Of a DNA stretch of 64,000 nucleotides, positions 1-64,000 are shown piece by piece; the stretch's first letter is position 1, and the number at the start of each line of letters is the position of its first letter. The translations under genes were made by a program, and so were the position numbers. The stretch is from Dyella acidiphila (lineage in GTDB: Bacteria > Pseudomonadota > Gammaproteobacteria > Xanthomonadales > Rhodanobacteraceae), in assembly GCF_014863405.1 (NCBI RefSeq), contig NZ_JACZZA010000011.1:1-64000 (forward strand), in the 5' to 3' direction. The notes under the pieces were generated by a model. That model saw only the letters and a list, made by a program, of their open reading frames with translations, searched no databases and was not told where the DNA came from.

Positions 1-139
1 CAACACGGTTCGGCCGCATAGCGCGTTGAATTATCGGCCACCGGCTCCTGAAGCTGTCCTGCCAGCCATCCAGGATGTACATCTGAAGCTCGCTGCTTAA
101 ACTAACCCTACATCTGGACCAGTTAGTGCAGGCCACTCA
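1..139 (+). mobile_element. Right end of an IS3-family insertion sequence (partial)
   Basis: The first 100 bases encode the end of an IS3-type transposase. The bases after it, up to about 139, look like the terminal inverted repeat: read on the minus strand, the end begins TGAGTGGCCTGCAC and runs outward from position 139. Beyond it a secreted-protein reading frame starts abruptly in the other direction, which supports this boundary. IS3 elements usually make 3 to 4 base target duplications, so CGC or CGCC from position 140 would be the expected copy. The left end lies outside the window, so repeat and duplication cannot be compared. Confidence 0.7.
2..100 (+). CDS. IS3-family transposase OrfB, C-terminal end only
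   Basis: The frame enters from the left edge and ends at a TAA. The 32 visible residues contain NTVRPHSALNYRPPAPEA. This matches the tail of IS3-group OrfB integrases (typically RPHSxLxYxxPxE) that follows the DDE catalytic core. The catalytic residues themselves are outside the window, so activity cannot be judged. The protein would catalyse cut-and-copy transposition of the element. Confidence 0.8.
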   Translation, partial: NTVRPHSALNYRPPAPEAVLPAIQDVHLKLAA

Positions 140-251
140 CGCCCGTCGAAAATTGATTCGCTACCTTCTGTTCTTGCGCCATGGGCGCCAGCGTGTTGCA
201 CGCGCACAACAAACAGGCTCCAAGCGAGGCCGCAGCTGCTTTGAAATGCAT
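140..251 (-). pseudogene. 5' fragment of a small secreted protein, cut by the IS element
   Basis: An ATG at 251 follows a good ribosome site (AGGGGGAAGGG). It opens a frame beginning MHFKAAAASLGACLLCAC, a clear signal peptide with a likely cleavage after APMA near residue 24. The host frame stops making sense at the IS end near 139, and translation would run into a TAA at 123-125 inside the insertion sequence, giving 42 residues. What the intact protein was cannot be told from the remaining 37 or so residues. The missing part should lie on the other side of the element, left of this window. Confidence 0.6.
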
Positions 252-683
252 GAATCCCTTCCCCCTGTGAATGCCTGGCTTACATAAATCCAGTCAAAAT
301 AGCGTGACGAAATTAGCGATCTAGGTGTGAACTTCTTGTCAACGATGGCCTGACGCTCACGAGAGTGCCTCCTCCTCGGGCAACGAGCCGGGTCAGCAGC
401 TCAGGTTGGTCACGGCCGACTTACCATAACAACCGCGCCAAACCGTGACTGCCACACATTAAATAAGAGTCATGCCCTGCAAAGACTTGACGTTACGAAC
501 GCCAAGGAGAAATTACAGATAAGCAATATGCACTGGTTAGGCGCTACGCCAACAGGCTTTTGCCATACCAGCGATAACCATCCCTAATCATCGGGCCTCG
601 GCGACACCTCTCGGCAGCAAAGCTGAAATTCATCAAACCCGCTCACCGCCTCCCTAGCCGGCAAAGATAGCCGCCCCCTCTAG
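252..683. other. Intergenic stretch without a recognisable gene
   Basis: About 430 bases between two diverging genes. The right part is the leader of the secreted protein at 747; the left part should hold the promoter of the IS-cut gene. Only very short frames occur, such as a 17-residue one after an AAGGAG near 513, and none resembles a protein family. I see no tRNA, terminator or repeat here. Confidence 0.5.
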
Positions 684-712
684 TGCATCCAAAGCAACCA
701 CCGCTCCGTATA
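684..712 (+). promoter_or_regulatory. ECF-sigma-type promoter, copy 1
   Basis: TGCATCC at 684-690, twelve variable bases, then GCTCCGTATA at 703-712. The identical two blocks with the identical spacing recur at 1538-1566 before the desaturase operon. The layout (GCATCC, 16 bases, CGTATA) is typical of extracytoplasmic-function sigma promoters. The predicted start of transcription is near 719, giving a leader of about 28 bases before the ATG at 747. Inference: it is read by the ECF sigma factor encoded at 9002-9562. Confidence 0.7.
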
Positions 713-746
713 AGCAGATATAGACCCTGCCGGAGTACGCCCAGTC

Positions 747-1514
747 ATGCGGAATTATCCACGCAAAGCCTGGATCGCCATCTTTGCAGCCCTTCCATGG
801 GTAGCCAATGCAACCGAAAATCTGCATTACCTTGGTATTGCGTACGACGCCCACAGCGGTCAAAAACTGTATCAGGAAGAGCACTTCGTGTTCGACCAAA
901 ACGATCAGCGTACGCGGCTGGTGCTCTACCGCTGTCCATCCGGCCAACCGTTTGCACGCAAATGGGTACGGGGTGCGGCGTCGGCTTCCGATCCAGATTT
1001 CGACCTTGTTGACGCGCGCACCGGCTACCGCGAAGGGGTATCCGGGCCGCCTGGTGCACGCAAGGTCTACGTCCAGGTAAACGACCATTCCCCGTTGCGA
1101 TCGGCGCCGCTGGAGATGCCCGTTAACGCGGTCATCGATGCGGGGTTCGATGCCTATGTGCGCGATCATTTCGACAGCCTCGATCCGCAGGCACGCCTCG
1201 CCTTCCTGGTGCCGAGCCGGCTGGGCTATATGGACCTGCGCCTCACCGATACATCGTCCGCTGCAGGCAGGCGTCACATACGCCTGAGTCTCGATACCTG
1301 GTACGGCTTTGCCGCGCCCTCGATCAACCTGACCTATGACACGGCCGACCGGCGGCTGGTGCAATTTAAAGGTATCAGCAACATCCACGATGCAAGCGGC
1401 GGCAGCCAGACCGTACGGATCGAGTTTCCGGTCTCGGCGGAACAGCCAGCGCCCACCCCGCAGGACATCCGGCAGGCCGCCGGCCTTCCCCTGGTGAATC
1501 GATGCCCGCCGTGA
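747..1514 (+). CDS. Secreted protein of unknown function, ECF-regulon member
   Basis: 255 residues with an N-terminal signal peptide (basic RNYPRK, hydrophobic AIFAALPWVA, cleavage near NATE), so it is probably periplasmic. No family is recognised with confidence and no catalytic motif stands out. The rest looks like a soluble, beta-rich fold with many Tyr/Asp pairs. It stands between two copies of the same ECF-type promoter: one drives it, and the other lies just after its stop and drives the lipid-modification operon. It is therefore probably induced together with that operon, perhaps in response to membrane or oxidative damage. The ribosome site is weak (GGAG about 13 bases upstream). Confidence 0.75.
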   Translation: MRNYPRKAWIAIFAALPWVANATENLHYLGIAYDAHSGQKLYQEEHFVFDQNDQRTRLVLYRCPSGQPFARKWVRGAASASDPDFDLVDARTGYREGVSGPPGARKVYVQVNDHSPLRSAPLEMPVNAVIDAGFDAYVRDHFDSLDPQARLAFLVPSRLGYMDLRLTDTSSAAGRRHIRLSLDTWYGFAAPSINLTYDTADRRLVQFKGISNIHDASGGSQTVRIEFPVSAEQPAPTPQDIRQAAGLPLVNRCPP

Positions 1515-1537
1515 GTCCCCGCGGGCGCAAAGTTTTT

Positions 1538-1566
1538 TGCATCCGCCGGGCGCCTTGCTCCGTATA
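1538..1566 (+). promoter_or_regulatory. ECF-sigma-type promoter, copy 2, before the desaturase operon
   Basis: TGCATCC at 1538-1544, twelve bases, then GCTCCGTATA at 1557-1566. This is the same as the element at 684-712 in both conserved blocks and in spacing, while the spacers differ completely. Conservation of only the -35 and -10 blocks is the mark of a shared sigma factor, not of a recent duplication. Transcription should start near 1573, leaving about 24 bases before the desaturase ATG. Confidence 0.72.
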
Positions 1567-1596
1567 TCCCTGTAAGCCCCTCTTCTGGACACCCTC

Positions 1597-2559
1597 ATGC
1601 AACGGCCTGAGCTTCCCGCCCGCCCCGTGGATCAGCCATCGCCCAGAGCGCTTGCATCCCTGCTCAACTGGTTCGACACGCAGGGCAGCCCGGATCGGGC
1701 CAATGCACTGGACTCCCGCATCGACTGGTTGCGCGCCGCGCCATTCGTGATTCTCCACCTGGCCTGCCTGGGCGTGTTCTGGGTAGGCGTATCGCCGGTT
1801 GCATTGGCGGTGGCCGCCTCGCTGTATGCGTTGCGCATGTTTGCCTTGACCGGCTTTTATCACCGCTACTTTTCGCATCGTGCTTTTCAGACCTCGCGCG
1901 CGGTGCAATTCACTTTTGCACTGATCGGCGCGGCATGCGTACAGCGAGGGCCGCTCTGGTGGGCCGCGCATCACCGCAACCATCATCGCCATGCCGATAC
2001 GCAGCTGGACCCCCACTCGCCCACGGTGTTCGGGTTTCTCTGGAGCCATATGGGCTGGTTCCTGACGCCGCGTGCCTTTCACACCGACCTTGCTCGCGTT
2101 CCCGATCTGAGCCGCTACCCCGAACTGCGCTGGCTGGATCGTTATGACACCGCCGTACCCGTTGCACTCGCCGTGTTGCTGTATCTCTTCGGCGCCCTGC
2201 TGCATCGCTACGCACCGACGTTTGGCACCAGCGGTGGACAGATGCTGACCTGGGGATTCTTTATCTCCACCGTGGTGCTGTTTCACGCCACGGTGACGAT
2301 CAACTCGCTGGCGCACCGCTTCGGCAGTCGTCGCTTTGACACCCGGGACGACAGTCGCAATAACGTGTGGCTCGCGCTGATCACGTTTGGTGAGGGCTGG
2401 CACAACAACCATCACTTCTATCCGGGCTCCGCACGGCAGGGTTTCCGGTGGTGGGAAATCGATCTCACCTGGTACGGCTTGCGGCTGCTCGCCGCGCTGG
2501 GGCTGGTGTGGAACCTTAAGCCGGTGCCGGCCTGGATCGAGAGCAAGGCGAGGTATTGA
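1597..2559 (+). CDS. Membrane acyl-CoA/acyl-lipid desaturase
   Basis: 320 residues of the fatty-acid desaturase superfamily, which uses a di-iron centre and O2 to put a double bond into acyl chains. The three histidine boxes are all present: HRYFSH from His89, HRNHHRHAD from His125 and HNNHHFYPG from His269. Hydrophobic stretches around residues 48-85 and 185-240 fit the usual membrane-embedded fold. The length is at the short end for bacterial delta-9 desaturases. It is first in a tightly packed operon; its stop overlaps the region of the next start. Inference: it supplies the unsaturated chains that the downstream methyltransferases modify. Confidence 0.88.
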   Translation: MQRPELPARPVDQPSPRALASLLNWFDTQGSPDRANALDSRIDWLRAAPFVILHLACLGVFWVGVSPVALAVAASLYALRMFALTGFYHRYFSHRAFQTSRAVQFTFALIGAACVQRGPLWWAAHHRNHHRHADTQLDPHSPTVFGFLWSHMGWFLTPRAFHTDLARVPDLSRYPELRWLDRYDTAVPVALAVLLYLFGALLHRYAPTFGTSGGQMLTWGFFISTVVLFHATVTINSLAHRFGSRRFDTRDDSRNNVWLALITFGEGWHNNHHFYPGSARQGFRWWEIDLTWYGLRLLAALGLVWNLKPVPAWIESKARY

Positions 2560-2561
2560 GC

Positions 2562-3830
2562 ATGCGTATCGCCGTGATCGGATCCGGCATTGCCGGGCTG
2601 GCCAGTGCCTACCTGCTGTCGCGTTCGCAGGACGTCACCCTGTTTGAGGCCAACGACTACCTGGGTGGCCACACCCACACGCACGACGTACAGCAGGACG
2701 GGCAAGCCTATCGCATCGACACCGGCTTTATCGTCTTCAATCGCGCGCACTATCCGCTGCTGAGCCAGCTCTTCGACGAGCTGCGCGTGGAGAGCCAGGC
2801 CACCACGATGAGCTTCTCCGTCCAGAACGCCGCCACCGGCCTGGAATACAACGCTGGCACGCTCGGCCAGTTGTTCTGCCAGCGACGCAATCTGTGGTCG
2901 CCACGCTTCCTGGGCATGGTACGCGACCTGATGCGTTTTTATCGTGAAGCACCCGCATTGTTGGAGCAGGACCGATCGAACCAGACCCTAGGCGATTACC
3001 TCGCCGAACATCGCTATGGCGAGGCCTTCCGTGATGATCACCTGGTGCCGGTGGCCTCGGCGCTGTGGTCATCGCCTTCCGCACAGATCCTGTCGTTTCC
3101 GGTGCGCTACCTGGTGCAGTTCATGGCCAATCACCAGATGTTGCAGATCGCCGACCGTCCGCCCTGGCGCGTCGTGCAAGGTGGCTCGAACACCTATGTC
3201 ACCGCGATGCGGAAACACTGGCGTGTGCGCGAACGCCTTGCGTGTCCGGTCACTTCGATAAGACGCCACGACAACAGGGTGGATGTCGCCACACCTTACG
3301 GAACCGAAGCGTTCGATCACATCGTGCTCGCCTGTCACAGCGACCAGGCGCTTGCGCTGCTCGCCGACGCCAGTCCGGCCGAGCGCGATGTGCTCGGCGC
3401 CATCCGCTATCAGGCCAACGACACGGTGCTGCACACCGATGCTTCCCTGCTGCCTCGCCGCCGCAAAGCCTGGGCGGCGTGGAATGCGTATGTGCCAGCA
3501 GGCAAAGATCAGGCTTGCACGGTCAGCTATTGCATGAACCTGCTACAGGGCGTTTCGTCGCCGCGCCCGTTTGTCGTCACGCTCAATCGCACCGAGGCCA
3601 TCGATCCAGCACACATCCTGCGCCGGATGACGTATCACCATCCGGTTTACGATGTAGCGGCGGTCGCTGCGCAAAAGCGCAAGTCCGAGATTCAGGGTCG
3701 GCGCCGAACCTGGTTTGCCGGTGCGTACTGGGGGTGGGGATTCCATGAAGACGGCATGCGCAGTGCGGCGGATGTCGTCGCCGAGATACAGCGCCTGGAT
3801 GCTGCTGCACACACGCAGGCCGCCGCGTGA
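2562..3830 (+). CDS. FAD-dependent amine-oxidase-like lipid oxidoreductase (COG2907 type)
   Basis: 422 residues. It opens with a Rossmann dinucleotide motif, MRIAVIGSGIAGLAS, and an acidic residue (FEAND) about 28 residues on, the usual FAD-binding pattern, with a second FAD-contact motif near the C-terminus (WFAGAYWGWGFHEDG). I chose ATG 2562 over a TTG six bases upstream because of the AGG at 2551. Proteins of this kind sit beside cyclopropane-synthase-like enzymes in singlet-oxygen regulons. In Rhodobacter one such protein (UfaD) introduces a double bond during methylated furan fatty acid synthesis. Whether this homologue does the same is inference. Confidence 0.8.
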   Translation: MRIAVIGSGIAGLASAYLLSRSQDVTLFEANDYLGGHTHTHDVQQDGQAYRIDTGFIVFNRAHYPLLSQLFDELRVESQATTMSFSVQNAATGLEYNAGTLGQLFCQRRNLWSPRFLGMVRDLMRFYREAPALLEQDRSNQTLGDYLAEHRYGEAFRDDHLVPVASALWSSPSAQILSFPVRYLVQFMANHQMLQIADRPPWRVVQGGSNTYVTAMRKHWRVRERLACPVTSIRRHDNRVDVATPYGTEAFDHIVLACHSDQALALLADASPAERDVLGAIRYQANDTVLHTDASLLPRRRKAWAAWNAYVPAGKDQACTVSYCMNLLQGVSSPRPFVVTLNRTEAIDPAHILRRMTYHHPVYDVAAVAAQKRKSEIQGRRRTWFAGAYWGWGFHEDGMRSAADVVAEIQRLDAAAHTQAAA

Positions 3831-4609
3831 TGCCCCCGACACTCGCCAGCGCCGTATACGAAGGCCAGGTGACGCACCGGCGCCATCGGCCGCATGCGCA
3901 TGCCTTTACCTATCGCATGGCGCAGCTCTATCTGGATCTGGACGAGCTGGATCACGTGTTCGAAGGCCACCGTCTGTGGTCGGCGGATCGACGCAACCTC
4001 GCCGAGTGGCGGCGCAGCGATTATCTGGGTCCGACCGACCTGCCCTTGGCTGAAGCAGTCCGGCAACGATTCGCCGAACGCACCGGCAAAAAGCCGGGCG
4101 GACCGGTACGCATGCTGGCGCATCTGCGCTATGCGGGCTATGTCTTCAACCCGGTCGCTTTCTATTACTGCTATGCCAGCGATGGCGTCACGCTGGATGG
4201 CATCGTGGCGGAAATCACCAATACGCCATGGCATGAACGTCACGCCTATGTATTGCCGGTGGCCGAGGCCGAGCAACACGGCCGCGCACTGCATTGGCAC
4301 TTCGACAAAGGCTTCCACGTATCACCCTTCATGGCCATGCAGCGTCGCTACGACTGGCGCTTTACGCCGCCCGCCGACGATCTGCGCGTGCATATGAAGG
4401 TACTGGCCGAACAAGAACCGGATTTCGACGCCACGCTGGCCTTGACGCGCCGGCCGCTGGATAGCGCATCGCTCGCACGCGTGCTGTGGCGCTTTCCGCT
4501 AATGACCGCGCAAGTCGTCGGCGCCATCCACTGGCAGGCGCTGCGACTGTGGCTGAAGCGCAATCCGGTTTACGACCACCCCCCCTCCAAGCTCAGGGAT
4601 CTCTCATGA
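3830..4609 (+). CDS. DUF1365 protein
   Basis: 259 residues of the DUF1365 family (COG3496), recognised by the opening YEGQVTHRRHRPHAHAFTYR, by RMLAHLRYAGYVFNPVAFYY and by FHVSPFMAMQRRYDWRF. The biochemical function is unknown. The family is nearly always next to the FAD protein and a cyclopropane-synthase-like methyltransferase, as here, so a role in lipid modification is likely. The ATG at 3830 overlaps the preceding stop (TGATG); a GTG three bases earlier is the alternative. Its own stop overlaps the next ATG. Confidence 0.85.
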   Translation: MPPTLASAVYEGQVTHRRHRPHAHAFTYRMAQLYLDLDELDHVFEGHRLWSADRRNLAEWRRSDYLGPTDLPLAEAVRQRFAERTGKKPGGPVRMLAHLRYAGYVFNPVAFYYCYASDGVTLDGIVAEITNTPWHERHAYVLPVAEAEQHGRALHWHFDKGFHVSPFMAMQRRYDWRFTPPADDLRVHMKVLAEQEPDFDATLALTRRPLDSASLARVLWRFPLMTAQVVGAIHWQALRLWLKRNPVYDHPPSKLRDLS

Positions 4610-5868
4610 ACGAGCTCGCCTCTTCCGCACTTCGCTCATCCACCACAGCTTCCACGCAGGGCCGCTTTCTGCGCGACCGTGTTGTCGCCAGCCTGCAGGG
4701 CCTGCGGCACGGCAAGCTCGTCCTGCACGATGCATGGGGCGACGTGGAGCTGGGCAACACTTCCAACGATTCGCCGACGGTGCACGTGACGGTCAGCGAC
4801 GCCATGTTCTACCGCGCCGTGGCCATGCAAGGCAGCGTGGGCGCCGGCGATGCCTACGGTGACGGTCTCTGGTATTGCGATGACCTGGTCGGGCTGGTAC
4901 GTCTGCTGGTACGCAACCGCGATCTGCTGGACGGTATGGAAAGTGGCGTGGCCCGGCTGGGCGGCGCGGTGCTCAAGCTATGGCATGCAAGGCGGCGCAA
5001 TACCCATGCCGGCAGCCGCCGCAACATTGCGCAACATTACGATCTCGGCAATGACTTTTTCCGCTGCTTTCTTTCGCCCGACATGATGTATTCGTCGGCC
5101 TTGTGGGCCGATGACGGCAACACGCTGGAGCAGGCCTCGGCCCACAAGCTCGATGTCATATGCCGCAAGCTCGGCCTGCAGCCAGGCATGCACGTGGTGG
5201 AAATCGGCACCGGCTGGGGCGGCTTCGCCATCCACGCCGCCAGGCACTACGGCTGCCATGTCACCACCACCACGATTTCCCGCGAACAGCATGCGTACGC
5301 GGCGGAGCGCGTACGCGAAACCGGGCTAAACGAGCAGGTCACGCTGTTGCTCAAGGACTACCGCGACCTGCAAGGCAACTACGATCGCCTGGTATCCATC
5401 GAGATGATCGAGGCGATTGGCGCGCCGTACCTCACTACCTACTTTGCCAAGCTCACCCAACTGCTCAAGCCCGATGGACTCGCGCTGATCCAGGCCATCA
5501 CCATCGAAGATCATCGCTACCGGCAGGCGCTCAAGGTGGTGGATTTCATCAAGCGGCATGTGTTTCCCGGCAGCTTTATTCCTTCCATCAGCGCCATGCT
5601 GGAAGCCAAGACCAAGGCCAGCGACCTGGCGCTGGTCCATCTGGAGGATTTCGGTCTCTCTTACGCGCAAACCCTGCATGCATGGCAAGAACGCTTCCAG
5701 AGCTCTTTGAAAAACGTGCGCGCGCAAGGTTTCGACGAACGATTTATCCGCCTGTGGGAGTTTTACCTGGCGTATTGCGAAGGCGGTTTTCGCGAGCGTT
5801 CGATCGGCGTATCGCACCTCCTGTTGGCGCGACCGCAGGCGCGGCCTTCGCAGCCGCGTTGGACCTGA
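4606..5868 (+). CDS. Cyclopropane-fatty-acyl-phospholipid synthase family methyltransferase
   Basis: 420 residues. It transfers a methyl or methylene from S-adenosylmethionine to the double bond of a phospholipid acyl chain. Visible marks are the N-terminal CFA domain, QHYDLGNDFFRCFLSPDMMYS, the SAM-binding motif VVEIGTGWGGFA near residues 197-208 and the catalytic-region SIEMIEAIG. The ATG overlaps the DUF1365 stop (ATGA), which decides the start against a longer upstream reading. It is close to the CfaA-type proteins of singlet-oxygen regulons, so the product may be a methyl-branched or furan precursor lipid instead of a plain cyclopropane. The sequence alone does not decide between these. 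Confidence 0.88.
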   Translation: MNELASSALRSSTTASTQGRFLRDRVVASLQGLRHGKLVLHDAWGDVELGNTSNDSPTVHVTVSDAMFYRAVAMQGSVGAGDAYGDGLWYCDDLVGLVRLLVRNRDLLDGMESGVARLGGAVLKLWHARRRNTHAGSRRNIAQHYDLGNDFFRCFLSPDMMYSSALWADDGNTLEQASAHKLDVICRKLGLQPGMHVVEIGTGWGGFAIHAARHYGCHVTTTTISREQHAYAAERVRETGLNEQVTLLLKDYRDLQGNYDRLVSIEMIEAIGAPYLTTYFAKLTQLLKPDGLALIQAITIEDHRYRQALKVVDFIKRHVFPGSFIPSISAMLEAKTKASDLALVHLEDFGLSYAQTLHAWQERFQSSLKNVRAQGFDERFIRLWEFYLAYCEGGFRERSIGVSHLLLARPQARPSQPRWT

Positions 5869-5880
5869 CAGGCCGTTCGC

Positions 5881-6441
5881 ATGATGCGCTGGATCAACTT
5901 CATCGCTTATCAGCTGGTGTGGTTTGCCGCCGTTATCGGCGCCGCTCATGGCCTGATATGGCCAGCGCTTCTGGCCAGTGCGGCCTTCGTGTCATCCCAG
6001 TTAGCTTTGGCGCCGAGCCGCTCGACAGAATGGCGCCTGCTCGGCATGGCGCTGATCTTCGGCGTGTTGATCGATGGCGTTGCGGCACGCATGGGCTGGG
6101 CACATTACGCCACGCCGTCGCCGGCCATTCCCGCGCACGGTGCGCCGGTGTGGATTCTGGTGTTGTGGTTGTCTTTTGCGATGACCGTCAACCAAAGCCT
6201 GGCCTATCTTCGTGATCGCTGGTGGCTGGCATTGGCCTTCGGCGCGATCGGCGCACCGCTGGCATATCTGGGTGCGCAGCGTGGATGGCACGCGGTCGAT
6301 TTCCCGCATCCGGCGTGGCGCGGACTGATCTGGTTGAGCGTGTGCTGGGCGATCGCCTTGCCGTTGCTGGGTGTCTGCGCACGTCGGTTTTCCTTGGCCA
6401 CTCGCAACGCACATATTTCTGCTGGAGCCCAGCATCGATGA
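5881..6441 (+). CDS. DUF2878 inner-membrane protein
   Basis: 186 residues, almost entirely hydrophobic, with about six membrane segments. The pattern (NFIAYQLVWFAAVIGAAHG at the start; TVNQSLAYLRDRWW in the middle) fits the DUF2878 family. No enzymatic residues are evident and the function is unknown. Members recur in the same lipid-modification cluster. An ATG-ATG pair opens the gene twelve bases after the methyltransferase stop; its end overlaps the next start by four bases. Confidence 0.75.
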   Translation: MMRWINFIAYQLVWFAAVIGAAHGLIWPALLASAAFVSSQLALAPSRSTEWRLLGMALIFGVLIDGVAARMGWAHYATPSPAIPAHGAPVWILVLWLSFAMTVNQSLAYLRDRWWLALAFGAIGAPLAYLGAQRGWHAVDFPHPAWRGLIWLSVCWAIALPLLGVCARRFSLATRNAHISAGAQHR

Positions 6442-7238
6442 GCATCTCACTGCAATTGAGCATCCTGCTCGCCGTCATGGTGATCGTCATGGCGTTTGGA
6501 TGGCGCTGGCAAAAGCGCCATAGCAATGCAGGCATCGTGGATGTGCTGTGGTCGATCGGCGTCGGTTTAGGTGCCGTGTGGATGGCATGGAGTGGTACGG
6601 GCGCGCCATGGCCGCGATACACGATGGCGCTGCTCGGTGCTGCGTGGGCGGCACGGCTTGCCTGGCACTTGGCGCGCCGCGTGCTGCATGAAGCGGAGGA
6701 CGGTCGTTATCGCTACCTTCGATCGCACTGGCAAGGCCATCAAGGGAAGTTCTTTTTATTCTTCGAAGGCCAGGCCGTGCTGGTGGTGCTGTTCGCCTTG
6801 CCGTTTGTCGCGGTTGCACGCAATCCCGTAAGTGCCGTGACGCCGACACTGATCCTGGGCGTAATCATCTGGATCATCGCCGTTGCCGGCGAAACCAGCG
6901 CCGACCGGCAACTGGCCCGATTCCGCAGCAACCCCATGCACAGCGGCAAGACTTGTCGCGAAGGCTGGTGGCGCTATTCGCGGCATCCCAATTACTTCTT
7001 TGAATGGCTGCACTGGTTCGCCTATGTCGCGCTGGCGTGGGGATCGCCGCTGGCGTGGCTGGCATGGTCGGGGCCGATCGTCATGTATGTGTTTCTGCGC
7101 TGGATCAGCGGCGTGACCTTTACGGAAGCCCAGGCCCTGCGCAAACGGGGTGACGACTACCGCGACTATCAACGCACCACGCCGATGTTCATGCCGTGGT
7201 TTCCCAGATCCCCTACTTCTTCCAAGGAGGCCTCATGA
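6438..7238 (+). CDS. DUF1295 membrane protein (steroid 5-alpha-reductase-like fold)
   Basis: 266 residues with several membrane segments and the conserved C-terminal block LARFRSNP...GKTCREGWWRYSRHPNYFFEWLHW. This block marks the DUF1295/COG3752 family, related to steroid 5-alpha reductases and isoprenylcysteine methyltransferases. Such proteins reduce double bonds or methylate lipids with a soluble cofactor; the substrate here is unknown. Context argues for acyl-chain chemistry after desaturation. The ATG overlaps the preceding stop (ATGA). The gene ends inside the next ribosome-site region, so the two are translationally coupled. Confidence 0.82.
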   Translation: MSISLQLSILLAVMVIVMAFGWRWQKRHSNAGIVDVLWSIGVGLGAVWMAWSGTGAPWPRYTMALLGAAWAARLAWHLARRVLHEAEDGRYRYLRSHWQGHQGKFFLFFEGQAVLVVLFALPFVAVARNPVSAVTPTLILGVIIWIIAVAGETSADRQLARFRSNPMHSGKTCREGWWRYSRHPNYFFEWLHWFAYVALAWGSPLAWLAWSGPIVMYVFLRWISGVTFTEAQALRKRGDDYRDYQRTTPMFMPWFPRSPTSSKEAS

Positions 7239-8320
7239 CCACCACCGCCGCAGCCCAAGACATGCCGCGCCCCGAACAGGCGGCAGCAGGCTTGCTGGGC
7301 CTGGCTGAGCGCGGGCTGCTACCGGATGCCGTGGTGCGCCTGGGCATCCGCCGGCTTTGCGCGCAACGGCTGCGCGAAGAATCTGCGCAGGGCGTAACCG
7401 CGGAGTCGGCGCAGTATCAGCAGCGCATCGACTTGCTGCGTCACAGCCCGGTAGCTATCCACACCGACGCGGCCAATGCGCAGCACTACGAATTGCCCGC
7501 AGCGTTCTTCCGGGCATGCCTGGGGCCGCGCATGAAATACTCGTCGTGCTACTACCCCACCGGCAACGAGACGCTGGCGCAGGCGGAAGAAGCGATGCTG
7601 GAACTGTACGGCGAACGCGCTCAACTGTGCGACGGACAGGACATTCTGGAATTGGGCTGTGGCTGGGGATCGCTAACGCTATGGATGGCCGAGCGCTATC
7701 CAAGCGCGCGCATCACCGCAGTATCCAACTCGCATTCCCAACGCACGCATATTCAGACGGTGTGCGCTGCACGCGGTCTTTCCAACGTCAAGGTCATCAC
7801 TACTGACGTGAACACGCTGGCGCTCGATGTCGAAGCCTTCGACCGCTGTGTTTCGATCGAAATGTTCGAACACATGCGCAACTACGAAACCTTGCTGGCC
7901 CGCATTGCGAGCTGGCTGCGACCGGGCGGCAAGTTGTTCGTACATATCTTTGCGCACCAGACCCTGCTCTACACGTTCGAGACGGAGGGCGACACCAACT
8001 GGATGGGCCGTCACTTCTTTACCGGCGGCCTGATGCCCTCGGTGGATACCTTGCTGTGGTTCCAGCGCGACCTGAGCCTGGAAAAGCGCTGGAAGGTGGA
8101 CGGCCGCCATTACCAGCGAACGGCCAACGACTGGCTGGCCAACCAGGACGCCAACAACACCGAAGTGATGCGCTCCCTGGTCAAAGCCTATGGCCGTGAA
8201 CACGCCGACCTGTGGTGCCAGCGCTGGCGGATGTTCTGGATGGCCTGCGCGGAGCTGTTCGGCTATGACTCAGGCCAGCAGTGGCTGGTCGCGCACTATC
8301 TGTTTTCGCGGCAGGAGTGA
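7235..8320 (+). CDS. Second cyclopropane-synthase-like SAM methyltransferase
   Basis: 361 residues. The SAM motif ILELGCGWGSLTLWMAE begins at residue 137 and SIEMFEHMRNYE takes the place of the SIEMIEAIG of the first enzyme. It belongs to the same superfamily but to a distinct branch, nearer the coclaurine-N-methyltransferase-like CFA group often found as the second methyltransferase in these operons. A strong AAGGAGG ends four bases before the ATG, which decides the start over an upstream in-frame codon. Having two diverged enzymes in one operon suggests two successive methylations or two acyl positions; this is inference. Confidence 0.83.
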   Translation: MTTTAAAQDMPRPEQAAAGLLGLAERGLLPDAVVRLGIRRLCAQRLREESAQGVTAESAQYQQRIDLLRHSPVAIHTDAANAQHYELPAAFFRACLGPRMKYSSCYYPTGNETLAQAEEAMLELYGERAQLCDGQDILELGCGWGSLTLWMAERYPSARITAVSNSHSQRTHIQTVCAARGLSNVKVITTDVNTLALDVEAFDRCVSIEMFEHMRNYETLLARIASWLRPGGKLFVHIFAHQTLLYTFETEGDTNWMGRHFFTGGLMPSVDTLLWFQRDLSLEKRWKVDGRHYQRTANDWLANQDANNTEVMRSLVKAYGREHADLWCQRWRMFWMACAELFGYDSGQQWLVAHYLFSRQE

Positions 8321-8321
8321 C

Positions 8322-8870
8322 GTGGTGAACATCTTGCGTAACGCTGCCATGTCCTGCGCTGTTGCCGTGATCGGGTTGGCCGGTTGCACGGCAGTGCAGC
8401 CCATGCCACACGTGGCACAGGTAGACCTGCCCCGCTACATGGGCCGCTGGTATGTCATTGCGTCGATTCCAAGCTTTCCCGAACGCCATGCCTACAACGC
8501 GGTGGAGTCATACACCCTGCTTGCCGACGGCCGCATTGCCACCGACTTCCGCTACCGCAACGCCAGCTTCGCTGCGCCGGTGAAAACCATGCATCCCGTC
8601 GGGACGGTGCAGCCCGGCACTGGCAACGCGGTCTGGGGTGAACAGTTTGTCTGGCCGATCAAGGCCGAATACGTCATCGCCTACCTGGACAGCGACTACC
8701 GCACCGTTATCGTCGGCCGCAGCAAGCGTGACTATGTGTGGATCATGGCGCGCACACCAACGCTGCCGGAGCATGACTACGCCCAACTCGTCAGCAAGGT
8801 CGCTGAGCTGGGCTACGACACCGGCAAGCTGCGCCGGGTGCCCCAGCAATGGCCGGAAGCGACGCCGTGA
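8322..8870 (+). CDS. Lipocalin lipoprotein (Blc-like)
   Basis: 182 residues with a lipoprotein signal (VIGLAGC, lipidated Cys22). The lipocalin signature GRWYVIASIPSFPER and the second conserved region TVIVGRSKRDYVWIMARTP follow. Bacterial lipocalins bind fatty acids or lysophospholipids at the inner face of the outer membrane, which suits the lipid-editing operon. The start is one of two adjacent GTG codons (8322 or 8325), preceded by GGAG; an ATG at 8349 would leave a very short signal. Last enzyme-side gene of the operon. Confidence 0.88.
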   Translation: MVNILRNAAMSCAVAVIGLAGCTAVQPMPHVAQVDLPRYMGRWYVIASIPSFPERHAYNAVESYTLLADGRIATDFRYRNASFAAPVKTMHPVGTVQPGTGNAVWGEQFVWPIKAEYVIAYLDSDYRTVIVGRSKRDYVWIMARTPTLPEHDYAQLVSKVAELGYDTGKLRRVPQQWPEATP

Positions 8871-8887
8871 CATTGACGTTTTCTGCA

Positions 8888-8931
8888 CATGAAAGCCGCG
8901 CCGGCCGCTGCCAGACACGCCGGCCTTCATG
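8888..8931 (+). terminator. Hairpin after the lipocalin gene
   Basis: CATGAA at 8888-8893 pairs with TTCATG at 8926-8931, and the GC-rich arms inside (GCCG and GGCC parts) extend the stem with small mismatches. No run of T follows, so it is not a classical terminator. It may attenuate transcription or protect the mRNA end between the enzyme genes and the sigma factor gene. Confidence 0.35.
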
Positions 8932-9001
8932 CTATAGATGGCGCCGTGTTTCCAGGCGTCGCTCACTCGCAGGCTTTCCAACCCTCCAGGATTCTTTGCC
9001 C

Positions 9002-9562
9002 ATGAGTGTTACCCGTACTGTCGATCAGGAAGAGCTCGACCGATTGCTGCAACGCGTTGGCGATCACGATCGCGAGGCATTTGCCGAGCTCTATCGCCGA
9101 TCGTCGCCGCGCCTGTACGGGGTATGCCTCAGGATGCTCACGGATCCGCGCGAGGCCGAAGAAGTGCTGCAGGAAGCCTATGTTTCCATCTGGCAGCGTG
9201 GCGCCACCTTCGAGCCGGGCCGTGCCGGTGCCATGACCTGGATGGTGTCGCTGGTGCGTAACAAGGCCATCGACCGGTTGCGCCAACATGCAAACGTGCA
9301 GCTGGATCATGACTTCGCCATCGACAGCATCGCCGACGACGAGCCCACACCAGTGGCCACGGTGGAAAGCCATCAATCCTACCGGCGCCTGGAAGAATGC
9401 CTGCAGGAGCTGGATGTGCATCAACGCCGTTCGATCCGCGAAGCGTTTTTCAGCGGCAACACCTACCACGAACTGGCGCACCGGGCGCAGGTACCCCTCG
9501 GCACCATGAAGAGCTGGATCCGCCGTGGCCTGCTGCAACTTCGCACGTGCCTTGAAACATGA
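9002..9562 (+). CDS. ECF RNA polymerase sigma factor
   Basis: 186 residues with both sigma-70 regions of the ECF class. Region 2 spans about residues 22-95 (DREAFAELYRRSSPRLYGV, then AEEVLQEAYVSIW). Region 4 spans about residues 125-180 with a helix-turn-helix (TYHELAHRAQVPLGTMKSW). There are no regions 1 or 3. The start is the ATG following the leader, since an upstream reading frame has no family match. The gene overlaps the anti-sigma gene by four bases. The repeated TGCATCC-N12-GCTCCGTATA element upstream of the operon is the best candidate for its promoter recognition site. Confidence 0.9.
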   Translation: MSVTRTVDQEELDRLLQRVGDHDREAFAELYRRSSPRLYGVCLRMLTDPREAEEVLQEAYVSIWQRGATFEPGRAGAMTWMVSLVRNKAIDRLRQHANVQLDHDFAIDSIADDEPTPVATVESHQSYRRLEECLQELDVHQRRSIREAFFSGNTYHELAHRAQVPLGTMKSWIRRGLLQLRTCLET

Positions 9563-10290
9563 ATACGCATAACGACGACGATCGAAATAATCTCCGTTAC
9601 GCCGAATACGTGCTCGGTGTGCTGGACGCGGATACCCGCGCAGCTGTGGCACGCGAGGTGATTGAAAACGTAGAAGCCGCCACTGCCGTGGCACGCTGGC
9701 AACGTCACCTGATTCCGTTGACGGATACGCTGCCGGATGCAGCACCGCCGGCACATGTATGGAGCCGCATCACGCAAAGCCTGAAATGGAGCGAAGCGCG
9801 TCAGCCCGCGCCGCGTCGTTCGTTGCTTGAAAGTCTGCGCTTATGGCGATGGATCGGCGTGGGTGCGTCGGTACTCGCTGCGGCATGCGTCGTGGTGCTT
9901 ATCCGCACCATGGCTGTGCCGACGCCGCAGATCGTGGCGAACACCGTGATGGTGTCGAGCATCAGGCAGACCAATGGCGTGGTCGGCTGGACCGCCACCA
10001 TGGATCTGTCGCGCAAGGAAATGATTGTGGTCGCCGCCAGCCCGACGGCTTACACGAAAGATCGCAGCACGCAGCTCTGGCTGATTCCCCACGGCGGAAA
10101 ACCCATTTCCGTGGGCGTATTCAAGCCAAACGACACCAACGTCATGTCGCTATCTCCTTCGCTACTTTCCCAACTCGGCCCGACTGCAATTCTCGCGGTA
10201 TCGCTGGAGCCGCCGGGTGGTTCGCCGACCGGACAACCTACTGGTCCAGTCGTCGCACAAGGCCAGATCGGAGCCGCGCCTGATGTCTAG
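9559..10290 (+). CDS. RskA-like anti-sigma factor
   Basis: 243 residues: a cytoplasmic N-terminal anti-sigma region (YAEYVLGVLDADTRAAV), one membrane helix at about residues 97-117 (GVGASVLAAACVVVLIRTM) and a periplasmic RskA-type C-terminal domain (STQLWLIPHGGKPISVGVF). This class holds the sigma factor at the membrane until regulated proteolysis. Clusters of this kind in Rhodobacter and Shewanella use a zinc/cupin ChrR instead; there is no cupin and no HxxxCxxC zinc motif here, so the signal is probably sensed in the envelope. The ATG overlaps the sigma stop. Confidence 0.87.
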   Translation: MNTHNDDDRNNLRYAEYVLGVLDADTRAAVAREVIENVEAATAVARWQRHLIPLTDTLPDAAPPAHVWSRITQSLKWSEARQPAPRRSLLESLRLWRWIGVGASVLAAACVVVLIRTMAVPTPQIVANTVMVSSIRQTNGVVGWTATMDLSRKEMIVVAASPTAYTKDRSTQLWLIPHGGKPISVGVFKPNDTNVMSLSPSLLSQLGPTAILAVSLEPPGGSPTGQPTGPVVAQGQIGAAPDV

Positions 10291-10455
10291 GCACACTTGA
10301 ATGGCTCAGCTCTGTGTTGGTGCTCCATTAATCGACGTTGTCAGTTGCCAACAACTGCACTTACTCGTCGCAGTTAAGTGTGCCAGTAAAAAGCGTACTG
10401 TCTGGTTTGGCGCTGGCAGCGAGGCTGATCACCACGCAACGCATGCGGCGGATAC

Positions 10456-10854
10456 TTAGGCCGTTTTAGCAAGAGCAGCGTCTTTTGCCCTGGGGGTCAG
10501 TACTGCGAGTACGGCCGCCACAATGAAAAGCGCAGGAATGTCTCCCATGAGATGACCGTGATTCATGGGGCTAGCCAATGCTTGGAAAGCCATGATTGCG
10601 CCGTGCACCACGCTGGACCAGACCGTAAACCAGATGAGGCTGAGATGAGCTAGAGGGTTGCGGGAGGCCAAAAGCAAAAATACGCCAAGCGTTGCGTAGA
10701 CACCTACGATCATCAGAGGGTAGTCGGAATGACCGGTATGCCATGTCCAGCCGGATGGCCAGACCATCATCAGCAGATAGATGCCAGCGATAAATGTGAT
10801 ACCAACTAATACCAGCACAATTCGAAGATACTTAAGGCGAATGGACTCGTTCAC
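10456..10854 (-). CDS. DUF6632-type small membrane protein
   Basis: 132 residues with four membrane segments (about 10-32, 48-64, 72-92 and 103-122). It carries a conserved-looking centre (GVYATLGVFLLLASRNPLAH; SSVVHGAIMAFQA) that I associate with the DUF6632 family. No function is known. The start is a GTG preceded by AAGGAG. It is a single gene, pointing away from the sigma/anti-sigma pair, with short gene-free stretches on both sides. Confidence 0.65.
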   Translation of the reverse strand: MNESIRLKYLRIVLVLVGITFIAGIYLLMMVWPSGWTWHTGHSDYPLMIVGVYATLGVFLLLASRNPLAHLSLIWFTVWSSVVHGAIMAFQALASPMNHGHLMGDIPALFIVAAVLAVLTPRAKDAALAKTA

Positions 10855-11122
10855 CGCGTTCTCCTTTTCAGTGATGGCCTGGTGGCCGGTGGCTCAGCTG
10901 ATTGCACAAGGTCGATATGAATCTCACGTTGCGGCCTGACTACCGAATCTACGCCCCCGACGTCCGGTTATCCATGTTGCGACACGCGGCATGGGCCGCA
11001 GCGCTACCTCAGGATTCCGCAGCAACTCTCCCCAGCCAAATCTGGCTAACGCGCTCGAGTATAGCCAGACCTAGCTGGAGTGTTGATTCCGCTACCTTGG
11101 TGCTTTTCCAGCCACCACGCGC

Positions 11123-12442
11123 TTAAAGTCTGCCCGCCATTCCTTGCAGGAGCTGGCCGCCGCCTCCGGATTTCTTCAAAAGCCGTTTGACAGCGTCCGC
11201 TGCGGGAAAATTGGATTCCAGGCAATCAGGCGCGGCCTGTGCAATCGATTCACCCATGCCCTGCTTCACAGGGGTCGCTAGAAAGGCGTGCATCTCGCCC
11301 TGGTGCGGGCCGCTGCATACGATGGCCATGCCTCCGATTTGTCCGCGGTTGTTGATCTTGGCGGCGAAGGTCGCGAACAGGTTGGAGCTGGCAGGGAACT
11401 GTGTGTTGAGATCGGTCATTACGCCGTTCTGCCAGATAAAGGCATGCGACCAGTAGAAGTTGGCGTTCCACTCCCCTCCTACTACCTGGCCCTCGTTGTT
11501 GTTGCCGAAAGCTATGCCCGCAGCATCCCCCGGCAGCAGTCCGAGCACGGTAGTGAGTTTGGTGGTGCCTGTGCCTTTGACGATCTGCCAAATCGCCCCA
11601 GTTTGGGTGCTTCCGTCAGCACTACCGACGGTTCCGACAATTTCGCCTTGGTTGTTGATGTTCTCGGCGAAACCGCCGGTTCCGAGGTCCGCAAGCGCAG
11701 ACGCGGTTCGGTTTTCCCACACGATGCCGTGAATGGGGCCGCTGCAGTTTCCCGAGTAGCCGACGGCCTCACCACGATCGTTGATCCAAAATGCGAATCC
11801 GTCGGGATCACGGTCTACCGTAGGAAGAGCGTGGGCGTTGCCGTTTTCCCACAACACCGGCAATTGAACCCGATTATTCATGGTGCCTGGCTGGCATGAG
11901 GCGTCCACGGCCCCGTTTTCTGCCATGCCAACGATTTGCCCAAGGTTATTGATTGCGCTCGCCTCCCCGTTATTGCCGCCTAGTGTCGGGAGGGCGCTCA
12001 TATGGAAGGGCTGCCAAAGAAACGGAAGGCACGTAAGGTGAGTGCCGAATCCGCAAATGTCTTCGCCATTGGGGTCGGGAACAGCCGTTTCGGAATCACC
12101 CACTACCTGGGCGAAGTCGTTGATCTCGCCAAAGTTCATCCAACTGTTCGGTCCTCCGAGCGTGCCGAGGTCGAGATAATGTCCGTCGACATTGATCAGT
12201 GCGCGCCCGTTTAAAGGTACCCCGGATAACGAATCTCCCTGCCCCGGCAGAAAGTTGCCAGCCATAATCTCTGACCAGCCCTCATCGTTGACGGACATGA
12301 TCATTGAATAATTGTCGTTCTTCGGAACGCCCAGATCGGTCACTTGATAGCTCACTTGAGCGGACGCATGGCCAAAATAGGTCAGAGCAAAAATCGTAGC
12401 GCATGGTATCCAGAGCTTATGCAGCTGCTTGAACATGTTCAT
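11123..12442 (-). CDS. Secreted HAF-repeat protein
   Basis: 439 residues with a signal peptide (LWIPCATIFALTYFGHASA). The body is built of repeated units of the HAF type, such as LPTLGGNNGEASAINNLGQIVG, GFAFWINDRGEAVG, GFAENINNQGEIVG and FAAKINNRGQIGG. These short beta-repeats occur in extracellular proteins of unknown function and may form a propeller-like fold. I chose ATG 12442 because GGGAGG lies seven bases upstream; a GTG at 12457 overlaps that site. The C-terminus ends in a low-complexity KKSGGGGQLLQG stretch. Transcribed away from the HxlR gene. Confidence 0.82.
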   Translation of the reverse strand: MNMFKQLHKLWIPCATIFALTYFGHASAQVSYQVTDLGVPKNDNYSMIMSVNDEGWSEIMAGNFLPGQGDSLSGVPLNGRALINVDGHYLDLGTLGGPNSWMNFGEINDFAQVVGDSETAVPDPNGEDICGFGTHLTCLPFLWQPFHMSALPTLGGNNGEASAINNLGQIVGMAENGAVDASCQPGTMNNRVQLPVLWENGNAHALPTVDRDPDGFAFWINDRGEAVGYSGNCSGPIHGIVWENRTASALADLGTGGFAENINNQGEIVGTVGSADGSTQTGAIWQIVKGTGTTKLTTVLGLLPGDAAGIAFGNNNEGQVVGGEWNANFYWSHAFIWQNGVMTDLNTQFPASSNLFATFAAKINNRGQIGGMAIVCSGPHQGEMHAFLATPVKQGMGESIAQAAPDCLESNFPAADAVKRLLKKSGGGGQLLQGMAGRL

Positions 12443-12537
12443 GTTTTTGCCTCCCACGAAGTTTCAGTCCCACCCCCAGGTTCCTGACGACGCAGCGTTA
12501 GGCGCGAGTGCCCGCTGGACGGATCTCGCGGCATAAC

Positions 12538-12579
12538 AACCAGTACACTGATACAACTGGTTAGATTATGCAACTGGTT
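12538..12579. promoter_or_regulatory. Probable HxlR operator region
   Basis: AACCAGT (12538-12544) and ACTGGTT (12556-12562) form a dyad. AACTGGTT appears again at 12572-12579, seventeen bases after its first copy at 12555. The three sites lie between the divergent HAF-repeat gene and the HxlR regulator, so binding could control both. Confidence 0.5.
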
Positions 12580-12627
12580 TTAAAGTCGTAGAATGGGGCT
12601 GAAACGGCCACTCAAGTGGGAAGCAGC

Positions 12628-13053
12628 GTGCGTACGAGTCACCGATCCGAATGCGTCATCAACCAAGCGCTCGAAGTGCTTGGCGATCAATGGACCCTGC
12701 TCGTCATTCGCGACATCGTTTTCGTCAATCGAAGGCATTTCCGCGAACTGCTGACCCAATCGGTGGAGGGGGTCGCATCGAATATCCTCGCCGACCGGCT
12801 TCGAAAGCTTGTCCAGGAAGGCATCATTACCAAGTCCGATGACCCGACGCATAAACAGAAGGCGATTTATAGCCTTACGGAGAAAGGCATCGCACTGGTT
12901 CCTCTTCTGTTGGAAATGGCTGCATGGGGAAACGAGTATTTGCCCACTTCCAAGTTGCAGGGTCTGGCGCGCACCTTGAAAGAAGGTGGACCTGAACTGC
13001 GCGCAGAATTTATGAATGAGCTTCGAAAAACACACCTTCCGGCATCAGAATGA
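12628..13053 (+). CDS. HxlR-family winged-helix transcription regulator
   Basis: 141 residues. The HxlR core runs from CVINQALEVLGDQWTLLVIRDIVF through FRELLTQSVEGVASNILADRLRKLVQEGIITK, with a conserved Cys near residue 9 that can serve as a redox or aldehyde sensor in some relatives. GTG 12628 is preferred because GGGAAG lies upstream; GTG 12616 is the alternative. It probably controls its own promoter region, where copies of AACTGGTT occur, and possibly the divergent secreted protein. The inducer is unknown. Confidence 0.85.
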   Translation: MRTSHRSECVINQALEVLGDQWTLLVIRDIVFVNRRHFRELLTQSVEGVASNILADRLRKLVQEGIITKSDDPTHKQKAIYSLTEKGIALVPLLLEMAAWGNEYLPTSKLQGLARTLKEGGPELRAEFMNELRKTHLPASE

Positions 13054-13105
13054 GCTGCTGAGCTACTGCCGGCTTTATAGACATCAATCAGGAGATTCGT
13101 AATCA

Positions 13106-14137
13106 ATGACGACGGTTTCAATCCGAAAGCCCGATGATTGGCATGTCCATCTTCGCGATGGCGCTCAGCTTACGCAGACCGTCGCGGCAACGGCACGTAG
13201 CTTCGCGCGCGCCATCGTCATGCCGAATTTGGTTCCGCCGGTCTGCACCGTGGAAGCTGCCCGCCAATACCGTGACCGGATCCGCTCCGTCATCCCGTCG
13301 GGCACCTCATTCCACCCGTTGATGACCTGCTATCTAACCGATGGCATCGACCCTGCCGAAGTGGCCGCGGGCTACGCAGACAACGTATTTGCCGCGTGCA
13401 AGCTCTACCCGGCTCACGCCACCACGAATGCATCTCATGGCGTAACCGACGTTCGCCGAATCCATCCGGTACTGGCGACGATGGAAAAGATCGGTATGCC
13501 GCTGCTCATCCATGGCGAGGTGACGGATGCAGATGTGGATGTATTCGATCGCGAGCTTGTCTTTATTGAGCGCGTGCTTACCTCGATCGTGCGGGATTTT
13601 CCCGGGCTCAAGATCGTACTGGAGCACATCACCACAGCCGAGGCGGTCGATTTCATCAGGGAGGGCGGTAATCAGGTCGCAGCAACCATCACGCCCCATC
13701 ATCTGGTGATAAATCGCAACGCGATGTTCCAGCGCGGGTTGCGCCCGCATGCTTACTGCTTGCCAGTGGCGAAGCGCGAAAGGCATCGCATCGCCCTACG
13801 CAAAGCGGCGACTTCCAACTCGCCCCAATTCTTCCTCGGAACGGACTCTGCACCGCATCCGCGCGCGATGAAAGAATCCGCTTGTGGCTGCGCGGGGATA
13901 TTCAATGCACCGGTTGCGCTCGAAGTGTATGCGCACGTGTTCGATGAGGAAGGTGCGCTCGATCGCCTTGAGGCCTTTGCCTCCGAATACGGCCCCCGTT
14001 TCTACGGGCTACCCCTCAATCCCGACAGGATCACGCTGGAGCGCAACCCCTGGCAGGTGCCTGATGTCGTGGATGTCGGCGGCCAAGACGTGGTGCCCTT
14101 TCTAGCCGGAGAAACCTTGGCCTGGCGCCTCCAATAG
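13106..14137 (+). CDS. pyrC: Dihydroorotase
   Basis: 343 residues, the size of the E. coli PyrC class. It closes N-carbamoyl-aspartate to dihydroorotate in pyrimidine synthesis. Metal and substrate motifs are visible: DDWHVHLRDG (the metal-binding HxH), the lysine of AACKLYPAHATT (carboxylated metal bridge), LLIHGEV, VLEHITT and the final aspartate in FLGTDSAPHPR. The gene follows the HxlR gene by about 50 bases but has its own GGAG and no functional tie to it is evident. A household gene at the edge of the EPS locus. Confidence 0.95.
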   Translation: MTTVSIRKPDDWHVHLRDGAQLTQTVAATARSFARAIVMPNLVPPVCTVEAARQYRDRIRSVIPSGTSFHPLMTCYLTDGIDPAEVAAGYADNVFAACKLYPAHATTNASHGVTDVRRIHPVLATMEKIGMPLLIHGEVTDADVDVFDRELVFIERVLTSIVRDFPGLKIVLEHITTAEAVDFIREGGNQVAATITPHHLVINRNAMFQRGLRPHAYCLPVAKRERHRIALRKAATSNSPQFFLGTDSAPHPRAMKESACGCAGIFNAPVALEVYAHVFDEEGALDRLEAFASEYGPRFYGLPLNPDRITLERNPWQVPDVVDVGGQDVVPFLAGETLAWRLQ

Positions 14138-14389
14138 CGTTGCTCATCGCAGAGTCCTTGCCAAGGATGGCGAGCGCGACATTGACCTTGATCGACTTAA
14201 TCGCCTGGCATGGCCGGTGATGTGGTGTTGGCAGATAGGTGGCGCAATACCGACCTGTCCCTGCTAACCGCCCTATCCATATAGCGGCAAAAAGAAGCAG
14301 TTGCAGACAATCCGCGACTGATGTCAACTGCGCAGGTTGGCCGGCCGATCCATTTTTTACCAGGAAGTACCGACGATCAGGGGGCGCGT
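14138..14389 (+). promoter_or_regulatory. Leader region at the start of the EPS plus block
   Basis: This gap separates pyrC from the first EPS gene. It holds a compact palindrome (TCCTTGCCAAGGA near 14155) just after pyrC and an inverted repeat GCAGTTG (14297-14303) / CAACTGC (14325-14331) nearer the nucleotide-sugar dehydrogenase. I see no convincing -10/-35 pair, but the promoter of the sugar-nucleotide genes should lie here. Confidence 0.35.
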
Positions 14390-15667
14390 ATGCGGAAGCT
14401 GGAGAACACCAGGCTCGCCATTATTGGACTTGGCTATGTCGGCTTGCCGTTAGCCGTCGAGTTTGGCAAGCACTACGACACGATCGGTTTCGACATCAAT
14501 AAAGGGCGTGTCGACGAACTGCGTGCCGGCCATGACAGCACGCTGGAAGTCAGCGCTGCCGAACTGGTCGAGGCCACGCGATTGCGGGTCAGTGCGGATC
14601 TGGCCGACCTGGCCGAATGCAACACGTATATCGTTACCGTGCCGACGCCGATCGACAATGCCAAGCGCCCCGATCTCACGCCATTGGTCAAGGCGAGCGA
14701 GACGCTTGGCAAGGTGCTGGCGGCGGGTGACGTGGTGGTCTACGAATCAACCGTATACCCGGGCTGCACCGAGGAAGTTTGCATTCCCATCCTTGAAAGA
14801 GGATCGGGCCTGGTTTACAACCGCGACTTCTTCGCCGGCTACAGTCCCGAGCGCATCAATCCTGGGGATAAACAGCATCGCGTCACCAGCATTCTCAAAG
14901 TCACGTCCGGCTCCACCCCGGAAACCGCGGATTTTGTCGATAGCCTGTATGGTTCCGTAATCACCGCCGGCACCCACAAGGCGAGTTCGCTGAAGGTGGC
15001 CGAGGCGGCCAAGGTGATCGAGAACACCCAGCGCGATCTCAATATTGCGCTGGTCAACGACCTGGCCATCCTGTTCAACAAGCTCGGTATCGACACGCTT
15101 GAAGTGCTGCAGGCGGCCGGTACGAAGTGGAATTTCCTGCCGTTCCGGCCCGGCCTCGTCGGTGGCCATTGCATCAGTGTCGACCCGTATTACCTCACGC
15201 ATAAGGCACAGGAAGTCGGACACCATCCGGATGTCATTCTTGCCGGGCGCCGGACCAACGACGGCATGGGTCCCTATGTCGCCAGCGAAGTGATCCGCTT
15301 GATGGTGCGCAAAGGCATCAATCCGGTGAACGCCCGCATCCTGGTGCTTGGCCTGGCGTTCAAGGAAAATTGTCCCGACCTGCGCAACACGCGCGTGGTG
15401 GATATCACCAAGGCGCTTTCCGGTTACAACGCGCAGGTTGATGTTCACGACCCCTGGGTCAGCACCGCCGAGGCGGTGCACGAATATGCGATCACGCTCG
15501 TGAGCCAGCCTCAGGCAGGTACTTACGATGCGGTCATCATCGCAGTCGGGCATCGGGAATTCGTCGCCATGGGTGCGGAGGGCATACGGGCCCTTGGCAA
15601 GCCGACATCGGTGATTTATGACGTGAAATATGTGCTCCCGCGTGAAGCGGTCGACGGGCGCCTTTAG
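14390..15667 (+). CDS. Nucleotide-sugar dehydrogenase (TviB/WbpO type)
   Basis: 425 residues. It oxidises the C6 of a UDP-sugar to the uronic acid with NAD in two steps. Visible marks are the Rossmann motif LAIIGLGYVGLPLAVEFG, the substrate/cofactor segment TVPTPIDNAKRPDL, the catalytic cysteine in GGHCISVDPYYL and the C-terminal UDP-binding domain (LVLGLAFKENCPDLRNTR). The whole resembles the Vi-antigen TviB group more than UDP-glucose dehydrogenases, so UDP-GlcNAc or UDP-GalNAc may be the substrate. The next gene is an epimerase, as in the Vi pathway. Start chosen at the ATG giving the family's usual N-terminus. Confidence 0.9.
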   Translation: MRKLENTRLAIIGLGYVGLPLAVEFGKHYDTIGFDINKGRVDELRAGHDSTLEVSAAELVEATRLRVSADLADLAECNTYIVTVPTPIDNAKRPDLTPLVKASETLGKVLAAGDVVVYESTVYPGCTEEVCIPILERGSGLVYNRDFFAGYSPERINPGDKQHRVTSILKVTSGSTPETADFVDSLYGSVITAGTHKASSLKVAEAAKVIENTQRDLNIALVNDLAILFNKLGIDTLEVLQAAGTKWNFLPFRPGLVGGHCISVDPYYLTHKAQEVGHHPDVILAGRRTNDGMGPYVASEVIRLMVRKGINPVNARILVLGLAFKENCPDLRNTRVVDITKALSGYNAQVDVHDPWVSTAEAVHEYAITLVSQPQAGTYDAVIIAVGHREFVAMGAEGIRALGKPTSVIYDVKYVLPREAVDGRL

Positions 15668-15721
15668 TAGCGCCCTTAGGTCAGCACCATTGCCTTAACG
15701 GCCTTAACAGGATGTCATGCC

Positions 15722-16732
15722 ATGAAAGTGCTCGTCACCGGCACGGCCGGGTTTATCGGCTCGCATGTTGCACTCAAGCTGCTTGAGCGCGGCGACGAGG
15801 TCATCGGTTTTGACAATCTCAACGATTATTACGACGTCAATTTGAAAAAAGCGCGCCTGGCGCGATTCATCGAACATCCGCGCTACACGCATATCCATGC
15901 CGACCTTGCTGATCGCGATGCAGTGGAAAAGACTTTCGCATCGCACCGGCCGCAGCGCGTCATCAACCTCGCTGCGCAAGCGGGCGTGCGTTACGCCGCG
16001 GAAAATCCGCACGTTTACGTTTCCAGCAATGTCACCGGTTTTTTGCATATCCTCGAAGGCTGCCGTCGGCATTCCGTGGAGCATCTGGTTTTTGCCTCGA
16101 CAAGTTCGGTCTACGGCGCCAACACCGCGATGCCCTTCTCCGAACACCAATCGGCCGAACATCCGCTCACGCTTTACGCCGCCACCAAGAAAGGCAACGA
16201 GCAGATGGCGCACAGCTATGCGCATTTGTATGGCATTCCCAGCAGCGGGCTGCGCTTCTTTACGGTTTACGGGCCGTGGGGCCGTCCTGACATGGCGCTG
16301 TTCCTGTTCACCAAAGCCATGCTTGCCGGCGAGCCGATCCGGGTTTTCAACCACGGCAAGCACAAGCGAAGTTTTACCTACGTCGACGATATCGTTGAGG
16401 GCGTTGTGCGTACCCTGGATCGCGTACCCGGCAAAAACCCCCACTGGAATGGTGCCGCACCGGATCCGGCCAGTAGCGGCGTGGCGCCGTATCGGCTGTA
16501 CAACATCGGCAACGAGCAGCCGGTGGAACTGCTTCATTACATCGAGGTGCTTGAGCAGTGCCTGGGCCGCAAGGCAAAGATGGAGATGCTCCCTTTGCAG
16601 GCTGGCGATGTGCCGGACACCGAAGCCGATGTAACAGAATTGATACAGTCCGTTGGCTATGCGCCAAAAATTTCTGTAGCCACGGGCATCGCCAACTTCG
16701 TAAGCTGGTATAGGGATTATTACCGCGAGTAG
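15722..16732 (+). CDS. UDP-uronate 4-epimerase family protein (CapI/LspL-like)
   Basis: 336 residues of the extended short-chain dehydrogenase class: GTAGFIGSH (NAD binding), STSSVYG and YAATKKGNE (catalytic Ser/Thr, Tyr and Lys). The opening [16 protein letters not shown] is typical of UDP-glucuronate 4-epimerases of the CapI/LspL group. With the preceding dehydrogenase it should interconvert gluco- and galacto-configured UDP-uronic acids for the EPS. The pair parallels TviB/TviC of the Vi capsule. Whether the sugar is N-acetylated cannot be read directly. Confidence 0.88.
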
Positions 16733-16735
16733 CTT

Positions 16736-18460
16736 GTGCAGCTCGCCGTGGCGCACGCCAATGTGAGCATCGGGGGCGAAGTGATCATTGACTACCTGGA
16801 TGGTTCGGCCGCACCGGCCATTGACGCGGACCTCTGCATCATCGGCGCTGGCGCCGCCGGCATTGCGATCGCACGGCATTTCATCGGCACATCGATCACC
16901 GTATGCCTGATCGAAGGCGGCGGCGCCACCGGCGAAGAGCAGAGCCAGGCCTTGTACGAAGGCCTGTCGATCGGCACCCTGCCCTTCGACGCAGGCACGT
17001 CACGCATGCGCGTATTCGGCGGCAGCTGCAACTTATGGGGCGGCGGTTGCATTCCATTTGGCCGTCACGACTTAGTTGCACGGGATTGGGTGCCGCACAG
17101 CGGCTGGCCCATCGGCTACGACGAACTGAAGCCCTATTACGAGCGCGCACGCGAGTATTGCCAGATCGATGCGCACGATTTCGCCGACGGGTCATTTCTG
17201 GCGCCGCTCGCCCATGATCCGATCGCTTTCGACGCCGACAAACTGATCAATCAGGTCTTTGCACGCAGCCCGATCCTGTTCGGTAAGGCTTATCGGGAGC
17301 AACTGGACAAGGCACCGAATATCACGGTTTTGCTGCATGCAAACCTGCTCGAACTGTGTGCATCGGCCAATGCGGACACGATTAGCCACGCGCGCATCGG
17401 CACGATCGATGGGCGCACGGGCATGGTGCGGGCAGAACGCTATGTGCTGGCCTGCGGCGGCATCGAAAATGCACGCATGCTGCTGCTATCCAATGCCCTC
17501 ATGCCTACCGGCCTGGGCAACCGCCATGATCTTGTCGGTCGCTATTTCATGGACCATCCCTGCGGCAGCATGGGTGCGATTGTCACCGCTGCGCCGGAGC
17601 GGCTCACGCGGCCTTATGACCGAAACCTCGGCAAAGGCCTTGCACCGGCGTTTCCCGAAATCGGCTTGTCGCAGGCATTCCAGAAAGCGCAGCGCATCTT
17701 GAATGGACGCGTACATCCGTTTGCCGTCGAAGGCCCTGTTCCGCAGGGCATTCGGTCTCTGCGCGATTTGCGCGCCGCTTTACGGCCGACCGAGCAGGAC
17801 GAAAATGCGCTGCTCGAAGCCCGCCTTTGCGCCGCACTGCGAAATGCGCCAGCCACGGACGATGACATGCGCGAACGCAACGCCAATATTGCGATGTTGG
17901 CGCTGCGCGTCGGGCTTGGCTCTCCGGATATCGCCAGGGCGGCACTGCAAAAACTGCGACGCAGACCTACCGTGCGCAGCAATCGGGTCGAACTGATCGG
18001 ATATTTCGAACAGGCGCCGAACCCCGATAGTCGCATCACGCTCGCCCACGAACGGGATCCGTTGGGCTTGCCGAAGGTCTGCGCCGACTGGCGGATTACC
18101 GCGCTCGACCGGCATACCTATCGAATGGCGGCATCGGTGTTCGGCGCCGAGCTGGCCCGCGTCAGCGGAGGGAGCTACCAGCCTGCTGCCTGGTTGAGCG
18201 ACGACGACAACGCAACCGCCCAGGTCCACACGACTGCGCATCACCTGGGTACGACACGCATGGCCGACGATCCGCGGCAAGGTGTCGTCGACCGCCAGTG
18301 CCGCGTGCATGGCATCGACAATCTGCATATTGCGGGAAGCTCGGTATTCCCCACCGGTGGCTGGGCGTTTCCCACCTTTACGGTGGTCGCGCTCGCCCTG
18401 CGGCTTGCCGATCGGCTGAGTGCGCAGATCCGCACTGCCGCCCTGTCCGAGGCGATATAA
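16736..18460 (+). CDS. GMC-family FAD oxidoreductase
   Basis: 574 residues. FAD motif IIGAGAAGIAIARH at about residues 36-49, then GGSCNLWGGGCIPF, VLACGGIENARMLL and a C-terminal GMC domain with HHLGTTRMADDP and LHIAGSSVFPTGGWAFPTFT. Family members oxidise alcohol groups of sugars and other substrates. The usual His/Asn pair near the C-terminus is not obvious: the block reads GGWAFPT where many relatives have an Asn. The GTG start lies four bases after the epimerase stop; a second GTG at 16781 behind a G-rich stretch is possible. Co-transcription suggests it oxidises a sugar or lipid of the EPS pathway. Confidence 0.82.
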   Translation: MQLAVAHANVSIGGEVIIDYLDGSAAPAIDADLCIIGAGAAGIAIARHFIGTSITVCLIEGGGATGEEQSQALYEGLSIGTLPFDAGTSRMRVFGGSCNLWGGGCIPFGRHDLVARDWVPHSGWPIGYDELKPYYERAREYCQIDAHDFADGSFLAPLAHDPIAFDADKLINQVFARSPILFGKAYREQLDKAPNITVLLHANLLELCASANADTISHARIGTIDGRTGMVRAERYVLACGGIENARMLLLSNALMPTGLGNRHDLVGRYFMDHPCGSMGAIVTAAPERLTRPYDRNLGKGLAPAFPEIGLSQAFQKAQRILNGRVHPFAVEGPVPQGIRSLRDLRAALRPTEQDENALLEARLCAALRNAPATDDDMRERNANIAMLALRVGLGSPDIARAALQKLRRRPTVRSNRVELIGYFEQAPNPDSRITLAHERDPLGLPKVCADWRITALDRHTYRMAASVFGAELARVSGGSYQPAAWLSDDDNATAQVHTTAHHLGTTRMADDPRQGVVDRQCRVHGIDNLHIAGSSVFPTGGWAFPTFTVVALALRLADRLSAQIRTAALSEAI

Positions 18461-18463
18461 GCC

Positions 18464-18496
18464 GCTCCTCTATCCCGCTTTCGGAGCGGGAGGAGC
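18464..18496 (+). terminator. Strong hairpin ending the sugar-nucleotide operon
   Basis: GCTCCT (18464-18469), a bulge CTAT, CCCGCT (18474-18479), a five-base loop, then AGCGGG and AGGAGC. The twelve paired bases begin three bases after the GMC stop codon. There is no T-run, so it may be a weak terminator or a mobile hairpin repeat. Confidence 0.5.
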
Positions 18497-18782
18497 CTAC
18501 CCGCCGCTTCGTGGAAAAGTGCACGCCGCCAACCATGTTCGGCGCATGCGGTGAAAGGTGGCTCCGGGGTGCCGCTGGATTCTATCGCCCCACATGAACC
18601 TTGTTCGAGTGATCTCATACATGTGCATCACCCATGTAACACCAGGTGTGCATCACCCATGTAACACTTTTATGCATCGCAAGATTGACCGGCGAGAAGC
18701 GCCAAAAATCGCCATCGACACCGGCAAAAAAAAGGGGTAGCTTCATTTTCGTCTCAGGGGACATGGCGTTTGGGGGATTCAA
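18497..18782 (+). promoter_or_regulatory. Long leader before the priming sugar transferase, with a tandem repeat
   Basis: Two perfect 21-base direct repeats stand at 18622-18642 and 18647-18667, four bases apart; each contains GTGCATCACCCATGTAACAC. The 25-base period puts them on nearly the same helix face after about 2.4 turns, as expected of two operator sites. They lie 115-160 bases before the ATG at 18783, which has GGGGGATTC as ribosome site. The stretch has no gene. Inference: it is a control region for the main EPS/NRPS operon. Confidence 0.6.
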
Positions 18783-20180
18783 ATGCTTCGCTTTTTACGG
18801 CGTCAAACGGTGCGCTGGCTAGTGCTGTTCGGCGCAACCGAATTGCTGTTGCTTGCATCCTCACTTCACGTGGCGATGCACCTTCGCTATTTTCGTAATG
18901 CCGACGAATTGGTCGATTTTTCGCATCATTTGCTGCTGCGATCTTTTATCTTCGCATCGGCCATCATGCTCGGCATGGTTGCGCTCGGTGAATACCGGAC
19001 GCATCTGCGTACGACCTGGCAAGGCGCAGTGGCGCGCCAGGGCGTCGCCTTCATTATCGGCGGCCTGCTGCTGGTGATTGGCTATTACATCGTGCCGCAG
19101 GCATATGTCGGCCGCGGCGTGCTCAGTATGGCGCTGGCGATGGGCTTCGTGGCGGTGATAGTGTTTCGCCTCCTTTTTATGCGGATGGTGGAGATCGAGT
19201 CGCTCAAGCCGCGTGTACTCATTCTCGGCACCGGCCAGCGTGCTGCGCAAATTCATAACCGCATGCGCAGGCGCTCGGATCGTCGCGGTTTTACGGTCGT
19301 CGGCTATGTGCCCTGCCCCGGCGAAGATATCGCCATTCCTGCCGATAAGTTGCTTGCGCCGGACGTCCCCTTGCCTGTTCTGGCCAAGCGCGAGCAAATC
19401 GACGAGATCGTCGTCGGCGTCGACGATCGCCGCGGCAGGCTGCCGATGGACGGTCTGCTGCAGTGCCGGCAATCAGGCGTCACGATCACCGATCTCACTA
19501 CCTTCTTCGAACGCGAATCCGGCCGCGTGCAATTGTGGCTGGAGCCGTCGTGGCTGGTTTTTTCCAGCGGCTTCCAGGCCACGCCGGTGCATCGGCTGGC
19601 CAAGCGTTGTTTCGACGTGGTGGCCGCAATGGTGTTGTTGCTGTTGTGCTGGCCGTTGATGCTGATGGTCGTCCTGGCCATTCGGCTGGAATCAGGCCCT
19701 GGCCAACCCATTCTGTATCGGCAGGAACGCGTAGGCAAAAACGGGCAAACGTTCTGGCTGCTCAAATTCCGCAGCATGCGTACCGACGCCGAACGCGATG
19801 GCATAGCGCGCTGGGCCAGCAAACAGGATGATCGTGTGACGCGCGTCGGCCGTATCTGCCGCAAGTTGCGTTTTGATGAATTGCCGCAGCTATGGAACGT
19901 GCTCAAGAGCGATATGAGCATTGTCGGGCCACGCCCGGAGCGACCGCAGTTCGTTGCAGACCTGGCCACCAAGATCCCTTACTACAGCTTGCGCCACTGC
20001 TTGAAGCCTGGCCTCGCCGGCTGGGCGCAGCTGAGCTATCCGTACGGCGCATCGGAAGAGGATGCGGCCGAAAAGCTCAAATACGACCTTTTTTACGTGA
20101 AAAATCACAATTTGTTGTTCGACCTGCTGATCCTTATCGAAACCGTGGAAGTCGTCTTGTTCAGCCGCGGCGCGCGCTAA
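18783..20180 (+). CDS. Priming sugar-phosphate transferase (TIGR03013-like, EPS)
   Basis: 465 residues. The N-terminal half has about four membrane helices and a Rossmann-like region (VLILGTGQRAAQIHNRMRRR). The C-terminal half (from about 275) is the bacterial sugar transferase domain with a hairpin helix, then RQERVGKNGQTFWLLKFRSM, KLRFDELPQLWNVLKSDMS and IVGPRPERP. It transfers sugar-1-phosphate to undecaprenyl phosphate, the first step of EPS repeat-unit assembly. The overall form resembles the sugar transferase subfamily that accompanies exosortase-A EPS loci. Own leader with a tandem repeat. Confidence 0.9.
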   Translation: MLRFLRRQTVRWLVLFGATELLLLASSLHVAMHLRYFRNADELVDFSHHLLLRSFIFASAIMLGMVALGEYRTHLRTTWQGAVARQGVAFIIGGLLLVIGYYIVPQAYVGRGVLSMALAMGFVAVIVFRLLFMRMVEIESLKPRVLILGTGQRAAQIHNRMRRRSDRRGFTVVGYVPCPGEDIAIPADKLLAPDVPLPVLAKREQIDEIVVGVDDRRGRLPMDGLLQCRQSGVTITDLTTFFERESGRVQLWLEPSWLVFSSGFQATPVHRLAKRCFDVVAAMVLLLLCWPLMLMVVLAIRLESGPGQPILYRQERVGKNGQTFWLLKFRSMRTDAERDGIARWASKQDDRVTRVGRICRKLRFDELPQLWNVLKSDMSIVGPRPERPQFVADLATKIPYYSLRHCLKPGLAGWAQLSYPYGASEEDAAEKLKYDLFYVKNHNLLFDLLILIETVEVVLFSRGAR

Positions 20181-20199
20181 GACCTCAACGGTGTCGAAA

Positions 20200-20898
20200 T
20201 CAATTGCGTGCAACAGGCGACTCGGTTTGAGCAGGCTTTGCCTGCACCGTTTTCAGTGAATGCAAGGGCGAGCTATACCAATCGACTACCGAACCGTGGT
20301 CGAACCGCACCCACGATGGTCCGTATTCCCACAAATCGTCGCGAATCTCGACTGGGTTGCCTTCGATGGCGCGCACATTTTCCTGCGACATGCCCAAACT
20401 CAGCATCGGCGGGGCCGGTGCTTCAACGCGGGTGGCATCGTTGTCGCGGGTGGCGCCATCGGCACCGCCATCCGCTGGGGCATTCACGGCGGATGCGCCC
20501 CAAAACAGAATGACGACGGCGAGCAATGCAATCGGAATCAGCCACTTTACCTGCGGACGTCGTGGCGCCCGTGCGGAAGTTGGCCGTGGTGGGGGCGGTG
20601 TCGGCGACGGGCGTGGCGTCGGACTGGCTCTTTGCGGTGTGACGCCCTGGGGCGGCGGCGCGCCCGGAAGGCGCCCGTGCAGCCGCAGAAATTCCATCGC
20701 TGCCTCATATTGAACATTGATCTGCTGCAGGCGCTGCCCGCTGCGGGGATGTATATACCCGTCATGCCCCGGAGGTCTGCGGTCTGGATGCAGGGTGGAT
20801 ACGCAGCGGCGGTAGGCCCGTTTGAATTCTTCCAGACTGCAATCGGGACTCACCCTGAGCTGCCGATACAACTCAAGAAAATCGATCTCGTTAGCCAT
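20200..20898 (-). CDS. Membrane-anchored J-domain protein
   Basis: 232 residues: an N-terminal J-domain with the essential HPD motif (STLHPDRRPPG, about residue 37), a Pro/Thr/Arg-rich linker (80-115), one membrane helix (about 119-138) and a C-terminal domain containing ENVRAIEGNPVEIRDDLWEYGPSW, which resembles SmpA/BamE-type or DUF2845-like small domains. It should recruit DnaK to the inner membrane. It is the only minus-strand gene inside the EPS plus block and converges on the priming transferase with only 19 bases between stops, so no attenuator separates the two. Confidence 0.8.
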   Translation of the reverse strand: MANEIDFLELYRQLRVSPDCSLEEFKRAYRRCVSTLHPDRRPPGHDGYIHPRSGQRLQQINVQYEAAMEFLRLHGRLPGAPPPQGVTPQRASPTPRPSPTPPPPRPTSARAPRRPQVKWLIPIALLAVVILFWGASAVNAPADGGADGATRDNDATRVEAPAPPMLSLGMSQENVRAIEGNPVEIRDDLWEYGPSWVRFDHGSVVDWYSSPLHSLKTVQAKPAQTESPVARN

Positions 20899-21003
20899 GC
20901 CGTTTCCCCTATTGCATGGTGGCGCCTCCCGCGCGCCTGACCGCCTCGGCGGTTATCAAGGAGTGCTGTTAGCCTCGCGCACGGCGGGCGTCGAAGCAAG
21001 CAC

Positions 21004-21048
21004 ATTTTGAGCTTGACTTAGTGTGACCTAGTTCTCAAAATCGGTCAC
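21004..21048. promoter_or_regulatory. Two interleaved dyads between divergent genes
   Basis: ATTTTGAG (21004-21011) pairs with CTCAAAAT (21034-21041), and GTGACC (21023-21028) pairs with GGTCAC (21043-21048). The second arm of the first dyad lies inside the span of the second, so both cannot form simple hairpins at once. The position, just before the secreted-protein gene and upstream of the J-protein gene, suggests operator sites or a small RNA-structure switch. Confidence 0.4.
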
Positions 21049-21067
21049 AAGCTCTAGGGGGATTCCC

Positions 21068-21835
21068 GTGCAAGGCTGTCGCGACCATGTTGCCGCCTGC
21101 TGCCGCTATGCCGCGGCTGGCGCCCTATGGGTTGCAGCAGCAAGTTGCGTGCCAGCCCAGGGCGCCCCGGGCGATGCCTCGACCCCTTCGTTAGGTGCCC
21201 ACACGCTGCAAACCCAGTCCGAAGGACTTGGTACCAGCCCGGTCGTCACCGATCCGATCACATCACAGCAACATGGCAGTTCGTTGATCGTCTTCAACGG
21301 CGGTTATTTGAGCAATGCTTCAGGGCCTGTCGACAGTTACGGCAATCGTTGGAAGCAACTGGGCAACGACGTTCCGTTCGGCAATGGCTACGGCGATCGC
21401 TTCAACGTCAAAGCCTACGTAGCGCTCGCCGCCAAAGGCGGCTCCGAACACACCGTCAGCTTCACCAAGAACGGCAATGCGGCGGGCGAAATCTCCGTCC
21501 CGTTCATCGAGATAAGGAATGCGGGCGTTCTGCAGGATGTCAGCCAGAACTACGCCCCTACTGGCCTGGTCATGACCAGCGGCAGCGTCACCACGACCGG
21601 TCCGGCAACACTGATCGCCGTATGGTGGGGCGATGGCGGCATCAAGCGGATGTCCGCCGTACCCAACAACGGATTCACTGTCATCGACAGTTATCTGAAG
21701 CTTCCCGATAACAGCGGCGTGCAATGCGCAGTGGCCTACAAACAGGTAGCCGCTGCGGGACGCTACGACGTCAGCTGGGCCGGCGCCCCTGCTCAGGGCG
21801 CCATTTTGTGGTTGTTGGCGTTCCAGTCCAAATAA
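21068..21835 (+). CDS. Secreted protein of unknown function
   Basis: 255 residues from a GTG that follows AGGGGGA. The N-terminus is a signal peptide (YAAAGALWVAAASCVPAQGA). The mature part is rich in Gly, Ser, Thr and Asn and reads as a beta-sandwich-like domain (SSLIVFNGGYLSNASGPVDS; HTVSFTKNGNAAGEISVPF; TLIAVWWGDGGIKRMS). No named family is recognised. The position, between the priming transferase and the NRPS genes, suggests an extracellular or matrix protein exported with the polysaccharide, or a lectin-like partner. Confidence 0.75.
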   Translation: MQGCRDHVAACCRYAAAGALWVAAASCVPAQGAPGDASTPSLGAHTLQTQSEGLGTSPVVTDPITSQQHGSSLIVFNGGYLSNASGPVDSYGNRWKQLGNDVPFGNGYGDRFNVKAYVALAAKGGSEHTVSFTKNGNAAGEISVPFIEIRNAGVLQDVSQNYAPTGLVMTSGSVTTTGPATLIAVWWGDGGIKRMSAVPNNGFTVIDSYLKLPDNSGVQCAVAYKQVAAAGRYDVSWAGAPAQGAILWLLAFQSK

Positions 21836-21844
21836 ATGGTGGGG

Positions 21845-21873
21845 CGATGCACCCTGTATGCCTGGGTGCATCG
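21845..21873 (+). terminator. Perfect 10-bp hairpin after the secreted-protein gene
   Basis: CGATGCACCC (21845-21854) pairs with GGGTGCATCG (21864-21873) around a nine-base loop, eleven bases after the stop codon. There is no T-run, so termination may be partial. It separates the secreted-protein gene from the cupin/NRPS genes. Confidence 0.55.
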
Positions 21874-22071
21874 GCAAGTTGATCGACATGCGGCAAAACG
21901 TGGAACTCGTGGGGACTGGCGCATCAACGCCAGTATTTGCAGCTCCGGTATTTGCATTAAATGTCTGTTGCGGCAAGTAAAGACGTCGTGGCGAACGACG
22001 TACGCGATGTGTCGAAGCAAAGCGCATTTACGCCCCGCACTGACTCTTTCGTATGGCGGGAGGGCTCAATC

Positions 22072-22989
22072 ATGAACACCAGCGCGACGACACTTATCGA
22101 TCTTGATTGGGAAACCTTCGATCCGTGGCGCATCCAGGCCGTGCGTCACCGGTTGTCCGACCATCCCTTGTTGCAGCCCGATCAGTTGGTGGCCTTGGGC
22201 AAGCGGTTCCAGGGCAGCACGCGGCTGTTTACGTTCAACAACGAAGCCGGCGCCGATGCGAACTTCGATGACGTCGGCCGTCTCTATCCCAATCGAAAAT
22301 CCGCTGCCGATACGTTGCAAGGCATCAACGAAGCCAAGGCGTGGATGCTGCTGCGCCACGTGCAGGATGACCCGACCTACCGCGGCCTGGTCGACCTGGC
22401 GATGGACCCGATCCAGCCACTGATCGAACGCAAGGATCCGGGCATGCATTACCGCGCCGGATGGATTTTCGTGGCCTCGCCGCATACCACCACGCCGTTT
22501 CATATCGACCGCAATCACGGCATCCTGCTGCAGGTTCGCGGCACCAAGAAAGTTTACGTCTGGGATGCCGAGGACATCGAGGTATGCAGCGAGCACGCAC
22601 GCGACGTTTTCCATGCCCGGCATGATCTCGGATTGGTGAAGTGGGACGAGGCATTCCGCGAGCGCGCCCACGTCTACACCGTCGGCCCCGGCATGGGCGT
22701 CTACATGCCCATCACCAGTCCGCACATGGTGGAAACCGGCGACGAGCCTTCCATCACCATCAGCCTTACTTACAGCACGACGGCGACACGGCGTAACGCC
22801 ATGCGACATGTCGTGAACGACCTGCTCTACCGCAAAGGCATCAAGCCGGTACCGGTGGGCAAGCGCCCGCTGGTCGACACGCTGACCTATGCCGCCGCGT
22901 CCGTCATGGTTGCCACGCACGGCACCGGCAGCCATCTACCGGCCTGTCCATCGCTGGCGCATCCGAGCGCCTATGCATTGGCTGATTGA
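22072..22989 (+). CDS. Cupin/JmjC-like Fe(II) 2-oxoglutarate oxygenase candidate
   Basis: 305 residues. The core TTPFHIDRNHGILLQVRGTKKVYVWD carries a metal-binding HxD (His-Ile-Asp), and a later histidine in YMPITSPHMVETGD can complete the facial triad. RGTKK offers a basic residue for the 2-oxoglutarate carboxylate. This is the cupin_8/JmjC-like pattern used by amino-acid and peptidyl hydroxylases. I chose ATG 22072 because GGGAGGG lies seven bases upstream; the longer reading has no ribosome site. It stands directly before the NRPS-PKS gene, so hydroxylation of a carrier-bound amino acid is a reasonable inference. Confidence 0.75.
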   Translation: MNTSATTLIDLDWETFDPWRIQAVRHRLSDHPLLQPDQLVALGKRFQGSTRLFTFNNEAGADANFDDVGRLYPNRKSAADTLQGINEAKAWMLLRHVQDDPTYRGLVDLAMDPIQPLIERKDPGMHYRAGWIFVASPHTTTPFHIDRNHGILLQVRGTKKVYVWDAEDIEVCSEHARDVFHARHDLGLVKWDEAFRERAHVYTVGPGMGVYMPITSPHMVETGDEPSITISLTYSTTATRRNAMRHVVNDLLYRKGIKPVPVGKRPLVDTLTYAAASVMVATHGTGSHLPACPSLAHPSAYALAD

Positions 22990-23051
22990 TCGAATGATTA
23001 CGTAACGCAACCCGGCGCTGCCAGAGCACCCGCACGGAGGACGGAAACCTC

Positions 23052-26000
23052 ATGAACACATGTATTGCCAAGCCTCAGGACGGTACGGCTGAAGGCGGGA
23101 TGTTGTGGGACGTGCTGCCGGCTCAAACCGGCAATGGCGCAGCCGGCTGGACGTGCCGCGAATACGCGCTCGATAAATCCTCCACCGCCGCACTCGACGA
23201 AGCAGCACGGCGGCACGGCACCAGTACTTCGTCGATGCTTTGCGCCGCCCTGGCGCTGGTCGAATCCCGACTCACCGGCGTGCAAGCCGTTGCTGCCAGT
23301 CATGTCGATGGTCACGCATCGAGGCAGCTGTCGATCGACGTGTCGCGCACCGGTGGACGCGATGCATGGCTGCAGGGATTCTGCCGGTCGCTCAGCAACG
23401 CGGCGCCGATCGGCTGCCGTACTGCATGGGCCGTCGGCAACGACCTTCATTCGTTCGATACCGAACCTTCATGCGATGCTTCAGGCGGCGCCAATGACAG
23501 TTACTGGTGCGTGCAAGTCTCTGCTGCACGGATCGATGTGGCGTTTCGCGCCCCGCTCAGTGCTGCCGCGATCGACTTGCTCGCTGCCTGCGTCACGCGC
23601 GCGCTTGTATGGCTGTGCGCCCCCAGCGATGCCGACCTATCATCATTCGACGTCTGCGATCCGGCTGAACGTCGGCGCATGCTGGTCGAATGGAATGCCA
23701 CGTCTGTGTCGCGCCGTCCGGCTGATACCGTGCATGCCCTGTTCGCGGAGCAGGCCCGTCAGTACGCCCGTTCACCGGCCATCGAATCGCTTGATCTCAG
23801 CCTCTCCTACGCCGAACTGGATGCGCGTTCCGGCCGCGTCGCTGCAAGCCTGATCGCCGCGGGTGTCAAAGTGGGAGCGCCGGTCGCGCTGCTGCTTGAG
23901 CGCTCGCCGGAAGCGCTGATCGCCATCCTGGGCATTCTCAAGGCGGGCGCCGCTTATCTCCCGTTGGATCCGGGCTATCCGGCGGAACGCCTGGCCTTTG
24001 TGATCAACGACGCACGGGCCGCGCTGATTATCGCCGGCCCAGATGCGCCGGCACTACCAGGCATCCAATTGCCGGTTGTGCAGCTTGAACAACTTCAAGG
24101 CGATGTATCGGCGTATCAGCCGCCTGCTGTCGATGGCAGCGCGCTTGCCTATGTGATGTACACGTCCGGCTCCACCGGCACGCCCAAAGGCGTCGAGATC
24201 ACCCATCGATCCATCATCCGCCTGGTGCGTGAGGTCACCTATGTCGATCTCGGCAGGCAGCCCCGTCTGTTGCACGCCGCGCCGCTCGGCTTCGACGCAT
24301 CTACGCTGGAAATATGGGGTGCCCTGCTCAACGGCGGCACCTGCGTCGTGCACGGCGAACGCATTCCCACCGGCTGTGGGCTGGAAGACACGATCGAACG
24401 CCACGGTGCACGCATCGCCTGGCTGACGGCGGCGCTGTTCAACGCGATCATCGATGAAAATGCGCAGAAACTGCGCGGTCTCGAGCAGCTATTGATCGGT
24501 GGCGAAGCGTTGTCGGTCGCGCATGTGCGCAAGGCCTACGCCGCCTTGCCCCGTGTCACCATCATCAACGGTTACGGCCCGACCGAGTGCACGACGTTTG
24601 CGGCGACCTATCGCATTCCACGCGACATCGACGCCAACGAGCGCTCGATTCCCATTGGCCGCCCGATCGCCGACACCACGCTGTATGTATTGAACAGCCG
24701 CGGCGAACCGGTGCCCACGGGCGTCATCGGTGAGCTGTATATCGGCGGTGCCGGCCTGGCGCGTGGCTACCTGGCGCGCGCCGAACTGACCGCCGAGCGC
24801 TTCGTTATCGATCCGTTCGGCGCCGACGACGAGCGCCTTTATCGCACCGGCGATCTCGTGCGTTGGTTGCCGGAGGGTGTGATCGAGTTCGTCGGCCGGG
24901 CCGATGGCCAGATCAAGATCCGCGGCTACCGGATCGAGACCGGCGAAATCGAAGCAGTTCTGCAAAGCCAGCCTGGCCTGCGCGCGTGCGCCGTGCTGGT
25001 CCGCGAAGATCGACCGGGACAGAAACGGCTGGTGGCGTATTACGTCGCCGAGGATGCATCCATCAACGCCAGGACGTTGCGCGATCCATTGGCGCGTGTG
25101 CTGCCGGACTTCATGGTGCCGGCCATCTATATCGCCATGGATGCGCTGCCGGTCACGGCGAATGGCAAACTCGATCGTCGCGCCCTGCCCGCACCCGACA
25201 ACCGGCGCCCCGAACTGGCCGGGGTCTACGTACCGGCGATAGGAGAAACCGAACAGCGGCTGTGCGAACTGTTCGCCGACATGCTCGGCCTGGATCAGGT
25301 CGGCCGCAACGATCATTTCTTCGAGCTTGGCGGCAACTCGCTGCTGGCCGTGCGCACGGTGACACGCATACACAGTGAGCTGGCGTCGAGCGTACCCACC
25401 ATTGCGGCCTTCTTTGGTGCGCCCACCCCCGCCGCACTCGCCGCGATGATCGAGCATGGCGACGCACGCACCGCGCTGGCTTCGCGTCTTTCGCAGCATC
25501 GCCCGTCCAGCGCTGCCGAACCGATTGCCATCATCGCGATGGCCGGCCGTTTCCCGGGTGCCAACGACGTCGAGACGTTCTGGGACAACCTTTGCGCCGG
25601 CCGCGAATCGATCACCTTCTTTGGCGCTGACGAGCTCGATTCGAGCATCCCGGCGGAGCAGCGCAACGATCCGGCTTATGTGGCGGCGCGCGGCGTCATC
25701 GATGGCGTGGAAAACTTTGACGCGGCATTTTTCGGAATGACGCCGCGCGAAGCGGAGTTGATGGACCCGCAGCAGCGGATCTTCCTCGAACTGTGCTGGG
25801 AATGCCTGGAGCGCGGCGGCTACGTGCCGGACGAGCATGACGTTCCGGTGGGTGTCTTTGGCGGCATGCATAACGCCAGCTATTTCCAGCGCCATCTCAG
25901 CACGCGGCCGGACCTGGTCGAGAAGTTCGGTGCGTTCCAGGTGATGCTGGCCAACGAAAAGGACTATCTCGCCACCCGCGTCGCACACAAGCTCAACCTT

Positions 26001-29000
26001 ACCGGCCCGGCGATCAGCATGAACACCGCCTGCTCGACCTCGCTGGTCGCGCTTTGCCAGGCCTTCGATGCCTTGCGTGCCGGTCATTGCGATATGGCGC
26101 TTGCCGGCGGCTCGTCGATCGCGTGCCCGCCGCGCAGTGGTTACGTGTCGCAGGAGGGCTCGATGCTGTCGCCCGATGGGCACACCCGCAGCTTCGATGC
26201 CGATGCGCGCGGCACGGTCTTCAGCGACGGGGCCGCGGTCGTGTTGTTGAAGCGGCTCTCGGATGCTCTGCGCGACGGCGATCCGATCTACGCTGTCGTT
26301 CGCGGCGTTGCGGTCAACAACGATGGCGGCAGCAAGGCGAGCTTCACTGCGCCCAGCAGCGCGGGGCAGGCCGCGGTGATCACAATGGCGTTGGATAACG
26401 CCGGCGTACCGGCCAATTCGATTTCCTATGTGGAAACCCATGGCACGGCGACACCGCTGGGCGATCCCATCGAGATCGAGGGGCTGACCCAGGTATTCCG
26501 CCAGAGCACGCACGAACGTGGTATCTGCGCGATCGGTTCGGTCAAGAGCAATGTCGGTCATCTCGTGATGGCAGCCGGCGCGGCCGGCGTGATCAAGACG
26601 GCCCTGGCCCTGGCCGAACGACGCCTGCCGCCGTCGCTGCATTTTCGCGCCAACAATCCAAAGCTCGACCTCGAGAATTCGCCGTTCTTCGTCAACGACA
26701 GCTTGCGCGCCTGGACCTTCGATGGCGGTCCGCTGCGCGCGGGCGTGAGTTCCTTCGGCGTTGGCGGTACCAACGCGCACGTCATCCTTGAGGAACCGCC
26801 GCAACGCGAGCCTTCCGAAGCCGCCGATGGCCCGCAGCTATTGCTGCTTTCCGCGCGCAACGATGCGGCGCTCGGCCATGCGGTGGAACAACTGGGCTGC
26901 CATCTTGCACAGCAACCGGGCGCCCAGCTGGCCGATATCGCCTGGACCCTGTGCAAGGGGCGCAAGCGCTTTGCACATCGCATCCATCTTGTTGCCGAGA
27001 GCATTGAAGACGCCGCAAGACGGCTGCAGGAACTGGCAGCGTCCCTGCCCGCCAAGACCGCGCTCAATCCTTCACCCGGCATCGTCTTCATGTTCCCCGG
27101 CCAGGGCTCGCAGTACGCCGGCATGGGGCGCGGGCTATATGCGAAGGAACCCGTATTCGCTGCGGCACTGGACGAATGCGCGGAAATCCTTCGCGATGAA
27201 CTCGGCTTCGACTTGCGCGAGCGCCTGTTTGCGGACGATGCCGATGCACTGCGCGCCACCGGACTGACCCAGCCGGCCATCTTTGCGATGGAATATGCGC
27301 TCGCGCGCCTGTGGATGAGCTATGGCGTGGCACCCATCGCCATGGTTGGCCACAGCGTGGGCGAATTCGTCGCGGCGGTGATCGCCGGCGTGATGAGCCT
27401 TGCCGATGGCGCGCGCCTGATCGCTCGCCGCGGGCGCCTGATGCAAGCGTTGCCGGCCGGCTCGATGCTGTCCGTGCGCCTGGATGCCGCACAACTGGCG
27501 GCACGCCTGCCAGCCACGTTATCGCTCGCTGCCGAAAACGCGCCCAATGCCTGCGTGGTGTCGGGTGAAACACCGCTTATCCAGGCATTTCAGGCGGAAC
27601 TCGAACAAGCCGGTATCGCCTGCCGGCTGTTGCACACGTCCCACGCCTTCCACTCTTCCATGATGGACCCTGCGTTGGCCCCGTTCCGGCAGGAAGTCGA
27701 ACATATCGCGCTGTCCGCGCCGCGCATTCCGATCGCGTCCACCTTGACCGGCAGCCTGCTGAGCGATGACGAAGCGACGTCGGCGGACTACTGGACGCGT
27801 CACCTGCGCGGCACCGTGCGTTTTTCGACGGCATTGCAGAGCCTGCTGGCCGAACCGCAGCATGCTTTTCTGGAAATAGGCACGCGTACCACACTCAGCC
27901 TGCTGGCCCGCCAGCACACGCAAAGCCGCGGCCGGGTGGTACTGGCCTCGTTGGCGGACAGCCCGTCGAACGAACGCGCCGCTTGGCTCGATGCCGTCGG
28001 ACAGTTGTGGTCATGCGGCGTCGACGTTGCGGTCGGTCAACTGGATCGCCGGCAACGCAAATACCGCGTGCGCCTGCCGACCTATCCGTTCGAGCGCAAG
28101 CGTCATTGGATCGACGCCCCACTGGCTGCTGCTGTATTGCCGGCGGCTACGCCGTCTAACGTCGTGCCGCTTCCTGTGCGCGTGGAAGCTGTCGCGGCAA
28201 CTGCCGCACCCCTCAACCTTATTCCGGAGGCCGCCATGGCCCCTGCCCCATCTGCCGCACGCACTACACGCCTGGTCGCTCAACTGCAAACGTTGTTCGA
28301 GGATGTGGCCGGTACAGAATTCGACGGCGTCGATCCGGCCACGCATTTCGTCGAACTCGGTCTCGATTCCCTGTCGCTGACCCAGGTCGCGCTGCAACTG
28401 CAGAAGACCTTCGCCTTGAAGATCACCTTCCGCGAACTGATGGAAGCGCATTCCTCGTTCGGCAGTCTCGCCCAGCATATCGATCGGCTGCTGCCGCCCG
28501 AGGCCGCAGCCGTCGCCACCGCGCCCGAAGCCGTCGTCGCCACGGCACCGGCTACACCCGCCACCGCGACAAGCCAGGTATCCGCGATGTCTCTTCCTGC
28601 GAATGGTGGACTGATCCAGGACGTGATCCAGCAACAGATGCTGATCATGCAGCAGCAATTGGCCCTGCTAGCACAAGCGGGCAGCCCGGCACCCGTCACC
28701 GCGCCGGTGGCACCCGTGGTTGCCCCGCCGGCACCTGTCGCCGCACAACTGGCCGTGCCGACCGCGGATACTCCGCAAGACGAAGAGGCGGCGCTCGCGC
28801 ATACGAGCTACGACGTCAAAAAGGCGTTCGGTGCGATCGCGCGCATCCATTCCGGTTCGACCGAGCTGACTGGCCGCCAGCGCGTCCGCCTGGATGCGTT
28901 CATGCGCCGCTATATCGAGCGCACGCGGCGATCGAAGGACTATACGCAGGAACATCGTCCGCACCTGGCCGATCCGCGCGTGGTCAACGGATTCCGGCCG

Positions 29001-30353
29001 CTGCTGAAGGAAATCATCTATCAGATCGTGATCGAACGCTCCAAAGGTTCGAAGGTGTGGGATCTGGACGGCAACGAATACGTGGATGCGCTGAATGGCT
29101 TCGGCATGAACCTGTTCGGCTGGCAGCCGGATTTCGTGCTGGATGCCGTGCGCAAGCAGCTCGACCTGGGCTATGAAATCGGCCCGCAGCATCCGCTTGC
29201 CGGCGTCGTCGCGAAACAGGTCTGCGAGCTCACTGGATTCGACCGCGCTGCGTTGTGCAACACCGGCTCCGAAGCGGTGATGGGAACCGTCCGTGTGGCC
29301 CGCACCGTCACCGGCCGCGACACGCTGGTGATCTTTACCGGCTCGTATCACGGCATCTTCGACGAGGTGATCGTACGCGGCACCAAGAAACTGCGCTCGG
29401 TGCCGGCCGCGCCGGGCATCCTGCGCAACACCTCCGAAAACGTGCTGGTGCTTGACTACGGCACGCCTGAAGCGCTGGCGATTATCCGCGAGCGCGCCGC
29501 GTCGATCGCCGCCGTGCTGGTCGAGCCGGTCCAGAGCCGGCGGCCCGACTTCCAGCCGCGCGAGTTTCTGCAGGAACTGCGTGCCATCACCAGCGATGCC
29601 GGCGCCTTGCTGATCTTCGACGAAGTGGTCACCGGCTTCCGCTCGCACCCGCGTGGCGCGCAGGCGGTGCTCGGCATCGACGCCGACCTCGCCTCCTATG
29701 GCAAGGTCGTTGGCGGCGGCTTCCCGATCGGCGTGATCGCAGGCAAGCGCAAATACATGGATGCGCTCGATGGTGGCGGCTGGCAGTTTGGCGATGGGTC
29801 GATTCCGACGGTCGGCGTCACCTACTTCGCCGGCACCTTCGTGCGTCACCCGCTGGCCCTGGCAGCGGCACATGCAGTGCTTGACCACCTCAAGACCGCG
29901 GGCACCGCCTTGCAGGACGCACTCAATGCGCGTACCGCATCGCTGGCTGACGAACTGAACGCGTTCTGCGCAGAAGTGGGCGCACCCATCAAGGTGACGC
30001 ACTTTGCCTCCGTCTGGAAGACCAACTTCCTGGAAGACCATCCGCTGCAGGATTTGCTGTTTGCGATGATGCGCAGCCGCGGCATCCATATCCTCGACAA
30101 CTTCCCCTGCTTCTTCACTACCGCACATGGCGAAGCGGATTTCGTGGCAATCGCCAAGGCCTTCAAGGACGCCGTGCTCGAACTGCAGGAAGCCGAGTTC
30201 CTGCCCCGCCGCAAAAAGGTCGAAGCCCTTCCGCTGGATGCTGCCAAGCCGCCCGTCGCTGGTGCGCGCCTGGGCAAGGACGAGGAAGGCAAGCCGACCT
30301 GGTTCATACCCAACCCCGATGCACCGGGCAAGTACATGAGAGTGAGTGCATAA
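23052..30353 (+). CDS. Hybrid NRPS-PKS-aminotransferase: (C-like)-A-PCP-KS-AT-ACP-AMT
   Basis: 2,433 residues. Order: a shortened condensation-like N-terminus without HHxxxDG (about 1-215); adenylation domain (about 224-720) with YTSGSTGTPKGV at 370 and NGKLDRRALP at 703; peptidyl carrier with Ser763 (GGNSLLAV); ketosynthase (about 822-1250) with Cys994, His1130 and His1170; acyltransferase with Ser1435 (GHSVGE) and the malonyl-type HAFH at 1531; acyl carrier with Ser1773 (LGLDSLS); a Pro/Ala linker; and a PLP aminotransferase (about 1950-2380) with Lys2218. There is no ketoreductase. The line should load an amino acid, extend it with malonate and turn the beta-keto group into a beta-amine, as in MycA/ItuA-type lipopeptide synthases. 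The next gene overlaps its translation signal. Confidence 0.93.
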   Translation: MNTCIAKPQDGTAEGGMLWDVLPAQTGNGAAGWTCREYALDKSSTAALDEAARRHGTSTSSMLCAALALVESRLTGVQAVAASHVDGHASRQLSIDVSRTGGRDAWLQGFCRSLSNAAPIGCRTAWAVGNDLHSFDTEPSCDASGGANDSYWCVQVSAARIDVAFRAPLSAAAIDLLAACVTRALVWLCAPSDADLSSFDVCDPAERRRMLVEWNATSVSRRPADTVHALFAEQARQYARSPAIESLDLSLSYAELDARSGRVAASLIAAGVKVGAPVALLLERSPEALIAILGILKAGAAYLPLDPGYPAERLAFVINDARAALIIAGPDAPALPGIQLPVVQLEQLQGDVSAYQPPAVDGSALAYVMYTSGSTGTPKGVEITHRSIIRLVREVTYVDLGRQPRLLHAAPLGFDASTLEIWGALLNGGTCVVHGERIPTGCGLEDTIERHGARIAWLTAALFNAIIDENAQKLRGLEQLLIGGEALSVAHVRKAYAALPRVTIINGYGPTECTTFAATYRIPRDIDANERSIPIGRPIADTTLYVLNSRGEPVPTGVIGELYIGGAGLARGYLARAELTAERFVIDPFGADDERLYRTGDLVRWLPEGVIEFVGRADGQIKIRGYRIETGEIEAVLQSQPGLRACAVLVREDRPGQKRLVAYYVAEDASINARTLRDPLARVLPDFMVPAIYIAMDALPVTANGKLDRRALPAPDNRRPELAGVYVPAIGETEQRLCELFADMLGLDQVGRNDHFFELGGNSLLAVRTVTRIHSELASSVPTIAAFFGAPTPAALAAMIEHGDARTALASRLSQHRPSSAAEPIAIIAMAGRFPGANDVETFWDNLCAGRESITFFGADELDSSIPAEQRNDPAYVAARGVIDGVENFDAAFFGMTPREAELMDPQQRIFLELCWECLERGGYVPDEHDVPVGVFGGMHNASYFQRHLSTRPDLVEKFGAFQVMLANEKDYLATRVAHKLNLTGPAISMNTACSTSLVALCQAFDALRAGHCDMALAGGSSIACPPRSGYVSQEGSMLSPDGHTRSFDADARGTVFSDGAAVVLLKRLSDALRDGDPIYAVVRGVAVNNDGGSKASFTAPSSAGQAAVITMALDNAGVPANSISYVETHGTATPLGDPIEIEGLTQVFRQSTHERGICAIGSVKSNVGHLVMAAGAAGVIKTALALAERRLPPSLHFRANNPKLDLENSPFFVNDSLRAWTFDGGPLRAGVSSFGVGGTNAHVILEEPPQREPSEAADGPQLLLLSARNDAALGHAVEQLGCHLAQQPGAQLADIAWTLCKGRKRFAHRIHLVAESIEDAARRLQELAASLPAKTALNPSPGIVFMFPGQGSQYAGMGRGLYAKEPVFAAALDECAEILRDELGFDLRERLFADDADALRATGLTQPAIFAMEYALARLWMSYGVAPIAMVGHSVGEFVAAVIAGVMSLADGARLIARRGRLMQALPAGSMLSVRLDAAQLAARLPATLSLAAENAPNACVVSGETPLIQAFQAELEQAGIACRLLHTSHAFHSSMMDPALAPFRQEVEHIALSAPRIPIASTLTGSLLSDDEATSADYWTRHLRGTVRFSTALQSLLAEPQHAFLEIGTRTTLSLLARQHTQSRGRVVLASLADSPSNERAAWLDAVGQLWSCGVDVAVGQLDRRQRKYRVRLPTYPFERKRHWIDAPLAAAVLPAATPSNVVPLPVRVEAVAATAAPLNLIPEAAMAPAPSAARTTRLVAQLQTLFEDVAGTEFDGVDPATHFVELGLDSLSLTQVALQLQKTFALKITFRELMEAHSSFGSLAQHIDRLLPPEAAAVATAPEAVVATAPATPATATSQVSAMSLPANGGLIQDVIQQQMLIMQQQLALLAQAGSPAPVTAPVAPVVAPPAPVAAQLAVPTADTPQDEEAALAHTSYDVKKAFGAIARIHSGSTELTGRQRVRLDAFMRRYIERTRRSKDYTQEHRPHLADPRVVNGFRPLLKEIIYQIVIERSKGSKVWDLDGNEYVDALNGFGMNLFGWQPDFVLDAVRKQLDLGYEIGPQHPLAGVVAKQVCELTGFDRAALCNTGSEAVMGTVRVARTVTGRDTLVIFTGSYHGIFDEVIVRGTKKLRSVPAAPGILRNTSENVLVLDYGTPEALAIIRERAASIAAVLVEPVQSRRPDFQPREFLQELRAITSDAGALLIFDEVVTGFRSHPRGAQAVLGIDADLASYGKVVGGGFPIGVIAGKRKYMDALDGGGWQFGDGSIPTVGVTYFAGTFVRHPLALAAAHAVLDHLKTAGTALQDALNARTASLADELNAFCAEVGAPIKVTHFASVWKTNFLEDHPLQDLLFAMMRSRGIHILDNFPCFFTTAHGEADFVAIAKAFKDAVLELQEAEFLPRRKKVEALPLDAAKPPVAGARLGKDEEGKPTWFIPNPDAPGKYMRVSA

Positions 30354-30363
30354 GGAGCAACCC

Positions 30364-33300
30364 ATGAACACCAGTGATGTGAGCATGCTCTCTACGGCGG
30401 TCGACTACGATCCGTTCGCCGGCGCCGCACTCGCTCGGGTCGTACCCGCAACGGCAGCGCAGCGCGAGATATGGCTGGCCGCGAAACTCGAGCCGGAAGC
30501 CTCGCTTGCCTATAACGAATCGGTATCGATACGGTTTTCTGGCGAGCTTGACGTTGCGGCCCTGCAGGCAGCACTGCAAGGCGTGGTCGATCGGCATGAA
30601 GCGCTTCGCTCCACCCTGAGTGCGGACGGCAACGAGCTTTGCATCGCCATCCACGTACCGTTGGACTGCGCCACGGACGACCTGTCCGGGCTGGGCGAAG
30701 CCGAGCGCGCAGAAAGCGTCGCTACAGCACTCAGCCTTGCCGTCAATACGCCGTTCGATCTGGAGCACGGTCCGTTGGTGCGCGCCCAACTGCTGCAGCT
30801 TGCCGCACAAGATCACCTGCTCATCTTTACCGCGCACCACATTGTCTGCGACGGCTGGTCGTTCGGCGTGATCGTGCGCGATCTCGCTGCACTGTATGCG
30901 CAGCACCGGGGCCAAGGCGACGGCCCCGTCCCGGCGGACGCCTTTGCGGACTACGCCAGCGCTGAAACGACGCGGGCCGACACCGAGGGCGGCCACGCCG
31001 ACGAGCAATACTGGCTCAGCCGTTTCAGCGGCGCACTGCCGTCACTGGATCTTCCCACCGATAGCGCGCGCCATCGTCATCGCAGCTTCGCTTCACAACG
31101 CGAAGACCGCACGCTGGATGCTGCGCTGATCGCGGATATCAAGCGCATGGGCGCAAAGCGCGGCGCGAGTTTTTACGCGACCCTGCTGGCCGCCTTCAGC
31201 GCCCTGCTGCATCGCCTGACCGGTCAGGACGATGTGGTGGTCGGTATCCCCAGTGCCGGCCAGGCGGTCGATGGGCAGCACAATCTCGTCGGTCATTGCG
31301 TCAACGTGTTGCCCTTGCGCACCGCGATCGACCCCCAAGCTTCGTTCGCTACGGTGCTCGATCATTTGCGTGGCGATCTGCTCGATGCGTTCGAGCATCA
31401 GCAATACACGCTAGGCAGCCTGCTCGCGCGACTGGCGATGCCGCGCGATCCGGGCCGGCTTCCGCTGGTCAGCGTGCTGTTCAACCTGGACCAGGCGCTG
31501 GACGAGCGCACGGTCTCCTTTCCCGGCCTGCGCTTTGAATTCTCCGGCAACGCGCGCGCCTTCGAGAATTTCGAGCTGTTCGTCAACGCGGTCCAACTGG
31601 GCGACGGCTTGCGACTGGAATGCCAATACAACAGTGACCTGTTCCGTGGCGAAACCATTCGTGGCTGGCTGGACGCCTACGAAACCCTGCTGCGCAATGC
31701 CGTCGCAACACCTGAGATGGGGGTGCAGGAGCTCGGCCTGTTGTCCGAAGCTGCGCAGCGCGAAATCGCGGCGTTGCAGCCGGCAAGCACGCCGTATCCG
31801 GAACAGCAACTCGCGCACGAGTATTTTGAGCATCAGGTTGACCGCGTCCCACATAATGCTGCCGTACGGCACGGCGCCAGGCAACTGAGTTATGCCCAGT
31901 TGGAGGGGCGCGCCAATCAGCTCGCACGCATCTTGCGTGAGCGCGGCGTCGGCCGCGGCAAACTGGTCGGCATTGCGCTGTCGCGCAAGGCGGACATGCT
32001 GGCGGCCGTACTCGCCGTGCTCAAGGCCGGTGCCGGCTATGTGCCGCTCGATCCACAGTTTCCCGCCGATCGTCTGACCTTCATGGCCGACGATGCCGAT
32101 CTGGCCATGCTTATCGTCGACGACGTCACGCCACCCGCTTTTACGTTTGCGCCATCGCGAGTGCTATCGCTGACACGCGATGCCCATGCGATCGAACTGG
32201 CTTTTGCCACGCGCCTGCCGCGCGATGATGCGGCGGCGACGCCCGACTCCGTGGCCTATGTGATCTTTACGTCCGGTTCGACCGGCCGCCCCAAGGGTGT
32301 GCGCGTCCCGCATCGCACCACCTCCAATTTCCTCACCAGCATGCAACGCGTGCCGGGCATCGCCGAAGACGATCGACTGGTTGCCGTGACGACGCTGTCG
32401 TTCGATATCGCCTTCATGGAATTGATGTTGCCGTTGAGCGTCGGCGCCGAAGTCATCATTGCCGATCGTGACGACGTACGTGATGGTGCTGCCCTGCGCA
32501 AGCTGGTCGAGCAAAGCGATGCCACCATGATGCAAGCCACGCCTGCCGGCTGGCGCATCCTGATCGAGGCCGGCTGGCAGGGGTGCGAGCGTTTTCGCGC
32601 CGTATCCGGCGGCGAACCGCTGGCAGTCGATCTGGCCGAAGCACTGCTGCAGCGTTGCAGCGAAGTCTGGAATGGCTACGGCCCCACCGAAACCACCGTC
32701 TATTCGACCTATTGGCGGGTCGAGCAGCCGCGCTCCGGCATCTTCATCGGGCGTCCGGTCGCCAATACCCAGGTGCATATCCTGGACGAACGGCGCGCAC
32801 CCTGTCCGCTTGGCGTGCCGGGTGAAATCTATATTGGCGGTGCCGGTGTCACCCTGGGTTATTTGAATCGCCCCGAGCTCAATGCCGAACGTTTCCTGCC
32901 CGACCCGTTCGCCGGCAGCAGCGACGCGCGCATGTATCGCACCGGCGATCGCGGCCGCTGGCTGGCGAACGGCATGCTCGAACACCTGGGAAGGCTGGAT
33001 TTTCAGGTCAAGGTGCGCGGCTATCGGATTGAATTGGGCGAAATCGAAGCCGTGCTTGCTGACGTGCCCGGCGTCGATCGGGCCGTTGTGATGGCACGCG
33101 AGGATCGTCCTGGCGATGTCCGGCTCGTCGCTTACGTGGTCATGCGCGAAGACGCCCAATTCAACGAAACGACGCTGCGCGAACCGCTCAAGCAACACTT
33201 GCCGGATTACATGCTGCCTCAACATGTCATCCCGCTCGATGCAATTCCCCTGCTGCCGAACGGCAAGACCGATCGCAAGGCGCTGCCGGCGCCGCAAATC

Positions 33301-36300
33301 CATTCGGTCGCCGCGGACACCGCGCGGATCGCCCCGCGCAACGACGACGAGCGTCGCGTGGCGGCAGCCATGGAAAGCGTGCTGTCGCTACCCGATCTCG
33401 ACGTGCGCGACGACTTCTTCGCCCTGGGCGGCCACTCCCTGCTGGCTGCGCAGCTTACCGCTCGCCTGAATCGCGAGTTCGGCATCGCGCTGTCGTTCCG
33501 CACCCTGTTCGATGCACCGACGATTGCCGCACTCGCCGCGGCGATCCGTACGCAGGTGGACAGCGGTGTCGCACCCGCCATCCAGCCCATCACTCGGCGC
33601 GTGGATCAAAGCCGCGCACCGCTATCCTTGATGCAGAGCCGCTTGTGGTCGCTGGAAGAACTGCAGCCCGGCCGTGTGACCTACAACGCGCCCTCCGCGC
33701 ATCGCTTGCGCGGCCATCTCGACGAGGCGGCCTTCCAGCTTACGCTGCAAGCCTTGATCCAGCGCCAACCGATCCTGCGCACAGCGTTCCTCCGCGACGG
33801 GCACGAGGTCGCCCAGATCGTCGTTCCCGATCTCGAAGTACGCCTGTTTCCGGCCGAGGATCTTTCCTGCCTGGCGGAAAGCCAGCGGGAAGCCACGCTG
33901 ATGCAGCACCTGCAGACGCTTACCGATACGCCGTTCGATCTCACCCAGGCACCGCTGTTCAGCGCGCGGATGTTTCGCCTGGGCGATGACGACCACGTGT
34001 TTTTCTTCATGCCCCATCACATCATCTGGGATGGTTGGTCGTTCGACATTCTGTATGGCGAGCTGTCGTCGCTGTATCGGGCGTTTATCCAGGACGCGCC
34101 CTCGCCTTTGGCGCCCCTGCCGGTCAGCTACGGCGATTTCGCCGCCTGGCACACGCAATGGCTGGAAGGGCCGCAATTCCAGGCGCAGCTTGCTTTCTGG
34201 CGCGAGCGCCTGGCGAAGATGGCGGATATCCGTGCCCTGCCTACCGATCAACCGCGGCGGCCGGGCATGTCCGGCATCGGCCGCACCGAATGGATTCGCG
34301 TGTCCAAGGAGGCCGTCGACGCGATGCATGACGTCGCGCGGGTGGCAGACGCCACGCTCAACATGACCTTGCTGGCGCTGTACTACGTCTTGCTCAGCGG
34401 CATGGCCGGCGAACGCGACTTGGTCGTCGGCACGCCGGTGCGTGCGCGCAACCAGACCGAAGTCGAATCGGTGATGGGCTATTTCAATAACTTGCTGCCG
34501 TTGCATATCAACGTCGACACCACGCTTTCGTTCATCGATTTCGTTCGTTACGTGAAATGTGCGGCGATCGAGAGCTTCGGCCATCCCGACGTGCCGCTCG
34601 AATACCTGCAACGGGAACTGCGCGTCGGCGCCGGCAGTGGCGCGGTGCTCTACCAGGCCTTGTTCTCGTTCCAGGATGCGCGTCAGCGCGTGGTGGACTG
34701 GGGTGGCCTGGCGCACGAACAGATCCTGCTGTTCCAGAGCGGCGCCACCGAAGACCTGGGCCTATGGTTCCTTGAGAGCAACAAGGGCATGGTCGGTGGC
34801 GTCACCTATAACGCCGATATTCTGCAGGCCGAAACGGCACGCCTGTTGCGCGACCGCTATTTGGCCATGATGGCGCGCGTCAGCAAGGACCCGCAGCAAC
34901 GCATCAGCGCGCTTACCGCCATCGGCGATGCCGAACTGGCCCAGGAGCAGACCTGGAATGCGACGTCTGTGGCAGCGACCTTGCCCAACAGCATACCTGC
35001 CATGTTCGAACAGCAAGTCGACCGCGCGCCGGACAAAACGGCGCTGACCTTCGGCAGCTGGGGCACTCGCTATAACGAGATCGAGCAACGCGCCAACCGC
35101 ATCGCGCATTGCCTGCGCGCGCGCGGTGCGAATGCCGGCACGCCGGTAGGTCTCGCCGCCGAACCAGGCATCAACCGGTTGGCCGCCACGCTGGGCATTC
35201 TGAAGGCCGGCGGCATCTGCGTGCTGCTCGACGCCACCGATCCGGCCGCGCGCCTGAAAGAAATCATCGCCGATGCCGGCATCAGCTTGCTGGTGGGCGA
35301 CAGCGTATTGGAAACCACGCTGCAGTGGCCGCGTGCGCAGGGCTTATGGCTCGATGCGGATACGGTCGAGATCATCGGCAGCGCGAGCGACCGTGTCAGT
35401 GCAGCGAAGGAAGATGTCGACGACAGCTTGGCGATCGTCGCCTACGGGCCCGGCTTTGACGGCCGGCCGCGTGGCGCGGCGTTTACGCATCGCGCGATCG
35501 CCAACGTGCTGCAAGGGCTCATCGAATCGCTCGGCTTGTCGGCGGACGATCGCATCCTGGCGACCGCCGCACCGGCGACCAGCGACGCGATCGTCGAAAA
35601 TCTGCTGCCGATGGCGCTCGGCGCCGAATTGATTCTTGCCAGCCAAGGCGAGGCGCGCGACGGCGAAGCACTGGTCAAACTGGTGCAGAACCATCGGGCG
35701 AGTGCCATGTTCGCCGCGCCCGGCACTTGGCACGCGATGGTTTCCGCGAGCGCGATGGTCCCCATGGCGATGAAGGCCGTTTGCATCGGCGGCCTGCCGA
35801 CGCCCGAGCTGGCCGTAAAAGTCGCCGAACGCTGCGCCGGCATCTGGCATGTATCGGGCTGCGCCGACGGTGCCTTGGTCGCGAGCGGCGGCCGTATCGA
35901 ACGGCCCGCGGAGAGCCTGCACAGTGGCCGGCCGCTGGCCAATACGGCGGTATGGATTCTCGACGACCAGCAGCAACCCTGCCCGATCGGGGCCATTGGC
36001 GAAATCCACGTCGCTGGCGCATCGCTGAGCCGGCCGTTCGGCAGGCGCGCGATGGCCCATGGCGATTGCCCGGTGCGGGCTTGGGCAGTGTCGCCGGACC
36101 TGCGCCTGCAACGTACCCACTGTCGCGGGCGCTGGCTGGTGAGCGGCCATGTTCAGGAGATGGGCCGCATCGATCGCCGCGAACGTATTCAAGGCCGCGA
36201 AGTCGACCTGGCGACCGTTGAAGCGGAATTGCTCAGCCAGCCGGGGGTGGCGCATGCCGTCGCGGTTGCGCGGATGAATCATGCCGGCAGCGCCCACATC

Positions 36301-36795
36301 GACACCTATGTCGTCGCCGCGCCCGGGCATGAACTCGAGACCCATCGGCTGGTCGCCGCCCTGGCCGAAGCGCTACCTGTGCACGAGGTGCCGCAGCATC
36401 TGGTGCTGCTCGATGCTCTGCCCTTGCTGGCGAGCGGCCGGGTGGATATCGCCGCGCTGCCACTGCCGGCCGAATCATCGGGTGCGGAGGAGATCGATGG
36501 CGCCACGCAACCGAAGACTGCCAACGAGCAGTTGCTTGCCGCGCTATGGAAGGAACTGCTGGGTATCGCCCGCGTTCGCACCAGCGACAACTTCTTCGAC
36601 ATCGGCGGCCATTCCTTGATGGCGGTCGACATGGCGGCGCGCGTACAGCGCCAGACCGGCATGTCGCTGAACCTGCTGGATATCGCCAACGGCACGCTCG
36701 GTACGCTGGCCGCAGGCCTTTCCGAAGGCGCGGCCAAGACGCCGCCTCCAGCAAAACTCGGCTCGCGCCTGGGTCGCTGGTTCGGGCGTGGCTGA
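30364..36795 (+). CDS. NRPS: C-A-PCP-C-(degenerate A)-PCP, no thioesterase
   Basis: 2,143 residues; ATG chosen because TAAGGAGCAACCC precedes it. First module: condensation domain with HHIVCDG (158-164), adenylation with FTSGSTGRPKGV (about 635) and FDIAFMEL (680), Lys968 of NGKTD, carrier Ser1025. Second module: condensation with HHIIWDG (1218-1224), then an adenylation-like region whose core motifs are gone. TSGSTG has become AYGPGFDGRPRG (about 1693), GYGPTE reads VSGCADG, and the NGK lysine is Arg2026. An intact carrier follows (GGHSLMAV, Ser2084). It ends without a thioesterase or reductase domain. Its first condensation domain should take the aminotransferase product of the preceding protein. 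Confidence 0.93.
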   Translation: MNTSDVSMLSTAVDYDPFAGAALARVVPATAAQREIWLAAKLEPEASLAYNESVSIRFSGELDVAALQAALQGVVDRHEALRSTLSADGNELCIAIHVPLDCATDDLSGLGEAERAESVATALSLAVNTPFDLEHGPLVRAQLLQLAAQDHLLIFTAHHIVCDGWSFGVIVRDLAALYAQHRGQGDGPVPADAFADYASAETTRADTEGGHADEQYWLSRFSGALPSLDLPTDSARHRHRSFASQREDRTLDAALIADIKRMGAKRGASFYATLLAAFSALLHRLTGQDDVVVGIPSAGQAVDGQHNLVGHCVNVLPLRTAIDPQASFATVLDHLRGDLLDAFEHQQYTLGSLLARLAMPRDPGRLPLVSVLFNLDQALDERTVSFPGLRFEFSGNARAFENFELFVNAVQLGDGLRLECQYNSDLFRGETIRGWLDAYETLLRNAVATPEMGVQELGLLSEAAQREIAALQPASTPYPEQQLAHEYFEHQVDRVPHNAAVRHGARQLSYAQLEGRANQLARILRERGVGRGKLVGIALSRKADMLAAVLAVLKAGAGYVPLDPQFPADRLTFMADDADLAMLIVDDVTPPAFTFAPSRVLSLTRDAHAIELAFATRLPRDDAAATPDSVAYVIFTSGSTGRPKGVRVPHRTTSNFLTSMQRVPGIAEDDRLVAVTTLSFDIAFMELMLPLSVGAEVIIADRDDVRDGAALRKLVEQSDATMMQATPAGWRILIEAGWQGCERFRAVSGGEPLAVDLAEALLQRCSEVWNGYGPTETTVYSTYWRVEQPRSGIFIGRPVANTQVHILDERRAPCPLGVPGEIYIGGAGVTLGYLNRPELNAERFLPDPFAGSSDARMYRTGDRGRWLANGMLEHLGRLDFQVKVRGYRIELGEIEAVLADVPGVDRAVVMAREDRPGDVRLVAYVVMREDAQFNETTLREPLKQHLPDYMLPQHVIPLDAIPLLPNGKTDRKALPAPQIHSVAADTARIAPRNDDERRVAAAMESVLSLPDLDVRDDFFALGGHSLLAAQLTARLNREFGIALSFRTLFDAPTIAALAAAIRTQVDSGVAPAIQPITRRVDQSRAPLSLMQSRLWSLEELQPGRVTYNAPSAHRLRGHLDEAAFQLTLQALIQRQPILRTAFLRDGHEVAQIVVPDLEVRLFPAEDLSCLAESQREATLMQHLQTLTDTPFDLTQAPLFSARMFRLGDDDHVFFFMPHHIIWDGWSFDILYGELSSLYRAFIQDAPSPLAPLPVSYGDFAAWHTQWLEGPQFQAQLAFWRERLAKMADIRALPTDQPRRPGMSGIGRTEWIRVSKEAVDAMHDVARVADATLNMTLLALYYVLLSGMAGERDLVVGTPVRARNQTEVESVMGYFNNLLPLHINVDTTLSFIDFVRYVKCAAIESFGHPDVPLEYLQRELRVGAGSGAVLYQALFSFQDARQRVVDWGGLAHEQILLFQSGATEDLGLWFLESNKGMVGGVTYNADILQAETARLLRDRYLAMMARVSKDPQQRISALTAIGDAELAQEQTWNATSVAATLPNSIPAMFEQQVDRAPDKTALTFGSWGTRYNEIEQRANRIAHCLRARGANAGTPVGLAAEPGINRLAATLGILKAGGICVLLDATDPAARLKEIIADAGISLLVGDSVLETTLQWPRAQGLWLDADTVEIIGSASDRVSAAKEDVDDSLAIVAYGPGFDGRPRGAAFTHRAIANVLQGLIESLGLSADDRILATAAPATSDAIVENLLPMALGAELILASQGEARDGEALVKLVQNHRASAMFAAPGTWHAMVSASAMVPMAMKAVCIGGLPTPELAVKVAERCAGIWHVSGCADGALVASGGRIERPAESLHSGRPLANTAVWILDDQQQPCPIGAIGEIHVAGASLSRPFGRRAMAHGDCPVRAWAVSPDLRLQRTHCRGRWLVSGHVQEMGRIDRRERIQGREVDLATVEAELLSQPGVAHAVAVARMNHAGSAHIDTYVVAAPGHELETHRLVAALAEALPVHEVPQHLVLLDALPLLASGRVDIAALPLPAESSGAEEIDGATQPKTANEQLLAALWKELLGIARVRTSDNFFDIGGHSLMAVDMAARVQRQTGMSLNLLDIANGTLGTLAAGLSEGAAKTPPPAKLGSRLGRWFGRG

Positions 36796-36840
36796 CATGA
36801 ATGCATCGGTACGGGGGAAAACCGATATGAGGACTCCATC

Positions 36841-37941
36841 ATGCTGAATCAGGACGAAGGTCACGGCAGAGCGTCCGGTATCCGCGGACGGGTGGCGGAG
36901 CTGTGCTACAGCACCGGCGCACTGCATTCATTGCAACGCATGCGCTCATGGTGGCAACGGGATCTGCGCATCCTGGCTTATCACCGGGTGATGCCGTTGC
37001 CCGACCCGGCCACGTTCGATTTCGATCTGGAATTGATCAGCACGTCACCGGACCGCTTCCGTGCGCAGATGCTGCACGTGAAACAACACTTCACGCCCCT
37101 GCGCTTGAGCGACGTTGCCGCCGCCTTGAACAAAGGCGATCCGCTGCCGCCGGATGCCGTGGCCATCACCTTCGACGATGGCTACGACGACAACTACCGC
37201 ATCGCCTATCCCATCCTGCGCGAGCTGGGCATTCCTGCGACGTTCTTCGTCTCGACCGGTCATATCGATACCGGCAAGCCCTTTGGCTACGACTGGCTTG
37301 TGCACATGATCCTGCTTGCCACCGCGCCGCGGCTGGTGCTGCCGGAAATAGGCATGGACGTACCGATGCCGCAGGGCCGCGACCTGCGCCGTTCGCTCGC
37401 CGGCACCGTCCTGAAGAACATGAAAAGCATCGATGCGCTGAAGCAGGAAGCGATGATCGCGCGGCTGGAACAGGAGTGGGGGATGCCGAATGACGGGCGG
37501 CCTGAGGATTGCCGCCCGATGACCTGGGATCAGGTCCGCGAGATGCATGCCGACGGCTTCGAAATCGGTTCGCACGGTGTGCACCATCGCATGCTGGCCA
37601 AGATGTCGAGTGCGCAGATGACGGATGAGGTGCGGCAATCCAAGGCGACCCTGGATCGCGAGCTTGGCGCTCCTGCCACCTTGATGTCCTACCCCGTCGG
37701 CGGCGATCGCGCCTTCGACGAGGCCGTCATGAACGCCACGCGCGATACCGGCTTTGAGCTGGCGGTCTGCTACATCTGCGGTACCAACCCGCGCCCGGCA
37801 TCGAACCGCTACGCGCTGTTCCGTCTTCCTGTCGAACGCATGATGGGTCCGGGCTGGTTCGCCGCCATGGTGGCGCTGCCGAGCCTGGTCAGTTATCCGA
37901 CCGTCAACTACGGGCCGGCACACGAGCAGGTGCACGCCTGA
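36841..37941 (+). CDS. Polysaccharide deacetylase family protein (NodB fold)
   Basis: 366 residues. LAYHRVMP, then the NodB core TFDDGYDDNYRIAYPILREL with the catalytic and metal aspartates, FEIGSHGVHHRML (metal histidines HxxxH) and a C-terminal LMSYPVGG. It should remove N- or O-acetyl groups from an amino sugar, or hydrolyse a related amide. There is no signal peptide, so it probably acts in the cytoplasm or at the membrane on a lipid-linked sugar. It lies 45 bases after the NRPS and its stop overlaps the next start. Confidence 0.87.
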   Translation: MLNQDEGHGRASGIRGRVAELCYSTGALHSLQRMRSWWQRDLRILAYHRVMPLPDPATFDFDLELISTSPDRFRAQMLHVKQHFTPLRLSDVAAALNKGDPLPPDAVAITFDDGYDDNYRIAYPILRELGIPATFFVSTGHIDTGKPFGYDWLVHMILLATAPRLVLPEIGMDVPMPQGRDLRRSLAGTVLKNMKSIDALKQEAMIARLEQEWGMPNDGRPEDCRPMTWDQVREMHADGFEIGSHGVHHRMLAKMSSAQMTDEVRQSKATLDRELGAPATLMSYPVGGDRAFDEAVMNATRDTGFELAVCYICGTNPRPASNRYALFRLPVERMMGPGWFAAMVALPSLVSYPTVNYGPAHEQVHA

Positions 37942-39206
37942 TGTTTCCGTTGATCCTTCTCTATCTGGTCCTGACCATCATCCGGCCGCAGGAATACGTG
38001 GAGGCTTTTACCGGCGTACCGATTTTGCCGGTGGTGCTGATCGCGGCCTTTCTATGCTGGCTGGCTTCCAACGCCAAGACGTTCGCGGCGCCGCAGTTCA
38101 TCATTCTTCCCATCTTCTTGCTGGTGCTGATGATCTCCGTGGTGGTCAACGGCTGGTTCGGCGGCGCGCTCGATCAATTCGAAAAATTCGGCCCGATCGC
38201 TATCGCCTTCTTCGTGTTCGCCGCGGCATGCAATACGCAGCAGCGTGTGAAGATCGCCATGTCCGTATTCGTACTGTGTTCGGTGGTACTGGCCCTGCAC
38301 GGCGTCCAACAGGCTAAAGACGGTGTGGGCTGGACCGGCGTACCGATTTCCGAAGACGGGCGTATTCAATACGTCGGCATCTTCAACGATCCGAACGACC
38401 TTGGCCTGCTGTTCGCCACCGCACTTCCCATGTCGGTCTATCTCAGCACGCTGCGCGGGCTGATGCTGCGCCTGTTCTGGCTGGCCTGTGCGGCGCTGCT
38501 GTTCTATGGCACCTACCTCACCGACTCGCGCGGCGCGCTTCTCGCCGTACTGATCGTAGCGGGCGTATATATCTGGTATCGGCGCGGCTTCATTGCCGCC
38601 GGCACGCTGGGTGTCGTCGGCCTGGCATGCATGAAGCTGCTCTCGTCGCGCATGCAGGAGCTGGATCCGGACGAAGAATCGGCATCCGGCCGCGTGAATG
38701 CGTGGTACGAAGGCTTGCACATGTTTCTGTCCCATCCCGTATTCGGTGTCGGCGCAGGCAATTTCACCGAATACAACGACCTCACCGCGCACAACTCCTT
38801 CGTGCTGGTATTGGCCGAGACCGGTTTTATCGGCTACATGCTATGGCTGGCTTTCGTGGTCTACGGCTTCTGGATGATGCTGACCGTGCTGCGCCACAAG
38901 CCGGATGGCCTGGATGATCCGGCACGCGCCAAGGCATGGCAGAGCGAACAGCGCATGGCGCTGGCCTTGTTGTTGTCGCTCTGCGGCCTGTACTCGGCGG
39001 CTTTTTTCCTCAGCCGCAGCTATACGGTGGTGATGTATCTATTGGCCGCCATGGTGGTGGGTTACTACATCAGTGCGCGGCAACGCTTTCCCGAGCTGCG
39101 CCTGTTCAAGCTGACGAACAACGCGTGGCTGTGGTTTTCTGCATCTGCCGGCAGCATCGCCGGTTTTTTCGTCCTGGTTGCCGTGCTGCTGCGGACATCC
39201 ACATGA
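37941..39206 (+). CDS. Wzy polymerase / O-antigen ligase-like membrane protein
   Basis: 421 residues with about ten membrane helices and a large periplasmic loop bearing GRVNAWYEGLHMFLSHP and GVGAGNFTEYNDLTAHNSFV, the hallmark of the Wzy_C / WaaL ligase family. It opens LLYLVLTIIRPQEYVEAF. It should polymerise undecaprenyl-linked repeat units or ligate them to an acceptor in the periplasm. As the only such protein in the locus, the polymerase role is most likely. The overlap with the deacetylase stop suggests coupled translation. Confidence 0.85.
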   Translation: MFPLILLYLVLTIIRPQEYVEAFTGVPILPVVLIAAFLCWLASNAKTFAAPQFIILPIFLLVLMISVVVNGWFGGALDQFEKFGPIAIAFFVFAAACNTQQRVKIAMSVFVLCSVVLALHGVQQAKDGVGWTGVPISEDGRIQYVGIFNDPNDLGLLFATALPMSVYLSTLRGLMLRLFWLACAALLFYGTYLTDSRGALLAVLIVAGVYIWYRRGFIAAGTLGVVGLACMKLLSSRMQELDPDEESASGRVNAWYEGLHMFLSHPVFGVGAGNFTEYNDLTAHNSFVLVLAETGFIGYMLWLAFVVYGFWMMLTVLRHKPDGLDDPARAKAWQSEQRMALALLLSLCGLYSAAFFLSRSYTVVMYLLAAMVVGYYISARQRFPELRLFKLTNNAWLWFSASAGSIAGFFVLVAVLLRTST

Positions 39207-39276
39207 GCAGCCATCGTACCGCCCTTCTCCATCCAGCCGTCGCCGCGTACCGATCGTGGCGCAGGAGGCGTGCGGC

Positions 39277-40635
39277 ATGAGCGGCTTATATGAAGCGGCC
39301 TTTCAGCGCGTGCTCTTTCCAGCCTACGAGGCGGGCCTGCGACGCCGCCGCACGCTGAGCTATCTCGATGGTTATCGGCGCGATCAATGGCTGGCTCCGG
39401 AACACATCGCGGCACTGCAGTGGGAACGGCTGCAGCGCTTGCTCGAACATTGCTATCGCGAAGTACCCTACTACCGCAGGCGCTGGCGTGAGCTTGGGAT
39501 CGCCCCCAGGGACATCCGCAATCTCGACGACTACACGGCCCTGCCGATCCTGACCAAGGCCGATATCCGCGAGCACTTCGACGAACTCAAAGCCGATTCC
39601 TGGCGCGATCGCCTGTTGTACAAGGCGACCGGCGGTTCGACCGGCGAACCGATGCGCTTCGGCTATACGCGCGAAAGCAACGACCGCCGGACCGCCGTGA
39701 TGTGGCGCGGCTACGAATGGGCGGGCTCGCGCATGGGGCGCCGCACCCTGTTCCTGTGGGGCGGACCGGTCGGCGATCCCACTCGTGCACATCAGTTCAA
39801 GGATCGCCTCTACAACGCCGTTTTTGCGCGCCGCGTGCTCAACAGTTTCAAGATGACCGAAGCGAATATGGCCGAATACGCCGACGCGATCGACCGCTAT
39901 CGCCCGGACATCATCGTCGCCTATGTCGGGCCGTTGGTGCAGTTGGCCGAATGGCTGATCGCCTGCGGCCGCAGGATCTGGCAACCGCAAGCCATCATCG
40001 GTGGCGCCGAAGCGATGCACGACTTCCAGCGCGAGGCGATCCAACAGGCGTTCGGGGCGCCGGCGTTCAATACCTATGGCTGCCGCGAGTTCATGCTGAT
40101 CGCCGGCGAGTGCGAGCAGCGCCATGGGTTGCACGTCAACAGCGATCATCTGGTGGTGGAGTTGCGCTTCCCCGATGGCGCCGAAAGCGCCTGCACGACC
40201 GGCGACGTCATCATCACCGACCTTTTCAATTACGGCATGCCGTTCGTGCGCTACGCCAATGGCGACATGGCGACGGCCTCCGCGGAGCATTGCGCCTGCG
40301 GGCGTGGCCTGCCGCTGCTGACGCGCGTCGATGGCCGCATCCTGGACGCCATTCGTACGCCGGCCGGCCACGTGCTGCCCGGTGAATTTTTTCCGCACAT
40401 GCTCAAGGACGTACCCGGCCTGCAACGCTTTCAATTGGTGCAGCGCAGCCTCGATCGGCTGGACCTCTCCATCGTACGCGGCGCCGCCTTCAATGAGGCC
40501 TCGCTGGCGTACATACGCCGCGAAGTCGACAAGGTGCTGGGCGACAGCATGCAATTGCATTGCCACTTCGTCGACGATATCCCGCTCACCAGCAGCGGAA
40601 AGCGTCGCGTCACGGTATCGGAGCTGACGCCGTGA
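39277..40635 (+). CDS. Adenylate-forming enzyme, CapK/PaaK-like
   Basis: 452 residues. The AMP-binding signature KATGGSTGEPMRFGYTRES stands near residue 115, followed by IGGAEAMHDFQREAI, FNTYGCREFMLIAGEC and the C-terminal GDVIITDLFNYGMPFVRYANGDM. This is the phenylacetate-CoA-ligase-like branch (CapK) found in capsule loci. It activates a carboxylic acid as acyl-AMP and may pass it to CoA or another acceptor. The start is decided by GCAGGAGG upstream. It might activate an acyl or amino-acid group for attachment to the polysaccharide, which would tie it to the NRPS; this is inference. Confidence 0.83.
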   Translation: MSGLYEAAFQRVLFPAYEAGLRRRRTLSYLDGYRRDQWLAPEHIAALQWERLQRLLEHCYREVPYYRRRWRELGIAPRDIRNLDDYTALPILTKADIREHFDELKADSWRDRLLYKATGGSTGEPMRFGYTRESNDRRTAVMWRGYEWAGSRMGRRTLFLWGGPVGDPTRAHQFKDRLYNAVFARRVLNSFKMTEANMAEYADAIDRYRPDIIVAYVGPLVQLAEWLIACGRRIWQPQAIIGGAEAMHDFQREAIQQAFGAPAFNTYGCREFMLIAGECEQRHGLHVNSDHLVVELRFPDGAESACTTGDVIITDLFNYGMPFVRYANGDMATASAEHCACGRGLPLLTRVDGRILDAIRTPAGHVLPGEFFPHMLKDVPGLQRFQLVQRSLDRLDLSIVRGAAFNEASLAYIRREVDKVLGDSMQLHCHFVDDIPLTSSGKRRVTVSELTP

Positions 40636-41789
40636 ACATTACCCATTTCGTCGAAAGCCTGGATCGTGGCGGCCTGGAGCGCATGGTGCTGGAGCTGGTG
40701 AAATACCAGCATCGGCTGGGTCATCGTTGCCAGGTCGTATGCCTGTATTCATCCGGTTCGTTGGCGCATGAACTGGACAGCCTGGGCATTGCGGTGACGG
40801 CCTGCGGGAAGCGCCAGGGCCTCGACCTGACCGCGCTCGCCCGCGCCCGCCAGATGGTGGGCACGCATGCCACCGAGGTGTTGCATACCCACAATGCAGT
40901 GGCGCATTACCAGGCCGTGCTAGCCACCTGCGGCCTGCCCATGCGCCGGGTGATCAATACGCGTCACGGCATGGGCGTGAATCGTCGCGCGCGCCGGCGG
41001 GAATGGCTGTACCGGCGTGCGCTGGCACGCACTGACACCGTAGTCGCCGTCTGCGAAGCGGCGCGCAACGATGCGATCAGGCGCGGCATCGTGCCGCCGG
41101 CCAAGGCGCAGGTCGTACCGAACGGCATCCACGTGGAGGCGTTCCAGACCGCCTCGCCGCAAATGCATGACCGGATCGCACGTCTGCTGAACCTGCCTGA
41201 GCGGACCCGCATCATCGGCACGGTCGGGCGCCTGAATTGGACCAAGGATCAGCTCGGACTCATCCGTGCGTTCAAGCAGGTGCACGAACACCATGCCGAT
41301 ACCGCCCTGGTGTTGATCGGCGACGGTGAACTTCGTGCCGCCCTGCAACAGAGCGCCATCGACGAGGGCGTAGCCGATAGCGTGCATTTCCTCGGCGATC
41401 GCAGCGACGTGCGCGAATGGTTGCAAGGACTTGACCTGTTCGTGCTGTCATCGCTGAGCGAGGGCTATTCGATGGCCTTGCTGGAAGCGAGCGCGGTCGC
41501 GCTGCCCATCATTGCTACCGACGTGGGCGGTAACCGGGAGATCGTGCGTGACGGCATTACCGGCAGCCTGGTGCCGGCGGGAAATCCGGCGGCACTGGCT
41601 GAGGCCATGCAGGTGCTTTTGCAGGAACCGCAGCGTGCCATGGCGCTGGGTCATGCGGCGCGCGGATGGGTCGAGCGTTACGGATCGCTGGAGACGATGG
41701 CGATGCGTTACGCCCAGCTTTACGACGGCGCACAACTTCATAACGGCTCACAACTTCATAACGGCTCAGGGGATGGCCAGATCCGATGA
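40632..41789 (+). CDS. Glycosyltransferase family 4 (first of three)
   Basis: 385 residues from a GTG that overlaps the previous stop. GT-B fold: N-terminal VNITHFVESLDRGGLERMVLELV, then VPNGIH, IIGTVGRLNWTKDQLGLIRAF and the donor-binding E-rich SSLSEGYSMALLEASAVALPIIATDVGG. It resembles glycosyltransferases that accompany exosortase-A EPS loci. The C-terminus carries a hexapeptide repeat, QLYDGA-QLHNGS-QLHNGS, from a DNA tandem duplication. It adds a sugar to the lipid-linked repeat unit on the cytoplasmic side. Confidence 0.88.
   Translation: MNITHFVESLDRGGLERMVLELVKYQHRLGHRCQVVCLYSSGSLAHELDSLGIAVTACGKRQGLDLTALARARQMVGTHATEVLHTHNAVAHYQAVLATCGLPMRRVINTRHGMGVNRRARRREWLYRRALARTDTVVAVCEAARNDAIRRGIVPPAKAQVVPNGIHVEAFQTASPQMHDRIARLLNLPERTRIIGTVGRLNWTKDQLGLIRAFKQVHEHHADTALVLIGDGELRAALQQSAIDEGVADSVHFLGDRSDVREWLQGLDLFVLSSLSEGYSMALLEASAVALPIIATDVGGNREIVRDGITGSLVPAGNPAALAEAMQVLLQEPQRAMALGHAARGWVERYGSLETMAMRYAQLYDGAQLHNGSQLHNGSGDGQIR
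41731..41766 (+). repeat. In-frame 18-bp tandem duplication
   Basis: CACAACTTCATAACGGCT occurs twice without a gap near the 3' end of the first GT4 gene, giving QLHNGS twice; the preceding QLYDGA looks like an older, diverged copy. It keeps the frame and lengthens a non-conserved tail, so it should not affect catalysis. Confidence 0.85.
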
Positions 41790-42955
41790 AAGTGTTGATC
41801 TTGACCAATTTGTTTCCGACGCCCTGGGACCCGCTGCGCGGTGCGTTCAATCGCCAGCAGTTCGAACGCCTGGGACAGTTGCATGACGTGGACGTCATCA
41901 CTTCCATTGATTTTCGCGAATGGCTCGGCGGACGCCGTGGTGAGATAAACGCCCGCCACTTGCATACCGATCATTTCGTCTTTGTGTTTCCTCCGCGCAT
42001 CGGCCGCTCGCTCCATGCGATCTGCTGGCTTCTATCATTGTTATGGCAGCGCGGCCGCCAGATACGGCGCGCGCACTACGATTGCATGCTCGTCAGCTGG
42101 GCCTACCCCGACGGTGCCGCCGTCGGTTGGCTCGCACGCTGGCTGCGCATTCCCTATGTCGTGAAGGTGCACGGCAGCGACCTCAACGTGCAGGCCAATC
42201 ATCTCCTGCAGCGCCCGCAGATTCGCTCGGCACTGAAGGGGGCGGCGGGCGTCGTCGCGGTCAGCCGCGCGCTGGCGATCAAGGCCACCGGCCTGGGGAC
42301 GCCGCCATCCCACGTGCACGTGCTTTACAACGGTGTCGATACGTCCATTTTCCATCCCGGCATGCGTGCCGAATCACGTGCAAAGCTGGGGCTTTCGACC
42401 TATGTGCCGCTGCTGTTGTTCGTGGGCAACCTGAAGGCTTCCAAGGGTTGTATCGATCTGCTCGAGGCCTTTCCGGCGCTGCTCGCCGCACAACCCCTGG
42501 CGCGACTGGTCTACGTCGGCACGGGTGCTTCCCGCACTGCGCTATTTGAACGCGCCAAGGCGCTGGGTTGCCTTGAACACGTCGAATTCGTCGGCGCGGT
42601 CGCCCATGATGAGCTAGGCGACTGGTTCCGCTCAGCCGATCTGCTGTGCCTGCCCAGCCATAACGAAGGCGTGCCGAATGTCGTGCTGGAGGCGATGGCA
42701 TGCGGCACCCCCGTGGTTGCCAGCCACGTCGGCGGCATTCCGGAAGTTGTGCCTCACTACGCTGGCATCCTGGTGTCGCCGCACGCGCGGCAGGAGCTAT
42801 CCACCGCACTGATCGAGGCCAGTTCAAGGCGATGGAACACCAAGCGCATCGCTGCGCACGCACGCGGTTTTCGCTGGGAAGACAATATTCACCAACTGGA
42901 CGCCATTCTGCACGCCGCAGTGGAGTCATCGGCCACTGCAGGTGTATCCGCATGA
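41786..42955 (+). CDS. Glycosyltransferase family 4 (second of three)
   Basis: 389 residues, GT-B fold. MKVLILTNLFPTPWDPLRGAF opens the acceptor domain; VVKVHGSDLNV, VLYNGVDTSIFHPG, LLFVGNLKASKG and SHNEGVPNVVLEAMACGTPVVASHVGG follow. The NLFP...RGAF start is common in EPS transferases that use a UDP- or GDP-sugar. ATG overlaps the previous stop by four bases, and the next gene overlaps this one in the same way. Confidence 0.9.
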   Translation: MKVLILTNLFPTPWDPLRGAFNRQQFERLGQLHDVDVITSIDFREWLGGRRGEINARHLHTDHFVFVFPPRIGRSLHAICWLLSLLWQRGRQIRRAHYDCMLVSWAYPDGAAVGWLARWLRIPYVVKVHGSDLNVQANHLLQRPQIRSALKGAAGVVAVSRALAIKATGLGTPPSHVHVLYNGVDTSIFHPGMRAESRAKLGLSTYVPLLLFVGNLKASKGCIDLLEAFPALLAAQPLARLVYVGTGASRTALFERAKALGCLEHVEFVGAVAHDELGDWFRSADLLCLPSHNEGVPNVVLEAMACGTPVVASHVGGIPEVVPHYAGILVSPHARQELSTALIEASSRRWNTKRIAAHARGFRWEDNIHQLDAILHAAVESSATAGVSA

Positions 42956-43593
42956 ATATGAGACCGAGAAAACAGCATTGGCTGAGCTTGTTTCCGGATG
43001 CCCTGGTACAGACCAAGGGTTCGGGCCGAAACAATATCCGCTACCTCACCTTCGATGACGGCCCCGACCCGATCTATACGCCACCGCTACTGGATCTGCT
43101 GGCCAGTCATGGCGTGAAAGCGAGCTTTTTCCTGGTGGGACAAAAGATCGAGCGCCATCCCAAACTGGTGGAACGCATCGTTGCCGAAGGGCACATGCTG
43201 GGTAATCATTCCTATAGCCACTGGTCGTTCAAACGGATGACGACCCGCAAAAAGCTTAACGAAATCCACCAGACCGACGCGTTGCTGAGCGCCTTCGACG
43301 GCCGCCTGCATCACCGCATGCGCCCCCCGCACGGCTACGTGGGCGCGGATCTGTTGTGTTATTTCGCCTTGCATCGGCGCAACTTTGTCTACTGGTCGTA
43401 CGACAGCCTCGATTACCAGGAACGGCCGACTCCCGTCATGGTCGACCGCTTGCGCGCAGACCCGCCTTCACCCGGCGATATCGTACTGATGCACGACGAC
43501 AGCGACCGCGCCCGCGACGCGCTCAGCGTGCTGCTGCCGGAATGGCTGCGCGATGGTCATGCCTTTTGCGCGTTACCGCAGGAAGCGCGATGA
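42952..43593 (+). CDS. Second polysaccharide deacetylase (short NodB-type)
   Basis: 213 residues. RYLTFDDGPDPIYTPPLLDLL and GNHSYSHWSFKRM give the NodB metal and catalytic residues (Asp pair; HxxxH), with RMRPPHGYVG and a final DIVLMHDDS. It is shorter than the first deacetylase, about the size of a minimal NodB domain, and has no signal peptide. Two deacetylases in one locus suggest two modified positions or a chain-length dependent edit. The ATG at 42952 overlaps the GT4 stop; the longer reading upstream is coding in the other frame. Confidence 0.87.
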   Translation: MNMRPRKQHWLSLFPDALVQTKGSGRNNIRYLTFDDGPDPIYTPPLLDLLASHGVKASFFLVGQKIERHPKLVERIVAEGHMLGNHSYSHWSFKRMTTRKKLNEIHQTDALLSAFDGRLHHRMRPPHGYVGADLLCYFALHRRNFVYWSYDSLDYQERPTPVMVDRLRADPPSPGDIVLMHDDSDRARDALSVLLPEWLRDGHAFCALPQEAR

Positions 43594-44789
43594 AGATTCT
43601 CTATCACCATCGCACCCGCGGTCGCCACGTCGAAGGCGTACATATTCGCGGCATCGTGCATGCCTTGCGAAACCTGGGGCACGATGTGTCGATTCTGTCG
43701 TTTCCCGGCGCCGACCCCGAACATGAGTCGACCGCGCAAAGTAGTTCGAAACGTAGCCGCATTGCTTCAGCCATCACCCGCATGCCGGGTGTGTTATTCG
43801 AATGCCTTGAGCTTGGTTACAACCTCGTCACCTTGTTCCGTGTCGGCGCCGCGATTCGTCGGCAACGGCCGCAGCTGATCTACGAACGCTATTCGCTGTT
43901 TCTCTGCGCGACGGTGTGGCTGGCGCGGCGGCACGGCATTCCCTTGGTGCTGGAGATCAACGACTCGGCCCTGGTCGAGCGCGTGCGGCCCTTGCGTTTG
44001 AAGGGTCTGGCGCGGCGCATCGAGGGATGGTGCCTGCGTCACTGCACCGGACTGGTGTTCATATCCAGCTATTTCCGCGACCAGGCGCAAGCTGCCTATG
44101 GCCAGATCGCCCCATCCGTGGTCTCGCCCAATGCGGTCGATCTGTCCCGCTTCGATCCTGCGCATTTTGACACTGCCAAGTTGCGCGCCGAACGCGGACT
44201 GACCGGCCGCATCGTTTGCGGCCATATCGGTGTCTTCGCGCACTGGCATGGCGTCGATGCGTTTGTCGAAGCCATCGCCGCGCGCCTGGATGAAGCGCCG
44301 CAGCTGGCCCTGGTATTTGTCGGGGACGGACGGACCTTGCCGGCCGTGCGTGCGCTGGTGGCGGAACGCGGATTATCCGACCGGGTGCTCCTGCCCGGCC
44401 GGGTTGCCCACGACGATATCGCAAGCTGGATTGCCTGCATGGACTACGCCGTGCTGCCCAACTCCAATCATTACGGTTCGCCGATGAAACTGTTCGAGCT
44501 GATGGGCATGGGGGTTGCCGTGGTCGCGCCCGATTACGCACCCGTGGCCGAAGTGATCGGCGACGGCGCCACTGGCTGGCTGTTTCCGCGTGGCGACATC
44601 GCCGCGTGCGTACAGCGGGTGCTGGACCTCGCCACGCCATCGGACGAGCACCGCCGAGTGGGCGACGCCGCCCGCCGCTATATCCAGCGCGAGCGGCAAT
44701 GGAGCAACAACGCCGAACAGCTGCTCACCCTTTTGCCCGGCGACCATGCCGTAATCGTTGACCGGAGCTTGCTGGAAGGAGCGCACTGA
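43590..44789 (+). CDS. Glycosyltransferase family 4 (third of three)
   Basis: 399 residues, GT-B. MKILYHHRTRGRHVEGVHIRG is a start that recurs in EPS glycosyltransferases. VVSPNAVDLSRFDP, GHIGVFAHWHGVDAFVEAI and NSNHYGSPMKLFELMGMGVAVV mark the donor half, with the usual E of the EX7E motif at KLFELMGMG. The ATG overlaps the deacetylase stop and the stop overlaps the next ATG. Confidence 0.88.
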   Translation: MKILYHHRTRGRHVEGVHIRGIVHALRNLGHDVSILSFPGADPEHESTAQSSSKRSRIASAITRMPGVLFECLELGYNLVTLFRVGAAIRRQRPQLIYERYSLFLCATVWLARRHGIPLVLEINDSALVERVRPLRLKGLARRIEGWCLRHCTGLVFISSYFRDQAQAAYGQIAPSVVSPNAVDLSRFDPAHFDTAKLRAERGLTGRIVCGHIGVFAHWHGVDAFVEAIAARLDEAPQLALVFVGDGRTLPAVRALVAERGLSDRVLLPGRVAHDDIASWIACMDYAVLPNSNHYGSPMKLFELMGMGVAVVAPDYAPVAEVIGDGATGWLFPRGDIAACVQRVLDLATPSDEHRRVGDAARRYIQRERQWSNNAEQLLTLLPGDHAVIVDRSLLEGAH

Positions 44790-45973
44790 TGTGGACGATT
44801 ACGCTACTGATTGCGCTTGCCGTGCTGCTGATGCTGGCGTTTGCCGTGACGCTGGCCATACGCGCGCGCCAGATGCAGATCTGGCTTGGAAGCTACATCC
44901 GCCGCCGCCGTCCGCGCGTGACCGGCAAGCCGGTACACGTGATGTTCTGCTTCGTCGACCACTTTGAACCGGCCTGGGGCAAGGCTAGCCTGGCCACCCA
45001 GCGTGCCCGGGTGGATCGCTGGTGCCACGATTACCGCAAGCTGGCCGGTGCGCATCGGGACGCCGATGGCCGGCCACCCCAGCACACGTTCTTTTACCCC
45101 GAAGAAGAATACCTCGAGGAACATCTGCACAAGCTGGCATCGTTGTGCGCGGACGGTTTTGGCGAAATCGAAGTCCACCTGCATCACGACAATGACACGC
45201 CTGAGAACTTCCGCAGCACCATCGAGCGATTCAATCGGGTATTGCACGAGAAGCACCACGCCTTGCCGCGCGACCCCCAGACCGGCCGCCTGCGGTTCGG
45301 CTTTATCCACGGCAACTGGTGCCTGGACAATTCGCGCGCAGACGGACGCTGGTGCGGCATCAACAACGAGCTGATCCTGCTGCGCGAACTGGGCTGCTAC
45401 GCCGATTTCACCCTGCCCTCCGCACCGAGCGAAACCCAGACGCGCATGATCAACGCGATCTACTACGCGACAGACGACCCCGCGCGGCCGAAGTCGCACG
45501 ACACGGGTGAGCCTGTCCGGGTGGGCGGAAAGCCCAGTGGCGATCTGCTGATCGTGCAGGGGCCGCTGGGATTGAACTGGCGTAGCAGGCGCTTCGGCAT
45601 CGTGCCGCGCATCGAGAATGCCGACATTCGCCACGCTTGCCCGCCGACGCCGGATCGGGTCGACGCATGGGTCGACACCGGCGTGCACGTCGAAGGGCGT
45701 CCCGAGTGGATCTTCATCAAGATCCACACGCATGGCACGCAGGAGCGGGACATGGACACCCTGCTCGGCGACGCCACCGACCGCATGCACCGCCATCTGG
45801 AGGCTACCTATAACGACGGCAAGCGCTATGTGCTGCATTACGTCACTGCACGCGAGGTCTACAACATCATCAAGGCCGCAGAAGCGGGGCTGGCCGGCAA
45901 TCCGAACGACTACCGCGACTATGAGCTGCCGCCACCTGGTGTGCTGGTCACCCCTGAAGCGCAGAGCGCGTGA
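44789..45973 (+). CDS. Membrane-anchored deacetylase/glycosidase-like barrel protein
   Basis: 394 residues. One N-terminal membrane helix (about 3-25) and then a domain with VHVMFCFVDHFEPAWG, QHTFFYPEEEYLEEHLHKL, GEIEVHLHHDNDTPENFR, FGFIHGNWCLDNSR and WIFIKIHTHGT. The Asp/His spacing suggests a metal-binding beta/alpha barrel like the glycoside hydrolase/deacetylase superfamily, but I recognise no named family. The single helix with the rest outside or inside fits an enzyme working on membrane-linked sugars. Conserved neighbours: glycosyltransferases on both sides. Confidence 0.7.
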   Translation: MWTITLLIALAVLLMLAFAVTLAIRARQMQIWLGSYIRRRRPRVTGKPVHVMFCFVDHFEPAWGKASLATQRARVDRWCHDYRKLAGAHRDADGRPPQHTFFYPEEEYLEEHLHKLASLCADGFGEIEVHLHHDNDTPENFRSTIERFNRVLHEKHHALPRDPQTGRLRFGFIHGNWCLDNSRADGRWCGINNELILLRELGCYADFTLPSAPSETQTRMINAIYYATDDPARPKSHDTGEPVRVGGKPSGDLLIVQGPLGLNWRSRRFGIVPRIENADIRHACPPTPDRVDAWVDTGVHVEGRPEWIFIKIHTHGTQERDMDTLLGDATDRMHRHLEATYNDGKRYVLHYVTAREVYNIIKAAEAGLAGNPNDYRDYELPPPGVLVTPEAQSA

Positions 45974-45982
45974 CACGACCCT

Positions 45983-46732
45983 ATGAGCAACGACCTCGTC
46001 AGCGTCATCATGCCGGTCTACAACGCCGAGGCATGGCTGCAGCGAGCCGTCGATTCGGTGCTTGCGCAAAGCCACGCCCGGCTGGAATTGATCACCGTCG
46101 ACGACGGCTCAAGCGACCGCTCACCGGGCATGCTCGGCGCTTATGCCGTAGCCGACGCACGCGTGCGGGTCCTGACCCAGTCGCGCAATGGTGGCGTCGC
46201 TAACGCTCGCAACGCGGGCATTGCAGCCGCACGGGGCAACTACATTTCGTTTCTTGATGCCGACGACTGGTGGCACCCGGCGAAACTCGAACGCCAATTG
46301 GCAAGCATGCGCGGCAGCGGCGCCTTGATCAGCTACGGCACCTATTGGCGCGTCGCCGAAGACGGTCGCGTATTGAGCCAGGTAACCCCGCCGCCGCAGG
46401 TGACCTGGCAGGACATGCTCGCCAGCAATTTCATCGGCAACCTGACCGGCATGTATGCGCGAGACCTTGGCGATGTGCCGTTTCAGCGCATCGGCCATGA
46501 GGACTATGTGTTCTGGCTGGAACAGGTGCGGCGCGCCGGCAAAGCCGTGCGCGTGGAATCCCCCGAACCCTTGGCCTGGTACCTGGTACGCGAACGATCG
46601 CTATCGGCCAATAAGCTGCGGGCGGCATCCTGGCAGTGGGATATTTATCGCAGCGTCGCCAAGCTGGGGCTGATGCAGTCGGCGTTCTGCATGGCGCGGT
46701 ATGCGCGGCATGCGATGCTCAAGCGAATATGA
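45983..46732 (+). CDS. Glycosyltransferase family 2
   Basis: 249 residues, GT-A fold: SVIMPVYNAEAWLQRAVDSV, ITVDDGSSDRS, RNAGIAAARGNYISFLDADDWW (the DxD metal site) and IGHEDYVFWLEQVR. It adds one sugar to the growing repeat unit. Last gene of the plus block, eight bases after the preceding stop, and followed by the large inverted repeat that separates the two converging EPS blocks. Confidence 0.92.
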   Translation: MSNDLVSVIMPVYNAEAWLQRAVDSVLAQSHARLELITVDDGSSDRSPGMLGAYAVADARVRVLTQSRNGGVANARNAGIAAARGNYISFLDADDWWHPAKLERQLASMRGSGALISYGTYWRVAEDGRVLSQVTPPPQVTWQDMLASNFIGNLTGMYARDLGDVPFQRIGHEDYVFWLEQVRRAGKAVRVESPEPLAWYLVRERSLSANKLRAASWQWDIYRSVAKLGLMQSAFCMARYARHAMLKRI

Positions 46733-46784
46733 GCGCCATGTCTGGACTGGATGGCATGCAGTTCCCTCCCCCGCGATGATGCGA

Positions 46785-46939
46785 CGCCCCCTCTTCCCGT
46801 CGGGGAGAGGGCTGGGGTGAGGGGTCAATCTTGCGACGGCGCTTTGTTCGGGCGAGGTTTTTTAAAGCACGCTCGCGCACGGATGACGCACATCGCAAGC
46901 CGTGACCCCTCACCCCAACCCTCTCCCCGGAGGGGAGAG
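46785..46939. repeat. Inverted-repeat element between the converging EPS blocks
   Basis: The arm at 46802-46827 (GGGGAGAGGGCTGGGGTGAG...) is the reverse complement of 46903-46928 with one mismatch in 26 bases. Each outer side has a second hairpin: CCCTCTTCCC/GGGGAGAGGG at the left, CTCTCCCCGGAGGGGAGAG at the right. The elements look like the widely scattered CCCTCACCCCAACCCTCTCCCC-type intergenic repeats of Proteobacteria. The stretch can fold into a large cruciform and probably stops transcription from both sides. Confidence 0.75.
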
Positions 46940-46981
46940 GGAGTACTGCAATAATCAAGCTTCTTGCCCAGGCTGGCACGG

Positions 46982-47932
46982 TTAGGCCAACGCCTGCTCG
47001 GCCTTGGCACAAACGATCCATGCTTCCGTCGTCGCCAGCACTTCGCGTGCCTTGTCGCCAAACCGCCCATCCACCACCAACTTTCCGCCGCGCAGCAATT
47101 CCAGCGATGGCGCATCGATGGTGGGATCGACCGCAAGAATCGCATGGCGGCCCGATTCGAATAAGGCCAAAAAATCATCGTGGCGCAACCGGTTCATATA
47201 CATGTAGCGGTTTCCCGCATAGCGCTCCCACTGCGCATCGGAATACTGCAGGAAATTGATCGGCGATATGCGCGTATCCGAATGTGAAAAGTGATCGGAG
47301 TAGTCCACGCGGTGCACAAACAATCCATCACTTCGGATGATGCGGTTGCCTTCATCAAGGATCGCCAGCAGCACATCGCGAGGAATGTGCTCGAAGACGT
47401 TGAAAGACGTGTGGAAGTCGATCTCATCGGGACCGAGGCCGGTTCGCGCCGCATCGCCAGGTGCGATATAGGTGATATGGCAAAGATCGAGCAGTTGCTG
47501 CAGGTCGAAATATCCTTGACGCTCGAAGTCGAGCATTGCTTCGAATCGTTTTCGATTCAGCAGCGCGCCGAATAAGGCCTGCATCTCTTCCGCGTGATCG
47601 GCGATGTACCGCAGGCACTCCCGCGTCAGCTCTTCTTTCAGATAGGGATTCAGATCGATGGTGATGACACGCCTGGCGCCCATCAACCAATACGACAATG
47701 GCGTCATGGGCACACGCCCTGTCCCTACCTCGAAAAAGGTTTTATCGAACGGGTCGCCGCCAAGCTTTTCGATTTGCCGCCACGTTTCGATCCCCGCCCG
47801 CAGCCGCGCCACCGGATTGATATGACGCAGTCCGCCAAAATGACGTTGAAGCCAATAGTAAGTGGCGTAGGACGACTCCGGCGGCAGCCGGGAAACCGCG
47901 TTCTGCAGCGTTGCTTTGGCTTTCCAATGCAT
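46982..47932 (-). CDS. SAM-dependent methyltransferase-like protein
   Basis: 316 residues. KTFFEVGTGRVPMTPLSYWL resembles a SAM-binding motif I, followed by VITIDLNPYL (acidic ribose contact), DFHTSFNVFEHIPRDVLLAIL and IIRSDGLFVHRVDYSDH, a class I pattern. It probably methylates a sugar of the EPS or a lipid-linked intermediate. Proteins of this type are common at the ends of polysaccharide loci. Last gene of the minus block, 25 bases after the flippase gene. Confidence 0.75.
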   Translation of the reverse strand: MHWKAKATLQNAVSRLPPESSYATYYWLQRHFGGLRHINPVARLRAGIETWRQIEKLGGDPFDKTFFEVGTGRVPMTPLSYWLMGARRVITIDLNPYLKEELTRECLRYIADHAEEMQALFGALLNRKRFEAMLDFERQGYFDLQQLLDLCHITYIAPGDAARTGLGPDEIDFHTSFNVFEHIPRDVLLAILDEGNRIIRSDGLFVHRVDYSDHFSHSDTRISPINFLQYSDAQWERYAGNRYMYMNRLRHDDFLALFESGRHAILAVDPTIDAPSLELLRGGKLVVDGRFGDKAREVLATTEAWIVCAKAEQALA

Positions 47933-47957
47933 GACAGCACTCCCGTGCCAGAGCCAA

Positions 47958-49505
47958 TCAGGAGGACACCTTGGCCGCCACTCCGTGCAGGCTGTTCAAG
48001 CGCCGCATCAGCGTGCGCCCGGGTGGCCCCAGGCGGTCAGTAATCCTCGCCATCAATAGATAGTCTTCCTCGGTCCAGTACCGCACCACAAAACTGGCCG
48101 GCACGAACAGACCCACAAATATGAGACCGCCGACGATAAAGCCGAAGCGACTGGGGATCACCGCCACGCTCAGCCACGCCACCGCCGTCGCCACCAGGGC
48201 GGCGGCGAACAGGCGCGCCATGGGCATCAGCGGCAAGCTGCCGCTGGTGACTTTGCGCAAATAGAACATGGCCAGGCCCAGTTCCGCGCAGCGTGTCGCT
48301 GCGTAGGTGATCATTGCTCCGGTGAGGCCGAAGAACGGCACCAGCGCGGCTCCGAACACAGCATTGACGATCAGGGCGAGCACGGAGATGCGCACGCGAT
48401 CGTCCTGGCGGTCGACCACGATCTGGAAGGCCGCGATGCTGTTGCTGATCAGGAGCAGTCCCGCAAGCACGAGCATGGCCTCGATCGCCGGGATCGCCCC
48501 GACGTAGCGGTTGCCGTACATCAATGTGACGATTTCGGGGGTAGTGACCAGCCCTACACCCGCAATTACCAAGCCTGTCGCCCAATAGAACCGGGTTGCC
48601 TCGGTGAGCAGGCGCGCAGCTTGTCCCGTGCCGCTCTTGCCGAATGATTTGGCCATGTACGGCAGCAAGGTGGTGGTCAGGCCGACGGAGAGCAGTTCGA
48701 CAGCACCACGCGTCAGCGTAGAGGCGATCGCGAAAAAGCCGACCGCGACCGACGTCGCATAGGTGTTGAGCAGGAACACTTCGATCGTGCTCGAGCGCAG
48801 CGAAATCAGCAACACCAGCGCGGCGGTCAGTCGCAGGTGGCGCGAAAGCCGCTTGCTCACGTCATCCGGAATCGGGCCGGCGGAAAAGGGCCGACAGTAC
48901 TTGTCAAAGGCGAGCCGGTTGATCAGGTTCAACATCAGGCAGGTCACCGCGAACACCGCGAAGAACGCCACCAAACCGGCATGCATCACGGTAGCGGCGC
49001 TGATCAGCCCGACGTTGATGACGCCGGCAAGCACCGTTGCAATCGACACCGGCTCAAAACTTTCCTGTCCTTTTTCGATCGCCACCAGCATCGCGTAGTT
49101 CGCTTTGGAAACCACGGCGATGATCACCAGGGTGATGATCGGCCATAGCGATTGCCGCCATTCGACCGGACGGATCACCAGGATCGCAGCGACAAACAGC
49201 AGCACGACGATCAGCGAGCTCAGGTGCTGGTAGCGACTCAAGCGATGGGCGATATGCGACGCAAGATCAGGCCGCCCTGCCCCGTCCGCTTCAGCAATGA
49301 ACTTGGTCGACGAGGTCGTCAACGCATGATTGCTGCAGGTCATCAACCAGCTGCACAACCACACGGTGAAAGCATACCGGCCGAAATCCTCCGGTCCCAG
49401 CGTGCGCGCGATCCAGATACTGACGACCAGGCCCAACGCATACTCGACATACGTGGCGGCCGAGACCAGGGTGACGCTGCGCAATACCTCCATGCGTTGC
49501 TTCAT
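47958..49505 (-). CDS. wzx: Wzx-type polysaccharide flippase
   Basis: 515 residues with about 12-14 membrane helices. Its start, EVLRSVTLVSAATYVEYALGL, and WIARTLGPEDFGRYAF are typical of the polysaccharide-synthase/MATE-like flippase family. It moves undecaprenyl-linked repeat units across the inner membrane. The ATG overlaps the upstream stop (ATGA), deciding the start. The longer reading further upstream is coding for the neighbour in another frame. Confidence 0.9.
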   Translation of the reverse strand: MKQRMEVLRSVTLVSAATYVEYALGLVVSIWIARTLGPEDFGRYAFTVWLCSWLMTCSNHALTTSSTKFIAEADGAGRPDLASHIAHRLSRYQHLSSLIVVLLFVAAILVIRPVEWRQSLWPIITLVIIAVVSKANYAMLVAIEKGQESFEPVSIATVLAGVINVGLISAATVMHAGLVAFFAVFAVTCLMLNLINRLAFDKYCRPFSAGPIPDDVSKRLSRHLRLTAALVLLISLRSSTIEVFLLNTYATSVAVGFFAIASTLTRGAVELLSVGLTTTLLPYMAKSFGKSGTGQAARLLTEATRFYWATGLVIAGVGLVTTPEIVTLMYGNRYVGAIPAIEAMLVLAGLLLISNSIAAFQIVVDRQDDRVRISVLALIVNAVFGAALVPFFGLTGAMITYAATRCAELGLAMFYLRKVTSGSLPLMPMARLFAAALVATAVAWLSVAVIPSRFGFIVGGLIFVGLFVPASFVVRYWTEEDYLLMARITDRLGPPGRTLMRRLNSLHGVAAKVSS

Positions 49506-51229
49506 GGCGTCACGCTTTTGGTGGATGCCAGGGGTGCTTCTGGTGCCGCCGTGGCACCGCTGCCGGGAGGCTGGCGGATCAGCCACGCGACGACGCCGGC
49601 GCCGCGATTGTTCCAATTGAATCGCCGCAGCGGATCGGCCGATTTGGCACAATCCATGTTGTAGGAAGATGTCAGTGCATCGAGCCTGTGCTTCAAGGCG
49701 GCGCTTTGCCTGGCGTCCTTTTCGAAGTAATAGGCCGCAGCCACCGGCAACGCTATCTCGACTGTATGCGCATCGCTGTACCAGCCATCGGAGTCTTCGA
49801 TGTGCGAGAGCGCCTTCGTGTCGGCATGCGACGACGACCAATACCAGGCAATCTGACCATCCGGACCGGAACAGGGGTTGCGCCAATCGTGCTCATAATG
49901 CAGCAGATCGGGCTTGATCCAGCCGTATTGCTCCAGGTACCGGCCAAAGGCTGTGACCATGGTGGGTATGCGCGGATCGCCGGTGACCAGCCAGGCGTGC
50001 CACAGCCCATCGATGATGTTTTCCGTCATCCAGGGCGAGGTGCCGCGTACGTCCGTGGAAGGATTCCACGAATCGTCTTCATGCAGATTCCAGCTGTTGC
50101 GCCAGGAGCCATCGTCGCCGAGGCCATCCGGATTGTTGCGCTGATGCTCGTATAGCCAGCCGATACGATCTTCGACGCGCTCCAGATAGCGGTGATCGCC
50201 AGTCAATTCATACGCACTGACGGTTTCCAGCAGACCCAGTCCGGTCATGCGCTCCGTGAAATGCAGCGAAGGACGCGTATAAGGCCCTGGCCGGTTGCCC
50301 CAGCCGCCGTTTTCCCACAGCGTCATCATCTTGTCGACCGTGCCCAGATCGTGCTCGCTGTCGTCGCCGGTAAGCCCCAGCGCAAGCAGGATCGGCTCGA
50401 CGTAGACGTACTTCACGTCGCAGGGCTTGTCGTTGTACGTCCATCCGCCGGCACAGAACGGGCTCATCGCCAGGCCGTCGCGGCGGATGTATTTCATGTA
50501 GAAGTGATAACTGAGATCGGCCGCTTGCAGGTAGTCGAAACGCCCAGTGCGGATGTAGGCCTTGAACAACGTGCTGGGCCGGTCGAACAGCCACGCCGTC
50601 GGGTCGTTCACCGGCAACGGTCGCGCCCATTGAAACTGGGTCGCGACGTAGTTGGCGTAGGCTTCATCAGGCGGCGCAGGAAACTGCGGGCCCGCTATCA
50701 ACGAGTTGCACAGCCACACCGGACTCAGCGTTGCCAGGGCGGCAGCCACCTTCAAACCCTGCACGTCGGGAACCAGCCCGTTGGCGTAAGGCCATGCGGG
50801 CAGATCCCGCTGGCGCGGCTTGCCGAGGGCGAAATAGAACGTCTCGGCATCATCGCCAAGATGGGCGTGAAATTGCGCGCTGACAGCGCGAACGCTGCCG
50901 TCCTTGGCGTACCACAGCAACGTGGTATGGACCGCAGCCGGCACTTCCGCGCCGCTTTCGTCGAGAATGCGCACCATGCGTGGATCGCGCAGCATGCCAG
51001 GCGGGAATGGAATGCCCACCGACACCAGTACGTCCGCATCCTTGCCGGCGTTACGATGCACCACGATGCGCTGATCCGGCGTAGTGTCCGCCGGCGCGGC
51101 ATGGACTGCCGGCGTACTATGCGACGCCGCACCCGCAGGGCGTGTCCGGGCGCTGACCTGTGTGGCGCTTATAAGGACCAAGACAGCCACCAGCCACCAA
51201 GTCATCCGTGTCGACCGGTTTGCAGGCAT
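49502..51229 (-). CDS. Large periplasmic protein, perhaps an alpha-barrel polysaccharide-active enzyme
   Basis: 575 residues with a signal peptide (MTWWLVAVLVLISATQVSA). The N-terminal 130 residues look like a beta-domain (VLVSVGIPFPPGMLRDPRM), as in heparinase/lyase-type proteins. The remainder is helix-rich with repeating aromatic motifs (YLQAADLSYHFYMKYI, ELTGDHRYLERVEDRIGWLYEHQ, NIIDGLWHAWLVTGDPR) reminiscent of (alpha/alpha)6 barrels. No family is named with confidence. In the locus it could trim or degrade EPS in the periplasm, the role that lyases often have beside Wzy systems. Starts directly after the GalE stop. Confidence 0.72.
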   Translation of the reverse strand: MPANRSTRMTWWLVAVLVLISATQVSARTRPAGAASHSTPAVHAAPADTTPDQRIVVHRNAGKDADVLVSVGIPFPPGMLRDPRMVRILDESGAEVPAAVHTTLLWYAKDGSVRAVSAQFHAHLGDDAETFYFALGKPRQRDLPAWPYANGLVPDVQGLKVAAALATLSPVWLCNSLIAGPQFPAPPDEAYANYVATQFQWARPLPVNDPTAWLFDRPSTLFKAYIRTGRFDYLQAADLSYHFYMKYIRRDGLAMSPFCAGGWTYNDKPCDVKYVYVEPILLALGLTGDDSEHDLGTVDKMMTLWENGGWGNRPGPYTRPSLHFTERMTGLGLLETVSAYELTGDHRYLERVEDRIGWLYEHQRNNPDGLGDDGSWRNSWNLHEDDSWNPSTDVRGTSPWMTENIIDGLWHAWLVTGDPRIPTMVTAFGRYLEQYGWIKPDLLHYEHDWRNPCSGPDGQIAWYWSSSHADTKALSHIEDSDGWYSDAHTVEIALPVAAAYYFEKDARQSAALKHRLDALTSSYNMDCAKSADPLRRFNWNNRGAGVVAWLIRQPPGSGATAAPEAPLASTKSVTP

Positions 51230-52234
51230 TCAAGCCACCGACGAGAGCGGCAGGCGCTTGTACAAAAGCTGCTGTTCCCAGCGCAGTGCGGTAGCGACGA
51301 TGAAATCGAGATCGTCGTAATGTGGCTGCCAGTCGAGTACGTGCTTGAGCCGGTCGCTACAGGCGATCAGCATGGGAATGTCGCCGGCGCGTCGCGGTAA
51401 TTCAATCACATTGAGCGGCTTGCCACCTACCCTGGCGACGGCGTTGATGACTTCACGCACGCTGTAGCCATGGCCGTAACCGCAGTTCAGGGTGAGCGAA
51501 TTGCCACCGCAGCGAAGATGATCGAGTGCACAAAGATGTGCTGCCGCCAGGTCGTCGACATGGATGTAGTCACGAATACCGGTGCCGTCCGGCGTGTCGT
51601 AGTCGGTGCCGAAAATCGACAGGCTGTCGCGAATCCCCACGGCGTGCTCGCAGCACACCTTGATCAGCAAGGTCGCGTTGGGCGTGGAATGACCGATACG
51701 GCCATCCGGATCGCAGCCGGCGACATTGAAGTAGCGAAGTATCACGTGCCGCATCGCGCCGGCGGCGCTGTGGTCACGCAACATGGTTTCGGACATCAGC
51801 TTGGAAGTGCCGTACGGATTGATCGGACGCGTCGGCGTATCTTCATCGGCAACACCGTTGTCCGTGACGCCATAGACCGCCGCCGTCGACGAAAAGATGA
51901 ATTTATCGATGCCCGCATCCGCGCAACACGCCAGCAAATTCCGCGTATTGCAGGTGTTGTTGCCGTAATACTTGAGTGGATCGCAGACCGATTCGGGTAC
52001 GACGGTGTGTGCGGCAAAGTGCATCACTGCATCGAACCGATGCGCGGCCATGACATGGCTTACCAGACCCGGATCGCCGACGTTGCCGATCACCAATTCG
52101 GCGCCGCGCACGGCTTCGCGAAAGCCGGTGCTGAGGTTGTCGATCACGACCACGCGCTCGCCCCGCGCCACCAATTGCTGGACGACGTGACTGCCGATAT
52201 AGCCGGCGCCGCCGGTAACCAGGACTGTATTCAT
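51230..52234 (-). CDS. galE: UDP-glucose 4-epimerase
   Basis: 334 residues. VTGGAGYIGSHVVQQL (NAD binding), DNLSTGF, SSTAAVYG, NPYGTSKLMSE (catalytic Tyr and Lys), DYIHVDDLAAAH and NCGYGHGYSVREVI. The set is that of the classical GalE, which interconverts UDP-glucose and UDP-galactose (or the N-acetyl forms). The ATG overlaps the upstream hydrolase stop by four bases. It supplies a galactose-type donor to the EPS, as a second epimerase beside the CapI-like one. Confidence 0.93.
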   Translation of the reverse strand: MNTVLVTGGAGYIGSHVVQQLVARGERVVVIDNLSTGFREAVRGAELVIGNVGDPGLVSHVMAAHRFDAVMHFAAHTVVPESVCDPLKYYGNNTCNTRNLLACCADAGIDKFIFSSTAAVYGVTDNGVADEDTPTRPINPYGTSKLMSETMLRDHSAAGAMRHVILRYFNVAGCDPDGRIGHSTPNATLLIKVCCEHAVGIRDSLSIFGTDYDTPDGTGIRDYIHVDDLAAAHLCALDHLRCGGNSLTLNCGYGHGYSVREVINAVARVGGKPLNVIELPRRAGDIPMLIACSDRLKHVLDWQPHYDDLDFIVATALRWEQQLLYKRLPLSSVA

Positions 52235-53055
52235 GGGGATCCCCCCGTCATGACGGGAAAATTGTCGGAAAGCCAGCGCTCGACGTTGTCCAGCAGTCGG
52301 TTGCGATCGCCGGTGAGGATGTAGGTGTGATCGGCTTCCTTCAGGAACCGGGTAAAGACGCCTGGGCGGCTGACGACCCGGCCAAAACATTCGCGGAACT
52401 GGCGCGCGTGATTGAAATACCGGCTGATCCCGCCGCTATAGATCAGGCACAGCTTGAGGCCGCGATCGAGCATGCCGGCGAAATCGGCGCGTACCACCGC
52501 TTGCGGCAAGGGCGCCACGGTAAAGGCTGGCTCGCCGCTGCCCTCTGGCGCCTGGCGTCGGCGTGAAAGGACGAGCAGCCAACGTTTCATGTCCAGCAGG
52601 CGCGGGAGGTAATAGCGCAGGTGATAACCGACCGTGCGATACGCGTAGCCGTCGAGAAAAACCGCGCCGGCCACCTTGGGGTCGCTGCACGCCACCATGT
52701 GCGCGCTTTGCGAACCGGAACACAGGCCGATCAATACAAAACGCGTGCACGCGGCCTGCTCGCCGAGCAGATGCATCGCGTCCTCCACATCTGCGCAGAT
52801 CTGCTGTTTGCGGGTCTGCGACTCGCCGCTGGCGGCGCTATCGCCGATGGTGGAAAGATCGAAGCGCAAGGTGGGATAGCCATCGGCATTCAACCGGCGG
52901 GTCATCTCCACATGCAGGCGGAACGGTCCGATCCGATGCACCAGTCCCGCGTTGAGCACGATCACGCCAACCGTTTCCGGTGCTTGCGTCGACGGCAATC
53001 CGGCGATGCCGACCAGATGCCGTGCGCGTCCAAAACGGAAAGCCCGCTCTTGCAT
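52231..53055 (-). CDS. Alpha/beta hydrolase, resembling exosortase-A-associated hydrolase 1
   Basis: 274 residues, the usual length of that family. GVIVLNAGLVHRIGPFRLHVEM, LRFDLSTIGDSAASGE and FVLIGLCSGSQSAHMVAC give the alpha/beta-hydrolase frame; ADHTYILTGDR carries the C-terminal His. The nucleophile elbow reads GLCSG, so the nucleophile would be Cys or the elbow is shifted. Such paired hydrolases accompany exosortase-A EPS loci and their substrate is unknown. The gene starts on the last base of the preceding stop (TGATG). Confidence 0.75.
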   Translation of the reverse strand: MQERAFRFGRARHLVGIAGLPSTQAPETVGVIVLNAGLVHRIGPFRLHVEMTRRLNADGYPTLRFDLSTIGDSAASGESQTRKQQICADVEDAMHLLGEQAACTRFVLIGLCSGSQSAHMVACSDPKVAGAVFLDGYAYRTVGYHLRYYLPRLLDMKRWLLVLSRRRQAPEGSGEPAFTVAPLPQAVVRADFAGMLDRGLKLCLIYSGGISRYFNHARQFRECFGRVVSRPGVFTRFLKEADHTYILTGDRNRLLDNVERWLSDNFPVMTGGSP

Positions 53056-53837
53056 CACGCCGCCTCCCGCACATGTTGCGTGACGGCCTGGATCAGCGGG
53101 TGCGACAGAATGGCCACCTCGAGCCGGCGTGGATCGTTCCAGGGCGTGGCAGACTCCATGCGTCTGACGGCGGCGGCATCGATCATGAAGCCGCCCCAGG
53201 ATGGCGGCGCATCGGATGCAAGCGAGTCGAGCAGAAGCATCGGCGCGGCCGGGCGGTCGACATGCAAATTCGCCAGCTGCTGACGAAACCCGTCGCTGAT
53301 CGCAAATCCGAGCCATTGCGCGGCGACATCGTCTGCTTTGCGCGGCACCATGAAACGTTGCCCGTCGAGGCGCAGCGCCGACTGCATCGCATCGAGCTGC
53401 GCCACGTACGCGCGACCGTCGAGCACGGGGTCCCATGCCACGATGCCGGCAAGGCGTGCCTGCGCCGCCGATGCCAACGCAATGCTTCCGCCCAGGCGCG
53501 CGCCAAACGCCAACACGCGGTCAACACCGCTGCGCGCCCGCAGTTCGTTGGCCGCGGCCGCGGTATCGGCCAGGCAGCGCTGCCAATCCATCTCCACGCT
53601 GCCGCCCGCCGAGTCTCCTGTGCCGTAATAGTCGAAGCGCAGGACGGCAATGCCTTCGGCTGCCAGCGCCTGCGCCAGTTGCCGGTAAAGGCGATGGCAA
53701 CGTATCTGGTCCTGCCCCAGCGGCGGGCATAGCAGCACCGCCTTCCGCGCCGGTGTGGCGCTCGCGTGGAACAGGCCGAACAGCGCGCTTTCCGGCCCAA
53801 AATAGAACGGCACCTCTGTTTCGGGGCGCGCGCTCAT
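53055..53837 (-). CDS. Alpha/beta hydrolase, resembling exosortase-A-associated hydrolase 2
   Basis: 260 residues. KAVLLCPPLGQDQIRCHRLYR, VLRFDYYGTGDSAGG and VLAFGARLGGSIALAS are typical of the second hydrolase of exosortase-A loci. At the nucleophile elbow it has GARLG, with Arg where Ser is expected, so it may be catalytically silent or use another residue; the same block in the family as I remember it also lacks the Ser. The ATG overlaps the stop of the outer-membrane protein gene. Possibly a partner of hydrolase 1 in attaching or removing an acyl group. Confidence 0.75.
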   Translation of the reverse strand: MSARPETEVPFYFGPESALFGLFHASATPARKAVLLCPPLGQDQIRCHRLYRQLAQALAAEGIAVLRFDYYGTGDSAGGSVEMDWQRCLADTAAAANELRARSGVDRVLAFGARLGGSIALASAAQARLAGIVAWDPVLDGRAYVAQLDAMQSALRLDGQRFMVPRKADDVAAQWLGFAISDGFRQQLANLHVDRPAAPMLLLDSLASDAPPSWGGFMIDAAAVRRMESATPWNDPRRLEVAILSHPLIQAVTQHVREAA

Positions 53838-55204
53838 CGCTTGAACACCACGCTGAAAAACACTTCGTTCTCGTGGTAGCTCTGGTCGATCGCGTTGCTG
53901 TTCCGCACTTGCCGGATGTAGGAAACGTGCCAGGTCCAGTGCGGCGCCCACTGATGCCCGAGATCCACGCCATAGCGATAGGTCTTGTCGGTCCGCTCCA
54001 GCGACGTATACGTCAACCTTTCTGCATTGGCGAAGGCGGTAATCACCGTGCTCGGGCGAAGGCGATAATCGGCGCTGACCGTGCCGCCGCGGGTGGATTG
54101 ATCGAACGTGTCGTTATTCAAATACGAAAGCTTGTCGTACGTCGGCGAAATCGACAGCTGCAAGCGTTCGGTGTGGTAGGTGTAGGTCGCCTCCAGGGTC
54201 TTTTCGAGATAAACCTCCGAGTCGATCACCAGATTGCCGGTGCTGATGCCCCCACCGGGGTTGTAGAGAAAGTCGGTCGGATTCTCGTCCAGGATGTTGA
54301 CGACGCTCTGCCCAGGCTGCAAAAACATGTCCTGCGCGGCGTCGGAAAACTGATAGGCGCCGGTAGTGGACAAGGTCTGGTGCGGAGTGAATTGCCAATC
54401 CAGGGTGATCCTCGCCATGGGCTTGGAATCGCCGCGGGCATGATCAAAGTCGATCTTCGACCAGCCTGCCAGCACATCGGCACTGAAGTGCGCGAGCGTG
54501 CTGGTGTAGCGGGCGTAGGCTTCGTCGCGTGTGTAATTGGGTGTCGCCAGGGTGCTGTCGACCCCATCGACCAAGTCGGTGGTGACGTTATCGTCGAATC
54601 TCACCCGCTGCGATTCGAGATTCAGCGAAATCGTGTCGGTCGGATTGAGATCGCGATACAGCCGGAACGCCGCCACGCCACGGCTGGAATTGAAGTCCTG
54701 CACCTTCGAGGCGTAGCTGTTGAGATAGTGGAGCTCGACTTGCGCGCGCATGACGTCGCCGAACTGAAGGTGCAGTGTCGGCCCCAGCGATACGACGTTG
54801 GTTTGTTGCCGGTTGTTCGGTGCATTGCTGGCCAGCGAGTCGACCGGCTCAACGCCGGCGTAATCCTCGACGGTGAAGTCCAATCGCTTCGGCAGTATCG
54901 TCCAATTGGCCTGACCGGCCAGCTCGGTCTGTGTCTGATTGGCAAATTGATGCCCGAGATAATAGTCATCCTGGAACGTGCCGCTTACGTTGGCCTGGAA
55001 TACCGAGCCTTGCTGCAGGTAGTTGAAATTGAACCCCGGCATGAAGACGTTCTGGCTGATCGGGTTGCTGTCGCTCAGCGTAATGTTGTCGCTATGTTCG
55101 ATGCTGCCGAAGATCGAGTAATCGAACTGCGAGGCCCATACCGCACCCGGCGCGACGGCAAGCGCAAGCGCCATGACCCGAGCGAGCGTGGTAGATGCCG
55201 GCAT
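53834..55204 (-). CDS. Outer-membrane beta-barrel protein of the EPS system
   Basis: 456 residues with a signal peptide (VMALALAVAPGAVWA). The mature part is a series of amphipathic strands (FDYSIFGSIEHSDNI; VSYIRQVRNSNAIDQ) ending in VFFSVVFKR. This is a pattern like the outer-membrane proteins (TIGR03016-like) of exosortase-A EPS loci, and about 18-20 strands are plausible. It may form the exit channel or an accessory pore with the Wza-like protein, whose barrel domain is absent. Confidence 0.78.
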   Translation of the reverse strand: MPASTTLARVMALALAVAPGAVWASQFDYSIFGSIEHSDNITLSDSNPISQNVFMPGFNFNYLQQGSVFQANVSGTFQDDYYLGHQFANQTQTELAGQANWTILPKRLDFTVEDYAGVEPVDSLASNAPNNRQQTNVVSLGPTLHLQFGDVMRAQVELHYLNSYASKVQDFNSSRGVAAFRLYRDLNPTDTISLNLESQRVRFDDNVTTDLVDGVDSTLATPNYTRDEAYARYTSTLAHFSADVLAGWSKIDFDHARGDSKPMARITLDWQFTPHQTLSTTGAYQFSDAAQDMFLQPGQSVVNILDENPTDFLYNPGGGISTGNLVIDSEVYLEKTLEATYTYHTERLQLSISPTYDKLSYLNNDTFDQSTRGGTVSADYRLRPSTVITAFANAERLTYTSLERTDKTYRYGVDLGHQWAPHWTWHVSYIRQVRNSNAIDQSYHENEVFFSVVFKR

Positions 55205-55265
55205 TTCCTCCCCCCTTCCCTAAGTGCGTTGCCTCGAATGCGCTGCAGCCCAGTCGCCTTTCTTC

Positions 55266-56045
55266 CTACGCCGACTGATTGAAAACCACTCCCGCGAGCT
55301 TGCCTGGGTCGAAATTGGCGACCGCCTGATTGATGGCGGCCGGCGTATCGCGCCCATAACCCACCACCACCACCACAAAGTCGGCCAGATCCGACAAGAT
55401 GCGCGCGTCCGGGGAGCCGTTGACGGCCGGCCCATCCAGAAACAGGTAGCGGTCGCTGTAGCGACAGCGCAGCGAATCGAGCATCGCGCGCATGCGGAAC
55501 GACGAGAAGAATTCGCCGCCGTTTTCGCGTGACGTACCCGCCGGCACCAGGCGCATGCGCGGAATACCGGTCTGGTAGATGATCGATTTGAGGCCGCGGA
55601 TGGGGTGCTCGAGATATTCGATCAAGCCGCCTTTTTCGGGATCCACGCCCAGCGCCTTGTGCTGACTCGGATAGCGCAGATTGCAATCGACCAGCAAGCT
55701 GGTCTTCGCTTCGTCGAAGGCGAACGCCGCCGCCAGATTGCGCGCCACGAAACTGCCGCCCGAATGCGGACTGACCGAGACCACCAGGGTGATGAAGTTC
55801 TGGCCACCCGCAAGCTGGAGCAGGCGCGTGCGAATTTCGCGAAACGCATCGGACTGGCGGCGTACCGAATCCTCGCGGTGGATCAAGCGCCGCTGTTCCA
55901 ACTGCGCAGGCACCAGCGCACGCCCACCTTCCGTCATCAACGCAATCGAATGGCTCGGCGAGGGAGTGTCTTCGATGTTACGTACGCCGGCACCGGCCTT
56001 AGGATCCCGGCGATCGGTAAAAACGCTTTCGTCATGGGTACTCAT
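55266..56045 (-). CDS. BY-kinase-like P-loop protein with a degenerate Walker A motif
   Basis: 259 residues. The fold is that of CpsD/Wzc-type tyrosine kinases: SLLVDCNLRYPSQHKALGV corresponds to Walker A', and RYLFLDGPAVNGSPDAR to Walker B. The Walker A segment reads VSPHSGGSFVARNLAAAF, with no Lys and no GKS/T. There is no tyrosine cluster at the C-terminus (it ends VVFNQSA). Kinase activity is therefore doubtful. Such proteins could regulate the neighbouring chain-length protein by binding it. The ATG three bases after the upstream stop is preferred over a TTG two codons earlier. Confidence 0.82.
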   Translation of the reverse strand: MSTHDESVFTDRRDPKAGAGVRNIEDTPSPSHSIALMTEGGRALVPAQLEQRRLIHREDSVRRQSDAFREIRTRLLQLAGGQNFITLVVSVSPHSGGSFVARNLAAAFAFDEAKTSLLVDCNLRYPSQHKALGVDPEKGGLIEYLEHPIRGLKSIIYQTGIPRMRLVPAGTSRENGGEFFSSFRMRAMLDSLRCRYSDRYLFLDGPAVNGSPDARILSDLADFVVVVVGYGRDTPAAINQAVANFDPGKLAGVVFNQSA

Positions 56046-56047
56046 GC

Positions 56048-57592
56048 TCAACCCCTGTGCCGGACCCAGAAAAGAATCAGGTAAAACGCGGCGACCCCCA
56101 CTGCGATCAAGATCAACAGGGTGTTGTGCAGCCGGTCGCGTCGGCGATCACGCGGAGTTGGGTAGAACGGAACCGCTGCCAGGACGTTGGCACCGAGCGC
56201 GCGCTCCAACTGGTCGGCTGAACGCACCCGCGGGTCGAAACGCACCAGGGCGAACAACAAGCCGAACGGGATGGCGATCGATAACAGCAGGCCGGCCGCT
56301 CCGAAGTGCATGAAGCGCAGGCCTGACGGCACCAGCGGCACCACCGCGGGATTCTGGATAAGAAAGGTCAGGCCGCGTTGCTCGGCGTCGAGATTCATCG
56401 ACACCCGCGCGTTCTCACGGCGCTTCAACAGGTCCTGGTAGACGTCGCGATTGACGTCGTAGTCGCGCGTCAGCTCGGAGGTTACATTTTCCGAGTTGGA
56501 GATGCGTTTGCTTCGGTCCAATTCCGTGGCAAGCATCGAATTGCTGGCCCCGATGCGCGCTTCGGCGGCGGCGGCATCGCTTTCCGTAGCGGCAAGCTGG
56601 ATCTTCAGTTGCTGATAAAGCGGATTCATCTGCACCGCGTTATCCAGGGGTATCGGCGTACCGGCCGCCTGTGCCGCCTGCTTGCGCTGATCCGACAGAG
56701 CCATCTGCTGGCGCAGGTCCTGGATCTGATGCCGAAGTCGGATTACGTCGGGGTATTGGTCGGTATAGGTGAGCAGAAGTTTGTCGAGCTGGCTCTGCAG
56801 ATCGGCGAGCTGGGTGTCATAGATCCCTTGCGTGGTATGCACCGCGTTGACTTCCGACTCGCCAGACAGCTGTGCCTGCAACGCCGCCGCCTGCGAGCGC
56901 TTTTCGGTCAGCTGCAACTGCGTATTCTCGATTTCCGTACGCAGCTGGCTGATGCGCGAATTGGTATCGGAATCGCTACCGGGCCGGGCGTCCACATTGG
57001 AGTCGCGATAGGACTTGAGCTTGTCTTCGGCGTCGGTCAGCTTGCGCCGGTAGGCCTCGACCTGGCTATTGATGAAATCGTAGGCGTCGCGGCTTTCGCG
57101 CTGTTTCGAGGCGAGGCTTTCGCTGATGAAAAGATGCGCGAACGCCTGTGTTACCAGGAACGCCCGTCTCGGCTCGGAATCGGTATAGCTGATCGTGATC
57201 AAATTGCCGTGCGAGATCTGCACCTTGGTACGGGCTCGAATGCCCTCGGTGATGATGTCGCGCTGGATCGGCGTCGGATGCGTCGCCATCCAGCCGCCGA
57301 CCTCCAGAATCTGGTCCAGCACTTTGCGGCTGAAGATCACATTCTGGGCGATACCCGCCCGATTGGTGTTCGCCGTCGCCGCGGCCGCCCCCTCCATCAG
57401 TGGCGTAATGATGTTGCTTTCCTGCGCCAGAATGGTGGTGGAAGCTTCGTATTTTTTTGGCCAGAACATGCCCGCGACCAGTGCCGCGATCGCAATCACG
57501 GCAAACGCGACGCCCACGGCCATGCGGCGCCGCCGCACTTCGGTCAACAGTGCAGGCAGCATGCCGCCTAAAGGTGCGAGTTCTCCCCCCAT
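56048..57592 (-). CDS. Wzz/GumC-type chain-length determinant
   Basis: 514 residues. A membrane helix near 24-45, a long periplasmic part with coiled coil (about 165-370: DAEDKLKSYRDSN; ISQLRTEIENTQLQLTEKR) and a second helix near 427-448, then SADQLERALGANVLAAVPF, the link to the kinase partner, and a third hydrophobic end. It sets EPS chain length together with Wzy and joins Wza-like and P-loop proteins. It resembles the chain-length protein of exosortase-A loci. The kinase is split off as the next gene, as is common there. Confidence 0.88.
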   Translation of the reverse strand: MGGELAPLGGMLPALLTEVRRRRMAVGVAFAVIAIAALVAGMFWPKKYEASTTILAQESNIITPLMEGAAAATANTNRAGIAQNVIFSRKVLDQILEVGGWMATHPTPIQRDIITEGIRARTKVQISHGNLITISYTDSEPRRAFLVTQAFAHLFISESLASKQRESRDAYDFINSQVEAYRRKLTDAEDKLKSYRDSNVDARPGSDSDTNSRISQLRTEIENTQLQLTEKRSQAAALQAQLSGESEVNAVHTTQGIYDTQLADLQSQLDKLLLTYTDQYPDVIRLRHQIQDLRQQMALSDQRKQAAQAAGTPIPLDNAVQMNPLYQQLKIQLAATESDAAAAEARIGASNSMLATELDRSKRISNSENVTSELTRDYDVNRDVYQDLLKRRENARVSMNLDAEQRGLTFLIQNPAVVPLVPSGLRFMHFGAAGLLLSIAIPFGLLFALVRFDPRVRSADQLERALGANVLAAVPFYPTPRDRRRDRLHNTLLILIAVGVAAFYLILFWVRHRG

Positions 57593-57659
57593 AACATCCC
57601 TCTTCTTTCCACATCCCTAAAAACCGCTTGCAGGCATCCCATAGGCGCTGAGCGCGCGA

Positions 57660-58283
57660 TCAGAACGCACGCTGCGGCACTGTGATCACGTCCCCCGGCT
57701 GTACCGGATAGTTGTTGGCGATATCGCCTTTCTGCAGAATTTTGTCCAAATGCACGGCGTATGAATCCGAACTCCCGCCATCGCCTTTGCGATACAGTTC
57801 AGTGCGGTCGGGCGCGGCAAATTCAGTAATACCGCCGGCGGCCAGGACCGCGTCCAGCACCGTCATGCCCTGGCGATAAGGAATGGAAATCGGGCTACGT
57901 ACCGCGCCGGTGACCCGCACTCGCGACAGATACTCATTGCTGCGCAGCGCAACGAGAATGACCGCAACCTGTGGATCGCGAATATAAGACTGCAGTTTGT
58001 CTTTGATGTCGGCGGAGACTTGGTCCGGGGTTCGTCCGCCAGCGACCACGTCGCCAATCAGCGGAACGGTGATTTTGCCGTCCGGCCGCACCGGGACGCT
58101 AACGCTGAGGTCCGGGTTATGCCAAACGGTGATTTGTAACTGGTCGTCAACACCAATGTGGTACGTGGTTACAGCCTGCATTTCGGTATTGAGCTTCGGC
58201 GGCGCGCTGGAACCGCCCGTCGTTGTACAGGCAGCCAGCAGCCATGGCAGACACAGTGCAAAACAGCGACAGAGCCTCTTCAT
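57660..58283 (-). CDS. Wza-like polysaccharide export lipoprotein (short form)
   Basis: 207 residues, much shorter than Wza (about 380), like the exosortase-A type exporter. Lipobox LLAAC with Cys19; poly-export domain (YHIGVDDQLQITVWHNPDLS, residues about 41-115) and one SLBB domain (RVRVTGAVRSPISIPYRQGMT). The C-terminal barrel helix of true Wza is absent, so the nearby beta-barrel may serve as the pore. First gene of the minus operon, with a good -10 about 45 bases upstream. Confidence 0.88.
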   Translation of the reverse strand: MKRLCRCFALCLPWLLAACTTTGGSSAPPKLNTEMQAVTTYHIGVDDQLQITVWHNPDLSVSVPVRPDGKITVPLIGDVVAGGRTPDQVSADIKDKLQSYIRDPQVAVILVALRSNEYLSRVRVTGAVRSPISIPYRQGMTVLDAVLAAGGITEFAAPDRTELYRKGDGGSSDSYAVHLDKILQKGDIANNYPVQPGDVITVPQRAF

Positions 58284-58327
58284 GGCGATCTCGGCCGGTG
58301 ATGATCGTAAAATGTGATCCCTGTCTC

Positions 58328-58333
58328 ATTATA
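58328..58333 (-). promoter_or_regulatory. -10 element of the EPS minus operon
   Basis: A perfect TATAAT read on the minus strand, within GCATATAATGAG, about 45 bases before the export-protein ATG. The -35 side has no clear TTGACA at 17 bases, so an activator may be needed. A dyad TGGAAAAA/TTTTTCCA lies upstream. Confidence 0.55.
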
Positions 58334-58368
58334 TGCTCTTGACAAATTCGCAAAGCAATAGATGAATT

Positions 58369-58395
58369 TGGAAAAAAGTGGGCAATATTTTTCCA
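58369..58395. promoter_or_regulatory. Dyad upstream of the EPS minus promoter
   Basis: TGGAAAAA (58369-58376) and TTTTTCCA (58388-58395) form an eight-base inverted repeat with an eleven-base centre. Its position, about 36-62 bases upstream of the -10, fits an activator-binding site in this AT-rich patch. The gene on the other side (YdcF type) starts further right. Confidence 0.4.
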
Positions 58396-58549
58396 GAGCG
58401 CAAGACTTGGCATGCTTTTTGAGCCAGTGCTGGCGCGTATGGAGGAGCTAACGCGAAGCCCGACATCCTCGGTACCTAAGCGCTAGATGGGACTTGGCTG
58501 AGCCTCCATCCGACCTGCCGAATGACCTGGACAGCCAGCGAGGGGAGCG

Positions 58550-59281
58550 ATGGATCTGCTTGAGCACCTGCTTTACCCGCTCTACCAAACGGCCATCCTT
58601 GCCGCCGCCGGCCTCGTTCTTTTATGCCGTCGCCGCTATCGCTCCGCCACAGCGCTGCTGGTGTTAGGCGCGTGCTGGTTGTGGCTATGCGCCACCCCTG
58701 CCATGGCCATGCGCTTGCGCGAAGCGCTGGAACGGCACTATCCACCGCGAGATGCGGCCACCTATGCCAAGTCCGATGCGATCGTTATCCTGGGCGGCGG
58801 AGCGTTGCTGCCGTCGGGTTCCGATCGGGATGCAGACGATGCCGATAGTCTTGCTACGCGAATCGGCTTCGGCTTGCAGTTGTTCCGCGATTCACGCGCC
58901 GACGTGGTGCTGCTTTCCGGCAGTGACCAGGCTCAGCGAATGACACAGAGACTGTTGCAGGAAGGTGTGCCAGCCAGCGCATTGCAGACGGAATGGGCAA
59001 GCACGAATACGCATGAGAATGCCGTGTTCTCGGCCGCCATGCTCAAGCGCGCAAAGCGGCTGCACATCCTGCTGGTGACCTCCGGCTTTCATATGGCACG
59101 CGCCGCGGCAGCCTTCGCCAAGCAGGGGCTCGATGTAGTCCCAGCCCCCGCCTACGATCCGGATTATCCCTACTGGCAAGCGCATCCCTGGTGGCCAAGG
59201 CGATCCGCCCTACACGTGAGCGGCCATTGCTTGCGCGAATTTGGCGCCCTCTGGTGGTACCGATTGCGCGGCTGGGCCTGA
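58550..59281 (+). CDS. YdcF/ElyC-like DUF218 membrane protein
   Basis: 243 residues. Two N-terminal membrane helices (about 10-28 and 34-52) and a DUF218 domain: AIVILGGGALLPSGSD, VVLLSGSDQAQRM, WASTNTHENAVFSAAML and LLVTSGFHMARA. Family members such as ElyC influence undecaprenyl-phosphate carrier use and envelope integrity; the exact reaction is unknown. It lies next to the EPS locus, on the opposite strand, so a role in carrier-lipid supply is plausible. Confidence 0.85.
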   Translation: MDLLEHLLYPLYQTAILAAAGLVLLCRRRYRSATALLVLGACWLWLCATPAMAMRLREALERHYPPRDAATYAKSDAIVILGGGALLPSGSDRDADDADSLATRIGFGLQLFRDSRADVVLLSGSDQAQRMTQRLLQEGVPASALQTEWASTNTHENAVFSAAMLKRAKRLHILLVTSGFHMARAAAAFAKQGLDVVPAPAYDPDYPYWQAHPWWPRRSALHVSGHCLREFGALWWYRLRGWA

Positions 59282-59324
59282 GCAGCCAAGGGCACGAATG
59301 CCGCAGGCACCGTGACCCGCAGAA

Positions 59325-60209
59325 CTACCCTGCCTTCAATCCAGCTCCGAGGAAGCGTCCGACGACCTCCGGCAGCATGGGATCAAGGGGAAGCGTGTAG
59401 TGAGTGGTGTTCGGCAAGATGGCAAGCTCGTTTGCGGACCGCAAAGAGCCATCGAGCCCGGCATCGCGCCGCCCGCCGCCCAGCGCCTTCCAGAACTCGA
59501 CCATGTGTTCGGGCCGGATGGCGTCAGCGTCGGCAAAGATCAGCAGCGTGCGAACGTGAAGTTTGGCGACGTCTGCGCTCCGGTCGAAGGGGCGTTTGGT
59601 CATGTCACCGACTTTCCGGAAGAGATTGGTCCAGTCGACACCGGGATAGGTCTGTCCTAACGGCGACGCCTTGACGCCAGGACCGAACGTGGCAGCGTTG
59701 GCCTCCAACTGTTTGAAAGCCGTCACTACCTCCGGATAAAAGCCGTCCTGCTTCATCGCAGCAGACACGAGCACCAGCCGGTCGACCACAGCCGGATGAC
59801 GGATGGCGGTCTGCAGCGCGACGCTGGAGCCCAGCGAGTAACCCATTACATCGGCTTTGGCGAGGTTCAAATGGGCGATCAGGGCGGCAATATCGTCGCC
59901 CATCGTTTCACTGCGCAGTGGCCTGTTTGTGTCTGGCGTGCGCCCATGTGCCTGGAGATGGACGGCGATCACCTGCCGGCCCTTGGCCAGCTCGGCCAGA
60001 TTGCTGCCGAAGCTGTCTGGGTTGATGCCGCCATGGAGAAGAATGAGCGGCTTGCCGGCGCCATGCACGCTGTAAAAGAGGTGCTGACCATTGACGTCGG
60101 CAAAATTCTCGTTCGACATGGCGGGAGTCTCCTTGGCTTGAACGATGGGAAGCGCAGCAGTCAGCACGGCGGTCGCCATGGCCGTCTTCAGGAAGTCGCG
60201 TCTGAGCAT
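59325..60209 (-). CDS. Tat-exported alpha/beta hydrolase
   Basis: 294 residues from an ATG after GAGGA. RRDFLKTAMATAVLTAALP is a twin-arginine signal, so the enzyme is exported folded. The hydrolase core shows PLILLHGGI (oxyanion region), MGYSLGSSVAL (nucleophile Ser), LIFADADAIRPEH (Asp) and LPNTTHYTL (His). The triad is complete. It is last in an apparent run with an ArsR regulator and an SRPBCC protein; substrate unknown. An upstream ATG would put the Tat motif internally and has no ribosome site. Confidence 0.83.
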   Translation of the reverse strand: MLRRDFLKTAMATAVLTAALPIVQAKETPAMSNENFADVNGQHLFYSVHGAGKPLILLHGGINPDSFGSNLAELAKGRQVIAVHLQAHGRTPDTNRPLRSETMGDDIAALIAHLNLAKADVMGYSLGSSVALQTAIRHPAVVDRLVLVSAAMKQDGFYPEVVTAFKQLEANAATFGPGVKASPLGQTYPGVDWTNLFRKVGDMTKRPFDRSADVAKLHVRTLLIFADADAIRPEHMVEFWKALGGGRRDAGLDGSLRSANELAILPNTTHYTLPLDPMLPEVVGRFLGAGLKAG

Positions 60210-60299
60210 ATCGTCCTCACGTAAGGCCGAGGTAGCCAGCGTGGCGATGATTCCGTATTTCATCGCCACGCCTTCCATACACCGATGGCCGCGCTGCGG

Positions 60300-60782
60300 T
60301 CACGATCTGCCTGCGAGCAACTCATCGAGCTGCGCGAACTGTTCGGGCAGGCCTTCCGCCGAACCGGCAAGGGTTTCTTCGAGGGCGTCTGTGGTGGGGT
60401 AAATCTCGTGCAGGGTAACCAGCGTCTTGCCGGCATTTTCTTCGAATGTCACCGTGGTCACGGCACCCTGCTCGCTTTCTTCGTTCGTCCATGCGATGCG
60501 TTTGTGCGGCGTGACTTCTTTGTACGTGCCGAAGAACGCCATCGGTTGATCGAAGTCCGGATGGCTAAACACGAGGCGATACTTGCCGCCAGTGCGAATA
60601 TCCATGTCGCACGAGACCATCGACATGCCCGCCGACTTCGGAATCCACCAAAGTTTGAACAATTCGGGCTTGCTCCACGCTTCGAAGACGATGTGCACCG
60701 GGGCATTGAACGTTCGCGTCACGACAAGTTCGCGGTCGGACTTGCGTTCCACGGTGGTACTACCTTTTTTTGCTTCGTTCAT
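60300..60782 (-). CDS. SRPBCC (AHSA1-type) protein
   Basis: 160 residues of the START-like SRPBCC superfamily: RELVVTRTFNAPVHIVFEAW, FKLWWIPKS, DIRTGGKYRLVFSHPD, FFGTYKEVTPHKRIAWTNEE and a C-terminal GLPEQFAQLDELLAG. It has a deep hydrophobic pocket that binds lipid-like ligands. Genes of this type are usual partners of small ArsR regulators. The start overlaps the end of the ArsR gene by 23 bases, so the pair is co-translated. Confidence 0.88.
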   Translation of the reverse strand: MNEAKKGSTTVERKSDRELVVTRTFNAPVHIVFEAWSKPELFKLWWIPKSAGMSMVSCDMDIRTGGKYRLVFSHPDFDQPMAFFGTYKEVTPHKRIAWTNEESEQGAVTTVTFEENAGKTLVTLHEIYPTTDALEETLAGSAEGLPEQFAQLDELLAGRS

Positions 60783-61122
60783 TTGCGTTCTCCTTGCTTT
60801 TCAAGTGCTCGACAAGCTTGTCCAGCGCGTCGAAGCGCGCGCTCCAGAGTTGGCGATGCTGCTCGATCCAGGCGGCCTCTTCTTCCAGCCGGCGCAGGCC
60901 GAGCTTGCAGGTTCGTACGCGCCCGACCTTTTCCGTGGTCACGAGCCCCGCCTGCTCCAAGATGGAGACGTGCTTCTTCATGCCCGTGAGGGTCATGTCA
61001 AACCGTTGGGCAAGGTCGGTGATTGAGGCGTCTGAGCCCCCGAGCTGCTCCAGTACCCCGCGTCGGGTGACATCGGAGAGCGCAGCGAACGTTGCGTCGA
61101 GGCGGGCTTGATAGTGAACCAT
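60760..61122 (-). CDS. ArsR-family transcription regulator
   Basis: 120 residues. The winged helix covers FAALSDVTRRGVLEQL, ITDLAQRFDMTLTGMKKHVS (recognition helix) and LEQAGLVTTEKVGR. No metal-binding cysteines of the ArsR type are visible (it lacks the ELCVCDL box), so the inducer is probably not a metal. ATG 61122 sits in the middle of an 18-base perfect palindrome, a likely autoregulation site. Proteins of this class control neighbouring SRPBCC genes. Confidence 0.87.
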   Translation of the reverse strand: MVHYQARLDATFAALSDVTRRGVLEQLGGSDASITDLAQRFDMTLTGMKKHVSILEQAGLVTTEKVGRVRTCKLGLRRLEEEAAWIEQHRQLWSARFDALDKLVEHLKSKENANERSKKR

Positions 61123-61131
61123 ATGGTTCAC
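61114..61131. promoter_or_regulatory. Perfect 18-bp palindrome at the ArsR start codon
   Basis: GTGAACCATATGGTTCAC is fully symmetrical and its centre holds the regulator's ATG. ArsR dimers bind such dyads, so occupancy should block its own transcription or the start of translation. Confidence 0.7.
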
Positions 61132-61228
61132 TGTACGGCGGGCATGGGCGATTTGCAAGCCGGTGGTTCCGCTGTAGACGTGCTCCCGCTTGAAGTCAAA
61201 GATGTACCGAATACTGCAGCCGCTGAAC

Positions 61229-62605
61229 CTATTCGCCGCACGCAGCGATCAATGCCACGGCACGCTCGATGTCTTCGTGCGTCGTGGGGGCACCAACGGA
61301 TAACCGTAATGCGCCAACGGTAGCGGTACGCTCCGTGCAGCGCCGGAATGCCTCCATACTGAAGTTGCCTTCAAGTTTGTCGAAGCAGCGATCCACGCCC
61401 AAGGCATCGAATCCGAATGCCTGCTCGGCTGCCCCGGGATTGCAGAAGCAGCCACCCCGAATGGCGACGCCATGCTCGCGCGCCAGCCGCTCGACATGCT
61501 CGTAGGGCAGCACGCTGCCGTCGTTCTGCAATACGTTGAACGCCACGATGCCACCCCGCTGCTCCATATCCAGAGGGCCATACAGGCGCACCAGCGGCGC
61601 GCCACTGCGGTGCCGTAAGGTCGCTGCCGCGCCCAGGAAGTGCCGCACATGGGATTGAAGATGAGCACGCAGGCATGAGCGCGGCATACGAGCGAGAAAG
61701 GCGAAGCCAGATTCAATGGCGGCCAGATCGAGAAAGTTGGGGGTTCCATCCTCGAAACCCTCGTGACCTGGCCGGAAAGCGTGCCGCTCGTGCGCGACGG
61801 AGACGAACTCTACCGTTCCGCCCGAAAACCAGGGTCTGCGCAGGCGCCCCAGTGCCGACTTTTTCGCGATCAAGGCACCCACGCCGGTCGGCAGGCCGAA
61901 TAGCTTGTAGAACGAACACACGACGAAGTCGGCGGAATGCTCCCGCAGACTAAGCGCTCCGCACGGGCCGGCCGCCGCGGCATCGAGCAGGACATCGCAT
62001 CCGAGTGCCTGGGCCTCTTCGACGAGTGACAGGTCGTGAAGCACGCCGGAAAAATTGGACTGCTGCGGGAATGCGAACAAGCCCCCGCCCTGTTGATCGA
62101 CGCTCGCCCGCAGGTTTTCAGATCCGCGATCGAGCCGGAGTTGCGCATCCAGCGGCAACACGCCGATGGGTGCCTGTGCGCGCCTGGCGAACTCCCGCAT
62201 GCCATTGACGGAATTGTGGTTGTCGGCCGAGAGAATGAGCCCGTGGCGCGCCGAAAATGGATAGCTCTCAGCGACGAGCTTGAGGGCTGCAGTGGCGTTG
62301 GCCGTAAAGCAGACTTCGTAGAGATCCGGATCGGCATCGAAGAAGGCGAGCGTCGAGGCGCGCGCGGCTGCCTGTGCGGCAGCGCTGTTGCGGGAGGCTA
62401 GATGCTCCGAGTGAGGATTGCCGAAAATTCCGTGCGCCAGCCGCTCGCCCTGCGCCCGTGCCTGCGAGGCGCCGTAAAGCGCACTCGCCGCGTAATCGAG
62501 ATAAGCGATACCGGCCGTATCGAGCCGCGCGAATTCATGGGCGCGAAGTGCGGCGAAGTCGAAGGCATCGCTCGCCTCGGCGGGTTCCATGGCATGCGTC
62601 AGCAT
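61229..62605 (-). CDS. Class V aminotransferase-fold enzyme, molybdenum cofactor sulfurase-like
   Basis: 458 residues. IAYLDYAASALYGAS opens the PLP fold; NFSGVLHDLSLVEEAQALG, DFVVCSFYKLFGLPTGVGALI (PLP lysine) and IRGGCFCNPGAAEQAFG follow. The GCFCNPGA cysteine motif is the mark of the MOCOS/sulfurase branch, whose N-terminal domain frees sulfur from cysteine. There is no MOSC domain. It overlaps the rhodanese-like gene by a few bases, and the downstream partners are sulfur transporters, so the operon probably handles sulfane sulfur. Confidence 0.85.
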   Translation of the reverse strand: MLTHAMEPAEASDAFDFAALRAHEFARLDTAGIAYLDYAASALYGASQARAQGERLAHGIFGNPHSEHLASRNSAAAQAAARASTLAFFDADPDLYEVCFTANATAALKLVAESYPFSARHGLILSADNHNSVNGMREFARRAQAPIGVLPLDAQLRLDRGSENLRASVDQQGGGLFAFPQQSNFSGVLHDLSLVEEAQALGCDVLLDAAAAGPCGALSLREHSADFVVCSFYKLFGLPTGVGALIAKKSALGRLRRPWFSGGTVEFVSVAHERHAFRPGHEGFEDGTPNFLDLAAIESGFAFLARMPRSCLRAHLQSHVRHFLGAAATLRHRSGAPLVRLYGPLDMEQRGGIVAFNVLQNDGSVLPYEHVERLAREHGVAIRGGCFCNPGAAEQAFGFDALGVDRCFDKLEGNFSMEAFRRCTERTATVGALRLSVGAPTTHEDIERAVALIAACGE

Positions 62606-63183
62606 CCGCGCCTCCGCGGGCGCTGCCCGGTCTGCGTTGCACTGGCCATGTCGCCGCCCTGCTCTACTCCGATGCGGGGAGAGCCACCGAAGTAATGGCT
62701 CAATGCCTCGATCTGTGCACGCTCCGCGGTCGAGGCGTTCGCCGGCAGCGACGGATGCAGCACCTCTTCGCGCCAGTCGGCAAGACCGCCCGGCACGAAT
62801 ACCGCTTGCGTCACGCCAAGCGAGTGCAACATCACCCACGCCTGGCCGGCATGCGCGCCTTCCTGCGAGTAAAGGACGATGGTCTGGCCGGGTGCGAAGT
62901 GCGACTTCGCCAACTGGTCGATCGGCACATTCTCCGCTGTCGGGATCGCATCGTCGCGAAACTCGGCCGGCGAACGTACGTCGATAACGCGAAGTCCAGG
63001 CCGGCGATCGCGTATCCACTCCGCCAGCTGGCGCGCACTGACGTGGTCGGAGCCTTGGTCGATTGCACGCGCGATGGAATCCAGATCCAGCCCTCGCTGC
63101 GGCGCGCGGAAGGAACTCCCTGCGAAAGGCGCTCCCAGGCCCAAGGCAAGCGCACTGATGCCAAGCTGTCTCACCCATTTCAT
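62599..63183 (-). CDS. Exported rhodanese-like protein lacking the catalytic Cys
   Basis: 194 residues with an N-terminal signal or anchor (GISALALGLGAPFAGSSF). The rhodanese frame is present: LRVIDVRSPAEFRDDAIPTA, VPIDQLAKS, TIVLYSQEGAHAGQAWVML and VFVPGGLADW. In the active loop the usual Cys is replaced: YSQEGAHAG. It would not transfer sulfur by the normal cysteine persulfide. It could bind substrate or the MOCOS-like enzyme. The start overlaps the transporter gene's end and its end overlaps the class V gene. Confidence 0.8.
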   Translation of the reverse strand: MKWVRQLGISALALGLGAPFAGSSFRAPQRGLDLDSIARAIDQGSDHVSARQLAEWIRDRRPGLRVIDVRSPAEFRDDAIPTAENVPIDQLAKSHFAPGQTIVLYSQEGAHAGQAWVMLHSLGVTQAVFVPGGLADWREEVLHPSLPANASTAERAQIEALSHYFGGSPRIGVEQGGDMASATQTGQRPRRRGC

Positions 63184-63719
63184 GGTCTTGCCTCTCGCTT
63201 CGCGATCCATGCCAATACCGAAATGGCAATCACCGTGACCAGCGCGACCACAACGCCATACGGCAAGCCTGTGAGACCTTGGAGCGTCAATGGGCCGTAC
63301 GGCGTTGCGCGATAGAAAGATTCGATCGCGGGGAACGCCAGGCCGACGAGCAGCAGACCTGCCAACAACCCGAGCATCGTTGCGGCGCCTTCGATACGGC
63401 CGCCGGCCAGCGCCACGCAGGAGGTACCCGGACATAGGCCGCTCAGCACGAAGCCGAGCCCGAAGATCAGGCCGCCAACGAGTTGCGGTAGCAGATAGGT
63501 GTCGGGCACGTAGAACGCAGCGGAATCAAACAGGCCCAGCCGGCCACCCCAGAAGGCGCCGAGCATGGCGGTCAGCATCGCGCTCAACATCACCTTGAGC
63601 ACGGTGAAATCCCGCAGATAGAACTGGCCGGCGAGCTTCGGCGGATCGCCCAAGCCGGCGCATTCGAGTGCCGCGCCGAATGCCACGCCGATGCCTCCCG
63701 CAATCAGCAGATCGTTCAT
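63180..63719 (-). CDS. YeeE/YedE (TsuA-like) sulfur transporter half, DUF6691 type
   Basis: 179 residues with about five membrane helices. The signature GLCPGTSCVALAGGRIEG carries the conserved Cys of the YeeE/YedE family, which passes thiosulfate through the membrane by cysteine relays. The half-size protein is normally paired with another half, here the next gene. It overlaps the rhodanese-like gene's start and the upstream half by four bases each. Confidence 0.88.
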   Translation of the reverse strand: MNDLLIAGGIGVAFGAALECAGLGDPPKLAGQFYLRDFTVLKVMLSAMLTAMLGAFWGGRLGLFDSAAFYVPDTYLLPQLVGGLIFGLGFVLSGLCPGTSCVALAGGRIEGAATMLGLLAGLLLVGLAFPAIESFYRATPYGPLTLQGLTGLPYGVVVALVTVIAISVLAWIAKREARP

Positions 63720-64000
63720 GGCCAGAGCCTGCGCACGAGCGGCGCGGCAACGAAGCCGGCGAGGAACAGTGTGCCCATAAAGATCCAGGCACCGACACTA
63801 AGCACCGCACCGCCACTCAAGGCGAGGCCGCTGGTGCAGCCTCGTGCCAGCGCGGCCCCAATGCCCATCAAGATGCCGCCTGCGACGCTGGCGAACAGCT
63901 TGCCAGCGGACGGACGGGCGGCGCGGACGAACATCGATCGTGTTCGTCCTGCCAGCGCCGCCGAAACGGCGGCGCCGATCAGCACACCGACGATCTCGAC
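63716..64000 (-). CDS. YeeE/YedE transporter half (partial, N-terminus outside)
   Basis: The reading frame is open to the window's right edge; a GTG at 63985 is not the true start because the frame continues (VEIVGVLIGAAV). The visible 94 residues contain IGAALARGCTSGLALSGGA, with the conserved GCTSG cysteine motif of the first half, and two membrane helices. It pairs with the adjacent half-transporter. The start and any upstream sulfur genes lie beyond the window. Confidence 0.87.
   Translation of the reverse strand, partial: VEIVGVLIGAAVSAALAGRTRSMFVRAARPSAGKLFASVAGGILMGIGAALARGCTSGLALSGGAVLSVGAWIFMGTLFLAGFVAAPLVRRLWP

Follow-up and report, generated by a model that had tools for sequence, protein, structure and literature searches.

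A PKS/NRPS assembly line built into an exopolysaccharide locus of Dyella acidiphila

Among the closest described counterparts of the locus reported here is the exosortase A (XrtA)/PEP-CTERM type of exopolysaccharide (EPS) locus, with which it shares the Wza, chain-length and priming-transferase families, related barrel, P-loop and hydrolase proteins, and the gene order carrier-hydr2-hydr1, the two hydrolases having Arg and Cys elbows, respectively. It departs from that type in that there is no exosortase and no PEP-CTERM protein over cut-off, a full PKS/NRPS line replaces the ligase and decarboxylase, and the hydrolases score below the curated cut-offs. Mycosubtilin assembly follows a KS-T-AMT-C-A logic, which recurs here together with a beta-aminotransferase whose best PDB match is MycA (397 bits). 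Unlike PKS-NRPS systems of the mycosubtilin/iturin type, however, the line starts with an amino-acid adenylation (A) domain (Val or Pro code) and not a fatty-acyl ligase, handles two or three residues only, lacks a thioesterase here, and lies within an EPS locus. The Dlt system, which D-alanylates teichoic acids, likewise uses adenylation and a carrier to give an anionic surface polymer positive charge, but it is Gram-positive, adds a single amino acid and transfers it by DltB/DltD. Mycobacterial glycopeptidolipids are presented, in an excerpt of PMC3537567, as a surface glycoconjugate built by NRPS and PKS enzymes; they differ in being glycolipids, not Wzx/Wzy polysaccharides, and in using another assembly line. 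Judged by titles and abstract openings, none of the matches listed from the open-licence literature describes an NRPS-EPS system. New here are the collinearity and co-occurrence of line and EPS genes, the hydrolases that track the line, a product prediction based on A-domain codes, and glycosyltransferase neighbourhoods in Bacteroidota.

Gene content and exosortase-A families

The window is a stretch of 64,000 nucleotides from the soil-type bacterium Dyella acidiphila (GCF_014863405.1, NZ_JACZZA010000011.1, positions 1 to 64,000, forward strand). Between 14.3 and 58.3 kb lies an EPS locus of the Wzx/Wzy type into which a PKS/NRPS line is built, encoded by two genes in mid-locus (A-T-KS-AT-T-aminotransferase, then C-A-T-C-A(dead)-T). 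The Wzx/Wzy set comprises priming transferase (PF02397), flippase (PF01943), polymerase/ligase (PF04932), Wza (PF02563) and chain-length protein (TIGR03007; against PF02706 it reaches 24.1 bits, below the cut-off of 25.5). Paired values in the following list are bits/cut-off.

14321..15667, +, UDP-N-acetylglucosamine/UDP-sugar 6-dehydrogenase (TviB type), uronic-acid sugar nucleotide supply; NF011729, 624/592
15722..16732, +, NAD-dependent sugar-nucleotide epimerase (TviC/GalE-like); several epimerase models, all below cut-off
16736..18460, +, GMC oxidoreductase; PF05199
18783..20180, +, polyprenyl-phosphate sugar-phosphate (priming) transferase; TIGR03013, PF02397
20200..20898, -, DnaJ-domain protein; PF00226, 29.3/27.8; position kept in several relatives
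21068..21835, +, unknown-family protein, by reading apparently secreted; no Pfam/NCBIfam match; kept in several relatives
21961..22989, +, Cupin_8/JmjC-type putative Fe(II)/2OG oxygenase, possible PKS/NRPS tailoring enzyme; PF13621
23052..30353, +, P1, remnant-A1(Val code)-T-KS-AT-T-beta-aminotransferase, 2433 aa; Pfam, code, PDB match
30346..36795, +, P2, C-A2(Gly-like code)-T-C-A3(dead)-T, no thioesterase, 2149 aa; Pfam, codes, motifs, dN/dS
36841..37941, +, polysaccharide deacetylase; PF01522
37941..39206, +, O-antigen ligase/polymerase (Wzy_C); PF04932; TIGR03097, 69.8/188.1
39178..40635, +, PaaK-type AMP-dependent ligase, real start probably within the ORF; profile scan
40629..41789, +, GT4 glycosyltransferase (stp2-like); profile scan of 40560-41789
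41786..42955, +, GT4 glycosyltransferase (TuaC-like); profile scan
42700..43593, +, second polysaccharide deacetylase, real start probably within the ORF; profile scan
43590..44789, +, GT4 glycosyltransferase (stp3-like); profile scan of 43356-44789
44789..45973, +, conserved unknown-family protein, N-terminal membrane anchor by reading; no profile match; 73-91% identity in nine related loci
45983..46732, +, GT2 glycosyltransferase (TuaG-like); NF047683, 200.6/400
46982..47932, -, methyltransferase-like protein by sequence reading; no profile match
47958..49505, -, Wzx-type flippase; PF01943
49502..51229, -, unknown-family protein; no profile match; kept in several relatives
51230..52234, -, UDP-glucose 4-epimerase GalE; TIGR01179, 428.5/262 (scanned 51230-52390)
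52231..53061, -, hydr1, alpha/beta hydrolase with Cys at the nucleophile elbow; TIGR03100, 79.4/168.45 (scanned 52231-53436)
53055..53840, -, hydr2, alpha/beta hydrolase with Arg replacing the nucleophile; TIGR03101, 89.5/202.75 (scanned 53055-53951)
53837..55204, -, outer-membrane beta-barrel; TIGR03016, 57.9/90.85; PF10082, 23.2/23.7
55266..56051, -, P-loop (tyrosine-autokinase-like) protein, separate from the chain-length protein; TIGR03018, 171.7/230.65
56048..57592, -, chain-length determinant; TIGR03007
57660..58283, -, short Wza-type export lipoprotein; TIGR03027, PF02563

A preliminary description of XrtA-like EPS families together with two PKS/NRPS genes and no exosortase is confirmed as a whole. 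The short Wza (TIGR03027, 208.7 bits; cut-off, 180), the chain-length protein (TIGR03007, 384.2 bits; cut-off, 278.85) and the priming transferase (TIGR03013, 554.1 bits; cut-off, 393.35) belong to the XrtA-associated families, and the P-loop protein, barrel, hydr1, hydr2 and polymerase are distant relatives, below the NCBIfam cut-offs. The line indeed occupies the slot of the ligase, carrier and PLP enzyme of XrtA loci: matches to the TIGR03098 ligase are confined to the A domains of P1 and P2 (222 and 317 bits; cut-off, 592), the scanned locus proteins include no stand-alone TIGR03098 ligase or TIGR03099 decarboxylase, and the carrier-hydr2-hydr1 order is matched in many relatives as well as in two XrtA-type loci with the same Arg and Cys elbows. 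Across the whole genome (assembly 99.97% complete), PF09721 gives 0 exosortase matches at an E value of ≤1 and no protein exceeds the PEP-CTERM cut-off (TIGR02595, best 14.7 bits versus 16; E value, 0.53).

The three over-cut-off families and the gene order and elbows shared with XrtA-type loci would fit descent from an exosortase-A locus in which XrtA and the PEP-CTERM proteins it acts on disappeared and the PKS/NRPS was recruited for the small acyl module, an origin that we consider improbable. Our exosortase search took in the window's genome and 54 others (two genomes that match the barrel weakly, G028 and G039, were left out of the exosortase, hydrolase and Cupin_8 searches). Full-length exosortases were found in 0 of 25 line-bearing Lysobacterales-clade genomes, which yielded two weak partial matches, and the window's genome holds no remnant, so nothing shows that the locus ever had one and the proposed loss of sorting is unsupported. 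In addition, same-barrel EPS loci in three genomes (G019, G033, and G037) have neither the line nor a full-length exosortase, with short half-matches only, indicating that these EPS families do not depend on a link with sorting. The NRPS-linked hydrolases also coexist with over-cut-off TIGR03100 proteins in two genomes (L115 and L117) and thus constitute a separate subfamily.

Assembly line and predicted product

Active-site motifs are present throughout P1 and P2 (KS, NTACST; AT, GHSVG/HAFH; T, Ser; C, HHxxxDG), with A3 alone degenerate, and the Lys of the P1 class III aminotransferase is invariant in 9 of 9 rows. The A-domain codes predict Val (sometimes Pro), followed by malonate and Gly; excerpts of PMC12283262 and PMC9113097 assign codes of this kind to Val, Gly and Pro, and the A2 code of the window agrees with the Gly code DILQLGMIWK in 5 of its 10 residues. 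From these residues, the predicted product is a beta,gamma-diaminoacyl-glycine. In the proposed pathway, A1 would load valine onto T, KS-AT would extend it with malonate without reduction, and the MycA-like aminotransferase would aminate the beta-ketone; P2 would add glycine to the resulting 3,4-diamino-5-methylhexanoyl chain. The final carrier domain probably receives a second residue and, with A3 dead, would depend on A2 for loading in trans. Hydroxylation of an intermediate is a possible task of the Cupin_8 enzyme.

Both proteins are under purifying selection (dN/dS, 0.13-0.14), close to the values for Wza, chain-length protein and priming transferase (0.09-0.10); within P2, the ratio is 0.21 for A3 and 0.04 for T3. 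The first ~225 aa of P1 evolve fast (0.34-0.41) and, with neither HHxxxDG nor a Pfam match, are read as a putative C-domain remnant. A lipopeptide-like compound, also suggested in the preliminary description, finds no support, because the first A domain of P1, preceded by this degenerate stretch, has the code of an amino acid, Val.

HxD...H is retained in all 28 rows of a Cupin_8 alignment in which the query appears twice and homologues below 60 bits are excluded; the protein has no match to PDB sequences at an E value of ≤0.1. Its gene is present in 10 of 11 Rhodanobacteraceae genomes with P1, being absent in G018, versus 0 of 16 without P1. Of 24 further line-bearing genomes, 13 have it near the line and 11 do not.

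Linkage to polysaccharide genes and release of the product

Twenty-nine locus genes are collinear in three same-genus genomes, which excludes chance, and line and EPS genes are also collinear in relatives. The EPS barrel occurs in all 11 Rhodanobacteraceae genomes with the line versus 1 of 14 without it, and 12 of 14 Lysobacterales-clade genomes carry Poly_export no more than 40 kb from the line (0.44 expected). These results uphold the earlier claim of a PKS/NRPS-EPS link. On the aminotransferase tree, rows of G001 (same genus) and Rhodanobacter are nearer to Lysobacteraceae rows than to the window's row, and G018 and another Rhodanobacter fall in a distant clade, showing that transfer or old paralogy has occurred. 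EPS loci are exchange regions, and with such a tree the PKS/NRPS genes could be hitchhikers in a genomic hot spot whose position among EPS genes is meaningless. Against this stand the collinearity, the EPS-like purifying selection, the barrel co-occurrence and the polysaccharide neighbours in Bacteroidota; we regard hitchhiking as highly improbable overall and as largely refuted within Rhodanobacteraceae.

Among ORFs of 180 to 900 aa neighbouring the line in Bacteroidota (13 NRPS-like ORFs excluded), 21 of 122 are GT2 genes, versus at most 2 of 126 control ORFs. With our own GT2 model, we observe 22 neighbour matches, on 7 of 10 contigs, versus 2 in controls, the other three contigs having no GT2 neighbour. 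Poly_export near the line is not enriched in Bacteroidota (1 of 17 genomes; 0.91 expected) or in Burkholderiales (1 of 8 genomes, some contigs being short; 0.24 expected). The Burkholderiales neighbours scanned came from L069, their clusters recurring in L068 and L070, and include no polysaccharide genes. The line there mostly lacks nearby EPS genes, so linked EPS genes are not needed to make the product; the Variovorax/Xenophilus group has the same line with hydr2/hydr1 (L068 also a PPTase) and no EPS genes among the scanned neighbours.

P2 contains no cis thioesterase by Pfam and motif searches, and we therefore propose that hydr2 and hydr1 would take the chain off the last carrier. The pair tracks P1 in Rhodanobacteraceae (11 of 11 genomes with P1 versus 0 of 16 without), and its elbow residues are invariant (hydr1 Cys, 29/29; hydr2 Arg, 29/29), counting only homologues above 60 bits. 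PDB profile searches with either protein return mainly generic esterases/hydrolases, which does not tell a thioesterase from other chemistry. Computed over 59 genomes, 33 have the pair only, 22 a cis thioesterase only, two (both Lysobacter lines) have both and two neither, and pair and thioesterase appear to replace each other. The aminotransferase tree implies ~5 changes for the pair and ~6 for the thioesterase, with a nonsignificant sign test (median P = 0.25); 30 of its 89 rows, in which the two states were not both known, were left out.

Conservation of the arrangement in many relatives points to joint action of the two products at the cell surface. We infer, with the balance about even, that the hydrolase pair releases a small PKS/NRPS product, which decorates the EPS or accompanies it, as in the peptidyl-decorated polysaccharide suggested earlier; most likely, this product would be attached to the EPS or leave the cell together with it, and would give an acidic polymer a partly cationic character. 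It is plausible but less likely that the line instead makes a free diffusible small molecule (e.g., a metal chelator, signal or protease inhibitor), clustered with EPS genes as both are made in biofilm conditions. The Variovorax/Xenophilus lines would suit such a compound, a cis thioesterase in Bacteroidota and others fits its release, and a vicinal diamine with glycine could bind metals. However, the tight barrel co-occurrence within Rhodanobacteraceae and the glycosyltransferase neighbours in a second phylum argue against a free product, and the scanned locus proteins include no dedicated exporter or uptake family (with NCBIfam, no exporter family besides flippase and Wza). No enzyme joining peptide to sugar was identified with certainty in the locus.

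Extended further, EPS attachment would represent an undescribed, widespread surface-polymer modification, a possibility that we raise tentatively and with some doubt: a Val/Pro-malonate-beta-amination-Gly line whose obligate Cys/Arg-elbow hydrolase pair transfers carrier-bound diamino-acyl-glycine to polysaccharide, yielding cationic or zwitterionic EPS, with the orphan carrier/ligase/hydrolase module of exosortase-A loci as a small version. If true, nonribosomal enzymes would serve bacteria not only for free antibiotics or siderophores but also for adjusting how their slime is charged and composed, and two "hydrolases" named by NCBIfam solely via exosortase A would gain a function on acyl groups of carrier proteins. 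As a cis thioesterase seems to stand in for the hydrolase pair and vice versa, environmental bacteria would allow both ideas to be put to the test.

Seven locus proteins scanned with PADLOC gave no match. The product of 49502..51229 (-) is possibly polysaccharide-active, to judge by its resemblance. The PaaK-type ligase, which could activate another acid, has a relative in the line-free EPS locus of G019. The GMC oxidoreductase lies within 40 kb of the line's aminotransferase in at least 9 of 50 genomes.

An EPS locus with a PKS/NRPS assembly line and no sorting system

The window (positions 1-64000 of contig 2; assembly of 5.07 Mb, 99.97% complete) contains a single large EPS locus at 14.3-58.3 kb. 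Its priming transferase, chain-length protein, and short Wza score above the curated NCBIfam cut-offs for TIGR03013, TIGR03007, and TIGR03027, respectively, and its P-loop protein, barrel, two alpha/beta hydrolases, and O-ligase score below the cut-offs of models associated with exosortase A (XrtA). Together with a flippase, a polymerase/ligase, glycosyltransferases, deacetylases, and sugar-nucleotide enzymes, these genes make up a Wzx/Wzy-type locus. Two PKS/NRPS genes, P1 and P2, lie in its middle, and the preliminary description was correct in observing an XrtA-like EPS locus with a hybrid NRPS-PKS. The features discussed here are as follows.

1597-10290, +: gene run of lipid/stress type on the upstream side of the EPS locus, with a desaturase, an FAD amine oxidoreductase, DUF1365, two CMAS-type methyltransferases, DUF1295, an ECF sigma factor, and an RskA-like anti-sigma factor
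16736-18460: GMC oxidoreductase
23052-30353: P1, middle of the EPS locus
30346-36795: P2, middle of the EPS locus
44789-45973 and 49502-51229: two proteins with zero Pfam or NCBIfam matches; the first has relatives in G019 and the second in G037, in EPS loci where P1 was not found
52231-53061, -: hydr1, alpha/beta hydrolase (TIGR03100-like)
53055-53840, -: hydr2, alpha/beta hydrolase (TIGR03101-like)

The reported lack of an exosortase and PEP-CTERM proteins holds for the whole genome, where PF09721 (exosortase) has zero matches at E<=1 and TIGR02595 (PEP-CTERM) none over the cut-off (best, 14.7 versus 16 bits). PF09721 was matched in 16 of 55 genomes searched. Within the 25 Lysobacterales-clade genomes carrying the assembly line (11 of G000-G024, plus G041-G049, G051-G053, G083, and G084), we observe only two weak partial matches (G005, 25.7 bits, with an internal stop; G045, 28.9 bits), and therefore nothing speaks for an exosortase loss in the lineage of the window. 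Full-length matches are present in 7/8 line-bearing Burkholderiales-clade genomes, a Nitrococcus genome, and both Aquabacterium genomes. The earlier interpretation is partly upheld, in that the PKS/NRPS occupies the place of the small acyl module (ligase, carrier, PLP decarboxylase) of XrtA-type loci, but nothing indicates that a sorting system was lost or that a lipopeptide is made.

Short open reading frames (172-225 aa) that match approximately the second half of PF09721 only, at 33-41 bits, were seen in G019 (C1:684080), G023 (C1:44807), G033 (C14:122032), and G037 (C4:211361). G019, G033, and G037 are the three searched genomes with the EPS barrel but without the line. In the two Aquabacterium genomes, a full-length exosortase match lies on the same contig as the line, at ~50 kb (G088 C25; L135, L117) and ~40 kb (G090 C27; L139, L129), with others elsewhere in the genome.

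Conservation of the line and its hydrolase pair

Three genomes of the same genus (G014, G005, and G006) share the full order of 29 genes that runs from the sugar dehydrogenase to ElyC, mostly at 80-95% identity, with lower values for the PaaK ligase, the second deacetylase, and the DnaJ protein; G013 has the same order up to the end of its contig. Gene order is mostly retained in G024, G020, and G001 (P1 identity, 73, 65, and 60%) and less fully in G018, whose line consists of one 3280-aa protein from another clade (P1 identity, 44%). Whole-gene dN/dS is 0.13-0.14 for P1 and P2 versus 0.09-0.10 for Wza, the chain-length protein, and the priming transferase. Across 25 family genomes (G000-G024), the EPS barrel is present in all 11 with P1 and in 1 of the 14 without (Fisher p 2.7e-6, ignoring kinship). 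Because P1 and barrel lie on separate contigs in G008 and G016, physical linkage is seen in 9/11. The aminotransferase was recovered at E<=1e-150 from 53 of 117 sampled family genomes (18/26 genera), more distant clades included.

All 11 genomes with P1 have a hydr2-hydr1 pair. The 16 genomes lacking P1 (14 of G000-G024 plus G033 and G037, including three with the EPS barrel: G019, G033, and G037) have none, although G004 and G015 among them each gave two weak single hydrolase matches on different contigs. In many relatives, including Lysobacter, Xenophilus, Variovorax, Corallococcus, and Aquabacterium, the pair lies closely downstream of the last NRPS gene. The nucleophile elbow carries Cys in 29/29 hydr1 homologues and Arg in 29/29 hydr2 homologues, all >60 bits (alignments of 30 rows each, the window counted twice). 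The pair belongs to the assembly line. Two XrtA-type loci share with it the order of small carrier protein, TIGR03101, and TIGR03100 as well as the Arg and Cys elbows, but both of their hydrolases score over the cut-off, unlike those of the window; a TIGR03098 ligase is nearby, and one locus (L155) also has TIGR03099. Both of these genomes encode exosortases, on contigs other than those of the loci, and also carry a separate, weaker NRPS-linked hydrolase pair.

Domain architecture and predicted product

P1 is organized as A-T-KS-AT-T-aminotransferase and P2 as C-A-T-C-A-T, with no thioesterase in P2. Outside A3, the last adenylation domain of P2, the active-site motifs are intact. The AT domain carries an HAFH motif, of malonyl type, and the solved structure nearest to the aminotransferase is that of MycA, from the mycosubtilin pathway. 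The A1 code, DALWLGGTFK, is of the Val type, and the close Val codes DALWIGGTFK and DAFWLGGTFK are among those in PMC12283262 and PMC9113097. The A2 code, DIMQVGGVYK, agrees with the Gly code DILQLGMIWK at 5/10 positions and is a variant of it, with intermediates in relatives. In a by-eye count over 31 rows of the window's clade in the aminotransferase tree, A1 is of Val type in 23 of the 29 rows in view (Pro type, 3; other, 3), and A2 is Gly-like in 23/31 (DMPQ variant, 4; other codes, 4).

A3 of the window (code row SDVFCGVLVR) lacks core motifs and the last Lys; the domain is intact in some relatives (e.g., L057, L060, G001, and G020) and altogether missing in others (L056, L059, L064, and G024). 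In two comparisons, dN/dS is higher for A3 (0.21 and 0.22) than for the adjoining C2 (0.08 and 0.11) and T3 (0.05 and 0.04), and thus C2 and T3 are retained while A3 decays. The dead domain spans P2 residues about 1550-2040; the C and carrier domains on either side of it are both intact, and its dN/dS is at least twice theirs. The simplest inference is that T3 is loaded in trans by A2.

The predicted product would comprise valine extended by one malonate, with beta-amination, followed by glycine and perhaps one further glycine; some relatives would use proline in place of valine. A Cupin_8 protein is encoded in 10/11 family genomes with P1 and 0/16 without; of 24 further line-bearing genomes, 13 have it near the line and 11 do not. 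It is a possible hydroxylase, since its HxD...H triad is kept in 28/28 aligned rows (query counted twice).

Proposed release and attachment, and neighborhoods in other groups

The hydrolase pair would release or transfer the product, a role supported by where it lies, by its co-occurrence with the line, and by the way it alternates with a thioesterase. The thioesterase family PF00975 was found on 8 of 10 NRPS C-termini tested (6/10 from Bacteroidota) and was missing in L115, which has the hydrolase pair, and L112. Among 59 genomes with both states known, with the pair scored present only when near the line, 33 have the pair only, 22 the thioesterase only, two both (Lysobacter), and two neither (Lautropia, whose pair is elsewhere in the genome, and an Acidobacteriaceae MAG). 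Mapped onto the aminotransferase tree, the hydrolase pair shows 5 changes and the thioesterase 6, and the four independent comparisons run mostly in the expected direction (median p 0.25). As four comparisons are too few for significance, the alternation is suggestive, not proven. In both Lysobacter exceptions (L065 and L066), two carrier domains of P2 flank an internal thioesterase-like domain, and the hydrolase pair lies downstream.

We infer that the product would be attached to the EPS, based on the location of the line, the shared history, and the finding of no other exporter family among the locus proteins scanned; acceptor groups could come from the products of the uronic-acid and deacetylase genes, which also count toward this reading. 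Poly_export, the Wza-type family, lies <=40 kb from the aminotransferase in 12/14 Lysobacterales-clade genomes versus 0.44 expected, the two others having contigs of 31 and 81 kb; corresponding counts are 1/8 in Burkholderiales (0.24 expected), 1/17 in Bacteroidota (0.91), and 3/11 elsewhere (0.54), the expectations ignoring contig ends. On ten Bacteroidota contigs, which include two close relatives (G068 and G075, both Pedobacter), 21 of 122 ORFs neighboring the line match PF00535 (GT2), alongside 7 PPTases, 5 Branch-family glycosyltransferases, 4 DegT, and 3 GMC oxidoreductases. The 126 same-contig control ORFs include at most two PF00535, as this family is outside their 25 commonest, and a self-built GT2 model detects 22 neighbors on 7/10 contigs versus 2 in controls. 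What argues most strongly against the EPS role being obligatory is the non-EPS neighborhood of the Variovorax/Xenophilus group (scanned in L069; clusters common to L068 and L070), where the genes near the line and hydrolases include a short-chain dehydrogenase, a PP-loop protein, a phosphatase, and a radical SAM protein.

The window's genome is probably not Dyella in the GTDB sense, because Dyella solisilvae (L055, G042; apparently the same as G115, given matching contig coordinates and score) sits in genus group g28 and the window in g1. Among the matches listed, genomes of Lysobacterales, Rhizobium, and Bacteroidota also have a GMC oxidoreductase no more than about 31 kb from the aminotransferase (G041, G042, G043, G089, G065, G068, G064, G073, and G075).
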